Source: Planoprotostelium fungivorum
Taxonomy: Eukaryota; Evosea; Variosea; Cavosteliida; Cavosteliaceae
Direction: 5' to 3'
Assembly: GCA_003024175.1 (NCBI GenBank)
Contig: MDYQ01000114.1
Span: forward strand, 1 to 64,000
Length of the DNA: 64,000 nucleotides
Shown: piece by piece, positions 1 through 64,000 of the stretch
Layout of the letters: each line of letters opens with the position of its first letter
How positions within the stretch are numbered: position 1 is the first letter of the stretch
The notes under the pieces: model-generated
Told to the model about the DNA's origin: nothing
Databases searched by the model: none
Seen by the model: the letters and a program-made list of their open reading frames with translations, nothing else
Position numbers and translations under genes: made by a program

Positions 1-1
1 A

Positions 2-2383
2 CAATCAACAGACTCAACCAACATGATGCTGGGAGCTACCTATCAGAATGCAGTGAAATATCGGGTCTTTTTACCTGGAAATGCCACTAACAGTATGTTT
101 ATTACTGATGGAGACGGACCCGGTACTCACCCACAGTGGAACTATGGATACATCTTTACATCTCTCGCTCCTTACTGGCTCAACCAACCTGACATGTACA
201 CTAACGGTTGTGAGTGTAAGATCTCATACGGTTATTGTGCTTGTCATCAGTTGCCTGGGTTAGTTTCTACTCTCTGGATCGCACCAGTGAGTCATCCATC
301 ATTTCGTTGTAAAACACATACGATCCATTCACAAACGCACATTGTATCATGTTGATATCGAGTAGGTTTCGAGTGATTCTACGACTTCTTCAGTGGACAA
401 TAACGTTTATCACAACTACACAAAGCAGGGAGTTATCCTCCGTCCACTGTTCGCGAACAACTCTCCAGCCTCTCACATCTTTGGTGCGTACAACCATTGC
501 TATATCATTTCCTCATTCAGACTGCAGCTCCACTCACGAATCCCGATAATAATCTTGTCAACGCTGGCAAGATTCCAGGGCAATCTGTGTGGTCTGTTCA
601 ATTTACTGACAGCAACGGTATGCATGTCAACACCCCCGCCAACACATCTCTCTATTTCAGGGACAACAGAGTGGGCACTTGGGTCATTGTGGCCATACCT
701 TACCCAGCTGGCACTACTTTCGTTATCAGTCAGTCTGACAGGTATATATAACACATGACAGGCAGTTGACATGTCCAGATTGTACAATGTGAAGAAACCT
801 GTGTATTTCACGCAAGTCTTCTCTTTCAGCGATTTGGGACTGTACAAATATTTTTGGGACAGCAAGGACAACAACTTGTGGATCGTTTTCACCGATGACT
901 ACGCCGATTACGTTCCTGGTCTCAACAATTTTGGAGTTAAAGTAGGAAACACAGATAACGACCCTATGCAGGTGAGACACCATATGTGAGATGTCTTGAA
1001 AGCTCATCGTTGCAGATTGTAGCCACCTTTGCTTCTGGATACAAACAGCTGCCTTTCACGTTGCCTCAATATCCAATCAACACCCCCAAATCCGTCGCTG
1101 GTCATTCTTTCTGGAATTATCTCAACGTGAGCCCCATCTACAACGTTGTAAATGGATTGAATTCAACAGTCTCTCAACAGTTCCGATTACCACAGTGGTA
1201 GAGTACTGGCACAGCTGTTTCCCTTCTACATGGGAGGAGGACCCTCACTTGCTTATCAGATCCATCATAGTTGGGGTCTCGGTACCAACGTATGTATATC
1301 TATAGATAGTCTGCACATCTGACATCATATAGATGGTCTTCCGCATGAAGACATCTGACAAGACTGTTGTATGGGATGTACCTGTCAGTCAGCACAATTC
1401 GCCCAATCTACAATCGATTTCTTTCGACTTTTACAATCTGCTCGTCAACGCGAAAGTCGAATCCGCTCTCTATCAGAACGGTCAATTGGTGAAACATCTC
1501 ACAGGACATCCCACGAGACATATCAACTAACCGTGACAGGTCTCGACCGGAGGGTTCAATCTGCCCAACAATGTACCGAGGGCCGTGGCTTACGAGGGAG
1601 CTGTCTGCGCGCCCACAACTTATTCGACTCAAATCGTCTATGATGACCAACTTTCTACAATCACAAACAAGTACTCACTGAATGGCTTCGTCAACACAGC
1701 GTCGAACCTGTCCAAGTGTAACAATTCAGTCTTGATGGCAAATACTGCTGGCTATGCCAGATTGACGTTTTCCAAGGCTGAGATCCCCTCCATCTACAAA
1801 TCGGTCGAATTCTTCGTGAGGTCAGTGAGCGGCAACCCTACCGTATTCTTCCAGGCCAAATATCCTTCTAATGCATTTTCGCCATCTGTGAGTTCCCAGC
1901 GAAATTTCACCAATTGACCTCGCTAGATTACGATCAATGAGACGAACAGCTACAACTGGGTGGTTACTCCTTACGGCTGGAATTTTGGTAAGAATTTCAT
2001 CTGTTGAAAACGTACAAATCACATTCGAAAATTATTTCACGTGAAAAAAGCTGACATACCTAGTTCGCATTCCCATCTCTTTGATTGGATATAACATCAC
2101 AGACATGCTTTTCAGCACTTATCCACCTTCATCTACTTTCATGGTCGACCAGATCCGCTTCTCTACATCGACAGATGCCCCCGTGTTGCCTGTCTTCAAC
2201 CAATCATTGTACACACTCAACAACGCTTCCCTCATTTCCAATGTTGCGGATGGAACTGTTGCCGACGGAACTGTTGCAGATGGAACTACTAGAACATTGG
2301 CAAGCGAAGTTGTGAATCCCAGCATCAGTATGGGAGTACAACTGGCTGTGTCCCTCTTGTTGATAATCGCCTTGTTTATCTAG
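2..2383 (+). CDS. Secreted GPI-anchor-type surface protein, 5' end outside window
   Basis: The reading frame is open to the left edge, so the N-terminus and any signal peptide lie outside. I join about ten short exons; early introns run about 210-250 (GTGAGT...CATCAG) and 287-393, later ones near 484-520, 971-1015, 1888-1927 and 1988-2063. The product is rich in N-glycosylation sequons and aromatic residues. Near the C-terminus it has a three-fold repeat of the pentapeptide ADGTV (about 2250-2290), then Ser/Asn residues and a final hydrophobic stretch ending LLLIIALFI with no basic tail, which is the pattern of a GPI-attachment signal. I do not recognise the globular domain. A poly(A) signal AATAAA follows within a few bases of the stop. 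The exon from about 1205 to 1290 is joined less surely than the others. Confidence 0.6.
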
Positions 2384-2385
2384 AC

Positions 2386-2391
2386 AATAAA
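2386..2391 (+). terminator. Poly(A) signal AATAAA of the surface-protein gene
   Basis: AATAAA lies three bases after the TAG stop of the upstream gene. About 20 bp further on, the kinase-derived copy begins, so the transcript probably ends at or inside that copy. Confidence 0.55.
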
Positions 2392-2412
2392 TGCAGTCAC
2401 ACTTTCGTTGTC

Positions 2413-3246
2413 AAGCTTATTTCGGTTCTTGCATCTCTACCTCCTCCGATATGATTTATGTATCTCTTCGAATACAATATCGCGATGAATGCATTGCAAG
2501 ATTACAACGGAAAAGGATGAGGAGGCATACAGATCTCATCACAAAGCGACAACGTATCCATAAGTGATTCGATCTTCTCATTCAACGAGGTGATGCAGTC
2601 CCACATCAATCGATGATCTACATCCATAATGCTCGATACGTGCACTATCTCGAGTGGCACGGTTACCCAGGTTCAACTGCACAGTGATAGTTTCTCACAC
2701 AACAACGGACCACAAGGAGGAGCCATCTCTTCCACCGGACAGAGAAAATACGACCATCAAGACAACAATGCTTCTGGAAATGTGAGTGAGAGCACCACCG
2801 TTCAAATTCGCCTATATGGATGGTGCGATTGACGCGATTTGATAGGAGGAATGTATATTCACAGTGGGTACGGAAAGGCACAATGGAGAGACAGTGTCAT
2901 GATGAGCAATACTGCGGGTAATCATGGAGGCGGCTGTCAGATGACCAACAGTGACGTCACTCTGACGGACGTGCAGTGGATTAACAATTATGCCGCGGTA
3001 CAAGGAGGTGATGAGAGATAACCGCTCGATGTCTCTCCTCTCTCTACAGCCATCGACTTCATCATCCAGAGAAACACATCCAAGAGAAGCGCAACTTTGT
3101 CATCAAATCACACGAGAAATCAAGGACTTGTCACTCTGAACAAACTCGCCCAGTTGATGATCTGTGAGTCAGACGGTTCATATCGTCATTTCGACATTCA
3201 TCGACACAAATTAAGTGTGCTGGACGACGCAACCTCTCGGCAGGCC
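2413..3246 (+). pseudogene. Inverted, internally deleted copy of the beta-helix receptor kinase at 32-37 kb
   Basis: This stretch matches the reverse complement of about 34985 down to 32194 over its whole length, at roughly 85-90 percent by eye, including intronic bases. It lacks two blocks. One is about 180 bp of beta-helix (around 34432-34615). The other is about 1.74 kb (around 32292-34030) that holds the membrane span and nearly all of the kinase domain. The second junction, near 3141, fuses beta-helix sequence directly to the last part of the kinase C-lobe. Introns are retained, so this is a DNA-level duplicate and not a retrocopy. Short frames survive but no full reading frame does, and there is no signal peptide. 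I read it as a non-functional relic of the minus-strand receptor gene. Confidence 0.85.
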
Positions 3247-3644
3247 AGCAAATATACCACCGTACAAATGTTTCAAGAAAACCATTCTGCTTCCTTCAAC
3301 CTAATCTCACACCGCTCGAACGATGGGCAAAGTAAAGATGGATTTCATCGCAGATGTCAGCACGTGCACAAAGTACTACGCAACTGTATGTATATCGGAG
3401 AGATCCTCCGCTTGGTGAAATCCCAAGAAGATCATCGCGGATTGACCCAAGCATCTCTTGGAACAGCTTCTTTCAGGGGATGCGTTCGATCATATTTCAA
3501 TGCATGTACAATAATCATTCTGAAAAGACTACGGTGATACGAGAGCACTTTCCGCTTCTCTGTGGTTTTACGGCCTTGACATGTTGTGTTGTAGATAAAT
3601 GCCAAACATTCAATTTGAAACGGACCACACAAGAGATCGACGGG
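3247..3644. other. Intergenic, upstream of the FAM91 gene
   Basis: About 400 bases between the relic and the FAM91 start codon. A short frame runs through it but has no recognisable product. I see no RNA gene and no clear promoter element beyond AT-rich patches. Confidence 0.4.
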
Positions 3645-6600
3645 ATGGAGGAGGAAGATGAAAAAGAGCTTGAGAAGTACATCTTACAACAATTTACGTG
3701 GGATAAACTTCCCAGTGCAGTGAGAAAGAGACTGGAGAACTCGAGAGAAGTCTGGAAGGAGAAGGTGCAGGTATTGACGAGACTATCTCTGACGACGATA
3801 GGTCACCAAATATTCGATCAAACATCAGCTGAGATGGAAGACAAACATAGTCAAGCAGATGTACCCCGATGAGAAGGCGTACTACCAACAGATTTTAAAG
3901 ATCAGTCGGACTCACTTTATGGTGATTGACCTTCTTAAACCTAATTAATGGTTTTACAGTTATATCCGTATCATCTGGCAGACGTTATGACAAAGACCAT
4001 GAGGATGACCCCTTTCCGTTTCTATTTAGAAATGATGGAAGATGTGATGAGAGGCGGTGGGTGTTGTCGTGTGGCATCTCCATTGATTTCATCCAGAACA
4101 CTCATACGACCGTCTTCCCAATTTCACGGCAACAGATTGTGAGTCGATCAATGAAGTAGAATTGATGGCGTGTCAGGCGTGAGACTGTTAGGCATCGGTA
4201 GAAATGAATACATAGACAACATGAACCGCTGTCGTTCGAGAGTGAGATGAAAATCATGTGAGAGCTGACAGAGAAAGGGGTGGTTGTGGAAGATGAAGAG
4301 GAATGCCTTCAAAGAATGTCTTCCGACACATCCTGTGGAGATCGAGATCGAATACTGGTGGATGTGCGTTCGTTCATCTTCGCCCGAAGAAGATCTAAGA
4401 GTGAACCACATCCTGTCATCATTTATCAATCCATCCTTTCATCGTCATAACCTATCATTTCTCATTATGATATGTACTGAATGTATCTCACCCTGAATAG
4501 AGTATGACCGAGATGGAACGTAGCGTTCTGGCTCTCTTAGATGTGGGCCCTCGCCAAGCGGGCACGTTGGACCGTAACAGCGTCCACTCTTTGTATACGA
4601 AGGGTTCCATCTATCTGGATGTGCCCATCGGTGATGATGACTACATCTCGGGTGAGATCATCATCATCAACTTCTCACGTTATCTCTTCTCCTCTTCATT
4701 TGCTCACGTTCATCAGTTCCTCCCCTGGAGAATTTCGTCATGAATCGGGTCAGCGGTGATTACTTTGAAAATCTCTTGTATAAGATCTTCGTTTCGTTGG
4801 ACGAGAGGACATCTGTGAAGGAGTTATCGTCCATCTTAGACGTCGATTTAGAGATGGCCAAGGTGTTCTTCGTTTGCAGCTTCCCGTCTGACGCATTCAC
4901 AGCAAGCGGTCTCTCTGTACTGCAGGTTGGCATTCGCAAAGAAGAAGACCGTGGAGCCACTACTCGTTTATGTGAGAGACAGATATTGATCGGATGAGAT
5001 GTAATGGAGACAGGGAGAAGACGAGATGGTAGGAATAAGAACTCAGTGGCATTCCACTTGGTTGTTGATGGCGAAGACTCAGAGTTCATCGTGAGGATTG
5101 TGTAGAGATGTATCTCTGAATCTTTCAGTTCTCTCTTTGACAATGAATCCTCCCAGACAAGTGATTCGCTATCTTCATCAGTACAAACACCCAAGGTACC
5201 TCATCGTCTTCATCTCTGATTAACCCTTTGATTCAGATGGACAGCCCCACGATAGCCAAGCAATTCAGTGAGAGGAGAAGGAAGAGGAAGTCTTTGACTC
5301 TACTACAGCAGCCTATCGAACGGACAGTTCACAACAACTGCCGCACAAGAAGAGGATCGGCTTCATATTCGACTACACGTTGACTGCCCTTCTCATGATG
5401 GGCAACTTGGGAAGTGGTTTGAAGATGCACGCCGTAACCATGTACGAGGTGATGTCATTCATCTCCTCCTCCCTTTCTCATTCGATCAGGTGGGAAAATT
5501 ATCTGAGGAGTCACTGGAAGAGTTCCTGCAAGAGTTAGACAAGGTGAGAAGATGAACAAGGAGTGAGAGTGAAGAGTGCAGGTGTCCGACGTGGCAGAAG
5601 GAGAGGCACAGAGATATCACGATCACGCCATCGCTCTCAGAGAAACCATTTACTTCCTTAGGAAGAAGATCAACAGCGACGATCGCTTCGGAGGTGTAGA
5701 TCTACTGCGATCAGAGAGATTGGCCAGTTTAGATCCGAACACGAGGGAGAGGGTAGATCTCTTCGTCACGTTCATCTCGCTGAATTCACACAGATTCTCT
5801 ATCAAAATTACGAGATGCTTATTTCGATGGCTCCTATCTCGAACGAGAGTGAAGTCATCACTTCTACAACACCCAGGCACTTTGGACCAGCCATTGCAGA
5901 GGTGAATGGAAACAGTGCATCTTGCAGAAGCTGACGAAGACAGTTCAATTCGATGTGGATGAGACTGTACTTGTATCACTGTGCTGGAGATGGACCTCCG
6001 TGTCAGATGTTGACGAGAGGAGCCAGAGTCAGAGTCTTGCCCGAAGAGCTCCGAGTGTGCAGTTACCTCAGGATGTTCTCTTGGACTCACGACAGCATCA
6101 TATCTCCCATCTCGGGTGTGTTACAGATCTTAAACGAGCACTTGTTAGACTGTCCGGTCATGATCCAGTACTTTGGAGAGAGTGCAGATACCATGGAGGT
6201 GAGTGTCATTATTTTATCTGCAATGATCAATCTACGTGGACTCTCTTAACTCTGTTAGATCTGCGTTCCCTTTCCATTCGATGCCGTGGAAGGTGAGCGT
6301 GCAACGTGAGATGTGGACTGAGAAGAGATGAAGGGAAAGTCCCGAGGAGAGAGACGGATTACAATGCGGATAACCTGCACAAACACCCCCTCCTCCAAAA
6401 GTTACAAGAGAAGCTGATGCTGGCCCATTCTTTCGGTTACATCAAGATGTTGAGAATCAAAGGGATAGATGGACAGCTCAGATGGGTGCCTGAAGACGTT
6501 TACTTTGGCATTCCTCTCAATGATCTGGTTCTGAATCAAAAGGTGAAGAGTTGTTCTATCCTCTCGTTCTCCTCTCATTTTTTGCAGGTGACGGCCAAGA

Positions 6601-6911
6601 TACAGCAATACGATCTGTTCAGCGCAGAGAATATGGACAAGCAATCGGAGGCCGCACGAACGTTATCCATTCGGTTGTTAGACTTTATCACATCACACGT
6701 GAATCTACCTCCCAGGCACAACACCCACCCGCTCCACTCCATCATCAAGTGAGACAGATTTAAGCATGTCGAGTGAAGCACTCATTTTGACCTCAGAGCA
6801 AACGAGCCCAAAGTGGAGAAGACGGAGGAGATCGAATTCGATTTGGAGACTGTGCCTTATCCTTCGAAGAATCTTAGATTTACGAGGGAGGACGGTTTGA
6901 CTCAGTGCTAG
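3645..6911 (+). CDS. FAM91A1: FAM91 family protein (FAM91A1 orthologue)
   Basis: Conceptual splicing of about 14 exons gives a protein near the usual length of about 830 residues, aligned from end to end with human FAM91A1. Landmarks in order are [17 protein letters not shown] at the N-terminus, [125 protein letters not shown] and a C-terminal [15 protein letters not shown]. In animals FAM91A1 works with TBC1D23 and the WDR11 complex at the trans-Golgi, capturing endosome-derived carriers on golgins. The ATG at 3645 is chosen because the family's conserved N-terminus begins a few residues later. Introns are 40-60 nt with GTGAG starts. Both N- and C-terminal conserved blocks are present, so the gene looks intact. 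Confidence 0.9.
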
Positions 6912-6935
6912 CCGATGAGATGAACATGCCTGTGA

Positions 6936-6941
6936 TATAAA
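6936..6941 (+). promoter_or_regulatory. TATAAA box candidate
   Basis: TATAAA sits about 160 bp upstream of the ATG of the next plus-strand gene and just after the FAM91 stop. The distance is plausible if the leader is about 130 nt. This is motif evidence only. Confidence 0.25.
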
Positions 6942-7100
6942 GTCTCGTCAGCATTTGAAGATCATCTGAGTGCTTCTACCTACTCTATTGAACCAAGATT
7001 GAACAGAAGATATGGACCAAGAAATGACACCTTTTTTTGTCTTTGTTTCATCTACAACTATAAGAGTCTCACGAACGGCTCACAGAATAGAAACACCAAC

Positions 7101-7607
7101 ATGAGAGTAACCTCTTTCATCATTTTCGCCCTTCTGGCCCTCGTTCTGCTGTCCATCACAGTAGATGCAGTCAAATCTGATAAACTGAAGCGGGAGAGAC
7201 CTCCTCGCCCTGAGCGCCCGGACTTGGGAGACCGTTACGATAGACCAGAGCGTTTCGGTCCTAGAGACAGAAAGGGTCCAATGGACGACAAGAGCAAGCA
7301 TATGGCCAAATTATTAGAAGAGAGGAAGAAGGAGACGAGAAAGAGAGCCGAAGAGGCCAGAGCCAGCGGAGATGAGACACTGGCTAAGAACTTGGAGAGA
7401 AAGGTGTGTTAAGACTTTTGTGCTGACGAATGCATTAAAACTTCGCAGCTCGAGCATTTGGACAAACAGATGGAGAGACTCAACGACGACAGACGTCCCG
7501 GAGCTCCTCACATGCCACCCATCCCCAACGCCGAAGACCTCATCCAACAGAAGATGAGAGAAAGAGAGAAGGCCAGAGAGAAGAGAATCCGCCGTGATGA
7601 CTTCTAA
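7101..7607 (+). CDS. Small secreted, highly charged coiled-coil protein
   Basis: Two exons (7101-7403 and 7449-7607) joined in phase 0 across a 45-nt intron give 153 residues. The first 24 or so form a clear signal peptide: a basic Met-Arg start, a run of Ile/Phe/Ala/Leu/Val, then a small-residue cleavage region. The mature part begins with a Pro/Arg/Asp-rich stretch (RPPRPERPDLGDRYDRPE). It continues as a Lys/Glu/Arg-rich region that should form a helical coiled coil (LLEERKKETRKRAEEA). The end is RRDDF, which only weakly resembles an ER-retention tetrapeptide. I know of no family for it. Upstream in-frame Met codons exist, but starting there would bury the signal peptide. Confidence 0.7.
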
Positions 7608-7881
7608 ACGATAAAATACTCAATGTACCTCTCTAAAAGTTACTTTTATTTAGAGATGATGTTTGTGAAGGGTGAGATTCGTGTTTGAGCGCAGTTTCAA
7701 AATGTCCAATCATGTGTGATGCTCACCATTTGCTGTCATGTACAGCGAGACATTCGTATCAGAAGCGTTTTACGACGGACAGAGTGTTTGCTTGGTACCA
7801 ATTTTGTTTGAGAAGCAAGATGTAGTGCTGATTGTGATACCCATCAACATCAGTTCTTTGTCACAACGTAAAACAAAGACA

Positions 7882-8168
7882 TCAGGCGTCTTTCTTCATT
7901 TTTAAATCGTTTTTCTGCATCAAGTTCTTCTTAAAGTCTTCCAAAAAGTCGATTCTGGTGTCCATATCGCCAGCATACTCTTTCGCCTTTCTATCTGTCA
8001 TGTGCTCATCTGCAATTTTCAGCTCGAAGTCCCTCCATCGAATGACTCACAGAACTTATACTTGACCAAAGTGTATTCGATGGTAGCACCCATGAAGAAC
8101 CCAACACCAAACACCTTTGCCCAGAATGCAGGTGGCTTGTTTAGAACTCTCATGTCTCCCAATCCCAT
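7882..8168 (-). CDS. Small single-span membrane protein, possibly mitochondrial
   Basis: Two exons (8168-8051 and 8009-7882) flank a 41-nt GTGAG...GCAG intron and give 81 residues with matching phase. Residues about 14-35 (FWAKVFGVGFFMGATIEY) form one hydrophobic, glycine-rich segment, followed by KYKFYE and a charged helical tail. The layout of a short N-terminus, one span and a basic or acidic helix is common in small mitochondrial inner-membrane assembly factors, but I cannot place it in a named family. The gene is divergent from the molybdenum cofactor sulfurase gene with only 75 bp between start codons. The plus-strand frame over the same bases is a shadow. Confidence 0.6.
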
Positions 8169-8243
8169 GGCTGCTGCTGATATGTATGATGTGATCTAAC
8201 AACACGTGACCTCACAAAAAACAAGCGCCAATGACAATTTGTG
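8169..8243. promoter_or_regulatory. 75-bp bidirectional promoter
   Basis: This is the only DNA between two divergent start codons, so it must hold both promoters unless the leaders overlap. It contains a CACGTG E-box (8203-8208) and a CCAAT pentamer (8228-8232). Factor binding is inferred. Confidence 0.45.
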
Positions 8244-11200
8244 ATGGAGGCGGATGATCTCACGCTGCAACAAGAAGGGTATGGTTATCAAGGGAAAATA
8301 GAGGAGATTCGACAGACAGAATTTGGGCGGCTCAAAGGTGTCGATCATCTAATTGATTCTCGTCAATTCATTTGGTCGAACAACACTCATTTGTGATAAG
8401 ACGTGACATTCTTGGATTATTGTGGAACAGCTCAGTATGGAAAGAGTCAGCTCGACGCAAGTATGAGAGATCTGTCTCAACATCTGTACGGCAACCCACG
8501 TATCCTCTTTCTTTTCGACCTATGTTCATATTTCACATAATTCGACTCTAATCCATCGCGATTAACCTTGACCAATCGAAGACAGCTCATCGAGCTCCAG
8601 CGGAGAGCTTAGTCACAACCAAGTACAAAAGGTAACCCTCATCTCAAAAGAGCACCCCTGACACCGCCAGATCCGCCACCGCATTTTAGAGTTCTTCCAT
8701 GCCGACCCTCAACAGTACGCCGTCATCTTCACATCAGGTATCAAATCACCCTCCATCGATCATCATCTCATCCACTCAGGTTGCACTGCCGGTCTCAAGA
8801 TCGTCGGCGAGTATTTCTCCTGGCATTCGGGAAGACTACTCCTTCACGACGAGAGCCATACTTCCGTCTTGGGCATGAGAGAATACGCTTACCGTGGAGG
8901 AGCTCAAGTCAACGTCAGATCGTGTGATCGTCATCATTCGTAATGTTGACCGATCTGTAGGTCTTCGATTCAAAATCCCAACTCATGAGCGAGTTGTCGA
9001 AAGGATGTGACGGTCACACCTTGGTCGCTTTTCCTGGTGAGACAAATTTCTCAGGTAAACAGTTGCCACTGCAGTGGATCAACGACATACACGACAGCGA
9101 TGAGAGGGGGTAAGTCATAGTGCAGTAAAAAATATCTGAGGCCCTTCACAGTAAGACGAAGGTGCTATTGGATGCCGCCGCTCTTTGCAGCCACAGTGTG
9201 GTGGACCTGGAGAAATATCCCGCAGATTTCGTCGTGTTATCGTTCTACAAGATCTTTGGTTACCCAACCGGCTGCGGCGCCCTTATTGTCAAGAGAGGTG
9301 AGAGAGGGACATCGATCGATGACTCAAGATCCACAGACTCTGCTCGATTATTAGACAAGATTTACTTCGGTGGAGGTACGGTCGCTGCATCGTTGAGCAA
9401 CGTCAGATTCCACAAGTTCAGAGAGGATATCTCGTCTCGCTTTGAAGATGGATCGATATCATTCCTCTCCATCATCTCTCTGCGGTACGGTTTCGATTTT
9501 ATCTCACTCAATTTTGGTTCTATCACACAGATTGAGAGGTAATCAAAATTCAACGTTTGTTGGACTGAGAGAACGATAGACACACTTTAGCCTTGGTCAA
9601 CCACATGTACAGAAGATTGTCCGATCTACAACACGACAACGGTACACCGGTCGTACGATTCTATGGAGACCTACGAATCGAGGGTGGTAAGCTGTCTCAG
9701 CAGGGCCCAGTGCTCGCATTCAATCTACAACGAGCCAACGGTGAAGTCGTCGGTTTCAATGAAGTGAACCAGATGGCCACGTTGGAGGACATCCACTTGA
9801 GGGTGAGACATTCACCGTAGATTTCATAGAAAACTCAATCTCATCAGACGGGATGCTTCTGTAATCCGGGAGCTTGTCACAAATATCTGGGACTGTCCCA
9901 CGAGGAAGTCATGGAGAACATCGAGGCGGGTCACGTGTGTTGGGATGACAAGGACATCATCAGAGGAAAGCCAACCGGTGCGATTCGAGTGTCCATAGGT
10001 GCACCCACCCTCTTACGAGAAGTCGAGGTGACCAACGAAGACGTGAAGTCGCTGATAGAACGACAGACATTCATCGATTTCGTGGGCAGGCACTTTGTGG
10101 AGAGGGCTACCACGGGCGACGTGAACGGAAGTCAGGAGGTCAGATGTGAGACCCTGACGTTATCTGAGATATCAGTGTATCCCATCAAATCTTGCGGTCG
10201 TCACGTCGCTAGAGAGTGGCACGTTCATTCGAGAGGTGAACGAATGAATGGAGATGAGGGTGAACGTCCGTAGGGTTATCATACGATCGAGAATGGGTGC
10301 TGATCGATGTCACTGGATCTTACCTCAATCAGAAAAAGGTGTGACGCATCGAAATATCGTTCTCAAACGGTGTAGAATCCAAAGATGGCGACAATCAGTC
10401 CACACATCGACGAAGAGAGACAGGTATACCATTTATGTCCTCCTCTCGCTGAATCAGACGCAGGTGATGATCGTACGGGCACCAGACATGATGGATCTGG
10501 AGATATCATTGACAGACACACCGAAAGAAGAGATCAACTTGAGCGTATGTGGTGACGAGTGAGTAACGAAATTCATCCGATTGGGGTTGACACGAAAAAG
10601 CTGCGGGGGGTTCGTTTATCCAAACTCGACGAACCAATGGTTTTCGAGCTATCTAGATACGAACGTTAAATTAGTGAGAACGAGCGAAGAGAAAACAAAT
10701 CGTTACGCTGGAGACAGAAACAAGAGATCGATCATGAGAAGAGTGAGAGACGACGTCACAATCGTCTCACAGCTCATGGTGATTCAGAATGGATTGCAAG
10801 AGAGTGTCATGGATTCACCTTGCCCTCTCATCAACTTCTCCAACGAATCACAGTATCTGATTGTGTGTGAGGCCAGTGTAGAGGTATGACATGTGGACAC
10901 GTGACGATGACCTCATGACACGTCATAGGATGTAAAGAAGAGGATGGAAGAGAGGGATGTCAGCACGAAGATCAGTGCCGCCACCTTCCGTCCGAATCTG
11001 TTGATCTCTGGAGGCTCACCCTTCCAGGAAGACTCGTGGAAGAATCTCGTCATAGGTGACCACGTGTTCGAGGTGAAACCAATCACTAAAGAGATGAAAC
11101 TGAATGAATCAGATCATCGGACCTTGCAATCGGTGTAAGATGATCTGTATTGATCAGACTGATGGGACGGAGAGTCGAGAGCCATTGTACACTCTCTCCA

Positions 11201-11319
11201 CCTTCAGAAGAGAGAAGGGGAAGATCTATTTTGGGATGCACGCCATTAGGAAGGACTCGTCGGGAGGAGAGAAGAGGTTGCTGTCCAATCGGTCTGTCGT
11301 CAGAGTTCTGTGTAAATAG
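8244..11319 (+). CDS. MOCOS: Molybdenum cofactor sulfurase (MOCOS)
   Basis: The enzyme sulfurates the Mo cofactor for xanthine dehydrogenase and aldehyde oxidase, using PLP-dependent removal of sulfur from cysteine. The N-terminal class-V aminotransferase half reads [45 protein letters not shown] and the PLP-lysine motif [16 protein letters not shown]. It ends with the persulfide cysteine in [16 protein letters not shown] and with [20 protein letters not shown]. The C-terminal MOSC half begins [17 protein letters not shown] and contains [27 protein letters not shown] and a final KIYFGMHA. All are family signatures, so both halves look complete. Many introns of about 40-60 nt interrupt the gene. 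The start at 8244 precedes the conserved LDYCGTAQ block by about 35 residues, the usual distance. Confidence 0.92.
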
Positions 11320-11733
11320 ACGTTTCGTTTCGTTTTTTTACTTCTGTACAATAGCGACATCATCAAATGATGTCCGGTACATGGAATCCGTAGGTGGCGG
11401 ATCTTCTAGAGGGAGACAGACTAGTCCACTGACAGATTCTCGTTCATTCAGGCTTCAGACTGATAAGTTAGTAACGTAGCATGGTAGTCCGTGAAGTCGC
11501 CGTCTGTATATCTCATCTGTTGATATTATACCTCTTGGAGTTTGTTTTGCTGATCAGATTTATTCATCATTTGTTTCTTCTCTCATGATCGACAGTTTTT
11601 TGTGTCAATAGACGGCGACCAAAAATCCGTACACGATTCAACGATTGGCAATAAAAATATCGAAAATTGTTTCCCGAACTACAACCCGAAAATGGTGACG
11701 TCGTGATTTGAATTCAAGCACACCACCACAGAG
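11320..11733. other. Intergenic, AT-rich
   Basis: About 410 bases between the MOCOS stop and the USP5 start. It includes pyrimidine runs (CGTTTTTTTACTTC) likely to belong to the MOCOS 3' untranslated region. I see no gene or structured RNA. Confidence 0.4.
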
Positions 11734-14700
11734 ATGGAGTTGAACACATTCCTCGATCAAGTTCGCATACCCGATAAGAACACGAAGGTTCACAAGACGG
11801 AGTGCAGCTTCACTTTTGATACAGCTGTGAGCTGCGGACGATTGATGATTTGGCTGATGTAAGCAGGAATCAAATGATGGACTGTACCTCGACCTCAAGA
11901 ATTATTACAGTTTCAACAAGGAGTACGCACTGTTGAACTACAAGAAGAATGGACAGAGAGTCTACCTTCACATGAAGAAGATCAAGACCCCAAAACAATC
12001 CATGGAGGTAGACAAGGACACCGCAGAGCCTCCGAAGAAAAAGCCAACCGTCCTCGGAATCGGTGCGTCATCCATGTTCATCCTTCACCATCTTTCTAAA
12101 TCAACTCAGGTGTACCCGGTGGATTCGAAACAGAGGGAAAGGTTGAATATGACGTACAAGAGACGAACACAATCGTCATCCTCCCCGAATTCCACACCTT
12201 ACCTCTCGACGATCCCAACGTACCGATGAAGATCCAGGAGGCCGTGGCCGCAGCTCTGACTGCTGAGGCACCTGCAACCGTCGAAGCGGCTTTACAGTGG
12301 GAAGAGAAGCCTAAACCATCGAAATACGCCAAAGACCTCTTACAATTGAACAATGGAATCAAGACACCTCCAGTGAGTCTGCATGTCACGTTTCACCTTC
12401 TGAATGAGTTCGTACAGAGTGGTTGGAAGTGTGCCAAATGCGATTTAACGGAGAACTTGTGGCTGAACTTGACGGACGGTGCGATCAACTGTGGAAGGTA
12501 CAACTACGGAAGCGGAAAGCCCGGAAACGGACACGCATTGGAGCACTACAAGGAGAATGGCTATCCTCTTGCTGTCAAATTGGGTACCATCACCCCCGAT
12601 GGAAATGGAGGTGCGATGCATAGATTCGGACGTTTCGACTGAGACCCAACAGACGTCTACTCTTACGCACCCGACGAGGACGATGCAGTGGAGGATCCAC
12701 AGCTCGCACAACACTTGAAGCACTTTGGAATCAACATCTCGACTCTGGAGAAGGTATGCAATGGAGTGAAGAAGGAGACTGAAGGGATCGACAGACGGAG
12801 AAGACGACGGGAGAGATGAATTTGGACTTGAACATGAATTACGAGTGGTCGAGACTCCAGGAGAACGACAAGGAGTTGACAAGGTTATTCGGTCCCGGTT
12901 ACACTGGAATGGAAAACATTGGAAACTCTTGTTACCTTGCCTCAGTCATGCAATCTCTCTTCACCGTTCCCGAATTCGCTCAGAGGTAGGTTCAGTTTTC
13001 TCACACTTATCAAATTCATGGTGGAATCACCTTGGTGTTGATCCGATTCAGATATTTCGATGCCAGCCGTGCAATCTTTGAGAGGAGCTCCGGCGATCCC
13101 AACGCCGATTTCTACGTTCAAATGTGAAGCACATCACAGAGAAGAGAGATCTGATGAAATGCAGGGCCAAATTAGCCGACGGATTGTTATCAGGAAGATA
13201 TGCCGTACCTTCGTCCGATGAGAAGGACGAACGACACAACCCAGTGAGTCCACGAGATAACGAGAGAGAATTGATTGTCATAGATCCAGGACGGTATCGC
13301 ACCCCGAAGCTTCAAATCATTGATCGGAAAGGGACACGCTGAGTTCAGCACGGCCAGACAGCAGGACGCTCTAGAGTATCTGCAATATCTCCTCCAGTTG
13401 ATCGAGAGAGAGGAGAAGAAGAAGGGTGAGGCAGATCACCTATTCACACACTCAAGTACTACAGGAGAGAAGGATAGCTTACCATCCATCTTCACTCTTG
13501 AGTTCGAAGAGAGAGTACAGTGCTCTCAATCGAATGCAGTGAGATACACGAACCGAAAAGACAACGTCCTCTCTCTACCCATTCCAACCGAGAAGGCATC
13601 CAACATGGAGGAAGTGAAACAATTCAAAGAGAAATTAGAAAAGTTATCCGACGACGAGAAGAGAAAGTGAGAGAGAGAAGATCGAGCCACAGCTCACGAC
13701 AACAGAGAGCCCGTAGTCAGGGCTAAAGTGTCCTTCTCCGATTGTCTCAGCTCTCTCACTGAAACCGAGACAGTCGACGACTTTTATTCCTCCGCCATCA
13801 ACGCAAAGACCACCGCCTTCAAGTGAGCCATCATCTATCACGCACAGACTCACATTCGCATAGGACGACGAAGATCAGCAAGTTTCCAAAGTATCTCATC
13901 GTTCAGATGCGTAGATTCTACGTCGACACAGATTGGTCCGTAAAGAAATTAGGTGATGTCCACGATCATATATCATGAGCTCATCCTCATAGATACACTG
14001 GTGGATGTACCAGAGACCATCGATCTGGAGCCATACAGAGCACACGGACCTCAGGCAAACGAACAGTTGTTGCCCGAATCATCCAGCGATGCACCCGCAG
14101 CACCAGGTATCCATCTATCCACTCTCATCCACACAAACGACATATCACAAGATGAATATAACATCAACTCTTCACAGCCTTCCAAGCGGACGAGTCCATC
14201 GTCGCACAGTTACTCAGCCTCGGCTTCCAGAAGAATTCCATCGACAGAGCCGTCTACCACACGAAGAACGCCGGAGTCGAGGTGAATACATCGACTGTAC
14301 CTCACTCACCCTCACAGCAAGCGACCGATTGGTTGATCAGCCACATGGAAGACATGGACTTTAACGAGCCCCTCGTCATCTCTGCCCCACAGAAGAACCA
14401 AGGACCCATTATGGACGAAGAGAAGGTGGCCATGCTGATGTCCATGGGCTTCGATCGAGGCCAGTCTGTCAAGGCCCTCACTGCCACGGATAACAACATC
14501 GAGAGGGCCACCGAGTGGATCTTCTCTCACATGGATGACATGAACGAAGCACCCGCCGCCGCAGTGCAAGATGAAGGCAGAGTTGAAGATGGCCCAGCGA
14601 GTGAGTGAAGGGAGAAAGAGTGAGAGTGAACGAGAGACAGAGTACCAGTTGGTGTCGATCATCAGTCACATGGGAACATCGACGGCGTCTGGACATTACG

Positions 14701-14813
14701 TGGCACACATTAAGAAGAAGGGACGTTGGGCTCTGTTCAATGATAACAAGGTAGGGGAGTCGGCCGATCCACCAAGGGACATGGGATACATCTATCTCTT
14801 CCAGAGACAATGA
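11734..14813 (+). CDS. USP5: Ubiquitin carboxyl-terminal hydrolase, USP5/isopeptidase T type
   Basis: This deubiquitinase disassembles free polyubiquitin chains from the unanchored end. In order I see an N-terminal variant zinc-finger region ([11 protein letters not shown]) and [12 protein letters not shown]. The ZnF-UBP domain follows: [55 protein letters not shown]. The catalytic Cys box reads [13 protein letters not shown] after [12 protein letters not shown], then [20 protein letters not shown]. Two UBA domains come next (about 14190-14360 and 14420-14540; [27 protein letters not shown]). The His box is [19 protein letters not shown], and the protein ends GYIYLFQRQ. The order and the UBA insertion match USP5/USP13. 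The start at 11734 fits the human N-terminus. The 3' end is convergent with the transporter gene, with stop codons 21 bp apart. Confidence 0.93.
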
Positions 14814-14834
14814 AGAATGTTCTTCTCTTACTTT

Positions 14835-16762
14835 TTATTTATCGTATACCATCTGCACGATGACGGACCCTGTGAGATGTGAATAAGAGAAGATAAGAGA
14901 GATGTGAATTAGAGAGATAACGAGAGAGATAATAAGAGGATAATTACCTGAGGCCGTGAGCAGAATGAGTACTCCCAAAAAAAGGACGAAAGCTTGTTTC
15001 AACTGTCGAGCGTCATCAAAAACTCTCAAGAATAGAACACACCTTTCGTGCGGACCAAAAGGAACCTTCCTCCAGAACAAGAAAAATGGCCGGAGGTAAT
15101 ATGAAGGCCATGCCCGCCGCTGATATCGCGCCCACTAACTCATACACCTGTCTTTATCAGACTCATCCTCTCTGTTGATGTCTCTCACCTTCCCCAGATC
15201 ATCGATGAGCTCAGATAGAGCGAATGCGATGCCACTGACGAAGAGAGTGATGATGAGGTTGATGAGGTGATTCTTCCAAGGCTTATTCGGTTGACCAAAG
15301 TAGAGCGTGTAGATGCTGTAGATGGATACTCTGGGCATGAAACTGTCCCCGTCAGCGATTTTAAACGAAAGCAACACATCTCACCAAGAATAAGGAATGG
15401 ACAGCAAGATATTAATGCACAAGAAGATCCTCCCCACATTCGCAATCACGTCGGCGTCATTAAAGTTCTCCAAGATATCATCTCCCGTATCATCTCTGAA
15501 TTGAATGAAACCTTAGATCGTTATTATTGTACGTCGAATAAGATGAATATCACCTCCGTAGCCGATGAGGAAGAAAGAGAGGACGGTGAGAACGAGAACG
15601 CAGACGATGACGATACGCCACCTCTTAGTCGTGTTGTTTTTCATGGATGAAAACACGTTGAAAGAGATGTCGTGGCATACGAAGCTGTAGCTGAGTCCTC
15701 CGAATGCCTATCGAGTGTGAACGAGGATCGAATGGAAACGAATCACCGAAAAGAAGGAGAAGACGTCCGTGCGATTGTGTAGAATGGGTTGAGAGAGGGG
15801 ATTTGTCCAAGATTTGTCTATGAGAGAAGAAATGAAGACCACGATGACCACGCCCACGATCGACACCATGGAAACAAACGAATTGAACGTCAGATTCGAT
15901 ATCTAACCGCGTCATTCGATGTCTCCTTCTTCTCTCTCACCTTCTGAGCGAAATTCATCGGTAGAAGTAGAGAGGAGCAATAGATGAGAATCTGAAGATG
16001 TTACGTCGGCTCTCCACATTCACCGTAGACTTACCCAATTGTGCCGAGCGAAAGAAGAGGGAGGACCACCGAAGGCGTTGTATAATCTCGGTATGATGTC
16101 ACCCAGGATGATCAGACTACCCACGAGCCCTCCTGTAGGTTCATCTCAGTGACACATCATCGCGATCGAAACGTCACCAAAGTTGAAGATAAACATGAAG
16201 AAGCAACTCAAGATGTACCCGGCTGAAAGATGTGAGGTGACGAGATGATCGGATGTGACTCACGTCTACCGAAAGCCAAGCGAGATAAAGAAGGAAGACT
16301 GGGACTCTTATCTGAAGAATAAAGTGAGACGGTGAAACGATGCTGGAGTTGTGTCACATTTCTTAGAGAGGTAAAAAGACAAGTCTAGAGTGTAGCCAGT
16401 GAGGATGGCAAACACGATGACCACACCAGGGAAGGCCCACAAACCCGTCGATCTTACGTAGAAAGGAAAGGCTATGTCGATGGTGAACCAATTGTCATTT
16501 CAGAACATCAATCATGCCTCACCTACACAACCGGCCGATAGAACATCGTTCCACAGATTGAAAACGGTCCAGAAGAAATTTGTGTTTTCGATCTCATCAC
16601 CTTCTCGTTTTCAGATCACATGATCACCATCATCAATCAGAGGTACTCACCAATTCCTGACTCATTCTCATTGTGTGGCCTATCTAAACCAATGAGTATC
16701 CTTCCAGAGGAAATCGATACACCCACATTCAACATCGGATTGGATGGAGGGATCATCATCAT
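14835..16762 (-). CDS. Amino-acid transporter, AAAP/SLC38-AVT family
   Basis: Many small exons on the minus strand encode successive hydrophobic segments. Family-like motifs include GGLVGSLIILGDI, AFGGLSYSFVCHDISFNVF followed by MKNNTTKRWR, the YTLYFGQP loop, and VYELVGAISAAGMAFILPP near the end. The last exons join in phase to give a C-terminal span LFLGVLILLTASG and the end QMVYDK. Proteins of this family have 10-11 membrane spans and move neutral amino acids with protons or sodium at the plasma membrane or vacuole. Two starts are possible: the ATG run at 16762-16754 or the ATG at 16735. Both are followed by a short polar N-terminus. The gene is divergent from the receptor kinase that starts at 16970. 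Exact exon edges in the first half are uncertain. Confidence 0.75.
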
Positions 16763-16969
16763 TATACACAGACCCTCTCACAGAATGACGCAGCAGTGAT
16801 TGACGCTCATTCGTCATTCAGATGATGATGGTGAGTCCGCTATCGCACCGGATTGAGAATCTGCAGTGTAGATGAAGATATCGCAGTGAGATGTCGTTAC
16901 ACAAGGACATGACAGGCGTGACATGTAGGCCGTCGTTCACGGGCTCGTCACAACAAGACAAGGAGGAGC

Positions 16970-19900
16970 ATGAGGCAGCTGCTCCTAATCATTTTACTAT
17001 TCGGATTATCTCACGCTGTCGTTCGCACAGTTGGACCGACAGATGATCTGACCACAGGTGATTGGGGAATCATATGGATGGACGAGGATTCTGAATTCAA
17101 ACAGTGGTCAAGGGTCTGATAGGGAGTGGTAATACAAACATCAGCCTCTTGTTGAACCCTGGAACATATGTTAATGGGCTCCAAGTGCCCGATGCTGCAT
17201 TAACGGCTCTGACCATCCGTTCAGCAGGTGATATGAAGACACGGATGATCCCATTGATTTATCGAAATTGAAGATCCAATCAACATACCTGTCGTGCGAG
17301 GAATATTTCTCATTCGAAATGCCTCGAGTGTACACCTCTCTTATCTCACCTTCATCGGAAGTTCCACTTTAGTGGCAATCGAAGTCGGTCAGACCCGTGA
17401 TTTGGTCATCATCGATCACATTTCGACATTCGGCTCATACTGCAATGATATCCGCATCGATCAAGCACGTGAGTCAATTCGATAGAATTTGACGAGCCTT
17501 GCTGACAGAGGATGCAGTCCAGAGTCTTCTCATCTCCAACAGTACTTTCTCATCCTCCCCTGTCACCGGATGTGCAACCTTCCATTCTCTATACATTACC
17601 GGTAGCTCGAATTACATCAAGTTGGTCGACAACGCATGGTCGAACAAAGTGAGAAGACAGTCTCCATCCATCATCTCATTCTACCGACAGATATTTCCAG
17701 AGGGCATATACATCGGCAGTATCATCTACCTGGGAAACATCAAAGCAACCAACGTCCTCATCGATCAGTGCACCATCACCAACATCCTTCAGAAGGACCA
17801 ACAGAATCTCATCGATTTCGCGACCAACAACATCATCACGCAGATCAACGTGCGAAGTGTAACCATTCACAATTGTGCGGGAAGAAATCAAGCCAACATC
17901 TTCAACGTCGCACAGTCCATTGCCAATTCCATCGTGGTGCAGGATCTGAGGGTGGAGAATTCGAGTTACGTCACCATCGCCTCGTTCGGTACCACGACGG
18001 TCTCTGCCATAACTTTTGATGGGTGGGTGATGTTCTCATGACAGATCTGACATGTTATGATAGGTGGCACGTGTCAAACAGTCCCATATTCGAGGTCTTA
18101 AAGATCGATGTCCAAGTGAACTCCCCCTTCGTTTCGTTCGATAATTGTCTCTTCGCGTCGTCTTCGTTTCACGCCATAATCAACAACATGGGAGGCTCCG
18201 CTATCCTAGGTGAATCCATTAGTTCCTCTCATCTGATCACCTGACGCGTTCGTCTCAGCCTTTTACATGCACAACGTTACCTTCGATACTCTCCATCTGT
18301 TCAACGAGATCGCTCAGATCACAAACGAAGCGTGGGCCTATTCAGCGCAAAGCAGTCCGGTTGTGGTGAGACGAAGAGAAAGCCATCGGAAGAGTTGACC
18401 TGATCAGATGTCGTTCACGGGCTGCACCTGGAGAAATAACACCGGTGTGGGAACCCACATGGTTCGCATCGCTGCGGTCAGTACGTCGGCACCCGTGATC
18501 CTGATCGTCTCGTACGTTGTGATGACGTCACGATTCGTCATCGACTGAACGTTTGCAGTGATTGTGTCTTTGATAACAATCGCAAGTTCCAGTCGATGTT
18601 CTACACCGGTTACCAGACGAAACTATTAGAGCTGCACGTGAGTATTAGTCTCACTCTCGCATCTAAAAAGGATCGCTCCAGGTGGAGCGAAATACTCTAA
18701 TCGACAATGCTATGCCGCAGTTGACACCGGAAGGTACTGCTATCTTTTATTTCCGCGGAGGTGAACTTTTCATTTATCACAAGTTGAGATCTCATTTTCA
18801 TACAGTCATCGGTCGTGCATATGTGACCAACAATTTATTCTCGAACAACAACCTGGTTAATTCTGGCATATGGTGAGTCTCACCCGCTTCATAAGACTCA
18901 CACGATCCAGCTTGTTCATTTCGAACGTACAGAGAGGAGAATATAACATCACGGGAAATACATTCAACGGGTGAAATCATTCGTGGTAATTGTGTTGACA
19001 TCGAATAGAACTCTCGGTGGAGGTATCTCTCTCGTCGCTGCGGTGAGATGCATCAGATAACAAAACGATCTGATGAGAAATAGACTGGAGGGGGCACGAT
19101 CGTCAATAATGTCTTCAGCAATGGAACTCTCTCTGCTTTAGCGATCGATGGTACTTGGAATGCCGTTCTGGTGAGCAGAATTTAATCTTTATTTCTCTTC
19201 ATTCTTATTCGATCTTTATTTCTCTTCATTCTTATTCGATCTTTATTTCTCTTCATTCTTATTCGATCTTTATTTCTCTTCATTCTTATTCGATCTTTAT
19301 TTCGCTTTATTCGTATTCAATCGTGAAACAGATCGATGGCTTGTACTGCGATGGTTACAACACTAAATTCGCACGAAAATACGGAGGGTGTATATCAGGT
19401 GAGAAGATGAATCACTTTGACTGGAATTCATTCGGTTCAGTTGCCACCACTCAATCGATCACTCGCCTTCAATTGAAAAATAGTGTTCTCTCGACTTCAA
19501 CTGCACAGGAGGGTGGCTTAGCTTTCATATCCATCTACAACTTCGACCAGATCCAGGTAGATCTCTCTTCGCTGTTCGTGATTGATGGTGGTCAGGTGTC
19601 CAATGTCATCTTCAGACAAGGGTTGGCATCTGAAGGTGGTGGCCTCTTCTTGTATTCACGTTCGACTTCTGGAAACGTCACCGTGTCTGATTCATCTTTC
19701 ATCGGAAACCAAGCTCTCTCTGCAGGTGATCCTCCTTCTTAGTTTACGCCTCCATCGTTGTATAACGTTCTATCGTTGGTTACGATAAGAAATTTAAAAT
19801 GGCATAAATTAATCTCTTCGTACTGAACGATACCACAGGAGGATTGTATGTGTCCGGACAATCTTATTCGGTCAAGTTAAATCGTCTCACCTTCGAAGAC

Positions 19901-22900
19901 AACGCAGCCTCCATATCTGGTGGTGCCCTACTGGTACATTCATTCTCTCACGCATCGACTCACCTATCATAAGATATCTGGCCAAGGAAAGAGATACAAC
20001 GTGCAGAACAGCAACTTTACAAATAACAACGGAAAAGTGTTGGGTGGTGTCATCAGCATCACGAAAGAGACTCAGATCCAACTCTTTTATTTCTCCAGCA
20101 TAAGAATCGTGAACGGTAGCTCTCTCGTGGGTGGCTGCATAGCCACAGCAGGTGATCTCACATTCAGATCAGCTCATCGTCCACTTGATGGAGATTCATC
20201 GTGAAATAGGTTCGGTCAATTTAACGGTGGCAAATTCAACTCTGATCTCTTGCACTGCATTGAAGGGAGGAGGAATCTTATCTGAAGGAGACGTTCGATT
20301 GCCCGCAGATCTGTGGGTGGCTGGCACTCAGATATCAAACAGCTACGCACAGACGGGTGAACAGATATCCTAGAGAATAACGATTAAATCTGAATAGGAG
20401 GTGGAATCTTTGCATCGATTTTAACCGAGTTGAGATTGGTCAACAATAGGTTCACGAACAACCAGTGAGTCATCGCGTGGAAACGAAGATGAACGTATGG
20501 CAGGGCACAATATTACGGAGGAGCTGTGAGGGCGGAATCGAGCGTTGAGAAGGTGTCATCGAGGTTGTCTCTCTTTGATTCGAACGTGGCCGGTGCTAAC
20601 GGTGGTGGTATATCGATCTCTGCCGCTTCGGATGTCAAGATCATGAGGTATGTTAACTGTCAATCGATTCGTTATTTGGATGATGATCGAGATCAGTACC
20701 ATCTTCCGTAATAATGAAGCGACCGATGGTGGTGCCGTGAGCATTCAATTGTTGAGTCCAATGAACGAGTTGAAATGCACCGACTCTTCTTTCGATGGTA
20801 ACATTGCTTATGGATCAGGTGATTATCGTTCATTCCATTTCCTTATCCTATTTACTTTCACGTAAAGCATTATGTCGAGATTAACAATTTGTGTAGGAGG
20901 AGGTATTTCTTCTACCTCTGCGAATCAAACCTTCATCTCGAACTGTAACTTCACATCCAACATCGCGAACAAGGTACAGTTCATGAAAGATAAACATTCC
21001 TGATCCATACAAAGGGAGGATCTCTCCACACGGAGCAGTACACTTATGTCGAAAATTCTCAATTCACATCGAACAACGCCACCAACGAGGGTGGTGCATT
21101 CTATCACAACCGAAGGGCTTACGATCGAGTGCGCATCGTTATCCAATGATGATTCGAAGTTTAACTTTTCGTCAGGTGAAGAGGAGTGAAGGGAGGGGAA
21201 CACAGATTGTCAGCAGTTCCTTCGAAGAGAATTGGGCGGGTGTACAAGGTGGAGCATGTTCGATCGTCAGCCCCATCTACGAGGTTCTGTTCGATCGTTC
21301 GGAGATGAAACACAACGCGGCCGTGAAACAAGGAGGAGCCATCCAATTGTCAGGTGATTGAGATAAGAGACGAATCGTTGACATTCAAAGGTATCGGTAG
21401 CGTGCAAAACAGTCAATTCTCGTGAGAAGTGAAGGATGTGAGGAGAATATTCTAAACGGTACAGGGACAACAGCGCAAAATCAGGAACTGCAGTTTCCTT
21501 AGACATGAACACCGTCTCTTCTTTCGATCAGAACGACATGAAGAACGATCAGATGGTGAGATCTCGTTCCTCATCGTTCGACGAAACTAAATCGATGAAA
21601 AAGGTTTCGCTGAGTAATTCTTCCTCTGCCAGGGGTGTAACCGTATCATCCATATCCTGCCTACAAGATTACAAAGCAGTCACGAAGAACACGACTGTGA
21701 TCTGTGAATACGTTGATCCGAGGCAGTACATCATCCAAGTGAGTCGATCGCATCGACTCGACATCGACGATGTGACAGACCGATCCCAATCGAACGAAGA
21801 TCATCGTAGGGAGCACCCTCGCCGGTGCCTTTCTCATCGTCGTCGTCGCCGTAATCATCGCTATCTTGATCAAGAGGAGAGAGAGGAAGAAGCACAAGGC
21901 CGAATTCGAGCACAATCTCAAACTACTCAACTTGCAGAGTGCGAGTAAGATGGTGGTAAGTAGATGAAGGAGAGATGATTTTGATTTGATGTTAGATCGA
22001 TTACGCGGACATCACGGGGAAGAAACAGATCGGAGAGGGAGGTGAGTTGATGTGATGTCGATCTCCCTGATGAATCGACACAGCCTTCGGTGTGGTCTAC
22101 AAAGCGAAATGGTGGGATACAGTTGACATAATGACATGAATCATGTGTATCGTTTGGTTCATTCGACTGAAATAAGAAAAGGAGACAGACTGATGTGGCA
22201 GTGAAACAACTGTTATCCCAGGTGATCACCAGACGATTCATCTCTTTTCATCGATTGATCTTCGTAGGAAGTGGATCGCGAGCAATTGGCCAGCTTTCTC
22301 GATGAGATGGCTCTCATTCAGGGGTTACGAACACATCCGGTGAGTCTTTCTATGGATACGACGACTCATCATCACTCTTAGAATGTAGTCTTGTTCTTGG
22401 GTACAACCATTCCCCCTCAGCCACTCAGTTTAGTGACCGAGTACTGCGAGGGAGGATCTCTGGACAAGTGGCTGCGACAGAACAGAGACGTTGTCACCAT
22501 AGATCAGCAGAAGAAATTCATCATAGGAATCGCATCCGGAATGGTATGCATCATCCATTCACACGATACCGATTAGTATACACGTTGACACTTGATTTAT
22601 CATGACTGAACGGGAACAGTTCCACTTGCATAAGGAGAGAATCATCCACAGAGATCTGGCCACCAGGTGAGCCCAACGAAACCATAACGAATGACGACCA
22701 TCAGAAACATCCTCTTGCGAGCGGGAGATGTAAAAATCAGCGATTTCGGTTTCTCTAGGAGGCAGCACGGACCCCAAGAGATCAACAAGACCTCCACCGT
22801 CGTAGGTCCTCTCAAGTGGATGAGCCCGGAAGCTCTTCAGCGACAGGAATATTCCATCAAATCAGACAGTGAGTCCACATCCTACCTTCTATTAGGCTGA

Positions 22901-23352
22901 CGTTGATCAGTGTGGAGCTTTGGGTGATTCAGATCATGAAGAAGGATTCGCGTTTACGATGTTAACTCTTTCAGTGTCGTTATGTGGGAGATCATCAACT
23001 GTGAAGAACCTTGGACCGATCTGAAACCATTGGATGCGGCCATCGGCGTCGTCGCGGGAGAGCTGAGACTATCTTCCAACAGCAGTGATGATCAGGTCAA
23101 CACCGTCATGCAGATGTGCTGGAGAGATGTGATGATGACATCATCGATGAAACGCAAGACTGATTCCTGCAGAATCCAGACGATCGTCCAGATTTCGGAG
23201 AAGTCCTTCAGATGTTCACAGAGAGGGACAGCATCAGGGACATGGCTTATCGTAAAGTCTCTGATCCCCATCGGATGCAGAGCCATCCTTACGCGAACGT
23301 GAACGATACCGATGATAGATGGTCGAACACTTCTTCTCAATACGTACAATGA
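16970..23352 (+). CDS. Receptor tyrosine kinase with Pmp-like beta-helix ectodomain (copy 1)
   Basis: The first residues (MRQLLLIILLLFGLSHA) are a signal peptide. The ectodomain, about 4.8 kb with many 40-60 nt introns, is built from repeats with FxxN followed by GG(A/V)(I/V), for example FTNNNGKVLGGVISI, FRNNEATDGGAVSI and FEENWAGVQGGACSI, the pattern of parallel beta-helix Pmp repeats. One membrane span (LAGAFLIVVVAVIIAILI, about 21820-21870) is followed by KRRERKKHK. The kinase domain runs from about 21985 with IGEGAFGVVYKAKWW, VAVKQL, HRDLATRN, DFGFSR, KWMSPEAL and SDMWSFGVVMWE; all catalytic residues are present. HRDLATRN is the tyrosine-kinase form of the catalytic loop. The tail contains HPYANVND and ends SSQYVQ. 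The ligand is unknown. Two paralogues lie at 32-43 kb. Confidence 0.85.
19183..19323 (+). repeat. Intronic 27-bp tandem repeat (about five copies)
   Basis: The unit TCTTTATTTCTCTTCATTCT plus TATTCGA repeats about five times, the last copy diverged. It fills most of a 161-nt intron (19171-19331) of the first receptor kinase. The intron length is not a multiple of three, and removing it restores the frame between WNAVL and IDGLYC, so the repeat is not coding. It acts as an expanded pyrimidine-rich tract before the 3' splice site. Confidence 0.85.
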
Positions 23353-23557
23353 GGAGGTTGTATAAATGATATATCATTAGAACATGATGACTTCTCGTCT
23401 GTAATATTCACACCTCGAATCGGCACACGGACAATGGAAGAAATGTGGTGTGACGTTGCAATAAAAGCTTGAGATTTCGAACGTCACATCCATGCGATCA
23501 TTCATCATCCACGATAGAATGAACACCGTGATGAACGTGATGTAAGGTATCACAACT

Positions 23558-24118
23558 TTATAGGCTCAAAGAGGCGAGAATCACCAAGAGCAAAGATAAG
23601 AGCACAGGTGCAGCCGTGCTTGCGGGCAGGACGACTAGTGGGTTCTGTCCGCAAGAAGATAGGTGGCTCGAGGTAGATTGCTTTTGGCACGAAGCCTTGG
23701 GGTCACAGATAGCGTCCTTCCAGGAGACATAAATTCTGCTCGGTATACCACTGCAGCCACCGTTGGGAAAAGTCAGATCGTATGTAGCGTTGGAGACAGA
23801 GCTCCTGATGGAGTTGTATGTCCTTTGATTGGTGGTGAGGAAGAAGGGCCTCTTACGAGAATCTTCTGGTGGTGGGATGCAGGTGTTGTTCAATCCGTTC
23901 CACTGGACGTTAGGTTCCGCAGATACAGGTCCGGAGCAGTCGCTCTTCTGATCGTAGTAGGAGACCGAGTAGTTGTTTTGAATCGATTGGACGAGAATAG
24001 AAGAGCCGTCGCCTAAAGAGGTGCACCCAAAGCCCCACACCAAGATAGAGTTGAGCGAAGTGCAGTTGTTGTCTTCGTAATTGTTAACGAAACGTGCAGG
24101 AGAATCATGCAGAGCCAC
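23558..24118 (-). CDS. Cysteine-rich GPI-type surface protein, 5' end unclear
   Basis: An uninterrupted minus-strand frame encodes about 187 residues with about ten cysteines, several sequons and a Pro/Asp region. It ends in a hydrophobic tail, APVLLSLLLVILASLSL, just before the stop, the pattern of a GPI-attachment signal. No ATG opens this frame; it begins after an upstream stop with GTG as the first possible codon. A start exon with the signal peptide must therefore be spliced on from upstream. A candidate ATG-containing exon lies around 24130-24200 but I could not find a junction in phase. The gene is divergent from the oligopeptidase (ATG 24254) and convergent with the first receptor kinase. 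Function unknown. Confidence 0.6.
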   Translation of the reverse strand: MALHDSPARFVNNYEDNNCTSLNSILVWGFGCTSLGDGSSILVQSIQNNYSVSYYDQKSDCSGPVSAEPNVQWNGLNNTCIPPPEDSRKRPFFLTTNQRTYNSIRSSVSNATYDLTFPNGGCSGIPSRIYVSWKDAICDPKASCQKQSTSSHLSSCGQNPLVVLPASTAAPVLLSLLLVILASLSL

Positions 24119-24253
24119 AAACTCGGGCCGTGCTTCTCATTCTCGTCCTCAACCTTCCGACGACTTTTGTACAGATTGATTTCAAACATTTTGGGCCGCA
24201 CATTTTCTTCGAAATTACTTCGGCTAATACCTCATCTGATCTGACCGAGAAGG

Positions 24254-27135
24254 ATGATGATGCTCAAGACCTTCAGTGGCATCAAAGGGGCCTATCACAC
24301 GCCGTTCATTCGATACTCGGTCAGGCCTCCGATCCATGTCATTCCAAAACGATCCATCTTTCCAAGATGGCACGGTAAATCTCCCTTGGCATCAAAAATA
24401 CCAACGCATAACGATCTCGTTCTAGAGGACTCTTCACATCGCAAGCTCACCGATGATTTCCAATGGCTAAAAGACAAAGATTCGAGAAAAGTGCAAGACT
24501 ACATTGATTTAGAGAACAGATACACTCAGAGGAGAATGAGCGAACAAGAGTTCAAATCAAAAGAGAAGTTTGTTTTGGAGGTGAGATCACATCATTCCCC
24601 ACAAGGATGAAGAAGAGATAGCGATTGAAAGAATACGATGAAGGAGAGGTTTTGAATACCGCACCAGAGATCGTAGATGGTTACTCATACTTCACCATAC
24701 AACACAAGGACGCCCAATTTTCCACCTTTGTTCGAACAGATCCGCAGGGCCAGCAGCAGGTCGTACTCGATTTAGATAAAGAGTCCGTCGGTGAAAAGGT
24801 GACTCATCCTCGAAGAGGTGATGTTGAATCATCACAGTACATCGGTCTGGGTGTCACGAAGACATCAGTAGATCACAAATACTTGGCTTATACATTAGAC
24901 ACAGAAGGTGAATCCTTTTACTCTCTTTACGTTAGGGACATAGACAGTGGACAGAGAAGAAAGGTGCAACATCATCATGATGCTTCCATCAGATCTCACC
25001 TTCTCAGCTTGACATCGGCCACGTGTCTAATATCGAATGGAACAACGAGGGAGACTGTATCGTCTATTCTCTCTGCGATCATCATCGGCGACCGCACGAG
25101 GTGAGACACGATGACCATGATGACATCACGTCCAACACTCACACAACGATCTAGGTGTGGGTCATTCATCTCGGCACGGAAGAGAAGAAGAGATTGTTGG
25201 TAGAGAAAGATCCATCATGTTACATCGACATCATCTCAACGAAAGACAGGGTAAGAGGATAACACCTGATCGTATTGATCGTCATCAGGAATTCATCACG
25301 ATCAATTCTTCCTCGAAGAACTCATCAGAGATTCACATGATGTCGAAATCGTTTCGATTCGAACACATCGAGCCACTCGACGCTTCAGACGAGAGAGAGA
25401 AAGCCTCTTCTGCCTCACCTTCATGTGTTCTAGTCAGGAGGAGAGAAGAAGATGTAGAATATTACATGGAACACATGAAGGTGATCGTCATCACACCTGG
25501 TGAAAAACTGAACGAACGAACGTAGGGATTATTCTACATGATTACAAATCGACACGGTATGAGAGACTACGGTGTCATGACTACAACGAGAGGCAAAGGA
25601 GATTGGTCCGAATGGAAATCATTCTTTCCATCGAGGGAATCCGTCAAAGTAGAAGACGTGGACATACTTCAAGTGAGTCTATATTGTCTGTCTACCGTTC
25701 AACTCGACAGAATCATCTGGTGCTGTACGAGAGAGAGAACGGAAGGTGCAGAGTGAAGACCATCGAATTGGACGAACCCCATTCTGCGTCACAGATCGAG
25801 CCGAGAGAGCCGCTGGGGATGTTACAGCCCGGTGTGAACATGGTGAACCTCTTCATATTATCTATCCATGCGCTTGAAGTGTATTGAACGATGAAAGGAT
25901 CCGTACAGTGATAAGGTTCGATTCAGTAACAGTTCTCTCGTCACACCGGAAGCAACTTACGATTACGATGTCACAGAGAAGAAGCTCACTCTATTACACG
26001 AAGGTGAGAGGAGAATGAGGATGTAAAATTGAGAGGCGTGAGAGGGGAAAAGAAGAGACATCGAAATGAAGATGGAGACGATACATGTCACAGCCGCAGA
26101 TGGTGCTTGTGTTCCCATGACGGTAGCTCATCGATCAGATATGTCTTTGAACGGAAGGTGATCGATGCACATCGTTCATGTCATGACAGATCAGGAACCC
26201 TTTGTTACTGATGGGATATGGAGCCTACGGAGAAGTCATGGAGAATTCATTTCAAGAGAACTATCACTATTTATTGAGTCGAGGTTGGGTCGTAGCATTA
26301 GCTCACGTCAGGTATGCAGAAAATAAATAATATCGATTGAATCTGAAACTAATTTCACACAGAGGAGGAGGAGAAAAAGGAGATGCTTGGCACAGGGCAG
26401 GAAGTCTGATGAACAAGATGAATTCACATAGAGATTTCATCTCCTGTGCCCTCCACTGTGTTCAGAGCGGTTACACGAGTCATGACATCATGTCTGCCAT
26501 GACATCCAGTGCCGGTGGCCTCATGTTAGGTACGCAATCCATTTCAAGTGTTTCAAACTGTTGATTCATTCAGCCACGGCCATCAACGAACGACCCGATC
26601 TTTTTCGAGCCGTCATATTGAAGGTACCGTTCACGGAAGGTGAGTGGAAGAGCAGAGAACGAACGCTGACGAGTTCAGTCGTCACGAGCATGACAGACAA
26701 GACGTTAGCTCTGACCGAACACGAACACGCAGAATGGGGAGACCCCCTGAGAGATGCGAAGACGTTCGATTACATGAGAGCTTACGATCCTTATCAGTGA
26801 GTTCCAGATCTGAATGAGAAGAAGAGAGTGACTCTTGTAGGAACATGAGAGAGAACAGAGACGAGTGGCCTCACATGTGGGTGACTGCATCTCTGTTAGA
26901 CGACCGAGTGCCCTTCTGGATGCCGTTACGCTACGTGGCCAAGTTGAGACATCACTTGAGCCCCGAGCTGAGTCGTCGGGTCTTACTGACGATCGATCGT
27001 GATACGGTGAGAGATGTTGGATGGATGGTGGCTGACGATGAACAGGGACACTTTGGTGATGGAGGGAGAGAAGAGAGGAGGAAGGAGAGGTCGAAGGAGA
27101 TCGCCTTCTTGTTCGAGTCGTTGGGATTTCAATAG
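24254..27135 (+). CDS. Oligopeptidase B-like serine peptidase (S9A), likely mitochondrial
   Basis: The prolyl-oligopeptidase family cleaves short peptides; the oligopeptidase B branch cuts after basic residues. The propeller domain begins DDFQWLKDKDSRKVQDYI and contains YLAYTLDTEGESFYSLYV and EWNNEGDCIVYSLCDHHRRP. The hydrolase domain has LLLMGYGAYGE, HVRGGGEKGDAWHRAG, the nucleophile serine in MTSSAGGLML (GGSAGG in most relatives), WGDPLRDAKTF and the catalytic Asp in ASLLDDRVPFW. The His is in DTGHFGDGG. The first about 45 residues (from MMMLKTFSGIKG) are rich in Arg/Lys/Ser with no acidic residue, which suggests a mitochondrial targeting peptide. PREPL-type enzymes are the nearest alternative, but the WGDP and GGGEKG blocks favour oligopeptidase B. 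About 15 short introns. Confidence 0.85.
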
Positions 27136-27286
27136 ATGTACGTGATTCTTTCACACGTCTATAGATATTGCCCTGGCGGGCAGACGCATGTCGACACAGA
27201 ATAGATTTCATTTCCCGGTTGTTTTTTGCGCCGTCGGAAAGAACATTTCTCATTCCAACTGCAGCAGCAACAACAACAACAGCATC

Positions 27287-27751
27287 ATGGTCAGCATTAC
27301 CTACGAAGAGATGCACGAGCAACCGTTACCTCCTGCCCCTTCATTCCGAAGAGAGAGGGGTAGAATGGGCAAGGGAAATAGACAATGTGTACACGTGAGT
27401 TAGACCTGAGTGGGGTGATAAGCTGACTCGTTTCAGTGGTCATTCTTAATTCTCATTGTGGCAATGGCAGCATTGTTTGTACACCTCGAATCACAGTACA
27501 TGGAAGGCGCATTCATCAAGGGATGTGAAGATTTCACGGACTGCGACGCCCAGTATTCAACACAGGAGAACGAACAGCTGAGGGCCCAACTTTCGAATCA
27601 ATCAGCCGTCATACAAAAACTGGCCAACAAGAACGAACAACTGGCGGGAATGATTACTCTGCTACAGAATAGAGTGTCCAAGCTGGAGCAGCAGTCGAGT
27701 GGTGCATACCAACAGAGCAAGAAGATGAAGAACAAGCCCAAATACTTTTGA
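27287..27751 (+). CDS. Small membrane-anchored coiled-coil protein
   Basis: Exons 27287-27394 and 27437-27751 join in phase 0 to give 140 residues. A basic Pro-rich N-terminus (about 36 residues, RRERGRMGKGNR) precedes one hydrophobic segment (WSFLILIVAMAALFVHL). An acidic linker with two cysteines (KGCEDFTDC) follows, then a heptad-rich coiled coil (LRAQLSNQSAVIQKLANKNE, LLQNRVSKLEQQ) and a basic end. The lack of a signal peptide and the positively charged N-side suggest a type II or internal-anchor protein. No family recognised. The CAG/CAA-rich leader just before the ATG (27261-27283) is untranslated here. Confidence 0.65.
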
Positions 27752-27936
27752 TGTACATAAACATCCTGTGAATTTTTAGACGTGCATAGTCTTCTCAGTT
27801 GTTCATGAGGCCAGTGCTCAGTTTCGCGCCGCTGCATGTCCCGTCCAAATAAAATGCGTTTCTTTTAATTTCTTCGACGGAAGAGCAAAGATCATCAGAG
27901 AACGAAAAGAGGCACCCATGCGCTGCACATCCTCTG

Positions 27937-29467
27937 ATGAGCAACGGTAAGGATTGGAAGACTTTGCTCGGACGAGTTTCCCTTCGATGCTTGAACGGTA
28001 ACCAATATGAGGGAGATATAGAGAATGGGAGCTACCATGGGAGAGGTAGAATGGTCTATACAAACGGCATGATGTGAGACATCTTTTTTCTATTGGCCGT
28101 TGATGAATCGTTCAGCTACGACGGACATTGGTGCAATGATAGATATAATGGCTTCGGTATGTTGCGGTGGCCAGATGGAAGTGTATATAAAGGTGATTTC
28201 GCTCGAGGACAAAAGAACGGAGAGGGCGTCATAGTCATGAGCTCGGGTGGAAGGTGAAGTTCTCTCGAGATCGTGTGCACCTCTGAACGATCGACAGATA
28301 TGAGGGACAATGGAAGGACGATAAGAGGGATGGACATGGAGTCTATACCTCTTCTCTTGGTAATACGTACGAAGGAGAATGGAAAGGTACCGTATCACCC
28401 ACATGATGGGCCAGCTGACGCATTTAGACGATGAACAATGCGGCACCGGCATCTATCGAGCCGGTGGCGAATATTACGAAGGACAATGGGAAAACGGAAA
28501 GAAGAACGGAGAAGGTGTCTATCACCCATCCATCACCCTCTTAAACATGGACAGGAACTTTTCGATTCGCTGATGGAGGATTATACATGGGCTCGTGGGA
28601 AGACGACTACCAGAGCGGAAAAGGCCAATTCATCTACGCCAACGGCAGCAGGTGAAGGAAGAGAGAAATCGAGGGACTGAAAGAGTTCTCTCACAGATAC
28701 GAAGGCCAGTGGAAATTTGGAAAGAGGTGGGGCCACGGTGTGTCCGTGCAGAACAACGGCGACAGGTGAGGCGAGGGTGACACTCTCTTCTCAATTTCAA
28801 ACAGATACGAAGGAGAATGGGTGGAAGGAAAGAGGAGTGGAAATGGAACACTCTCCACACAAAGAGGAGATGTTTATAAGGTGAGATGAAGGAGAGAGCG
28901 AAACTGAATCAAATCAGGGACGTTGGGAATCTGACCGACTGAATGGAAGAGGTTGTTGTGTCTACGTCGACGGGGGGAGGTGAAGAGAGGGAGGAAGATC
29001 GTATCTAATTCGACCAGATACGAGGGAGAGTGGAAGGAGAGTAAGAGGAATGGTCACGGTACCATGACTTTCTCGAACGGAGAACGATACGATGGCTACT
29101 GGGTCAACGACGTCAGGTGACAACGTCTCCATCATGATCGAGTCATCTGATGTTCGATCAGAGAGGGAAGGGGGAAATTACAGTCCTCGCTCAAGACCAT
29201 CATCTACAACGGACAGTGGCAGGAGGATAAGATCTACAGCCCACAGATGGAAACTCCCAAATTAGTTCTCACGGCCGAAGAACAAGAAGAATCGAATAGA
29301 CCAGCTTCAAATCAAGCCGCTGAGAGCGGGTGAGAAGAGACGAAGAGACAAGACATTGAAGCATTTGCAGTTGCTCTTCGAGCACGAGCACACAGAGCAC
29401 GGTGGACGTACCTTATGGTAGCTGGGAAGAGCCGGACGAGAATCATCCGGTACAAGCCCCGGCGTGA
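27937..29467 (+). CDS. MORN-repeat protein
   Basis: From ATG 27937 the frame runs through NGKDWKTLLGRVSLRCLNGN and then twelve to thirteen MORN repeats of the form Y(E/D/K)G.W...(K/R).G.G. Examples are YEGDIENGSYHGRG, YDGHWCNDRYNGFG, YEGQWKDDKRDGHG, YEGEWVEGKRSGNG and YEGEWKESKRNGHG. The tail after YNGQWQEDK is Glu/Gln/Ser-rich and ends HPVQAPA. MORN arrays form elongated beta scaffolds that bind lipids or other proteins at membranes and cytoskeleton. No kinase or SET domain is attached. Eight or more introns lie at nearly the same place in successive repeats, just before the Tyr-Glu-Gly. Confidence 0.85.
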
Positions 29468-29782
29468 TGATGAGATGACATCGAGAAGAACAAGTAGTTG
29501 AATTCTGATGGATGAAGAATCACGTGGCTCGAGAGAACGAGCAGAGTTCGCTTCGAGGAGAGCGAGACGAAATTTTGATTTTTGATAAAAGATGAGGATG
29601 ACAACTTCTTTGGTGGGTTTCAGTGTCTAGCGTTTACTTGACGAACGAAACGTTACATCAGGCCGAATCAGTGTCTTGTTTGCATTCATCTATAACGAAG
29701 GGTTAAATTCGGCTGAATCACTGTTCTCTTGATGCATCGACAAAGAGGGAGCTCGCACATTGACGATACACTTAATAAATAT
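29468..29782. other. Intergenic between convergent genes
   Basis: About 315 bases holding the 3' untranslated regions of the MORN gene and the J-domain gene. A weak direct repeat (GGCCGAATCAGTGT at 29662 and CGGCTGAATCACTGT near 29711) is visible. No gene seen. Confidence 0.4.
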
Positions 29783-30995
29783 CTATTTCTGTTTTTCACG
29801 AGCTGCTCGAATGAGTTCCATGTGAGAGTTTAACAAAATGAAATGTTCGGCAGAGCCCCACTCTTTATCCGGGTGATAAAGAAGGGCAATCTTTCTATAC
29901 TGCTCGTTGACCTGAACGAATGAGTACACACGGACACACAATCCAATCGATTCACCTCAGCGTTCGTGCAATTTGGACTGAGCATCATGAATTCGTAAGC
30001 TCGATCGAGGGCCGCAGTCGGAGCTAGCCCAAAGATTCTCTGCGTCAACTTATCCGTGAGAGAATTCGCATAGTGGCTCGCATAATAACCAGCGGCTACA
30101 CCCAATATCAAAGACACTGAAATATCGTCACATCAGACGATTCGCTGACATAAAGGCTAGATCATCTTATATGTATATTTTTCTCACCTGGACCGAGAGG
30201 ATGTGATAGGCTGACGACAGCTTGACCGGCCACGACTCCCGCAGCCACCGTAGAGAGAGACGTCGCTATGTGAGCTGCAGATGAAATCATCAGCACCATC
30301 GATGCATCTCGACATCTTCACCTGCACAACGCCTTCCATCCGCTCTACCGTGGTACCACTCGTAGATCATCTTGATGGCTTCCAACTTGAGAGTGGTTCT
30401 GATCAGCGCCGTGATGGTCATGGCTTTCATCGAGCTCTTCTTTAAGACGGCGATGGTGCCCAGACTCGACAGTCCAAACTTGCGAAGGATGATGATGCAA
30501 GCTCTTACGAATGATATTTTCTTCTCTGGGCTGAGTAATGAGAGTCCGGTGCTGAAATTTGTCCATGCTGTTTCAAGAATGAGACGGAGGCACACATGGG
30601 TTTTAGACGCACCGATGGGCATGTAATTGGTCTTCGCTGACACGAGTTCGCTGTTCCTGTTACGATCGGGGATGAGATACAGCCACAGATCGCGTAAGAC
30701 CTCCTCGTGATCTTCGAACAACTTCCGTTCTTGCAGCAACCGATCACCCAATGCTCTATAGAGATTGGGAGAAGAACTGATGGAGTTGGCTCACTTGATC
30801 TTTTGAGGTGATCTCAATGTGTAGAATGGAACGCGACAGCTCATGTTCTTATCTAAGCTCAGAAAAAGTAATATCTCCGTAGCTTTCTCTTCATCATCGG
30901 AATAAACCTCAGCGAGGACTTCGCACAGCTGTAGTCATCATCAGTATGAGCAGGTGATGACGATCCCCTACGTTGGTCCACCGTTTATCCTCCAT
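29783..30995 (-). CDS. Membrane-associated J-domain (DnaJ-like) protein
   Basis: Exons on the minus strand join in phase from MEDKRWTNLCEVLAEVYSDD through LFLSLDKNMSCRVPFYTL and a long helical region (ETAWTNFSTGLSLLSPEKK). They continue to two short hydrophobic, glycine-rich helices (STVAAGVVAGQAVVSL and LILGVAAGYYASHYA). The C-terminal J-domain carries EQYRKIALLYHPDK with the HPD tripeptide that stimulates Hsp70 ATPase. Only a short tail follows, ending REKQK. A J-domain at the extreme C-terminus after membrane helices recalls Tim14/Pam18-type or ER co-chaperones, but the N-terminal region is not theirs, so I do not assign a symbol. The ATG at 30995 is the first that keeps the frame; an upstream exon cannot be excluded. 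Confidence 0.7.
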
Positions 30996-31178
30996 TGCCC
31001 ACCATGAACCTGTGAGAACAAATCCTAAGTGTTGATGATCGTGTCGGGACTGTTTTAGATGTGCGTACAGATCCTGATTTACAACGCTCGACACAAAAGA
31101 TGATCACAACAGAGAGTCCTCCTCCTTCGTGTGAATGGAATGAGATCATCTTGGTGAAGAGAGGACACAAATCGTTTA

Positions 31179-31537
31179 TTATCGATCTCCTGCTTCCCGC
31201 TGTCTCTTGACTCCTTTGTCGTACAGATCTTTCTTCTTCTGTTTCTTGGCCTCTTCCTTCGCTCTCTCTGAAGTCGTTCATCACTAAATCGCTTGAAGAT
31301 GTCGTCACCTTTATCCAAGTCTGCATCAGTTACTCCGTTAAACAATCCATCCACACATTCAAGTGTGTTGTAGCCAGCCCATACTAGACCTCCGTAGAAT
31401 ACCAGCATCGATGGAATAATGAGAGGTACAGCGATCGCGCCGATGACATGGGCCGTCACGATGCCTGCTGCTGCTGCACCAAAAGATTTCCCGTATACAT
31501 TCCTTCTCTCTCTCCAGAACTTTGGTTTGCCACTCAT
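31179..31537 (-). CDS. Small glycine-rich two-span membrane protein
   Basis: Exon 1 (31537-31309) and exon 2 (31267-31179) flank a 41-nt GTGAC...TTCAG intron and give 105 residues in phase. Residues about 17-56 make two closely spaced hydrophobic segments rich in Gly and Ala (FGAAAAGIVTAHVIGAIAV and MLVFYGGLVWAGY). A Lys/Glu-rich helix (RAKEEAKKQKKKDLYDKG) follows. Reading through the intron gives a longer, arginine-rich frame that looks like a shadow. Family unknown; the hairpin of two glycine-rich helices resembles small ER or mitochondrial shaping proteins. Confidence 0.6.
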
Positions 31538-31727
31538 GATTACTTGTGTCGAAGAGGCAAATCGTCGTGCCTCAGCCCAAAATTTGACCCAAACTGTCGC
31601 CAGCCCAAAGTGTGACCCATAACTGCGAGTGTCCAGGCATTTGAACATATGTGCACTAGTTTGTATCGCTCTGAGTCGTTTTCCAAGGACAAGCGGCTCA
31701 TAAATCGATCTTTCTTAAACTTTGATC

Positions 31728-32111
31728 ATGCCAAAAGCATGGGTCGTCGCTGCCGCGACCTGTGGTTCAATTTTACTACCTGTTCCTCTCAACTTGTTCG
31801 GTGTCGTCGGTGGACTGGCCACTCTCGCTGTAAAGGGAGCGCAATGGATCACCCGGGAGCAGGCGGCCGAGATGGGCATGACGCTGGAAGAATACGCAGA
31901 GTACTCGGCCGAGGAGGCCGCGTGCCGTAGACGGTACATGGAGGCCGAGAACGCTCGGATCGACAAAATTCATCAAGATGCCTGTAGCAAGTGGGAGATG
32001 AACCGCCGACCCGGCGAGCCAAGACCCCAACGAAGCGATTTCGCAGATGAGAAGTGTCTTCGTACTTTTATTTCTTTTTCGAAGAGATTTCCTCTATTCT
32101 TGTTCATCTAA
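31728..32111 (+). CDS. Small protein with hydrophobic N-terminus; overlaps kinase 3' end
   Basis: A single exon of 127 residues starts MPKAWVVAAATCGSILLPVP. The N-terminal ~38 residues are hydrophobic, then an amphipathic, acidic helix follows (EEYAEYSAEEAACRRRYMEAE) and a Pro/Arg segment (NRRPGEPRPQRSDF). The last about 20 residues are hydrophobic and run over the stop codon of the convergent receptor kinase gene (32094). The true end may lie earlier if an unseen intron is present. The start is 190 bp from the divergent small membrane protein gene. No family recognised. Confidence 0.5.
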   Translation: MPKAWVVAAATCGSILLPVPLNLFGVVGGLATLAVKGAQWITREQAAEMGMTLEEYAEYSAEEAACRRRYMEAENARIDKIHQDACSKWEMNRRPGEPRPQRSDFADEKCLRTFISFSKRFPLFLFI

Positions 32112-35100
32112 GAGGTTGGCTTCTTCCGTTGCTTCTGTCATTCTGTTGAGTCGATCACTGATGCCCAGCTGATTGCAGATTCCATCGAAATCGGGCCTGC
32201 CGAGAGGTTGCGTCGTCCAGCACACTTGGTTTGTGTCAATGAAAGCTGATAAGAATCGTCTTGACTCACAGATCATCAACTGGGCGAGTTTGATGTCCGT
32301 CTGTGGAGGGATCTGAAGGCGAAGACCTTTCGTGGTGACACCTATGGCCACTTCCATGGCTCCCATGTCTGGATAAGGTTCATGGCCCGTAAGAATCTCC
32401 CTGCATCAAGTTTAAACTTCATTCACTCAATGTATGAGAATAACGATGTGTCACCAGCAAGTCACGCCATAGCTGAACACATCAGATCGTCTCGAATATT
32501 CTCTGTTGACGATCGCTGTTGAGATTCAGTCTGAATCGAATGTGGTGAGAGATCGATGGGATGATCACCTTCAGGTGCCATCCATTTGATCGGTCCAACG
32601 GATGATTTTGTCTTTCCCGATGTCTCATCGTCTTTTTGGATTCGACTCATACCAAAATCAGACACTTTGACTTCACCGTGGCTCGTCAACAAGATGTTTC
32701 TTGCAGCTAGATCTCTGTGTATCTATGCACATCAGTATCTCTCCAGATCTTCCCGACTCACAATGCCCTCTTTGTGAAGATGCAGCATGCCCAGAGCTGA
32801 TGATGATGAGTGCAACGATCGTCTTATTGTGTCTCACCGATTCCTTCGATGTAGCTGACTCTCTGTCTTAGTGTCGGATTGTTCTCTGCGATGTGATGAT
32901 CTAGAGCACCTCCACCACAGAACTCAGTGATGAGACTGAGAGGCTGAGGCGGGAACGTCATTCCTGAATCGTCGGTCAATGATTCGAAAGTTTAATATAA
33001 AATGAAGACGAGAGGACGTACCGACAAATGACACGACATGTGGATGAGCTCTGAGGTTCTGTATGATGGACACTTCGTGAAGGAAGTCGTTCAGCTGTGA
33101 CTCTGTCACCATCTCTGCCTTGATCTGTTTCACTGCCACATGTATTCCCTTCTCATCGTCATTTTTCACCTATGCCATACCAGATCATCTCACTCTGAAC
33201 ATAGCTGCGAAGACGATACCGAACGCTCCCTCTCCAATCTACCACTATGTCAATCTCTCTCCTTCTCTTCTCTTCACCTTTTTCATGTTCTGCAGTTGAT
33301 CGAAATCGATGACACTCTTCTTGGCGGCTCCCAGTTGGATGACAGAGAAGTTGATGGCATCGTATGAGTTGCCGTACTTTGCATCACGGATCAATGCCTT
33401 CTGTCTGATTGATCTTCTGTACATGATGATGCCGATGATGATGGCTGCGATGATAGCGATGCCGGCCACAGATCCTATGGATGCACCTATGGCTACGTTC
33501 TTGTTGTGGTCTTCTACATCGACGATCTATCGCTCATCAGATCTCATCAAAGCACAAGATACATCGCATCGTAAATGTGAGAGTGAATTTGTAGATGTTG
33601 GTTTACCTGACCGATGGTGGATGAAGGAATGATGACGCACTGACTGATATGATTTGTGACGTTCAGCTGGTATCCTGAACCACAGACGATGCTATTGCCT
33701 ACATCTTGCGAATTGTTTCCTCATCAGATGTCAACAGATAGCGAATCGATCGATCTTCTCACCTCCATCGATTAACGTTGATGATGCATCCATCTTCACC
33801 ATCAGTCTTCCTCTGATGTCATTATTTCTCAGTGATGCCACTCCTTCCTGCTGTAACACGATGCTTCCGTCCTCGATGTGATTGTTGGATATGTCGGTCA
33901 CATCCGATAAAACCATCGTTGAGTTCTGATTGTCATCACGGAAGGAAGAGGAGCTGATGAGAGTCTTTCCACTCGATGTGATCGATGATCCAGACGGCGA
34001 TGTGTTTTCACTGAAATCGTTACCAGTGACGTTCAGAGTGACCAATGCTTGGTTTCTCTTGTGATGTGAGAGGAAAGTTGCGCTCCTCTTGGATGTGTTT
34101 CTCTGGATGATGAAGTCGATGGCTGTAATCCATCAGATGAAGCGTATCGATCTCTCATCACCTCCTCCTTGTATCGCGGCATAATTGTTGATCCACTGCA
34201 CGTCCGTCAGAGTGACGTCACTGTTGGTTATCTGGCAGCCGCCTCCATGATTACCCGCAGTATTGCTCATCATGACACTATCTCTCAATTGTACCTTTCC
34301 GTATCCACTCTGAATATACATTCCTCCTATCGAATCACATCAATCACAAAATCCATACAAGCGAATTCGAAGGGTGTTGCTCTCACCCGCATTTCCAGAA
34401 GCATTGTTGTTCTTCATGGTCGTATTCTTCATATTCACATCCACATAAGAGGTGGATGACAGATAGATGGCACCTCCGTCCCCCGCTTGATTCCCATTCA
34501 ACTCCGTGTGATCGATTGACATCGACAACGTCTGCGAGGCTGAGATGAACACGCCACCTCCTTGTGTTCCATTGTTCTCTTGCACTGAACATCCCTCTAG
34601 AATGATCTGATTGATCTGCCCGGTAGAAGCGATAGCTCCTCCTTGTGGTCCGTTGTTGTGTGAGAAACTGTTGTTGCGTAGTTGAATCTGGTTGATCGTG
34701 CCGCTCAGAGATAGTGCACCGCCGGTGTATCGAGCCTGCTGGATGTCAGCTGATGACGTCAATTGATGGGGAGCTGCATTACCTCGTTGAATGAGAAGAT
34801 CGAATCACTGATCGACACGTTATTGACTTGTGATGAGATCTGTATGGCTCCTCCTTGTTGTCCCTTTCCGTTGTAAGCTTGCAATGCATTCATCGCGATA
34901 TCGCTATTCTAAATCAGTAGATACATCGAAGAGATACATACCTCATATCAGAGGAGACAGAGATACAAGAACCGAAATAAGCTGAAGAGAAGTAACATTT
35001 CACATCGAATATAGATGCAGATGTCATCATCTGTGGTCCACCCATAATAATGGTTCCTTCTCCTTATCAGTTATCGATTCACTCAGAAGAGTAATGATGA

Positions 35101-37392
35101 ATGTAGTATCATGAGATGATTACCTCCTTCTAATACTGCAGTATTGTTGATCGACATCACATCGTTCAACAATATCGATTGAATAGCTCCTTGTATCGAT
35201 ATCGCTCCACCAGATGTGCCAGCAGAGTTGTTCCGCACCTCAATATCATGCATCCCTAGGGTGACCGTATCGCTACCGATGTGAAAGGCGCCGCCAAAGA
35301 CATCACCATAGTTACCGTGAGCTGTTACGTTTCTAACGAGTATTTGAGGTATATCTCCACTCAGGTAAAAACCTAAATCCATCAGACTTCGATTGAAATC
35401 AAGTTGAATGATGAATGTTTCACCCCCTCCGTTATCTCCGGCCGAATTTTGGCTCAGAGTGATGTTCTCGATTTGTAATAGAATCTGTGCGTATCAGTTG
35501 ATGTCACGATGACGAGCGAAATTGTTCATTAACCTCAGTCGGAACAGGAGCAGTGCCAGTGGGAGGAATGATACTGATGTAAGCAGCTCCTCCGTTTTCC
35601 TCGGCTGTGTTATCGATAAACTTTGTGTTTGCAATGATGATCTGGCTTTCGTCAGCAAAATGTAGTTTCAGAGCGATTCATCTTTATCATGATGCATCTA
35701 CGTGATGTGATGAATCACCTGAACAGCTTCTGAGCTGACGAAGATAGCACCTCCATTTCTTGGTGTGCTGACTCTTGTGAAGGTACACCCATCGATCCGT
35801 ATGCTGTTCACAAACGCCAAGACAGCGACGGTACCTTTCATTTCACATCAGATCAAAGAAGGTCAACACTGGTCACCCGTGAGAGATTGAATGTCGGTGA
35901 ATGTACAATTGATGATCTCGTGGTTGTAGTAACCAATGGAACTGAAGGGTTGATACACTATCACGGCTGTAGAGGAATGAGTTGATCGGTGCGCTTGTGA
36001 ACGACTCACATGACTGCGTGTTGACTATATTTTGGAAGATACTGTTCCTCACTTGAACTCCACTGTAAGCTGCAAAGATGTGAGACGAGAAGAAAAGAGA
36101 TCTCACCGTTTCCCGCAAAGATGACGCCGCTGAGGTCGTTCGTGTGGTTGATCACCTTGATCGACTCGATGATGCAATCCATGGAGAATTTGGCGATGTA
36201 GAGGGTGCCCTGACAGTCGAAGAAGGATTCGCTCATGGCGTACAACGATGCATTCTGAGAAAGAATCAGAAGATAACGGGGTGGTGGAGACATCACGTTG
36301 CCGAGTACAAAGACGCTGCGGCCAGCAGCCGTGGATAGATTCCGATAGACATTGTTCCTCGCGGTCAATGAGCCTGATGCAAATCCAAGACCGGCCTCGG
36401 CATTAACGAAGGTACAGTTTTCGATAAGAGAGGTAGTATAATAAGACGCCAAAAAAGTGCCTGGACCTCCGAAGACGGGAGCGATGTTGTTAGCGAGTGT
36501 CGAATTGTAGAGGTGGAGGTTGTTGATTTCTCCAGGATTCGTGCCGATAGTGATAGAGGCATAGACCTGTTGAGGGTAAGAAGAGATTAGTGCTGGAATC
36601 ATACCCCCGAGATGAATGAGTTTCCAATGGTGATGTTGTTATTCGAATCGGTCTGTGAGATGATCAGATGGTGTAGTGGGGGAAAGGTACTCACATAGAA
36701 AGCGAAGCCACTGTATCCCTCAAGATCGATCAAGAGATGATCTACAAAGATCTCGCCAACATGCAACCAGTAGAGAATCTGTGGCTCATATTCTTGAAGA
36801 TATGGGCCGAGAAGGAAGCTACAATTGTTCACGAAACCTTTGTTGATGGTCAAGTCAAACAAGACAACTGCAATCTTCAGTAATCATTAACTGTATGATG
36901 CATTCTCACGTGTCGAAAAGTTAAAGACGGTAATATCTGTGAAATTGACCCGATCTGCGGTGACGATGAAGTCATTCGCGTTGCCTTCCTGATAAACGTT
37001 GTTTTCTAATTTGAATCCTCGCACTTCAAGTTCCCCCGTGAGGTCATCTCTCTGATAAGCAAAGTAGCACTCCTGTATGTGTGTCTTGTCTGACCCCAGA
37101 CCGATAAGCTTGAGTGCCAGGGGATATCTGAAGAGGAAGGGGGGATATGAGCAGCTGGTTTCGGATGTGTTGAAGAAGATGACAACTTCAGCGCTGGTAT
37201 CCGTGGCCGCCTGCGAGAGAACTGTGGAATGATGTGAGACTTTCATCGTCTTAATACACTCTCACTCTGGTCAGCGTTTGTCGCGTTGACTTCATAGACC
37301 ACTGCCAGACTCCCCACCACAACGGAGGTGAGAATGAAGAATCTGATGATGCACATGATAGCTGGGGCTGGGTGTATGCCCATCTTGTCCAT
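32094..37392 (-). CDS. Receptor tyrosine kinase with Pmp-like beta-helix ectodomain (copy 2)
   Basis: The signal peptide lies at 37356 (MCIIRFFILTSVVVGSLAVV); an in-frame ATG at 37392 adds twelve residues. The ectodomain has repeated FxxN/GGAI units such as FSHNNGPQGGAIAS, VRNNSAGTSGGAISIQG and SNTAGNHGGGCQI, typical of a right-handed parallel beta-helix. A membrane span (VAGIAIIAAIIIGIIM, about 33420-33480) is followed by YRRSIRQK. The kinase has IGEGAFGIVFAAMF, VAVKQI, HRDLAARN (the canonical tyrosine-kinase loop), DFGMSR and KWMAPEG, all expected to be active. It ends shortly after the C-lobe (PDFDGICNQLG) with an acidic tail. A shortened inverted copy lies at 2413-3246. The gene is head to head with copy 3, about 300 bp between start codons. 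Confidence 0.85.
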
Positions 37393-37414
37393 CCTATCGA
37401 GGCTGACATACTGT

Positions 37415-37660
37415 CTAACTTGATATTTGGGCGTTGGTCGGGCTACGAAGCCTCATCTTTCCTTCCACATCCTTCATCTCTCGCTGCATCTGACACCCGA
37501 TGAAATTGTATGTCAGATTTCGATCTAACATCGTGCAAAGCTGAGAGAATTCTCTCTCGCAGTATGGCGGCGGCTGACATTTTTTAAGTTGTTCTCTGTG
37601 AATGAGCTTGTCTGACGGTGGTAGCAGTTGATGGCTTGAAGGTGCGACCCTAACCAACAT
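37415..37660 (-). CDS. Possible small cysteine-containing protein between divergent kinases
   Basis: An intronless ATG frame of 81 residues lies in the gap between the two divergent receptor kinases. It has four cysteines (KKCQPPPYCEREFSQLC and FIGC) and a charged helical end (QMQREMKDVEGKMRLR). The composition looks coding, and the spacing is loosely like small mitochondrial disulfide proteins, but it is not a twin CX9C pattern. If real, only 32 bp separates it from the next start codon. It may instead be promoter DNA. Confidence 0.35.
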   Translation of the reverse strand: MLVRVAPSSHQLLPPSDKLIHREQLKKCQPPPYCEREFSQLCTMLDRNLTYNFIGCQMQREMKDVEGKMRLRSPTNAQISS

Positions 37661-37692
37661 CGTGATACTTCTTCACAGCGCGCATTGCGGAG

Positions 37693-40600
37693 ATGAAGCC
37701 ATTACTCTTAGCGATCGGTTTCATCAACACAGTTCTATCACTGGCCGTATATCAGGTCAACACTACAAATTTTCAGGACGGTGAGCCCGCATGTTGGTGC
37801 AGTGTTGAATGTTATGATTAAACACTTTAGTCTTGAATCAATCGGTGGTTGGAAGTGACGCAGATATCTCTATCGTGTTTGAAGGGGGAGAATATAATTG
37901 TAACGAAAGGTGAAATTGAGCATCGACGTTGGTTTCATCTTTCCGACATCTCATCAGCTACACTTGGACTTCGAAACAGATTTCTATTCAAGGATCGAAT
38001 TCAACCGTGCTGACAGACTGCTATTTCTACTTCTATGGAGGAAACAACCAGAGCTTCCGCATCTCAGACCTCACCTTCTTCAATTATTCCCTCTCGTGGA
38101 ATACCACTGGTGCTGTCTACGGCCAGGCTTTTTATCTGCAGAGAGTTCGATATGTCGATAACATGAACAGTGAGTGAACGTCACACTCTAAAATGAATCT
38201 CACGGCATCCAGCCAAGGTCTATTCACGTATGCCGACTTTCGTGGACGACTGCTTATTCACAGGAGCGACCAGCAGTGGAGGTCTTCTCGTCTTAGACAG
38301 AGCACCCTCCTCCCTTGTCAGCAACACCATCTTTCGAGACTCTCCCTTCAGCTCTGGTATTGAAGTCGGCTATGGATCCGCTCTCATCTACCTCCTCAAC
38401 ATTTCTGTGACTCTGAATAACATCGCCTTCGACAACTTGTACCGTGGCATCCTTCCCTCCTGCATCGACTTCACCTCTTACCAGTTAACTGTGACCGCAC
38501 AACATCTCAACGTCACACTGTCTGCTCCCGGTGCCACCTTAATCGATGATACCTTAACCGTCTTCTATCGCCTGCACATCAAAGATTCTTTCTTCCAAGG
38601 AGGAGACGGCACTGCAACGAATCTCATGTACGCCACATCAGGCCCCAGTGAGGTCACTCTCACTGGATGTTCCTTCACCAACATCCACATGCAACCTGGA
38701 GGAGCTATCTTCCACTCGAAAGGAAATGCAAAGTTGACCCTCACGGACGTAACGGTGCGGAATCTGACGGGCATAGTCTATCGAACCGATGCCATCCTCA
38801 TCCAAGATTTGGACGTTGCAGATTCGGGCCGTCCTCCATCTTCCCTCTTCATCAGAAACTCCATCTTCGAGAACATCAAGGATGGTTTTTCGGCCGGTGA
38901 GTCGTACTCTTTTACAGTGAAATTGATAGTCACAGTGTTCACCATGAAGACATCCAACGTGGACGTAGAGAATTCCTCCTTCATTGATATCTCTACCAGA
39001 CAGGGAGCTCTCTATCATCAGATCAGTGGGGTCTACCAGTCAGGCATAACCATTCGAAATAGTCGATTCACCCGTGTGGTCTCCTCCATCGACGGAGGCG
39101 CCATCAGCTTGACTGGAGTCTTCTCGAACGTGAGCCTCTCGGAAGTTCAATTTGAAGGGAATACGGCCGTGGGAGCAGGAGGCTCTCTCTTTATCAGCGG
39201 TGCGGCTGAACGAATCGAATTGAAGAACATCGTGGCGAGAAATGGTCGATCCAGATTAGACGGAGGACACATCTACTTGGGCGTGTCGAGTGTGAGTCTC
39301 TTGTGATGACGCCATCATTCGTCATAATGACAAACGCAGGCTGGCCTCATCACCGTGGACAATTGTACGTTGACTGTAGGTAATGCTGAAACCAACGGGG
39401 GAGCGATCTCCATCACTGGTGTCGACACGAATATGACATTGAGCAATTTGAACATGACCTCGAACGCTGCGGTATCACGAGGGGGTGCCATCAGCTGCAA
39501 GCTGTCGGCCGGTCGGCTGGACTTGTACAACGTCAGTGTATCCAATAGCAACGCAGTGAGCGGAGGAGCCATCTTTTTGAGAGGGACACCTGATCAAGTC
39601 ACGCTGAACGGTGTTGAGTTGACGAGTGAGTGATGGAGAATTGGATGAAAACTCATCATTTGAGCAGAAAACACGGCGAAGAACCAAGGAGGGGGCATCT
39701 ACCTGGGCACTACGGGAAATGGTATGATATCTCTGGATGATGTCTCCATGACGGGTAGTTCTGCCCTGTACGGTGGTGCTATCGCTTCGCTGGCGACCAT
39801 GCAAGAGATCAGGCTGACGAACAACTTCATCTCGACATCTTCTGCACAACAAGGAGCTGGACTCTATTTCAGTCCTCTAGGTTCGATCTCCTTGTTGAAT
39901 ATCCGCAACACTAACGTCACAAATAATGAGGTATTTCTCATCACCATCACCATCTTTCATCTATTTCAAATGGATCATTCTTCCACATAAGATCTCGTGG
40001 ATTATATCATTCTATTTCACCCTGTGTGGTCATATGTTGATGATATAGGCACTACTGGATGGTGGAATGGTTTACGTCTCTGGAATTCACCAAGTGGCTA
40101 TCGATCAAGTTCAGATTCTACACAATTCAGCTGGGCAGAATGGAGGAGCTGTCTGCATCTCCGCTTCACAAGGAAGCATCATTCACGTCGATATCAACAA
40201 TAGTTCAGTGCAATATAACAAGGCCGCTAGTGGAGGAGGCATCAGTGTGACGAGCGGCAAGACAGTGATGAATGCGAAGAATTCCTCTTTCTCTCGCAAC
40301 TCGGCCGACAACGATGGAGGCGCTTTATCTTATCAGGGAAATGGTGATTGTACAGAGAGATGTCAAATCGAAGCATATACGATGATATCTTGATTTTCAT
40401 TGATGTGGAACAGATGATGGAGGGATGTTAAATGTGAGCGCTAGCATCATGCTTCAGAATACCGCCAATGTGGGAGGAGCTATTGCATCATCTGGAACCA
40501 TTTTACGAACGAATGACGTCACCATGGATAGTAACACGGCATCTCTCAGCGGTGGTGCCATCTACTCCGTGGGAACATCCATCAGCACGAAGAGACAGAC

Positions 40601-42680
40601 GACTGTGAGGCTGTCATCCAGCAACGATCGGTACAACAATAACACCGCCGGTGAGAGACGATGATGGACACGATATTTATGCTAGATCAGGACAAGGAGG
40701 AGGAGCTTACGTGATCGGAAATGCCATCGTCACGTCGACCGTGTTTGATGGTAATCATGGAAACGGTAGTGATATCAACACTCAACGGGGATCTGTCAGT
40801 CTGTACGGATCGAGTCTGAAGAGCGAGGGCTTTTCTCTTTACGTTGGCACGACGAGCACGGTGAAGAGTCAAGACACGGTGATCGATGAGGTCTACTTAT
40901 CTTCGATGACATCCAGTCTGCAAGCCAATGGAATAGGGTCCGATTCACTCTCTCTGACGTGAGTCGTGGAGATGGCGAGAATCGTATATTGACGATGAAA
41001 AGGTGTTCTCCGGGCCAGAATCTGACGCGAAACAACGGGGGAACATACAGTTGTCAGAGCAATGTGGTCGGCACGACATCGTCTCTCATTTACAGGACGA
41101 ACACAGGTGACGTACAGGAGACAGGATGGTTGAGCTGAGAGATGATTAGATCAGAGAGCTGTTGGCATCGCTGCCGGAGTGTCCGTCGGTTTCTTTGTCA
41201 TCATCGCAGCCATCGCTGCATTCTTCATCGTGAGAAGGTACAGACAGCAAAGGAGAGAGTTGGAGAATGCGAAGCACAGCAACGAATTTGACATGCAGGA
41301 GCTAGTCAAGATCGATCTGGGAGATGCAAAACGGTAATTCATAATAAGATCTCTTTCGCTTACACGCTGAATAGGTGTCTGCTCGATTTCGATGAATTGA
41401 AAGACTTGCAATTGATTGGAAAGGGTTCATTTGGAGGTGAACAGAGTAATGAGAATGTTCATCTGACGAGAAGCAGTGGTGTACAGAGCCACATGGAGGC
41501 AGTTGACTGTGGCAGTGAAGCAGATCATCAGCGATTCCGTATCTGCCGAGCAGTTGAAGGATTTTCTGAGTGAAGTGGCCATCTTGCAGGTGAGCAGATT
41601 GATTCATACTGAATCCGACGTTCAACAGAGTATACGATCTCACCCTAACGTCGTGTCATTGTGAGTCACCTATATTCATTTCGTCTTCTTGTTACCAAAC
41701 GATGTCATCACACGTCTAAACCATTTCAGCACCGGGTTGACCTTCCCTCCTCAACCTCTCAGTCTCGTCACCGAATTCTGTCACGGTGGCGGTTTAGATT
41801 CTTATCTCACCAAGAACGACACACCCCTTGAAGTTCTCAAGGGTATCATGAGAGGCATCGCGCTGGGAATGAATCACCTGCACAGTGAGGGCATCGTGCG
41901 TTCCATCCGAAAGTTATGTTCTGACTTGTACATCGTAGATCCACAGAGATCTGGCCGTCAGAAACATCTTACTCACACAACATCTCGAGCCGAAAGTATC
42001 CGACTTTGGCTTCTCTAGAAGGACGGACGAAGGGTCCGGCGTAACTCAGACCACTATCGGTCCTGTCCGTTGGATGGCACCAGAAGGTGTGCAAATTTGG
42101 CTCTTATTACTCATTTAATGCGTCTGCAGCCATCATCTCACAAGCCTATTCTACAAAGTCAGACGCCTTCAGTTTCGGTGTGTTGGTGTGAGTCGATCGG
42201 TGGAGAAGAGGAGGCTGATGAGGGAGATCAGTTGGGAGATGATCACTGGAGGAAAAGTTCCATACGAAGAGTTGGAGACAGTGGAAGCTGCTCTCGCCGT
42301 GATTCAAGGCACCAGGCCTGCTATTCCCTCGGACTTTGACGATCGAGATCTCATCCAACTCATGACACGTGAGAGACCATCATCATCTTATGTTCTCGAC
42401 ACATGATCTGATGATGACAGTGTGTTGGGGGACTCAGCCTGAGTTCAGACCCGATTTCGGTACCATCCTCGATCGTTATCTATCTGATGTCACACGTACT
42501 CCCGTGGAGAATTTGGGCGGAGAAGTCGTGCCAGAACAAGACGATAAGAGATACACGAGCCCTCACGGCCTGGATGGTGATGCAACATACGCAGCGGTTC
42601 CCGCGATCTACACGGCGACGAAAGAAGAGGACTCTGCTTATTCTTCCATTCCAGGTAGAAGCAATCACTATGAGATGTAA
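37693..42680 (+). CDS. Receptor tyrosine kinase with Pmp-like beta-helix ectodomain (copy 3)
   Basis: The signal peptide is [19 protein letters not shown]. One ectodomain exon is unusually long (about 38230-39300); the remainder is split by short introns. Repeats include [30 protein letters not shown] and [13 protein letters not shown]. The membrane span is [16 protein letters not shown] (about 41185-41235), followed by a basic juxtamembrane region. The kinase has [37 protein letters not shown] and [14 protein letters not shown]. The tail after the C-lobe carries Tyr in YTSP, YAAV, YTAT, YSSI and the final HYEM, so it could recruit SH2 proteins once phosphorylated. It is a close relative of copies 1 and 2, in opposite orientation to copy 2. 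Confidence 0.87.
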
Positions 42681-42819
42681 TGTGGAGAATAGAACCACTC
42701 GATGTGGACTGCGTTGGTGTTCGCTGTCCCAATATTTTTCGTATTGATTCGGGAAGAGTTGATCTACAACGGAACAAATGTGTGGGCAGGAATTAAGAAG
42801 CCACAACCTCATCTGCCGC

Positions 42820-45800
42820 ATGGAAGTTCTCTTTGGACTCTTCAAAAATTCATTTGGAGGAGGAGACGAACAAGATGAAAACAGCGAAGAAGAGACAGAG
42901 GACTACACCCACGAAGATGATGGAGAGGCCTCATCACCCAAAGAACCACTCGATGCAGACGAAGAATTAGACCAGTCATTCACCTTCACGAACCAAGCTG
43001 ACAACTTCATGCTACCTGCTCCGAACACCCCGCTTCCTGGTGCAAACAAAACGAAGAAAAAGAAGAAGAAGAAGAAGAAGGAGAGCGGCAAGGAGACAGC
43101 GAAAGAAGAAATCACAGAGAATGAAGCACAGATCGTAGAGGCCGAAATCACTCCCGAGAAAGATGTGATCGCCACCCCCATCGCCACCTCCGAAGAGAGT
43201 GCCAGACTACTCTTGGAATCAGACGATTGGGAGCTCAATCTGCTGAACATTGTCGATTTGATCCGTCATTACAACATTGTGCGGTACGTTGTTCGTTCTT
43301 CACACGACGCGAGCGAGTCGAAGAAGTCACGTAAGAAGAGGAACAAGAAGACGAAGGACAAGTCGGCCAAGGTGGAAGAGATCGAAGTCGATACGGCAGA
43401 CATTTTCTTCTTTATGGAGGAAGAGACACCGACCGAGAAAGAAGGAGGAACGAAGAAGTACCGAAAGAAGAAGAACAAGAACAAGAAGAAATCACAGGGG
43501 GTTAAGGAGAGCCAAAATGCAACATCCCCAACCGAACCGATTTCACATTCACCGAAAGAAGAAATCTCAACCGATAAGAAGGTAGAAGAAGAGGTGAAGT
43601 CCCATCACGGATCATCATCGTCTCATCCTCCACAGCCAGCACCCGTCAAGCTCTTACCTCCCAACGGCCTCATCCCCCGGCTCCTTTCCTGCTGTACAGA
43701 TGCATCGCAATCCATTCGATTGAGAGAAGCTGCCCTCGTGTTGCTCCACTGCTACGTCGATGAAGGTACACCCGTATTATCACCTGAACTATGTGGAGAC
43801 GCCACGGACTTCATCTCTCAACTCTTGACTACCAACGTTGTCAGGGGCAACGGAGTCACCAGCCAATTGACCGGTCGATTGATCCAACGGTGGGCGGGAA
43901 AACTTTCCTCGAAAAATCTGACTGGTCGGTAGCGTCGACGAACCTAGTGAATGGTTGATGCAGATCGTCAGCCAGTACACTGGCACTTTCTTCTTCCGTG
44001 ACGGTTTCGAAAATCTCGTGAAATGTACGTCTGGCTACTCCCTCGAGCAGCTCATCCTCCTTCACTTGTGGTCCCACCCCGAAGATTCAAAACACAGAGA
44101 CAACCTCTTTCAGCTCTTACTCGAATTTCTGGGCAAGTTGGGGTCCAGGCTGGGGGAGAAGAAATTAGAGTCGACCTACTATTCGACTTTGAGAAGTCGA
44201 TACAACTTGTTCGGTTATCCATTGGAGGCCGGTTTATTCCAACCCATGCACACTTCTACTCCAGCAGAGAACAGTAAGGCACCGAGGAACGAGTTGGAGT
44301 TTCCCCTGTTGACTCTGAGGTGAGAGCGGTGATTTATTTCACTTTAATCTTCTCGCAGACTGTCCACGTCGAAGACGGAAGAGATGAATTCAAAGACGAT
44401 GGCGGGGGTGAATCGATGAAATTTCACGGAAAGCTCGATGACATTTCGTCAGGGACTCTTTGTTTACTTGGACAAATTGAAATCGAGTTGGAATGAGGTG
44501 GTATTAGACATGGGCAGCATCAGTCTACTCACTTCGGTTGAAATCAAAGTCGACATGCCAAACACTCTGTGGGAGTACATGACCGTGGTAGAGGCCGGTA
44601 TCAACGGCAACATGATGAACAAGATCAGGCAGTTCACTCAGGTGGCCCGAATATTTGTGCCCCCACACTCACCCCCCACTAGATCTCCAACGGCAACACG
44701 AGCAAAGAATCGAGGACGAAGAAGGAAGACCGTATCTGTTTCTTCCTCGACACACCTCAACTGTGTCGCTTTATCAAGATATCCATTCGAGTCAATGACA
44801 CACCCAATTACCGCAAGAAGAGCAGGGGAAAATTTCCGAGCACTTGCCTCGTATCCATCGCCGCGCGAGGTATCAGAAATGTACTGAGAGACACGTCCAC
44901 GGTCGAGGGAAGGGCGTTGACCATACAAAACAAGATGAGTGTCTTTGCATCGGAATTTGAAGAGAAGAGGGGGGAGTTGTGTTCGGAGATGGAGACGACG
45001 AAGGGTAACGGTGGAAATAACAGCGATGTGGGGCACAAGAAGGCCATCACATCGCAATTCAAGGAAGTAAACAAGGCACAGATCTTCTATTATTACGCTC
45101 GTGTCATCCTCCAGGTGATCCTCTCACGTCTCACGATTCGATGACAACTGACTCTCGTTCAGAGCATGAGAGAGTATTTACCTCTGAAGAGAGGCACCGG
45201 CCCGGAAGAGTCAGAAGTCGCGGCCTCATCCATCGAATTGGAGACATCCACCGACGTGATGAGCAGTGATCACAGCATCGATCAGTGGCTCTGCTTCAGT
45301 CGAATCATCTGTGACACACTCGTCTCTCCCCCCGACCTCGAGTATGGGACCTCCCACCCCACCGCCACCCTCCCTCCCTCCCCGGAAGAAGTGATGACGT
45401 CATCAACTCCCAACGCCTCCGAGGAAGTGACGTCATCACCGGCACCCGACGAAAAGAGACGACCGGACGTCAACCTGACGTGGGACCAAGCGGCCCAATT
45501 ATTCGAGACCTTCTGCGTATTGGGCGTCGCGTCGAGTGACCTGAGAGAGAAAGTTTCGACTCAATTGATCGCCAGCTCTCTCATTCTACTCAATCGAGAG
45601 TGGCTGCCCCTATTCTTCACACACTTTCTATCCAAGGAACCCAAGAGCTTCTGTGGAGATGAAGAGACGTCGAAGAGTCTGACGCCGGGTGGCATCGTGC
45701 AGAGAGAGATATTCGAATTGGTACACAATATGATTCGACCGGACGATCACAAGGTGAGATTTCATTCTGATCGAGTTGAACATATTTTATTTTCATGATG

Positions 45801-48800
45801 AACATTGTGAATCTGTGCTGATGGGAGGACAGATATATACGGGACAACTGTTTCAGTTGTTGTCTGATTGTCTATCGAACGAGACGACCATCGATACCGA
45901 ATTGTTCTCGTGGACTCTTCTCATGCTCTCTCGCATCATTCAGAACATCAACACGAAGACGAAGGCACAATCTTTCTCACCGGACGTGCCTCCACTGCTC
46001 ACACTGTATCGATTTCTACAGAGGTCATTTGATCTACCTCAGTACAAACAAGAATCATTTTTGATGGCCATATACGTATTACGTAAAGTCGTCACCCACG
46101 TTGACCTCAAGGTGATCTATGACGTCATCAGAAAATTCCGAGACGATTCTGGGGAATTTCCGGGGAAATGTCTGACCCTATTCAGACGGTCAGAGAAGAA
46201 ATGTTGGACGATCCATCGTTCTATCATCACTTCCTCCTCCGTTGTACCAAATATTCGAACCCATTCATCCATTCTGCCGTGATCGAACTACTGGAGACCA
46301 TTTTGAATCCAGCCACATTCCCAGAAGAAGAAGTCAGAGCCGACATCGAAATCCTCCGCGGAAATGTGAGCGAACGTTCCGCGACATTCCGTCGAAATTT
46401 CGATTCGATCTCAACGAACGGTTCAGGTGAGACGAGAAGCCGGCCGCATGCTGAGAGACAAGAACGAGCCGAGCGTGACACAATTTCTACTCGATGTGAT
46501 CAATCTACTGGCCACTCCTCTCATCGTAACGGAAGGACAAGACACCATCACGGTAGACAACGAGACTTGTTCTTTCCTGTTGGACCTCCTCCAGGTGAAC
46601 GATGACGTGTGATGACGTCATCATGACATCATCCAGCATCACCCCCTGAGCATCTCCACCGTGGGCCTGTGGTGGGTCGTCCTCAGCCTCGTCAGACGCA
46701 GCGATCCCGTGTACATACTGAACCACTCCGCACCGCTCGTTCAAGTTTTCTCTTCCATGTTGTCCTCCACGGACGAACTGCAAGGCATGATGTGCGATGT
46801 GTTCGGTGAGCTGGTCAAGTGGCTATTCACACAATCTGGCTCGGGAGAAATCTGCACTCAGATGTTTGGAAAGCTGATGAACATCATGACGAAGATCTCG
46901 CAGCAGGTGAGTCACGTGACGTCGACCCCGACTGACTCGTTGTAGATGGAGAAGGAGAACCTTGACACGAAAGAAGGTACCGGGGAAGAGAGGAGAGTCA
47001 AGACGGGCTCGAGCGAGTGTGTTCTCCTCTGTCGAATGATCTCCGCAGCTCTCATCGTGAAGAACGATGTCCTCCTCACTCGACCGATCCCGCTCTATCA
47101 GCTCGTTCAAGTTTTGAATTGTGTGGCCGTTACAACCCGCGTCGTCTTTCCCTCGCTGGAGGGGAAGACCGAGGGTGGCCACGACTTCGACGGCACGTGT
47201 CGAATCGGCGAGCACTTACTCAAACTGATCACATCGATGTCTTCGGATCCAACGAACGAGAGCATCAAGGGCCTCATGACCGAGGTGATCGATTGGATGC
47301 GGAACGCATCGACGATGTGACTCTGATAGGTCTGCCGGGGAGACGATGTGAGTCTGAATCACATCGTGCAGTGGCTGGGAGAGCAGAAGTCACTCACAGT
47401 GAAACCGAGATCGGCCGGCACCGCCAACGCAAACGAGAGAGAAGAGTGGAAGGCGGCGATACTGAAGGTGACCTTTCAGCTGGCGAATTTTGGCGGGAAC
47501 AGTACGAGGAATCATGTTTTGGGGGTGGCCTTCAAGTGGCTCAAATCGAACCCCTCTGCCTCTCTCGCTCAGCTATGTCAGTCTCTCATCACAAACGATG
47601 ACGTGGCCGATCACTTTGTGCGAAACTTGAATGGATTTCACATTTTGGCGGGACAGCTCGTGGCGGGACAGACTACAACGCCGTCGAACGTGTCCGGTGA
47701 GGAGTTTCATGTGAATGAAACCCTGATGACGTGGCAGGTAACACGGGTGCCATCCATCTAACGAGTCAATCTCTCATCCACTTGCAATCTACAACGAACG
47801 GAAACCCTCCCAACAACGGTACAAACAACGGAAACAACAACAGCGGCGGAAACTCTTTCAAGACGTCGAAGCCGGGAGCGATGGAGAATTTCTCCGCGTT
47901 AGCACAGCTCGGCACCACGGACACACAACTACTCAACATCTTCAAAGACTTCACCGGTAACGGTACCGTGTGGACGAAAAAGTGTCCGACCAACACGAAA
48001 GATTCAGAGTTTCGCATCAAGATCAAACTACCGTTTCCCATTCTATTGAAACAGGTGACGTGTGATGACGTCATCGGGTCTGAAGGTGTGAAGGTCTTGA
48101 TCTCTTCGTATAGACAGTGGTACCTCGAGAACAATGAGATATCAGAGTGGCCGACTTATCTGACCGTCTGCGCTGGTTTGGCCGCTTCACCTACCAACAC
48201 ATACAAGAATCTCAAACCTTGCGGAAGATTTCCGTTCAAGAAGGTGAGACGTCTTCCCCTTTAAACCTTAAAACCGACGTACACCCCCCGTCTGCCGATC
48301 TTGACCCCTCCAGGCCGATTCCGGCATCTTGAAGACCTTCCAATTCAACGTCAACCAAGGCGCCATCGCTCGCTACATCACGCTCAAGATCCAACACGAC
48401 GGTAACAAACCCATCGCCCTCACTCGCATCCACCTCCGTGGCTACAACGCATCGAATTACATGTACGCCTCGACAGAATCCACCGACTCGACCTTGTCTC
48501 CAAAGCCAGACGACGTAGCCCACATACCGGCATCCGCCGTTCACTCTTGCTGGGAGCTCCTCTCAGGCTGTCTATCGAATCATCCCAACACGGCCGAACA
48601 CATCGCATCGCAGTTCTCCAGCGAGGGAGCCGACGGCGATTCTGAAAAATTACTCTACCAGCTCGTGTCTCAGATGTCCACCGAGATCGGCTACGTAGAA
48701 GACATCGTCCACCATTTAGCCTGTCACAGTTCATTCTTGGCTTCGAAGATCATTCGATATCTGTTGAACGGTGAGACCAATGTGTATCAGGCACAATTGC

Positions 48801-51800
48801 TGGGGAGGCTCATGACCGTGACTGGCGACGCCCGTCATTCAGAGGACGTGGAGATGCTGACGCGGCACGTCTTCCAGCTGTTCGAGAGTGCCCCGGCGGG
48901 TCAGGCCGGTCTAGTCGTGTCACCGTCTGTGGTGCCTCTCATGAACTCTCTGACGCTGATGGTGAGGGGTGAGCCACCCTTTGAGAGGCCAGAGAAGATC
49001 CGAGTGGAGAAGGAGGGAGTGAGTGACGTCATCACACGTCATACCACGTCATCACTGACTGATGACAGGTTCTCGCCTTGTACGAATGCGCAAAGATCAC
49101 ACCGGAGGGCAGTCAGAAGCAGATCGCATCACTCAAACTCTTGTCCGCCCTCCTTTCGGCCGATGCCGATCTGTACCGTCACATCGTCGATGACCTGCTG
49201 CACGACCTGTCATCCGATCGAAATCTCCCGGAGAAATCAATGAGATGTACCGCCATACTGGCCTCTGTCTCTACGGCGTGTGCAGACATTCTCATGGACA
49301 GCGGAATCGTCGCGCACTTCTCCCAACGGGTCCAGCAGCCGGCGGCGAACCCAGAAGCATTGAGGTCTCTCTTTGATTTCTTCACGGTATGTGCGTCCAG
49401 CTCTCGCATCAAGACGTGGCACAACGACAAGATGCTGGGATACGTACTCGATCTGTGGTCGACGGTCAAATTACGCCCGGAGACTCTCGTACCCTATCTC
49501 AATCTACTCACCTGCATCATCGATGGATCACCCGCCACACAAGAGACCGTAGGGCACTGGCTGGCCGACATGCTGGAGAGAGAACCCTCTCTAGACAATC
49601 CATCGCAGTGTAAGCTGTTAGAAGCTCTACTGTGCACGAGAGACTATGCCTACGTCACCATCAGGGATAAGAGTTATCACGGTACATCCAGTCACGGCGG
49701 CCAGCAAGGTAGAAAGTCTCTCAGTCTGCCGCTCGAATTCGATGCCAACAACGCTGGCAACGCGACCGTAGATGGTGCTAATGTAAAGAGCTCTTCCCTC
49801 CCGGCGACGGCGTACATCTACACGACGATCAAAGCGAATCAGGGATTCAGCAGCGGCTACCACTACTGGGAGGTAGAGGTGTTGGGCACTTCGGGTAATC
49901 TCTTCATCGGTGAGCATCTCATCCGTATCATCCATCATCGTCATGCATCATGCATCATCATGACATCAGACATCATCGTTAACATCACGCATCATCATGA
50001 CATCAGACATCATCGTTAACATCATGCATCATCGTTAACATCATGCATCATCGTTAACATCATGCATCATCGTGACGTCACGCAGGTGTGGCCGAGCAAG
50101 AACATCCAGTCCACCACTACCTGGGACAATTCTCAGCCAACGGTTTCATGTCTTTCGGTCTCCTCGGCTCTTCCTCCTCTTGGTTCTACTCTGCCTCAGC
50201 CGACACACAGAACTCGAAGCAGTGGGGGTCCATGTTCTCTAAGGGTGACGTCATCGGCGTCGAATTGGACTTTGAGGCGGGAACTCTCAGCTACTTCCGC
50301 AATGGAGAATCTCTGGGAGAGGCGTACTCGGGCGGCTTCGGTGATGGAGAATTATTCCCATCCGTCACACTCCACGCCCCGGGTGATCACGCGGCCTTTC
50401 TGTACTACTCGCAGGCCAGCAAGCCTTACAAGAAGAAACCGACCATTGTGGATGCGACGGAGGGTAATCAGTACGACAGATCTTCCGTCATGGCGTTGGA
50501 TTCTTCACATCCATTGTTCTACCACAGAACGACTACCATCTACTGCGTGCCCGTCGGAACCACACTGGGACATTTTAAGAGCGTAGTCAAGTCACTCAAC
50601 CCTAATGCCAAGAAGATGGAACTGTACGACGGAAAGCAAGTGCTGAAGGGAGAAGGACAATACATGCAGAGTCTACTGCAGCCATCGGGTGAGAGGAAGA
50701 ATCATCCACGTGACATCGTCTCATTCGATCCAGTCAGTGATATCATCGATCTACAACTCGCCACGAGTGAAACCGATACCCCGGAAGAGGCTCAACCTCC
50801 TCTGAGGCCCATCCACAACCGTCTCGTCCAAGTCTTAATCGAGAGGAACACCTTCTCCCTACTGGTGCAGTGCGTCTACAACTCGGCCGAACAGAAGATG
50901 ACGCAGAAACTCTCCCCAGACTCCACGGCCTCGGTATCCAGCTGGCTGTCTTGGCTCGACCTCCTCCGAATTTTCATCCGGATTTCAGATTACGCCTTCC
51001 ACTTCCTCAACGACAAGAGGTGCAGGAGCCTCTTCATCACGGCGATTCGAGGAAAATTCGTACCCGAAGAAATGGCGGGAAATCTCAACAAGAACCACCC
51101 CATCGATCACGAAGAAATCAAATCAGACATGTTCCATCCAGTCATGATGGCCTTGCGAAGACTATTGAGAGACCACACGTCACTCGATACCGAGCGTAAC
51201 GTACGCAAGGGCATGATCGAAAACACCCTCCTCGAGAGATTTCTCGTCAAGATATCCAATCTGAGCGGTGTAGAGCCCAACAACCCGGAACGATTTCTCG
51301 AAGTGACGAGCCACGACAAAGACAGGACGGCAAAGAAGAACAAGGAGGGCGGGAAATCGAAGGCGAACGCAAAGACGTTCTGGGCAAAGGGAACTGGCTA
51401 CGGTACTTCGTACGACGGAGAGACGCAGTGGGATCACCAGCAATACACGAAGACTATCCTTGCGAAGGCGAAGCAGCAGGCTCAGATGATGAGCGTCCTC
51501 GGTGGTTTTTTATCTCTGCCGACCGATCGGTTGAGCCGGGCCGTAGACATGGATTACCTGTCAGAATTACTGAGGGACTCTAGCTTGGTACCCACCCTCA
51601 TCAGCTACCTCAGGAACGATTCACTCCTGGACCTCATGCGACAGAGTCAGCTGTACGCCGCCGTGTTCGATCTCATCGGAGGCATCGCATCACACGCACC
51701 TCTGGTCTACCTCTTATCGACCCATGAGGACGAGACATCGTCGATTTGTGAGCTCATCAACAAGTTACACGTGATGGCAGAGTTATTCATCCGCACATCG

Positions 51801-53082
51801 AAGAAGGCGGAGAAATTATCCGACGTGGACGACGAGGTGAGAGGGTGTGGTGAACGAGATTGACTGGTTGTAGAAGGAGAAACACAAGAAGGAAGAGGAT
51901 ATGACGGAGATGAACGTGGCACACTGCATTCTCCTCGTTTCGAAGTTGGTCAACGATGCAACGTCCGACGTCAAGCAGATGAAGGTGGAAAAAACAGAAA
52001 AGACCGAGACTCCAAGTGTGGACGCATCAGAAACGAACGCTACGGAAACAGATGCCATACCGGGAGGGGTGACGTCATCTCGAGAAGAAGAGCTGAAGGT
52101 GGATAGGTCATCGACGACCTTCAAGTCATCCATCAGAAGAATAAGGACATCCGAGATGTCTACTGTTCCGAAATGCGTTCGCTCCAGTTTGGAGAGGTAA
52201 AGAAGATCGTCCGTGACATCGACTCACGTGCGGCAGATGACCATGACCGACGAGAGTGGAGAGCACTTCCACCACCACTACGCCAGCCGCATCGAACAAG
52301 AGACTGCGGGCATGGCCACAAAGTTCAAGAGGCTCGTGCAGGAGATCTCTTCACTCAGCAACGGCTTACCTCTATCTCCAGAGTCTTCCGTGTTCGTTCG
52401 GATCGATGCAGAGAGGATGGACGTCATCAAAGGTGATTCGCAGGGAGGTAGCTACGCCGTGCTGATACGTACAGTACTCATCACCGGTCCGGCCTTCACG
52501 CCCTACAGCAACGGATGCTTCCAATTCGATGTCTATTGTCCGACAGATTATCCATCGTGTCCACCGGTCATCAATTTAGAGACGACAGGGTCCGGCCTCG
52601 TGCGGTTCAATCCCAACCTCTATACCTGCGGCAAAGTGTGTCTGTCCCTACTGGGTACGTGGCATTCTACCAATCAGAACGAACAGTGGAACGAGAACAG
52701 CACCATCTTGCAGGTGAGACGTTTTAGAAGAGGAGAGACTGACTCAAATGAGGTCCTCGTGTCCATCCAATCCCTCATCTTCGTTGAGCAGCCCTTCTTT
52801 AACGAGCCCGGCTTCGAGAATCTGATGGGAACGCAGAACGGAGACAAACAGAGTAGAGATTACAATCAGAACATTCGCCTTCAGACGTTGAAGTGGGCCA
52901 TGCTGCATCAGCTCAAGAACCCCCCGGCCGGGTTCGAAGATGTCATCCGATCTCATTTCAAGCTGAAGAGAGAGAGCGTTTTGAGCGAAGTGGAGGTGTG
53001 GGTGAAGGAGAGTCCAGGAGGAAAGCAGCAACAGATGAGAGATCAATTGGAAGAGCTGAAGAAGGAAATGGACGCTCTATAA
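42820..53082 (+). CDS. Giant BIRC6-like ubiquitin-conjugating protein with SPRY domain
   Basis: Spliced exons give roughly 3,000 residues. The N-terminus is acidic with a run of nine lysines (about 43057-43085), then helical-repeat sequence. Two beta-sandwich, discoidin/DOC-like stretches follow (around 44470-44620 and 47940-48450; RYITLKIQHDGNKPIALTRI). A SPRY domain lies at about 49830-50400 (YHYWEVEVLGTSGNLFIG, GDVIGVELDFEAGTLSYFRNG), then more helical repeats. The C-terminal UBC domain (about 52430-52900) has the catalytic Cys in NPNLYTCGKVCLSLLGTW, then VLVSIQSLIFVEQPFFNEPG and TLKWAMLHQLKNPP, closest to BIRC6. I see no BIR motif. The start at 42820 (MEVLFGLFKNSFGG) is preferred to the in-frame ATG at 42778. 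A split into two genes cannot be excluded, but no internal promoter or stop supports it. Confidence 0.8.
49930..50075 (+). repeat. Intronic tandem repeat, CATCATCGTTAACATCATG unit
   Basis: Within the intron that splits the SPRY domain of the giant E2 gene, a 19-bp unit CATCATCGTTAACATCATG repeats three times. An older, longer unit containing CATGACATCAGACATCATCG precedes it. The intron is about 175 nt, longer than most here, through this expansion. Confidence 0.8.
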
Positions 53083-53191
53083 ACGACTTTTGTATGTAGA
53101 TGGTGCGAAATTCGAAAAAAAATGGAATTTTTTTACCCGATCTACAATTCGCCAGGGGGAGTCGGTGATCTCTCGATCATATCACTCAGCC

Positions 53192-54498
53192 ATGTCGAAT
53201 CTTGCGTTCGAGGCCATCGAGCTGAGTAAGCAGATTGCTGCTCATACCGCCAAGAGACAGGAGCAGTTCAAATTAGCCGTCCCAGTCAAACATTTGGTAA
53301 ATCACATCTCAAATCATCCTTCTGACGTTCTAAAGATTATTGGTGTCGGTCATCCATGTTACCCCAAAGCCCTACAGAGTGTGGGAAGAGGTGTTCTCAA
53401 ATTGGCAATGCAAGAGAAAGGATATAAGGAAAAGTAAGTCTCACATCTCGAGCACCATCAAGGTTGACGCGAAATCCAGGAAGCTCCAAAGCATGAGCTC
53501 AACCAGCTGGAAGGACTCTGGTAACATGTTCCTCGTCCCAGAACTCCACGATCCCAAGTAAGAATACATCCATGGACTCGCTGTCTCGTTGTCTAAACGT
53601 ATCAGGACCCTCGCTCGAGTCGTCTTCACCATCATGAATTATCACAAACTGAAAACCAGAGATCTCACCGTCATCCACAACGATGGAACGAAGAAGATGG
53701 GAACCATGGGTATCAGTCGTGCCGTCTATAACGAGTGATGGTCTCATCATCCACTTGTCCATTCTGACATTATGCTGTAGACCCACCAATGTCAACCGCT
53801 TCGTCGATGCACTGACGGCCAATCTCAAGTATGAAGGAGGTTTCCGAAGAATTTGGATCGGTACGAAGCTTCAGGACGACAGAGTGAGTCGTGTAGACGC
53901 GTTCGTGATCATGACATCAACAGGACTTTTTGGTGTACGATCACGAGTTTCCGAGAGGAAATTATGTCGGAAAGGGTGGAAAAGTCAGAGAGTGAGCACC
54001 ATCATGTACACATCGGATCATAGACACATCATTTTCATCACGATCGCGCATTGATCGATCGTGACTCATTCCAAATCAAGGACCGAACACTCTGACGGAC
54101 CCTTCCACCTTCTCAAGCCCGACGAGTACAACCTCATGCTCGAGAGAATCTACCCCGTGAGTCCATCTACAACCAGCCACTCTGACCCCTCCCCAGCTCT
54201 TCTCTAGACACTTCTTCCCTGAGATTTTGAACGAGAAGAGTCAGAAGCACAGATTCGATGATGAAGAGATCGATAGAAAGCCAGTGAGAACAGACAAGGT
54301 CTGGGGCAAGTATTTGAAGCAAGTAGAAGGTGAAGGAGACTGTAGAGAGACATAGACTGATCGAGTGCAGACTGGAAGGAAGAGTGGAACCAGCAGGACA
54401 TGAAGTCGGATGCAGAGGGAGGAAGGGACAATCGACCCAGAGACAGAGAACAGATCATCGCCAGCGCTTTTGCGAAATTGTTCGAGCAGCTGAAGTGA
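53192..54498 (+). CDS. Unrecognised protein, N-terminus weakly SpoVS/Alba-like
   Basis: About eight exons run from ATG 53192 (MSNLAFEAIELSKQIAAHTA) to a stop at 54498 after FAKLFEQLK. The N-terminal region contains LKIIGVGHPCYPKALQSVGR and ends KLAMQEKGYKEK. The I-G-x-G, spaced Ala-Leu and terminal Gly-Tyr recall the SpoVS/Alba fold, but this is a faint resemblance. The middle reads TIMNYHKLKTRDLTVIHNDG and GGFRRIWIGTKLQDD. The C-terminal part is charged (HRFDDEEIDRKPVRTDK) with a helical end. Exon junctions after about 53890 are approximate. AATAAA follows the stop at 54506. I cannot assign a function. Confidence 0.6.
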
Positions 54499-54505
54499 TC
54501 TGCAC

Positions 54506-54511
54506 AATAAA
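54506..54511 (+). terminator. Poly(A) signal AATAAA
   Basis: AATAAA lies eight bases after the stop of the upstream plus-strand gene and 20 bp before the stop of the convergent small gene. Confidence 0.5.
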
Positions 54512-54531
54512 AACGAAAATAGAACGACCAC

Positions 54532-54871
54532 TCAGACGTAACACTCTATATCCTCCCCTGTGGATGTGTAGATGAGCCAGATGATCGACAGGAACATCAG
54601 CTCAACCGAAGAGCATTTTCGCTTCTGCTATGTCTGTACAGACGAAGAAGAGTGGGGATAGTCACCAGGGTGAAGGATGATCGTGTCATTCTCAATCACC
54701 CCACGTGATGTGCGCGTGGACGAGAAGATTTACGATTCTGAAATCTCCTGCCGCAGAAGAGGCCTCTAGACGACCGAAGATGTTGGGATACAAACCGAGG
54801 AGATGTTGAATACAATCACCCCTTGCATTCTTCTTTGAGAAAACAAAGGTGATCGTCGATCGGACGACCAT
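54532..54871 (-). CDS. Tiny three-exon gene, about 74 residues, unknown function
   Basis: I found this by reading the minus strand. Exons 54871-54700, 54633-54607 and 54557-54532 join through introns of 66 and 49 nt and sum to a multiple of three. The product begins MVVRSTITFVFSKKNARGDC, contains CIQHLLGLYPNIFGRLEASS and FRIVNLLVHAHITWGD, and ends AKMLFGEDIECYV. It is mixed hydrophobic and polar without an obvious membrane span and looks like a compact folded protein. If the second intron is not used, a stop after KMLFG ends it eight residues sooner. No family recognised. Confidence 0.5.
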
Positions 54872-55135
54872 GCAAAGATCGAGATGTTACAGATGGTTTT
54901 AGCAAAAGGATGTATCAAAGGAACAAAAGAAGCGGTAGCGTCAGCGGTTGGTTTTTTTTGTCGAAAGCTTTTCTTTGAAGTAACCGATTGACTTTGCGCT
55001 TCGATGGTTCAGCGAATGGGTCAACCGTATTTTTTACATTGACAAAAATATTATGGGACTCATGACAGTCAATCCCTGCTCAACATCATCCATTGCTTCA
55101 TGTCGATCGATGGCGAGAATCACAGTGCATCCTCT

Positions 55136-56971
55136 TTATTTATCCTGAGACCACTGGATGGTCTTGATATCAATGCCCTCCTTCACCATCTCCCACAGAG
55201 GCGACATCTCTCTCAGCCTCTCCACGTTCGCTGTCAACAGCTCTATGGCGTAGTCGATCTCCTTCTCTGTCGTGAACCTTCCGATGCCAAATCGAATGGA
55301 GGAGTGTGCCACGTCCTGAACATAATCAGCGACAGGGTGCATTCTAAAGCTCACCTCTTCGACTCCCAGAGCTCGTAAGACGTAAGAAGGTTCGAGAGTG
55401 GCGCTCGTGCAGGCGCTGCCGCTCGAACAGGCAACGTCCTTGAGACCCATCATGAGTGACTCTCCTTCAATGTATGCGAACGAGACATTCAAGTTGCCGT
55501 AATATCTATACCGAGTCACTGTCTATCCTCTAAGACGGTCGTTGTGTCACCTGGCCTCCATATCACCGTTGACGTAAATTTCTGGAATCTTCGCCTTGAT
55601 GCCGTTGTAGAGGCGATCGAACAGCTTCTTGATGTGCTTCGTGTCTCTCTCCATCTCTTGGGCGGCGATCTGGCAAGCTGAACCGAGGCCAGCGATGAGA
55701 GCGGCAGGTAAGGTACCCGATCGGATGCCTCTCTCCTGACCACCACCAGATTGGATGGCTTCGATTCTGACTCGAGGACGTCTTCTGACGTAGATGGCAC
55801 CGATGCCTGGTGGAATGAATAAAATGAAAAAAATGGAGTTTAATTGTTTTTTCGGTGTCACCTTTCGGGCCGTAGAGTTTGTGTCCGGAGATGGAGAGGA
55901 GATCGATCTTCATCTTGTTGACGTCGAGAGGGATCTTGCCGACTGCCTGGTGGAATGGTCACTAGTTGTCGTGATGACGGTTGTGATGTAGATTGGATGA
56001 TGATGTGATATGGATGGTGTGATCGATGGTGTGATGGAATAGAGAGGAGACTGACCTGTGCGGCGTCTGTGTGGAAGAAGACACCGTTCTCTCTGCAGAG
56101 GGTACCAATCTTTTCCAAGGGCTGAATGACACCGATCTCATTGTTGACTGCCATGATGGAGACCAATACGGTGTCCTTTCTGATCGTGTTCTTCAATAAT
56201 TCCAAGTCCACTAGTCCATTCTGCTGTACGGGTAGATATGTGACCTGATTTCCATCAACAATCGATGTCACATCATCATCACCTCGAAGCCTTCTTGTTC
56301 CAAAGCTCTGCAGGAGTCTAAAACACACTTGTGCTCCGTGACGGTTGTGATGACGTGTCTCTTCTTCGACTTATAGAATCGAGCGACACCCTTGATGGCG
56401 ATGTTATTGGACTCTGTGGCTCCACTGGTGAAGATGACCTCTTTAGAATCGGCTCCAATTAATTTTGCAATGTTCTATTGCGAGATGATTAGAAATCGTG
56501 ATGAATCGATTTGAAGATGTATTTACCTCTCTGGACTCCTCGACGACGTCATGTGTTTCCCATCCGTAAGAATGTGTGTTTGAGTGAGGATTTCCGTAGC
56601 TTTCTGTCATGTATGGCATCATATTATCCAAAACCCTCGGGTCGATGGGAGAGGTGGCTTGCATGTCTAAGTAGATAGCTCTGCCCGCCTTCTTTGTTAT
56701 CTGCAGACTGTCTGCTATCTGTTTCTCCTCTACATCACAATCAACTTACTCATCCAATCACATTATGCTACGTACCTACAGGGGCTGACTGTTTAGTCAT
56801 AATTGGTTTGAATGATAATTCTTGCTGAAGCTGAGGGGCAGGAGCAGCTGTCGCTTTACCGCGAGCGAACATCGTGATCTTTGGTCTCACCACCTGGTGC
56901 AGGGCAGGCCTGAAGTGACTCTGTACGGCAGCCTTCTGTGCGAAACGAAGACATGTAGTGTTCCTAATCAT
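55136..56971 (-). CDS. NFS1: Mitochondrial cysteine desulfurase Nfs1
   Basis: This PLP enzyme takes sulfur from cysteine for iron-sulfur cluster assembly and tRNA thiolation. The N-terminus ([20 protein letters not shown]) is basic and lacks acids, as expected of a mitochondrial presequence. Catalytic landmarks are [69 protein letters not shown], the PLP lysine in [26 protein letters not shown] and the active-site Cys loop [19 protein letters not shown]. The end, with [20 protein letters not shown] then [20 protein letters not shown], matches eukaryotic Nfs1, so it is full length (near 450 residues). Six or so short introns. Upstream on the same strand lies an unassigned 300-bp gap. Confidence 0.95.
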
Positions 56972-57274
56972 CGTGGCTGTTGTTTCTGTTCCTCGGTTTC
57001 TATGGAACGTGTGGTCACGACATCATAGTTTCAAAAAATTGAGCGGCGGAATTTCACTATTTATCCGTACAGGGGCAGCGATCTAATGTTTCATGAGGGT
57101 TTAAAGTTGTTCTTTTAGAGCTCTAACTCCTGTGGCTGCCAGAGCGTCTCTACCTCCACCAGTTGCCCCACTGTTCCCGCGCAAAACTGAACATCAAACC
57201 TTTGAAAATGAAACAACTTCAAGATGAAAGTAAGAGTGACCATTCTGATTCTTAACAATATCTTTTATACATAA
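56972..57274. other. Intergenic; Nfs1 promoter side
   Basis: About 300 bases. A 42-residue minus-strand ATG frame (about 57120-57244) exists but shows no conserved feature. Runs of T near 57020-57110 are visible. I assign nothing here. Confidence 0.35.
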
Positions 57275-58416
57275 TCACAAATAGAAATCATTGGTGATCT
57301 CTAAATGCCTGGTATGGAGGACGTCATCCATCTCAAAGCTCATGCAACCACCGTCGAATCCATCCAGAGCAGGTGCCACCCAGTCGGATTCTGTGTCTCC
57401 AAATGGAGGGCGAGGGGAGAGGTGATTGTGGTGAGACGTTTCATCTGCAGATGTGAGTACGATGAGATCATTCAAGGAGGCTCAGCCTCTGAAACGTCCA
57501 CCGTCTCGTCTCTCTCTCTCTTCTCTGTGGATGAGAGATGAGCTCCCATCGCCATGAATGGGAGAGGTGCCGTCGACTCTAATGATGCCATGTCAGACGA
57601 CTGATGGAGATCAGCGGGGAATGAATCGAGGAAGCTATCGAGTTGGATATCTTCGTTCGTCTCTTGAGGGGTCTGTCATCGCACATCAGGTCTCCAATCG
57701 TGTGAGGACGATGGTCACCTGAGGCAGTGTCTCCTCTCTGAAGACCCTCATGTATTCTTCTTCGAATCCTTCAGACAAGAGATCCGGCAGACGATTCCAG
57801 AGGCTCCTGAGTATCGACTCATCCTGGGTGTCTGTGGATGTATGAGTCATCTGATTGGATGTGTGAAACACTCACTCAAATACTGTAGGACTCTCAATTG
57901 GTCGTTTGGAGGTTGTCTGCTGTAAACCACGCTCTCGGGGAGGGTGCAGAATCGGTAGACCACATCTCCATGCTGATTCAAGAGAGCGACCTCGTAACGT
58001 CCGTGACCTTTGAATCCCTTCTTCATCAGCGGCCTCTGAAAGTGTATCTCGATCGCATCTCCCATCTCCTCGACTTCGATGATCGCTTCGGTGGACGTCG
58101 ATTGTTTCTTCCCTTCCCCTCTGTAGCAGAATTGGACCTTGCAAGCTCTGAGATTTTGGATGTTCTTCACATCGGAGGCAAAGATCTGAAGGATGGCAAC
58201 GTCTTTGACGCTGTGAGGGCCGGGCATGACTCGAAGACGGTGGCATTGCTTTCCTCCTTTACCGGGATGCCACGGTAAGACGTTGATGAACCCACGACCG
58301 TTGATCAGGAGTAGTCCTGCATATTCTTCTCTGATGTGGTGGCTATAATTGAACATGATGGATCTGAGCCGTGACTTTCCTCTTTCAATGAAGAACATCA
58401 AGTATGTGTCTGTCAT
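57275..58416 (-). CDS. Unrecognised soluble protein
   Basis: The first exon, from ATG 58416, encodes about 170 residues (MTDTYLMFFIERGKSRLRSI, then INGRGFINVLPWHPGKGG). Predominantly beta-like sequence follows, with HRLRVMPGPHSVKDVAILQI and FKGHGRYEVALLNQHGDVVY, which could be an Ig-like or beta-sandwich fold. A 44-nt intron joins this to a helical exon (RSLWNRLPDLLSEGFEEE). Another intron leads to an acidic Ser/Leu-rich tail. The first in-frame stop is at 57472; an alternative splice would extend the tail to 57275 with FEMDDVLHTRHLE. No family recognised. The 3' end is therefore uncertain by about 200 bp. Confidence 0.55.
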
Positions 58417-58917
58417 CTTAGAGGTATGTGTCTTTCAGAGAGGTGTGACGTTCGTGTGGTGAGAAGAGGTGCTGCTCGTAAGCTTGCCTCAGTTGAATTA
58501 ACTTTTGGACATTGGAATATCTAAGGACGCTCGACCGGCCGTCCGAGTGGCTGGCCGTCCTGCCTTGTAAAATTTTTGGGCTGAGACGAATTCTGATGTA
58601 TTACGTCTTTGAAGCCATTCAACTGCTTGTGAGAGCCTCTGTCTCTATGTGCGAGTGAGTATGTCTCCACATTGAAAGCGCTCGATCTGGTTGACGCTCG
58701 AGATACCGTTATAGAATTATTCCAGCGTTGATCCCGCTGACAGACGCGAGAACTGGTATCAACCCGTGCATCTGCATCACCGTGAGAGTGTCTAAATGTG
58801 ATGATGTTCACTGAGGTCACCAAGTGATGGTGCTCCACGAAAATCGTGATCATTCTCAACCATAAATCCAAAAGTCACAACATGGTCCATAACTATCACA
58901 GATGCGTAAATAAATCT
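58417..58917. other. Intergenic, about 500 bases
   Basis: It lies between the unrecognised gene's start and the TSPO stop. A minus-strand stretch near 58430-58520 reads like coding (NVQKLIQLRQAYEQHLFSPH) and might be an upstream exon of the neighbouring gene, but I could not join it in phase. Nothing else identified. Confidence 0.35.
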
Positions 58918-59576
58918 TTAGTATAACTTCTTGTCTACTGGTTGGTTGTTCCTCCAGATCCAAAAGTTGAGAGTTCCTGCTGTCCATCAACACAGACACA
59001 TCGTCAGGAACTCACCGGCGAAAGACACCCACAACCAATAAGGAATGAGAAGCTTGCCCGCCAAACGATCCACCTGGACTATCGTGTGAGAATGATGAAA
59101 TCCTGATCATCAAAGACATTCGATTCGTACCTTGACGAACTCATGGGCCGTGTAGAGGATGCCGAGATTCAAGAGGGTGATGTCAATCATGGCCAGATCT
59201 GGTCTCCTCTTTACGAAGAAGAGGGGAGTCCAGGAGAAGTTCAGCACCAATTGTCCAAAGTATGCCAACATGGGCGCCGTCGTGAGAGCAGTGGTGAGAG
59301 GTAAATATCCAGTCAATCGGGCAAGAACACGGAAAGAAGCGTAGCCCATGGTGGCATACAGAGTAGTCCATGCAATTGGAAATGCAATGGGTGGGGGAGT
59401 CCAACTGAAGAAGTGGTCAGCGAAGAGAGAGGTTGTGTTACACCCACGAAGGCTTCTTCAAGTTCTTGTAATATGTGGCCAGAGCCTGTCTGGTGAACAG
59501 ACCCGACGTCCATCCTCCCAGAATGGGGAGTCCGACTGAAGCCACGGCCAGAGGCCAGTTTACATTGTGTGCCATC
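58918..59576 (-). CDS. TSPO: Translocator protein TSPO (TspO/MBR family)
   Basis: A five-helix membrane protein that binds porphyrins and sterols; it sits in the mitochondrial outer membrane in animals. The N-terminus (MAHNVNWPLAVASVGLPILG) leads into KKPSWVWTPPPIAFPIAWTT, the conserved KPSW.PP..FP..W block, restored when an intron starting GTAACAC is removed. LYATMGYAS, LVLNFSWTPLFF, DLAMIDITLLNLGILY and the C-terminal LIPYWLWVSFAAGTLNFWIW follow. All the tryptophan landmarks of the family are present and the length is about 175-180 residues. It is divergent from the WASH gene with 92 bp between start codons. Confidence 0.92.
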
Positions 59577-59668
59577 GTCGTCTGATGTGATGTGAAAAAC
59601 ATTCGATCGAGGTCATCTCCCTTCTCTACAACGAGTGTTTGCTCCTTCGCGTCCGAACGCGTGTGAAC
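59577..59668. promoter_or_regulatory. 92-bp bidirectional promoter of TSPO and WASH
   Basis: This is all the DNA between the two divergent start codons. It includes ACATTCGATCGAGGTCATCTC and a C/T-rich stretch; no TATA box is obvious. Sharing of elements is inferred from spacing. Confidence 0.4.
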
Positions 59669-61776
59669 ATGAGGACACAGAACTCCCTCGTTGTTCCGGG
59701 TGAGGATAGAACCTGCGATCCTCAGTCTAAATCGAAACAGTCATAGCGCAGGACCTGCGTGTGGCGGAGAGCTACATACAGATCTTCGATTCTCTGCAGA
59801 CATTGGACGCCGTCATAGAGCAGGTGGGATATCGAATGAATGTTATGAGATGGCTGACCTCACATCAGGTATTCGGTAGAATCAGCAAGAAGGTGGGGCG
59901 ACATCATATCGTTGTCACTTTAGAATGGAATTGATTCACGTAGGTCAACGATGAGAAGACAAGATTGAATGCCATCACGAACCGATTGGCTGTCGCCGAT
60001 GTGATTTGACTTCGTGTGTGACTTGCTCATTTTCAAAACAGGCGAAAGTGAAGCATGTGTCCACCAGCAACAAAGCGGTGACTGTCATGTCACCTGCTAA
60101 ATATCCAGCTCCAGAGAACCTGCCTGGATTCAAACAGACTCTACCCGATACGCAGGTGTGAGATCCGCTGTCTTTATAGAAGAACATGACAAACGAATCT
60201 TTCAGGTGGTGGAGCCCATCCAAATCAGAGGCAAACAGACGGTCAAGTTATCCGAAGTTATTCATGTATGTATTCTTATCATCATTCCATCTCAGACATC
60301 ATCATCAAGCATCCTGAGATGCATCTGTACTTTTCATACATCTCACCCTTCTTCCCACGTTCACGTCTGATCGATCTGAAGGCACCTGCTACATACATCG
60401 AGAATCCTGGCCACTGTCTCATCTACAACCAATTCTCACGATTCGAAGACGACTTTGGAGACGTAAGTCTTTGCTTCTATCCTTCCTCGTCACATCACCA
60501 CATGACATCTACATCATCCCCGACTGAGATGTGTTTAGGAAGGTCTCGGAAGACTACCCAAGCACATTCCTTCTGTCAGCAGTCTCTTACTCTTCAACAC
60601 AGACGAGAATCCATACAGAAGCTACGTCTCCGTTCTAGACAATCTCAGCAACATGAGTCATGCGAAGGAGAAGCAGGTGACTCCTCTCCCTCTCTCCTCT
60701 TCTAAACTCTCCAGGCCGAAGTCAAACAAGGTCTGGCCAGCGCTCCCACCACATTCAAAGCCGGAGACCAACTGGTGCGATTTTATTTCATTTTATTCTC
60801 CCTCCATCTTCTACCGCTCACAACGACAGCCGTCTGCAGCCCACGAAGACGTTACGTATCACCCTGGTATGGACAATTTCCCCACTCCCAGCAATCTACC
60901 TTCAGCTCTACCTCTTAGAGGTGTGGCCGAGACATCCTGGACACGTGAGTGGAAATCGAATGTAAGAGCTGTCACTGAATGAGTGACAGTCTCTGGCGCT
61001 GGATCCATAGCACCGTCCACGGCAACGGCAGGGTTGAGCCTTCCCAGTTTGGAACCGGAGGCCACGACAGTGACAGACTTACCTTCTATAGACAGCAGTG
61101 CACCTGCACCGAGTGTAGCGCCTGCAGCTGCACCGCCACCACCGCCCGCACCATCTGTAGCAGGTGACGTTTTGGCGGGAAAATGTATGGCTGATTGTAG
61201 AACAGCTCCGCCACCACCTCCACCTCCCTCTGCAGGACCTCCACCCCCACCACCACCTGCCCCAGGTACTTACGGTACGTCTACAACGTTGTAGATGAGT
61301 TGGATATTGATCTCAATCAGCGCCCAAAGATGCTCCCCCCCCTCCCCCTCCTTCCGACGACGGCGGCGGTGGCGGCGGTGAGACCCAAATCGAACGAATA
61401 AAACAGAATAAATTGACGCTCCACAGGTACTCGAAACGCCCTGCTAGACAGCATTCGCAATGCTGGACTGAAGTCTTTGAAACCATCGAAGGAGAGGAAG
61501 CAGAAGCCTCCTAGAAAAGGTGCTCCAAAGAAAGAGAACCCTGGATCCACATCCAGCGTGAGTCATCTGACGAGAGAAACGTATTCAACATTTGACAGAT
61601 GGATTTATTTGCGGCCCTGAAGAACAGTTTGTCACAGATGAGGATGTCTATGAAGGAGAAGGAGAGGGGTGTCGGACACGATGATGAGTGAGTTGATGCG
61701 TTGATGCATCGACAGTAGAGCTGATGGAGATGTCAGTGATGGTCCTATCGCCATGCCTGATAAGGAATGGGATTGA
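59669..61776 (+). CDS. WASHC1: WASH complex subunit 1 (Arp2/3 activator)
   Basis: WASH drives branched actin on endosomes for cargo sorting. From ATG 59669, removing an intron that ends CAGTCATAG gives NSLVVPAQDLRVAESYIQIF, the family's IPxDLR start. EQVFGRISKKVNDEKTRLNA, then VSTSNKAVTVMSPAKYPAPE and GLGRLPKHIPSVSSLLLFNT follow, all WAHD1-region signatures. Next come a linker, a proline-rich tract with two runs of P (about 61130-61270), and the VCA region: WH2-like ALLDSIRNAGLKSLK with PSKERKQKPP, a connector MDLFAALKNSLSQMRMSMKE and the acidic end with a terminal Trp (MPDKEWD). All parts are present. About twelve short introns. AATAAA lies at 61779. Confidence 0.92.
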
Positions 61777-61778
61777 AA

Positions 61779-61784
61779 AATAAA
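61779..61784 (+). terminator. Poly(A) signal AATAAA of WASH
   Basis: AATAAA lies directly after the WASH stop codon. Confidence 0.5.
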
Positions 61785-62373
61785 AATATCTTCACCCCTC
61801 TGTTTATATCTCGCCCTCTGATGTGCTACTCTCCATCACATCGTCCGCCCTATACAACCAATATCGCTCGAGATAATCTTCTATATCGGTCACCCCTATC
61901 GGTCACAGTCGATACATAGGTCACCCTCATCGTTCAGACATGAGACCAGCACGTGCCCGAAGGTGTTACCTCCTCGGCTTCTGTCAGCCTAGAACGGCTG
62001 CCGATTCGGGGCAATTCCGCGTTCCCATTCTGATCGCCTGAATCTGCTCCTCTCGATCTGTGGGATCCATTCTCTGGGCTCGATAGTCTCCAAACCATGT
62101 CCCGTCAACTTGATCAGTGGATTGAGGGACACCACCTCTTAACCGGGTGTCAAGGAGAGTTCAACATCTCCTCCTCTGCCCTACTATCGGCCAGCGGGGA
62201 ACCGCCGTGTTTCTATCGTGTCGGCTTATTTTGACATCATCGCGATGAATGACGGCAAAATAAGATAGATCGGCGCAGCCGACAAATCTGGTCCAATTGG
62301 GCCCTATCGCGTTTTCAGAGAGGGTGGAATCATTCGTTTTCGAACACAAGAAACAGCAGCAGCAACAGCAGCA
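61785..62373. other. Intergenic upstream of a highly expressed gene
   Basis: About 590 bases without a gene. GGTCAC occurs three times in 40 bp (61888, 61901 and 61919), mostly preceded by TAT or ATA. The last 40 bp before the ATG are CAG/CAA-rich leader. The region is a plausible strong promoter. Confidence 0.4.
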
Positions 62374-64000
62374 ATGAAGACTACCTTCGCACTCCTTTGC
62401 CTCGTACTCGCAGTATCATCACAACTCCTTGGAGGATCTGGCAACGCCAACGTCGCCGGACGCGCGACTGTGAGCATACACGTCACGACATGTGATCTTC
62501 TAACATGCTGCGTTAGGTCGCCTCTCTCTTCCTCGCTCCCGGTGCTTCTGGCTCTGCTAATGCAACTCTGGCCAACAACCTCTTGATCGGTGGACTCGCT
62601 AATCTTCAGGCCGCCACCAACTTCGGTGCCTCTATCACCGTCACCAACTCTGGTTCCACCTCTGGATACTTCATCTTAGAGGTCGTCGCCATTGCAAATG
62701 CTCAGTACTCTGCTGGTTTCTCTGGTATTCTCTCTGGTGGTGCAGCTGCTACCACTGGTTTCGGCTACGCCAGTACTACCAATCTCACCGCCGGCTCATT
62801 CGCCGCCACCTTGACCATCAGCCCCCCAGCTGCTCAGCTGTCCGGTGGCCTCGCTTACCAGCTCTTCTTATACCAGAACTCTTCCTCTGGTCTTTCCGGA
62901 TCTGGATCATCTTCCAACTCGAACGAGGGAGCTCTGTCTTACCAGACCAACGGTGCCAGCTACACCTACACTCTCCCCTCTGTACCATCTGCCACCTACC
63001 AATTCAGCGCTTACAACACGAGCTCCATCGCGTTCTACCCCTTCCCCGCCATCTATGGAGTTCTCGCCACGACTCAGGCTAACGTCGCCACCACCTTCCA
63101 GTACGGCGCCTCCGCCGCGTCTGCCCTCTACTTGACCATCAAGACCGATGCCGCCGCCACCATCAACACCACCTTCACCAACGTCGCTGCCATCAAGTCC
63201 GCCGCCTCTGCCACCTTCCTCAACGTGACCAACAAGGCTTACACCGATTTGAAGGCGTTCTACCGCTTCACCGTAAACGGTGCCAACACCCTCCGTGGTG
63301 ATCTCATCTACTCGTTCAACCAGACTCTCGTCGCCGCTCTCAACGCTGAGGCCAAGGCATTCAAGTGGGCACAAGTCAACGCCGACGGGACCATCAACTT
63401 TTTGAACACGACTTTGACCAGCACCACCAACGCCGCCGGCCAGACCCTCTACAACGTCACCTCTCAACTCAACACCACCGCCAACGCCGCCGTTCAATAC
63501 GCCGTCTACGTCGAGCAGAACGTGAGTGTAAAAATTCATTTTATTCGATTTTAATCTCTATCAGGTCGCGAACGGTGTCCAGAACAACGTCCAGCAGATT
63601 CTCAACAACGGTGTCTCCACCAACCAGACCTTCCTCCTCGGCACATTTTTCGTCGCCCCCGGAGCTTCCGTGAGCTCCGCTCAGTTCAACCTCCTCTTGC
63701 CTTACGCCACCGGCTACAGCGTCTCCCTCTTTGTCAACAACACTGGATCTGCCTCCGGTTACGTCAGCCTCTACTCTGCCTTCTTCGCTGGCGTCGGCTA
63801 CTCGAACGGTATCTCTTCTGCCCTCTACGGCAACGGACAAGCTGGAGCCTCTTTCGGTTTCTACTTCCAATCCGATTTGACCAGCAACTTTTACGCCAAC
63901 TTGACCATCACTCGCCCCACCTTGACCGTGTCAGCCAACGCTCAGCTCGGTCTCTTCTACGTCATCAACGGTACCGACGGATTCACCACCTACGGCTCTC
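62374..64000 (+). CDS. Secreted, N-glycosylated repeat protein, 3' end outside window
   Basis: Exons 62374-62469, 62517-63521 and 63565 to the window end join in phase. The signal peptide is MKTTFALLCLVLAVSSQLL. The mature protein is rich in Ala, Ser, Thr, Asn and aromatic residues with many N-x-S/T sequons and no membrane span so far. Two related units are visible: one starting SLFLAPGASGSANATLANNL with TVTNSGSTSGYFILEV, the other starting FFVAPGASVSSAQFNLLLPY with FVNNTGSASGYVSLYS. They look like beta-sandwich modules about 600 residue-coding bases apart. Codon use strongly favours C-ending codons, unlike the neighbours, which suggests very high expression. No known family recognised; it may be a wall, stalk or matrix protein. 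Confidence 0.75.

Follow-up and report, generated by a model that had tools for sequence, protein, structure and literature searches.

Receptor tyrosine signalling is usually presented as a story of animals and choanoflagellates, with small amoebozoan side branches. Metazoan receptor tyrosine kinases (TKs), such as those of the Eph and EGFR families, are single-pass proteins with the catalytic loop HRDLA(A)RN and a P+1 proline accompanied by (I/V/L)(K/R)WM(A/S)PE. The polymorphic membrane proteins (Pmps) of chlamydiae, characterized by FxxN/GGA repeats, are adhesins. Among amoebozoans, Acanthamoeba is reported to have 22 PTKs, seven of them with a transmembrane segment (TM) (PMC4053784), Physarum has four full-consensus TKs, three of them with one TM (PMC4758236), and Cochliopodium also belongs to the amoebozoans with tyrosine kinases (PMC9198077). 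The features reported there, namely TK-type catalytic residues outside Opisthokonta, a transmembrane receptor layout in some of the kinases, and the presence of SH2 and PTP (PMC4053784, PMC4758236, PMC9198077), are shared by the genome considered here. The term "pectin lyase" is absent from the main text of the Acanthamoeba paper (PMC4053784), and the term "ectodomain", from the main text of the Physarum paper (PMC4758236). No description of a Pmp-type beta-helix joined to a tyrosine kinase was found in searches of the openly accessible literature.

The analysed stretch of the Planoprotostelium fungivorum genome (64,000 nucleotides of contig MDYQ01000114.1, further referred to as the window) carries three neighbouring complete single-pass receptor-kinase genes, as given by spliced computed models. 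The features are listed in Table 1. Like the metazoan receptors, the encoded proteins are single-pass and have the TK-type loop and P+1 motifs; unlike them, they have a Pmp-type ectodomain, no tyrosine in the activation loop and several columns resembling tyrosine-kinase-like (TKL) kinases. We consider it likely that the three genes encode single-pass receptors with beta-helix/Pmp-type repeats and a TK-type substrate pocket, that they belong to one large family, and that the pair formed by genes 2 and 3 was duplicated as a unit.

Table 1. Features of the window and layout of the encoded proteins (nucleotide positions are those of the window).
Feature	Position	Strand	Description
Gene 1, receptor kinase	16970-23352	+	40 exons, 1471 aa
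Gene 2, receptor kinase	32094-37392	-	29 real exons, 1280 aa
Gene 3, receptor kinase	37693-42680	+	20 exons, 1343 aa
Kinase-encoding span of gene 1	22017-23214	+	residues 1178-1426; from the exon table
Gene 3 ectodomain piece for structure prediction	38215-39291	+	in-frame 39-nt intron 38897-38935 read through
Intergenic region of genes 2 and 3	37393-37692		300 bp, common to both divergent genes; candidate bidirectional promoter
Decayed partial copy of gene 2	2414-3247	+	four blocks, 81-90% identical, stretches missing between them
Gene 1 protein			N-terminal hydrophobic segment; ~1100-aa beta-helix/Pmp-type-repeat ectodomain; TM ~1124; kinase 1178-1426; short tail
Gene 2 protein			Pmp-type-repeat ectodomain, GG motifs at residues 423-797; TM ~945; kinase 1007-1257
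Gene 3 protein			Pmp-type-repeat ectodomain; TM ~967; kinase 1031-1275 ([17 protein letters not shown])

All gene models are computational and were derived from the genomic sequence. Each of the three models has a start, a stop and an open spliced frame. Since the finder permits GT-AG introns alone, the uniform GT-AG borders lend the models no support and were discarded as an argument; the frames staying open across 39, 28 and 19 introns of genes 1, 2 and 3, respectively, do count as evidence. One exon of the gene 2 model has zero length and hence is not counted in Table 1. The finder fused gene 3 with the next gene, and the model was therefore ended manually at its in-frame stop (42680); the gene 1 model was likewise cut at 23352. 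Kyte-Doolittle hydrophobicity, used in place of a dedicated signal-peptide or topology program, gives an N-terminal peak in each of the three proteins, and one strong hydrophobic span (TM in Table 1) before the kinase. Together with the Pfam domains this yields the layout of a receptor tyrosine kinase, that is, an N-terminal segment, an ectodomain, a single TM and a kinase; the initial annotation, which had described three receptors with a signal peptide, repeat ectodomain, one membrane span and complete kinase domain, agrees with the spliced models, hydrophobicity and Pfam, the signal peptide being represented by the N-terminal hydrophobic segment. It gave no strand for gene 2, which lies on the minus strand. 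An additional weak hydrophobic peak is seen at residue 398 of gene 1.

The genome contains 143 HRDLAxRN sites and 86 P-x-K-W-M sites, with zero sites of either kind in the reversed control, whereas 22 PTKs and four TKs are given in the Acanthamoeba and Physarum papers, respectively. SH2 and PTP domains have 79 and 43 exon matches, respectively. Exons similar to the ectodomain of gene 2 form 30 clusters genome-wide, gene 2 itself being one of them. A TK motif on the same strand is located downstream in 25 of the 30 clusters, and upstream, in only one, which bears out the earlier suggestion of a receptor family joining a Pmp-type ectodomain to a kinase. By these sequence matches the window genes belong to one very large family of this genome. 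Long LRR ectodomains occur in L018, L022 and L025, which fall into the same kinase clade; in this they resemble plant LRR receptor-like kinases such as GSO1, FLS2 and PEPR1; the ectodomain of L018, the one searched against PDB, matches plant LRR-RLKs. Unlike the plant proteins, the present kinases are TK-type rather than plant Ser/Thr-type in the substrate motifs, and the ectodomains of the three window genes are of the Pmp type instead of being LRRs.

All three kinases have the glycine loop, the VAVK lysine and CWx6RPxF. They also carry the TK-group motifs, HRDLA(A/x)RN and a P+1 proline in P-(I/V/L)-(K/R)-W: gene 1 has HRDLATRN (interrupted by an intron), DFG and GPLKWMSPE, gene 2 has HRDLAARN and GPIKWMAPE, and the catalytic loop of gene 3 is [11 protein letters not shown]. 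The TKL motifs HRDLKxxN/HRDLRxxN and G-(T/S)-x-x-(W/Y)MAPE are not matched, the loop being A...R and not K... The alanine and arginine of HRDLAxRN and the P+1 proline are TK-type in all 14 members compared, and the TK-type substrate-pocket residues are found in 24 of 26 aligned family rows, the two rows of L021 lacking them. The same 14 members all have the TKL-type glycine before the P+1 proline, and 11 have the TKL-like histidine before HRD. By its residues, then, the kinase is a mosaic, TK-type at the substrate pocket and TKL-like elsewhere. An activation-loop tyrosine is common in the TK group, though not universal; none of 21 family loops, including those of the three window genes, contains one. 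The best single-domain PDB match of gene 1 is CTR1, a plant Ser/Thr TKL kinase (175 bits, compared to 147 for ABL1), and those of genes 2 and 3 are Eph kinases, ahead of CTR1.

In the phylogenetic trees the family was compared with metazoan TKs and with TKLs. With all columns retained, two trees place the family beside the metazoan TKs with support values of 88/86 and 92/93, neither of which earns the star by which the program marks firm branches, and outside the metazoan TK clade itself (100/100 and 100/99). Removal of the catalytic-loop and P+1 columns leaves the family grouped with TKLs in one tree (81/78) and with neither TKs nor TKLs in the other. Since the TK grouping vanishes without these columns, descent from TKs hangs on the two substrate motifs. 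The AU p-values range from 0.13 to 0.39 across the six tests run, none of which is decisive, and without the motif columns the family plus TK topology is not rejected (p = 0.163 and 0.394). Hence the statement of the initial annotation that these are tyrosine kinases rather than TKL kinases, for which it had proposed a kinome tree, is partly supported: the pocket residues and the all-column trees speak for it, and the other, TKL-like columns, the trees without the motifs and the closeness of gene 1 to CTR1 speak against it.

On the pocket residues, the kinases are likely tyrosine-specific. An alternative reading would make them TKL-group receptor kinases that acquired the tyrosine-type motifs by convergence and might have Ser/Thr or dual specificity. 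The position among TKLs upon removal of the motif columns, the TKL states of the glycine and histidine columns, CTR1 at the top of the gene 1 matches, the tyrosine-free activation loops and the similarity of the L018 ectodomain to plant LRR receptor kinases all agree with it, whereas the all-column trees, the preference of genes 2 and 3 for Eph kinases and the AU tests, which retain the family plus TK topology even without the motifs, do not; we regard it as possible, though less likely than not.

The ectodomains contain ten, eight and nine occurrences of [FIVLM]xxN..A..GG and 11, 11 and 14 occurrences of GG[AG]x in genes 1, 2 and 3, respectively; none of 2000 composition shuffles of any gene matches either count, and many GG motifs are spaced by 25-30 residues. 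FxxN alone is enriched in gene 1 only (18 occurrences versus a shuffle mean of 4.6). Genes 2 and 3 have six and four, counts reached in 566 and 675 of 2000 shuffles, because I, V, L or M often replaces F; consequently, FxxN alone was dropped as a signature for these two genes. The FxxN...GGA(I/V) repeats noted earlier thus hold in each gene as a pair of an FxxN-type motif and GGA, and FxxN by itself does not hold in genes 2 and 3. Pfam Beta_helix is listed for gene 1 (9e-16) and not for genes 2 and 3. Chlam_PMP (PF02415) scores 25.8 and 30.3 bits in genes 1 and 3, above the cut-off of 20.6, and 12.6 bits in gene 2, below it. The NCBIfam model POMP_repeat (TIGR01376) exceeds its cut-off in the ectodomain pieces searched, which came from genes 1 and 2. 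An exon-by-exon scan of the genome with the 19-position Chlam_PMP model yields two matches at E <= 0.001, none of them in the window.

The gene 3 ectodomain piece is predicted to be all-beta (pLDDT 78.4, pTM 0.82). Its best PDB matches by Foldseek are tailspikes, polygalacturonases, polysaccharide lyases and the adhesin PfbA, which we take to be right-handed beta-helices, and nearly all of the top 50 matches are beta-helices judged by their names. The matches are weak, with the best E-value of 4.9e-3, none at or below 1e-3, and TM-scores mostly of 0.2-0.35. A second prediction, for the paralogue L021, failed, with a pLDDT of 35. In a viral structure library, two matches have E <= 0.001, both to poxvirus proteins with TM-scores below 0.2; the lower ranks include many tailspikes and right-handed beta-helix proteins, again with low TM-scores, and this library adds nothing firm. 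The beta-helix fold is thus weakly suggested for one modelled piece of gene 3.

These fold matches, as well as the adhesin role of chlamydial Pmps, are in line with a role of the ectodomains in adhesion or as scaffolds that bind carbohydrates, in which case the kinase would report attachment, in an integrin- or DDR-like manner, instead of a soluble ligand; the LRR-bearing relatives speak for a more general recognition, and we find the attachment reading possible but less likely than not. The window proteins share with chlamydial Pmps the FxxN/GGA repeats and, as far as the weak prediction for the gene 3 piece goes, a beta-helix-like fold, and differ from them in ending with a TM and a kinase, where Pmps, secreted to the outer membrane, have a C-terminal autotransporter barrel, and in being encoded by intron-rich eukaryotic genes. 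Matches to Chlam_PMP and POMP_repeat might also point to a recent acquisition of the ectodomain by gene transfer from chlamydia-like bacteria. This is very improbable, given the large family, the many introns, the absence of autotransporter families among Pfam matches up to E 0.5 for the three window proteins, and the short repeat model also matching E. coli among 14 controls; in the prokaryote collection, 47 stretches fit the pattern of the gene 2 ectodomain and tblastn, sensitive to close relatives only, found no relative, so that a chlamydial origin was rejected. That the ectodomain and the kinase are separate genes in series, wrongly merged by models that are computed only and in one case did fuse gene 3 to its neighbour, is hardly credible, given the TM between the two parts and the frames open over many introns in the three window genes, as well as the downstream same-strand TK motif in most ectodomain-exon clusters.

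Genes 2 and 3 are transcribed divergently, as a head-to-head pair. This arrangement was recognized in the present analysis; pairs of this type recur at three other loci (C255, C421 and C128) and partially at a fourth one (C330). Two of the pair models are imperfect: the gene-2-like member of C255 has no TM peak, and that of C128 is just 634 aa long. Copies of the same type are 63-80% identical in the kinase and 33-47% identical in the ectodomain; that is, ectodomains diverge far more than kinases. The region between genes 2 and 3 may serve as a promoter for both. Conservation of the promoter between the pairs was considered and rejected, as the five intergenic regions gave no convincing alignment. 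The tail of gene 2 is short and has no tyrosines, the tail of gene 3 has several, and the short tail of gene 1 holds YANV and QYVQ.

Under the preferred reading, single-pass type I receptor kinases would expose a right-handed beta-helix solenoid, its repeats seen in all three genes and its fold predicted for the gene 3 piece, as a long, fast-changing surface. As ectodomains diverge fast and LRRs replace the beta-helix within the same kinase clade, a variable surface-recognition role fits the sequences. The most probable output of the complete kinase with its TK-type pocket would be tyrosine phosphorylation of partner tails and substrates, with the phosphotyrosines presumably read by the numerous SH2 proteins and erased by the PTPs of this genome. 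Since the 21 family loops have no tyrosine, the receptors are probably switched on otherwise than via the usual loop tyrosine: through dimerisation, through phosphorylation of Ser/Thr residues in the T/S-rich loop, or through both. The pair of genes 2 and 3 would have been duplicated as a unit, and its simplest interpretation, which we put forward with less assurance, is a co-expressed co-receptor pair.

A broader interpretation would be an independent radiation of phosphotyrosine receptors comprising well over 100 loci, in which a TKL-like chassis gained a TK substrate pocket in a lineage other than that of animals and their kin, the beta-helix and LRR ectodomains are interchangeable, part of the genes form back-to-back, co-transcribed co-receptor pairs (a short tyrosine-poor tail with a tyrosine-rich one), and prey, bacteria or kin are recognized by fast-evolving surfaces. 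Taken as a whole, it is speculative and on present evidence unlikely. A genome that combines 143 HRDLAxRN sites with a matching set of SH2 and PTP proteins and with two kinds of solenoid ectodomain able to replace each other would far exceed the amoebozoan counts cited above. The family lends itself to asking whether tyrosine specificity had a single origin or whether changes of a few pocket residues can create it on a TKL kinase, and the head-to-head receptor pairs give a concrete prediction of co-receptors.

The window also contains a decayed partial copy of gene 2 (Table 1). Its matched blocks, which include no TM and no catalytic core, correspond to the late part of the ectodomain followed by a scrap of the late kinase.

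The three neighbouring candidate receptor-kinase genes of the window (genes 1–3) are filed here under a family of receptor kinases with a tyrosine-type substrate pocket and a Pmp-type ectodomain, that is, one carrying FxxN/GGA repeats as in the polymorphic membrane proteins (Pmps) of Chlamydia. The family is assigned neither to the Pmps nor firmly to the tyrosine kinase (TK) group. The gene finder was trained on the window together with 20 stretches fetched from the genome (258 kb of training sequence; the genome has 36.86 Mb in 471 contigs, and the window is part of contig C51), and both strands were predicted. The training introns had a median length of 43 nt and a consensus near CAG/GTGAGT; introns other than GT-AG were disallowed. 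The gene models, computed without transcripts, agree with the initial annotation in placing three receptor-kinase genes at the coordinates listed in the table. In genes 1 and 3 the finder overran the in-frame stop, so the last exon of each was ended there by hand. All three proteins have a hydrophobic N-terminal segment and a single strong transmembrane segment ahead of the kinase. The checked kinase residues (Gly loop, VAVK lysine, αC Glu, HRD, DFG and CWx6RPxF) are complete in all three, and Pfam PK_Tyr_Ser-Thr matches genes 1, 2 and 3 at 7e-71, 6e-72 and 2e-67, respectively. An intron of gene 1 (19171–19331, 161 nt) contains short tandem repeats, seen in frame translations.

Receptor-kinase genes, gene pairs and a partial copy
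Feature	Location	Strand	Gap	Remarks
Gene 1, receptor kinase	16970–23352	+		40 exons, 1471 aa, spliced model
Gene 2, receptor kinase	37392–32094	minus		29 exons, 1280 aa, spliced model
Gene 3, receptor kinase	37693–42680	+		20 exons, 1343 aa, spliced model
Decayed partial gene 2 copy	2414–3247	+		four blocks, 81–90% identical
Gene-2-like/gene-3-like pair	C255		241 bp	gene-2-like model without transmembrane peak
Gene-2-like/gene-3-like pair	C421		306 bp	orientation swapped
Gene-2-like/gene-3-like pair	C128		467 bp	minus model only 634 aa
Partial pair copy	C330		193 bp	

The Pmp-type repeats proposed earlier hold as a pair of motifs: [FIVLM]xxN..A..GG occurs 10, 8 and 9 times in the ectodomains of genes 1, 2 and 3, counts matched by 0 of 2000 shuffles per ectodomain, whereas FxxN by itself is enriched in gene 1 only. 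Many GG motifs are spaced by 25–30 residues, approximately one solenoid turn. Pmp-repeat models exceed the cut-off (that of NCBIfam in genes 1 and 2), gene 2 being under the Pfam cut-off yet over that of NCBIfam. By contrast, the exon-by-exon genome scan with the Pfam model Chlam_PMP gave two matches, none of them within the window.

The beta-helix fold, also proposed in the initial annotation, is weakly favoured by one structure prediction. The input was contiguous DNA of gene 3 (38215–39291, 359 aa), with segments from four paralogous loci in the alignment; it retains a 39-nt in-frame intron at about residues 228–240. The predicted piece is all beta (pLDDT 78.4, pTM 0.82), with low confidence at residues 188–194, 201–205 and 225–239, the last stretch covering the retained intron. 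The top PDB structure matches are the P22 and other tailspikes, polygalacturonases, lyases and the adhesin PfbA. Judging by their names and folds, we take nearly all of the best 50 listed matches to be right-handed beta-helices, the exceptions noticed being the "loop variant" entries 5dns and 5dn0 and the pentapeptide-repeat protein MfpA. The piece is thus predicted to have a beta-helix-like fold, although every E-value exceeds 1e-3, TM-scores are mostly 0.2–0.35, and Pfam Beta_helix is listed in gene 1 only among the three. Two matches of the gene 2 ectodomain to sequences of solved structures (E about 0.1) were taken for chance.

The kinases had been read as TK rather than tyrosine-kinase-like (TKL). 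The best single-domain PDB match is EphA4 for gene 2 (167 bits vs 156 for CTR1, a plant Ser/Thr TKL kinase), EphA5 for gene 3 (165 vs 144 for CTR1) and CTR1 for gene 1 (175 vs 147 for ABL1). Tree 1 contained 43 rows (26 from this genome, 7 TK, 8 TKL and 2 other), weak and short domains being excluded. The genome's own family formed a single clade (100/99) and grouped with TK (88/86, unstarred); AU tests rejected neither own + TKL (p 0.178) nor TK + TKL (p 0.131). When five rows and the catalytic-loop and P+1 columns were removed, the family grouped with TKL (81/78; AU for own + TK, p 0.163). Tree 2, with 34 rows in all, used 14 of those 26 family rows next to 10 TK, 9 TKL and 1 other (RIPK2, TGFBR1 and the loci L007 and L006 were left out as too long or short). 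It again gave own + TK (92/93, unstarred; AU for own + TKL, p 0.198), and its best tree without the motif columns contained neither grouping (AU p 0.394 and 0.302). The TK grouping is lost without these columns, and the earlier reading is supported in part.

Taken by column, the family mixes TK and TKL states. The A and R of HRDLAxRN and the P+1 Pro are in the TK state in 14 of 14 rows each; the G before the P+1 Pro (14/14), the H of the segment preceding HRD (11/14) and further columns are in the TKL state. The three pocket residues are present in 24 of the 26 own rows and absent from both rows of locus L021, which are outside the 14. No activation-loop Tyr was found in the 21 family loops read, a count that includes the near-copies L013 and L014 and whose pattern missed, for example, L021, L022 and the C128 minus gene; the loops are T/S-rich. 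A pocket that is tyrosine-type in its residues is thus shown, tyrosine activity is likely, and descent from the TK stem is possible. L021 (C124) holds two receptors in tandem with the loops HKDLSTEN and HKELSAEN, the latter without the catalytic Asp; these receptors with Pmp-type repeats are possibly degenerate or pseudokinases.

Published counts are 22 PTKs (seven with a transmembrane segment), 48 SH2 proteins and 12 PTPs for Acanthamoeba (PMC4053784) and, for Physarum, four TKs with the full consensus, three of which span the membrane once (PMC4758236); tyrosine kinases are also reported for Cochliopodium minus (PMC9198077). Divergent pre-opisthokont TKs are described as a paraphyletic group in a holozoan kinome study (PMC8662651), and the present family may belong among them. 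No description of a Pmp-type ectodomain joined to a tyrosine-type kinase was found in the open-access literature searched.

Genome-wide, the exact DNA pattern of HRDLAxRN occurs at 143 sites, which do not equal genes because intron-split copies (that of gene 1 included) are missed and some contigs are near-copies of one another; P-x-K-W-M-x-P-E occurs at 86 sites, and both reversed controls gave 0. Gene-2-like ectodomain exon clusters (gene 2 included) have a same-strand TK motif within 7 kb downstream in 25 of 30 cases and upstream in 1 of 30; for Pfam Beta_helix clusters the figures are 19/42 vs 2/42. The TK positions used were 100 listed of the 143 HRDLAxRN sites, the 86 P-x-K-W-M sites and 17 hand-picked ones. 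Among 24 predicted kinase proteins in the 20 fetched loci, nine have at least four Pmp-type pairs in the ectodomain. The other 15 lack such pairs, but several of these are cut by the stretch, one (L023) is a fused model in which 74 residues were counted, and one is a TKL. Three loci, L018 (C40), L022 (C168) and L025 (C134), encode long LRR ectodomains without Pmp repeats above kinases of the same clade, so that one kinase type lies beneath two kinds of solenoid. The LRR ectodomain of L018 is similar to those of plant LRR receptor kinases.

Genes 2 and 3 are divergent, with starts 300 bp apart, and similar pairs occur elsewhere (see the table). The C128 minus gene may be damaged or mispredicted; a further kinase part resembling it lies in a C225 stretch, where a complete pair is absent. 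Pair kinases are 63–80% identical within a type and 51–56% across types, and pair ectodomains 33–47% and 13–24%. Since same-type identity is the higher, the two genes were most likely duplicated together with their layout retained, while the ectodomains diverged far more than the kinases. Gene-2-like tails (n = 4, the C255 model lacking a stop) have 20–39 aa and 0–1 Tyr; gene-3-like tails (n = 3, a fourth model running into another gene being uncounted) have 51–73 aa and 3–6 Tyr. In these small numbers, the contrast would fit a division of labour within pairs.

The genome contains 79 SH2 and 43 Y_phosphatase exon matches; phosphotyrosine readers and erasers are therefore plentiful. The component parts, the repeats, an intact kinase, the size of the family and the pairing are all observed. 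In the proposed mechanism, receptors would be brought together by ligand or contact, putative ligands being prey, bacteria, kin or matrix. The kinase, switched on by dimerisation or by T/S in its activation loop, would then phosphorylate tail or substrate tyrosines, after which SH2 proteins would act. Genes 2 and 3 might work jointly.

The paralogue L016 (C134) has an ectodomain of about 2300 aa, with a 792-aa exon (1515–3891) very rich in S/T/N/G/V repeats by eye. L014 (C330) nearly duplicates the gene-3-like gene of C255, but its own model is missing the transmembrane segment and the GGA-rich later ectodomain; either the copy is truncated, or the model or the assembly is at fault. Immediately past gene 3 lies a very large gene (~42760–53082, + strand) with a candidate BIRC6-like ubiquitin-conjugating domain near its end, noticed by eye. 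Besides genes, the receptor family leaves relics, as the decayed partial copy of gene 2 illustrates.
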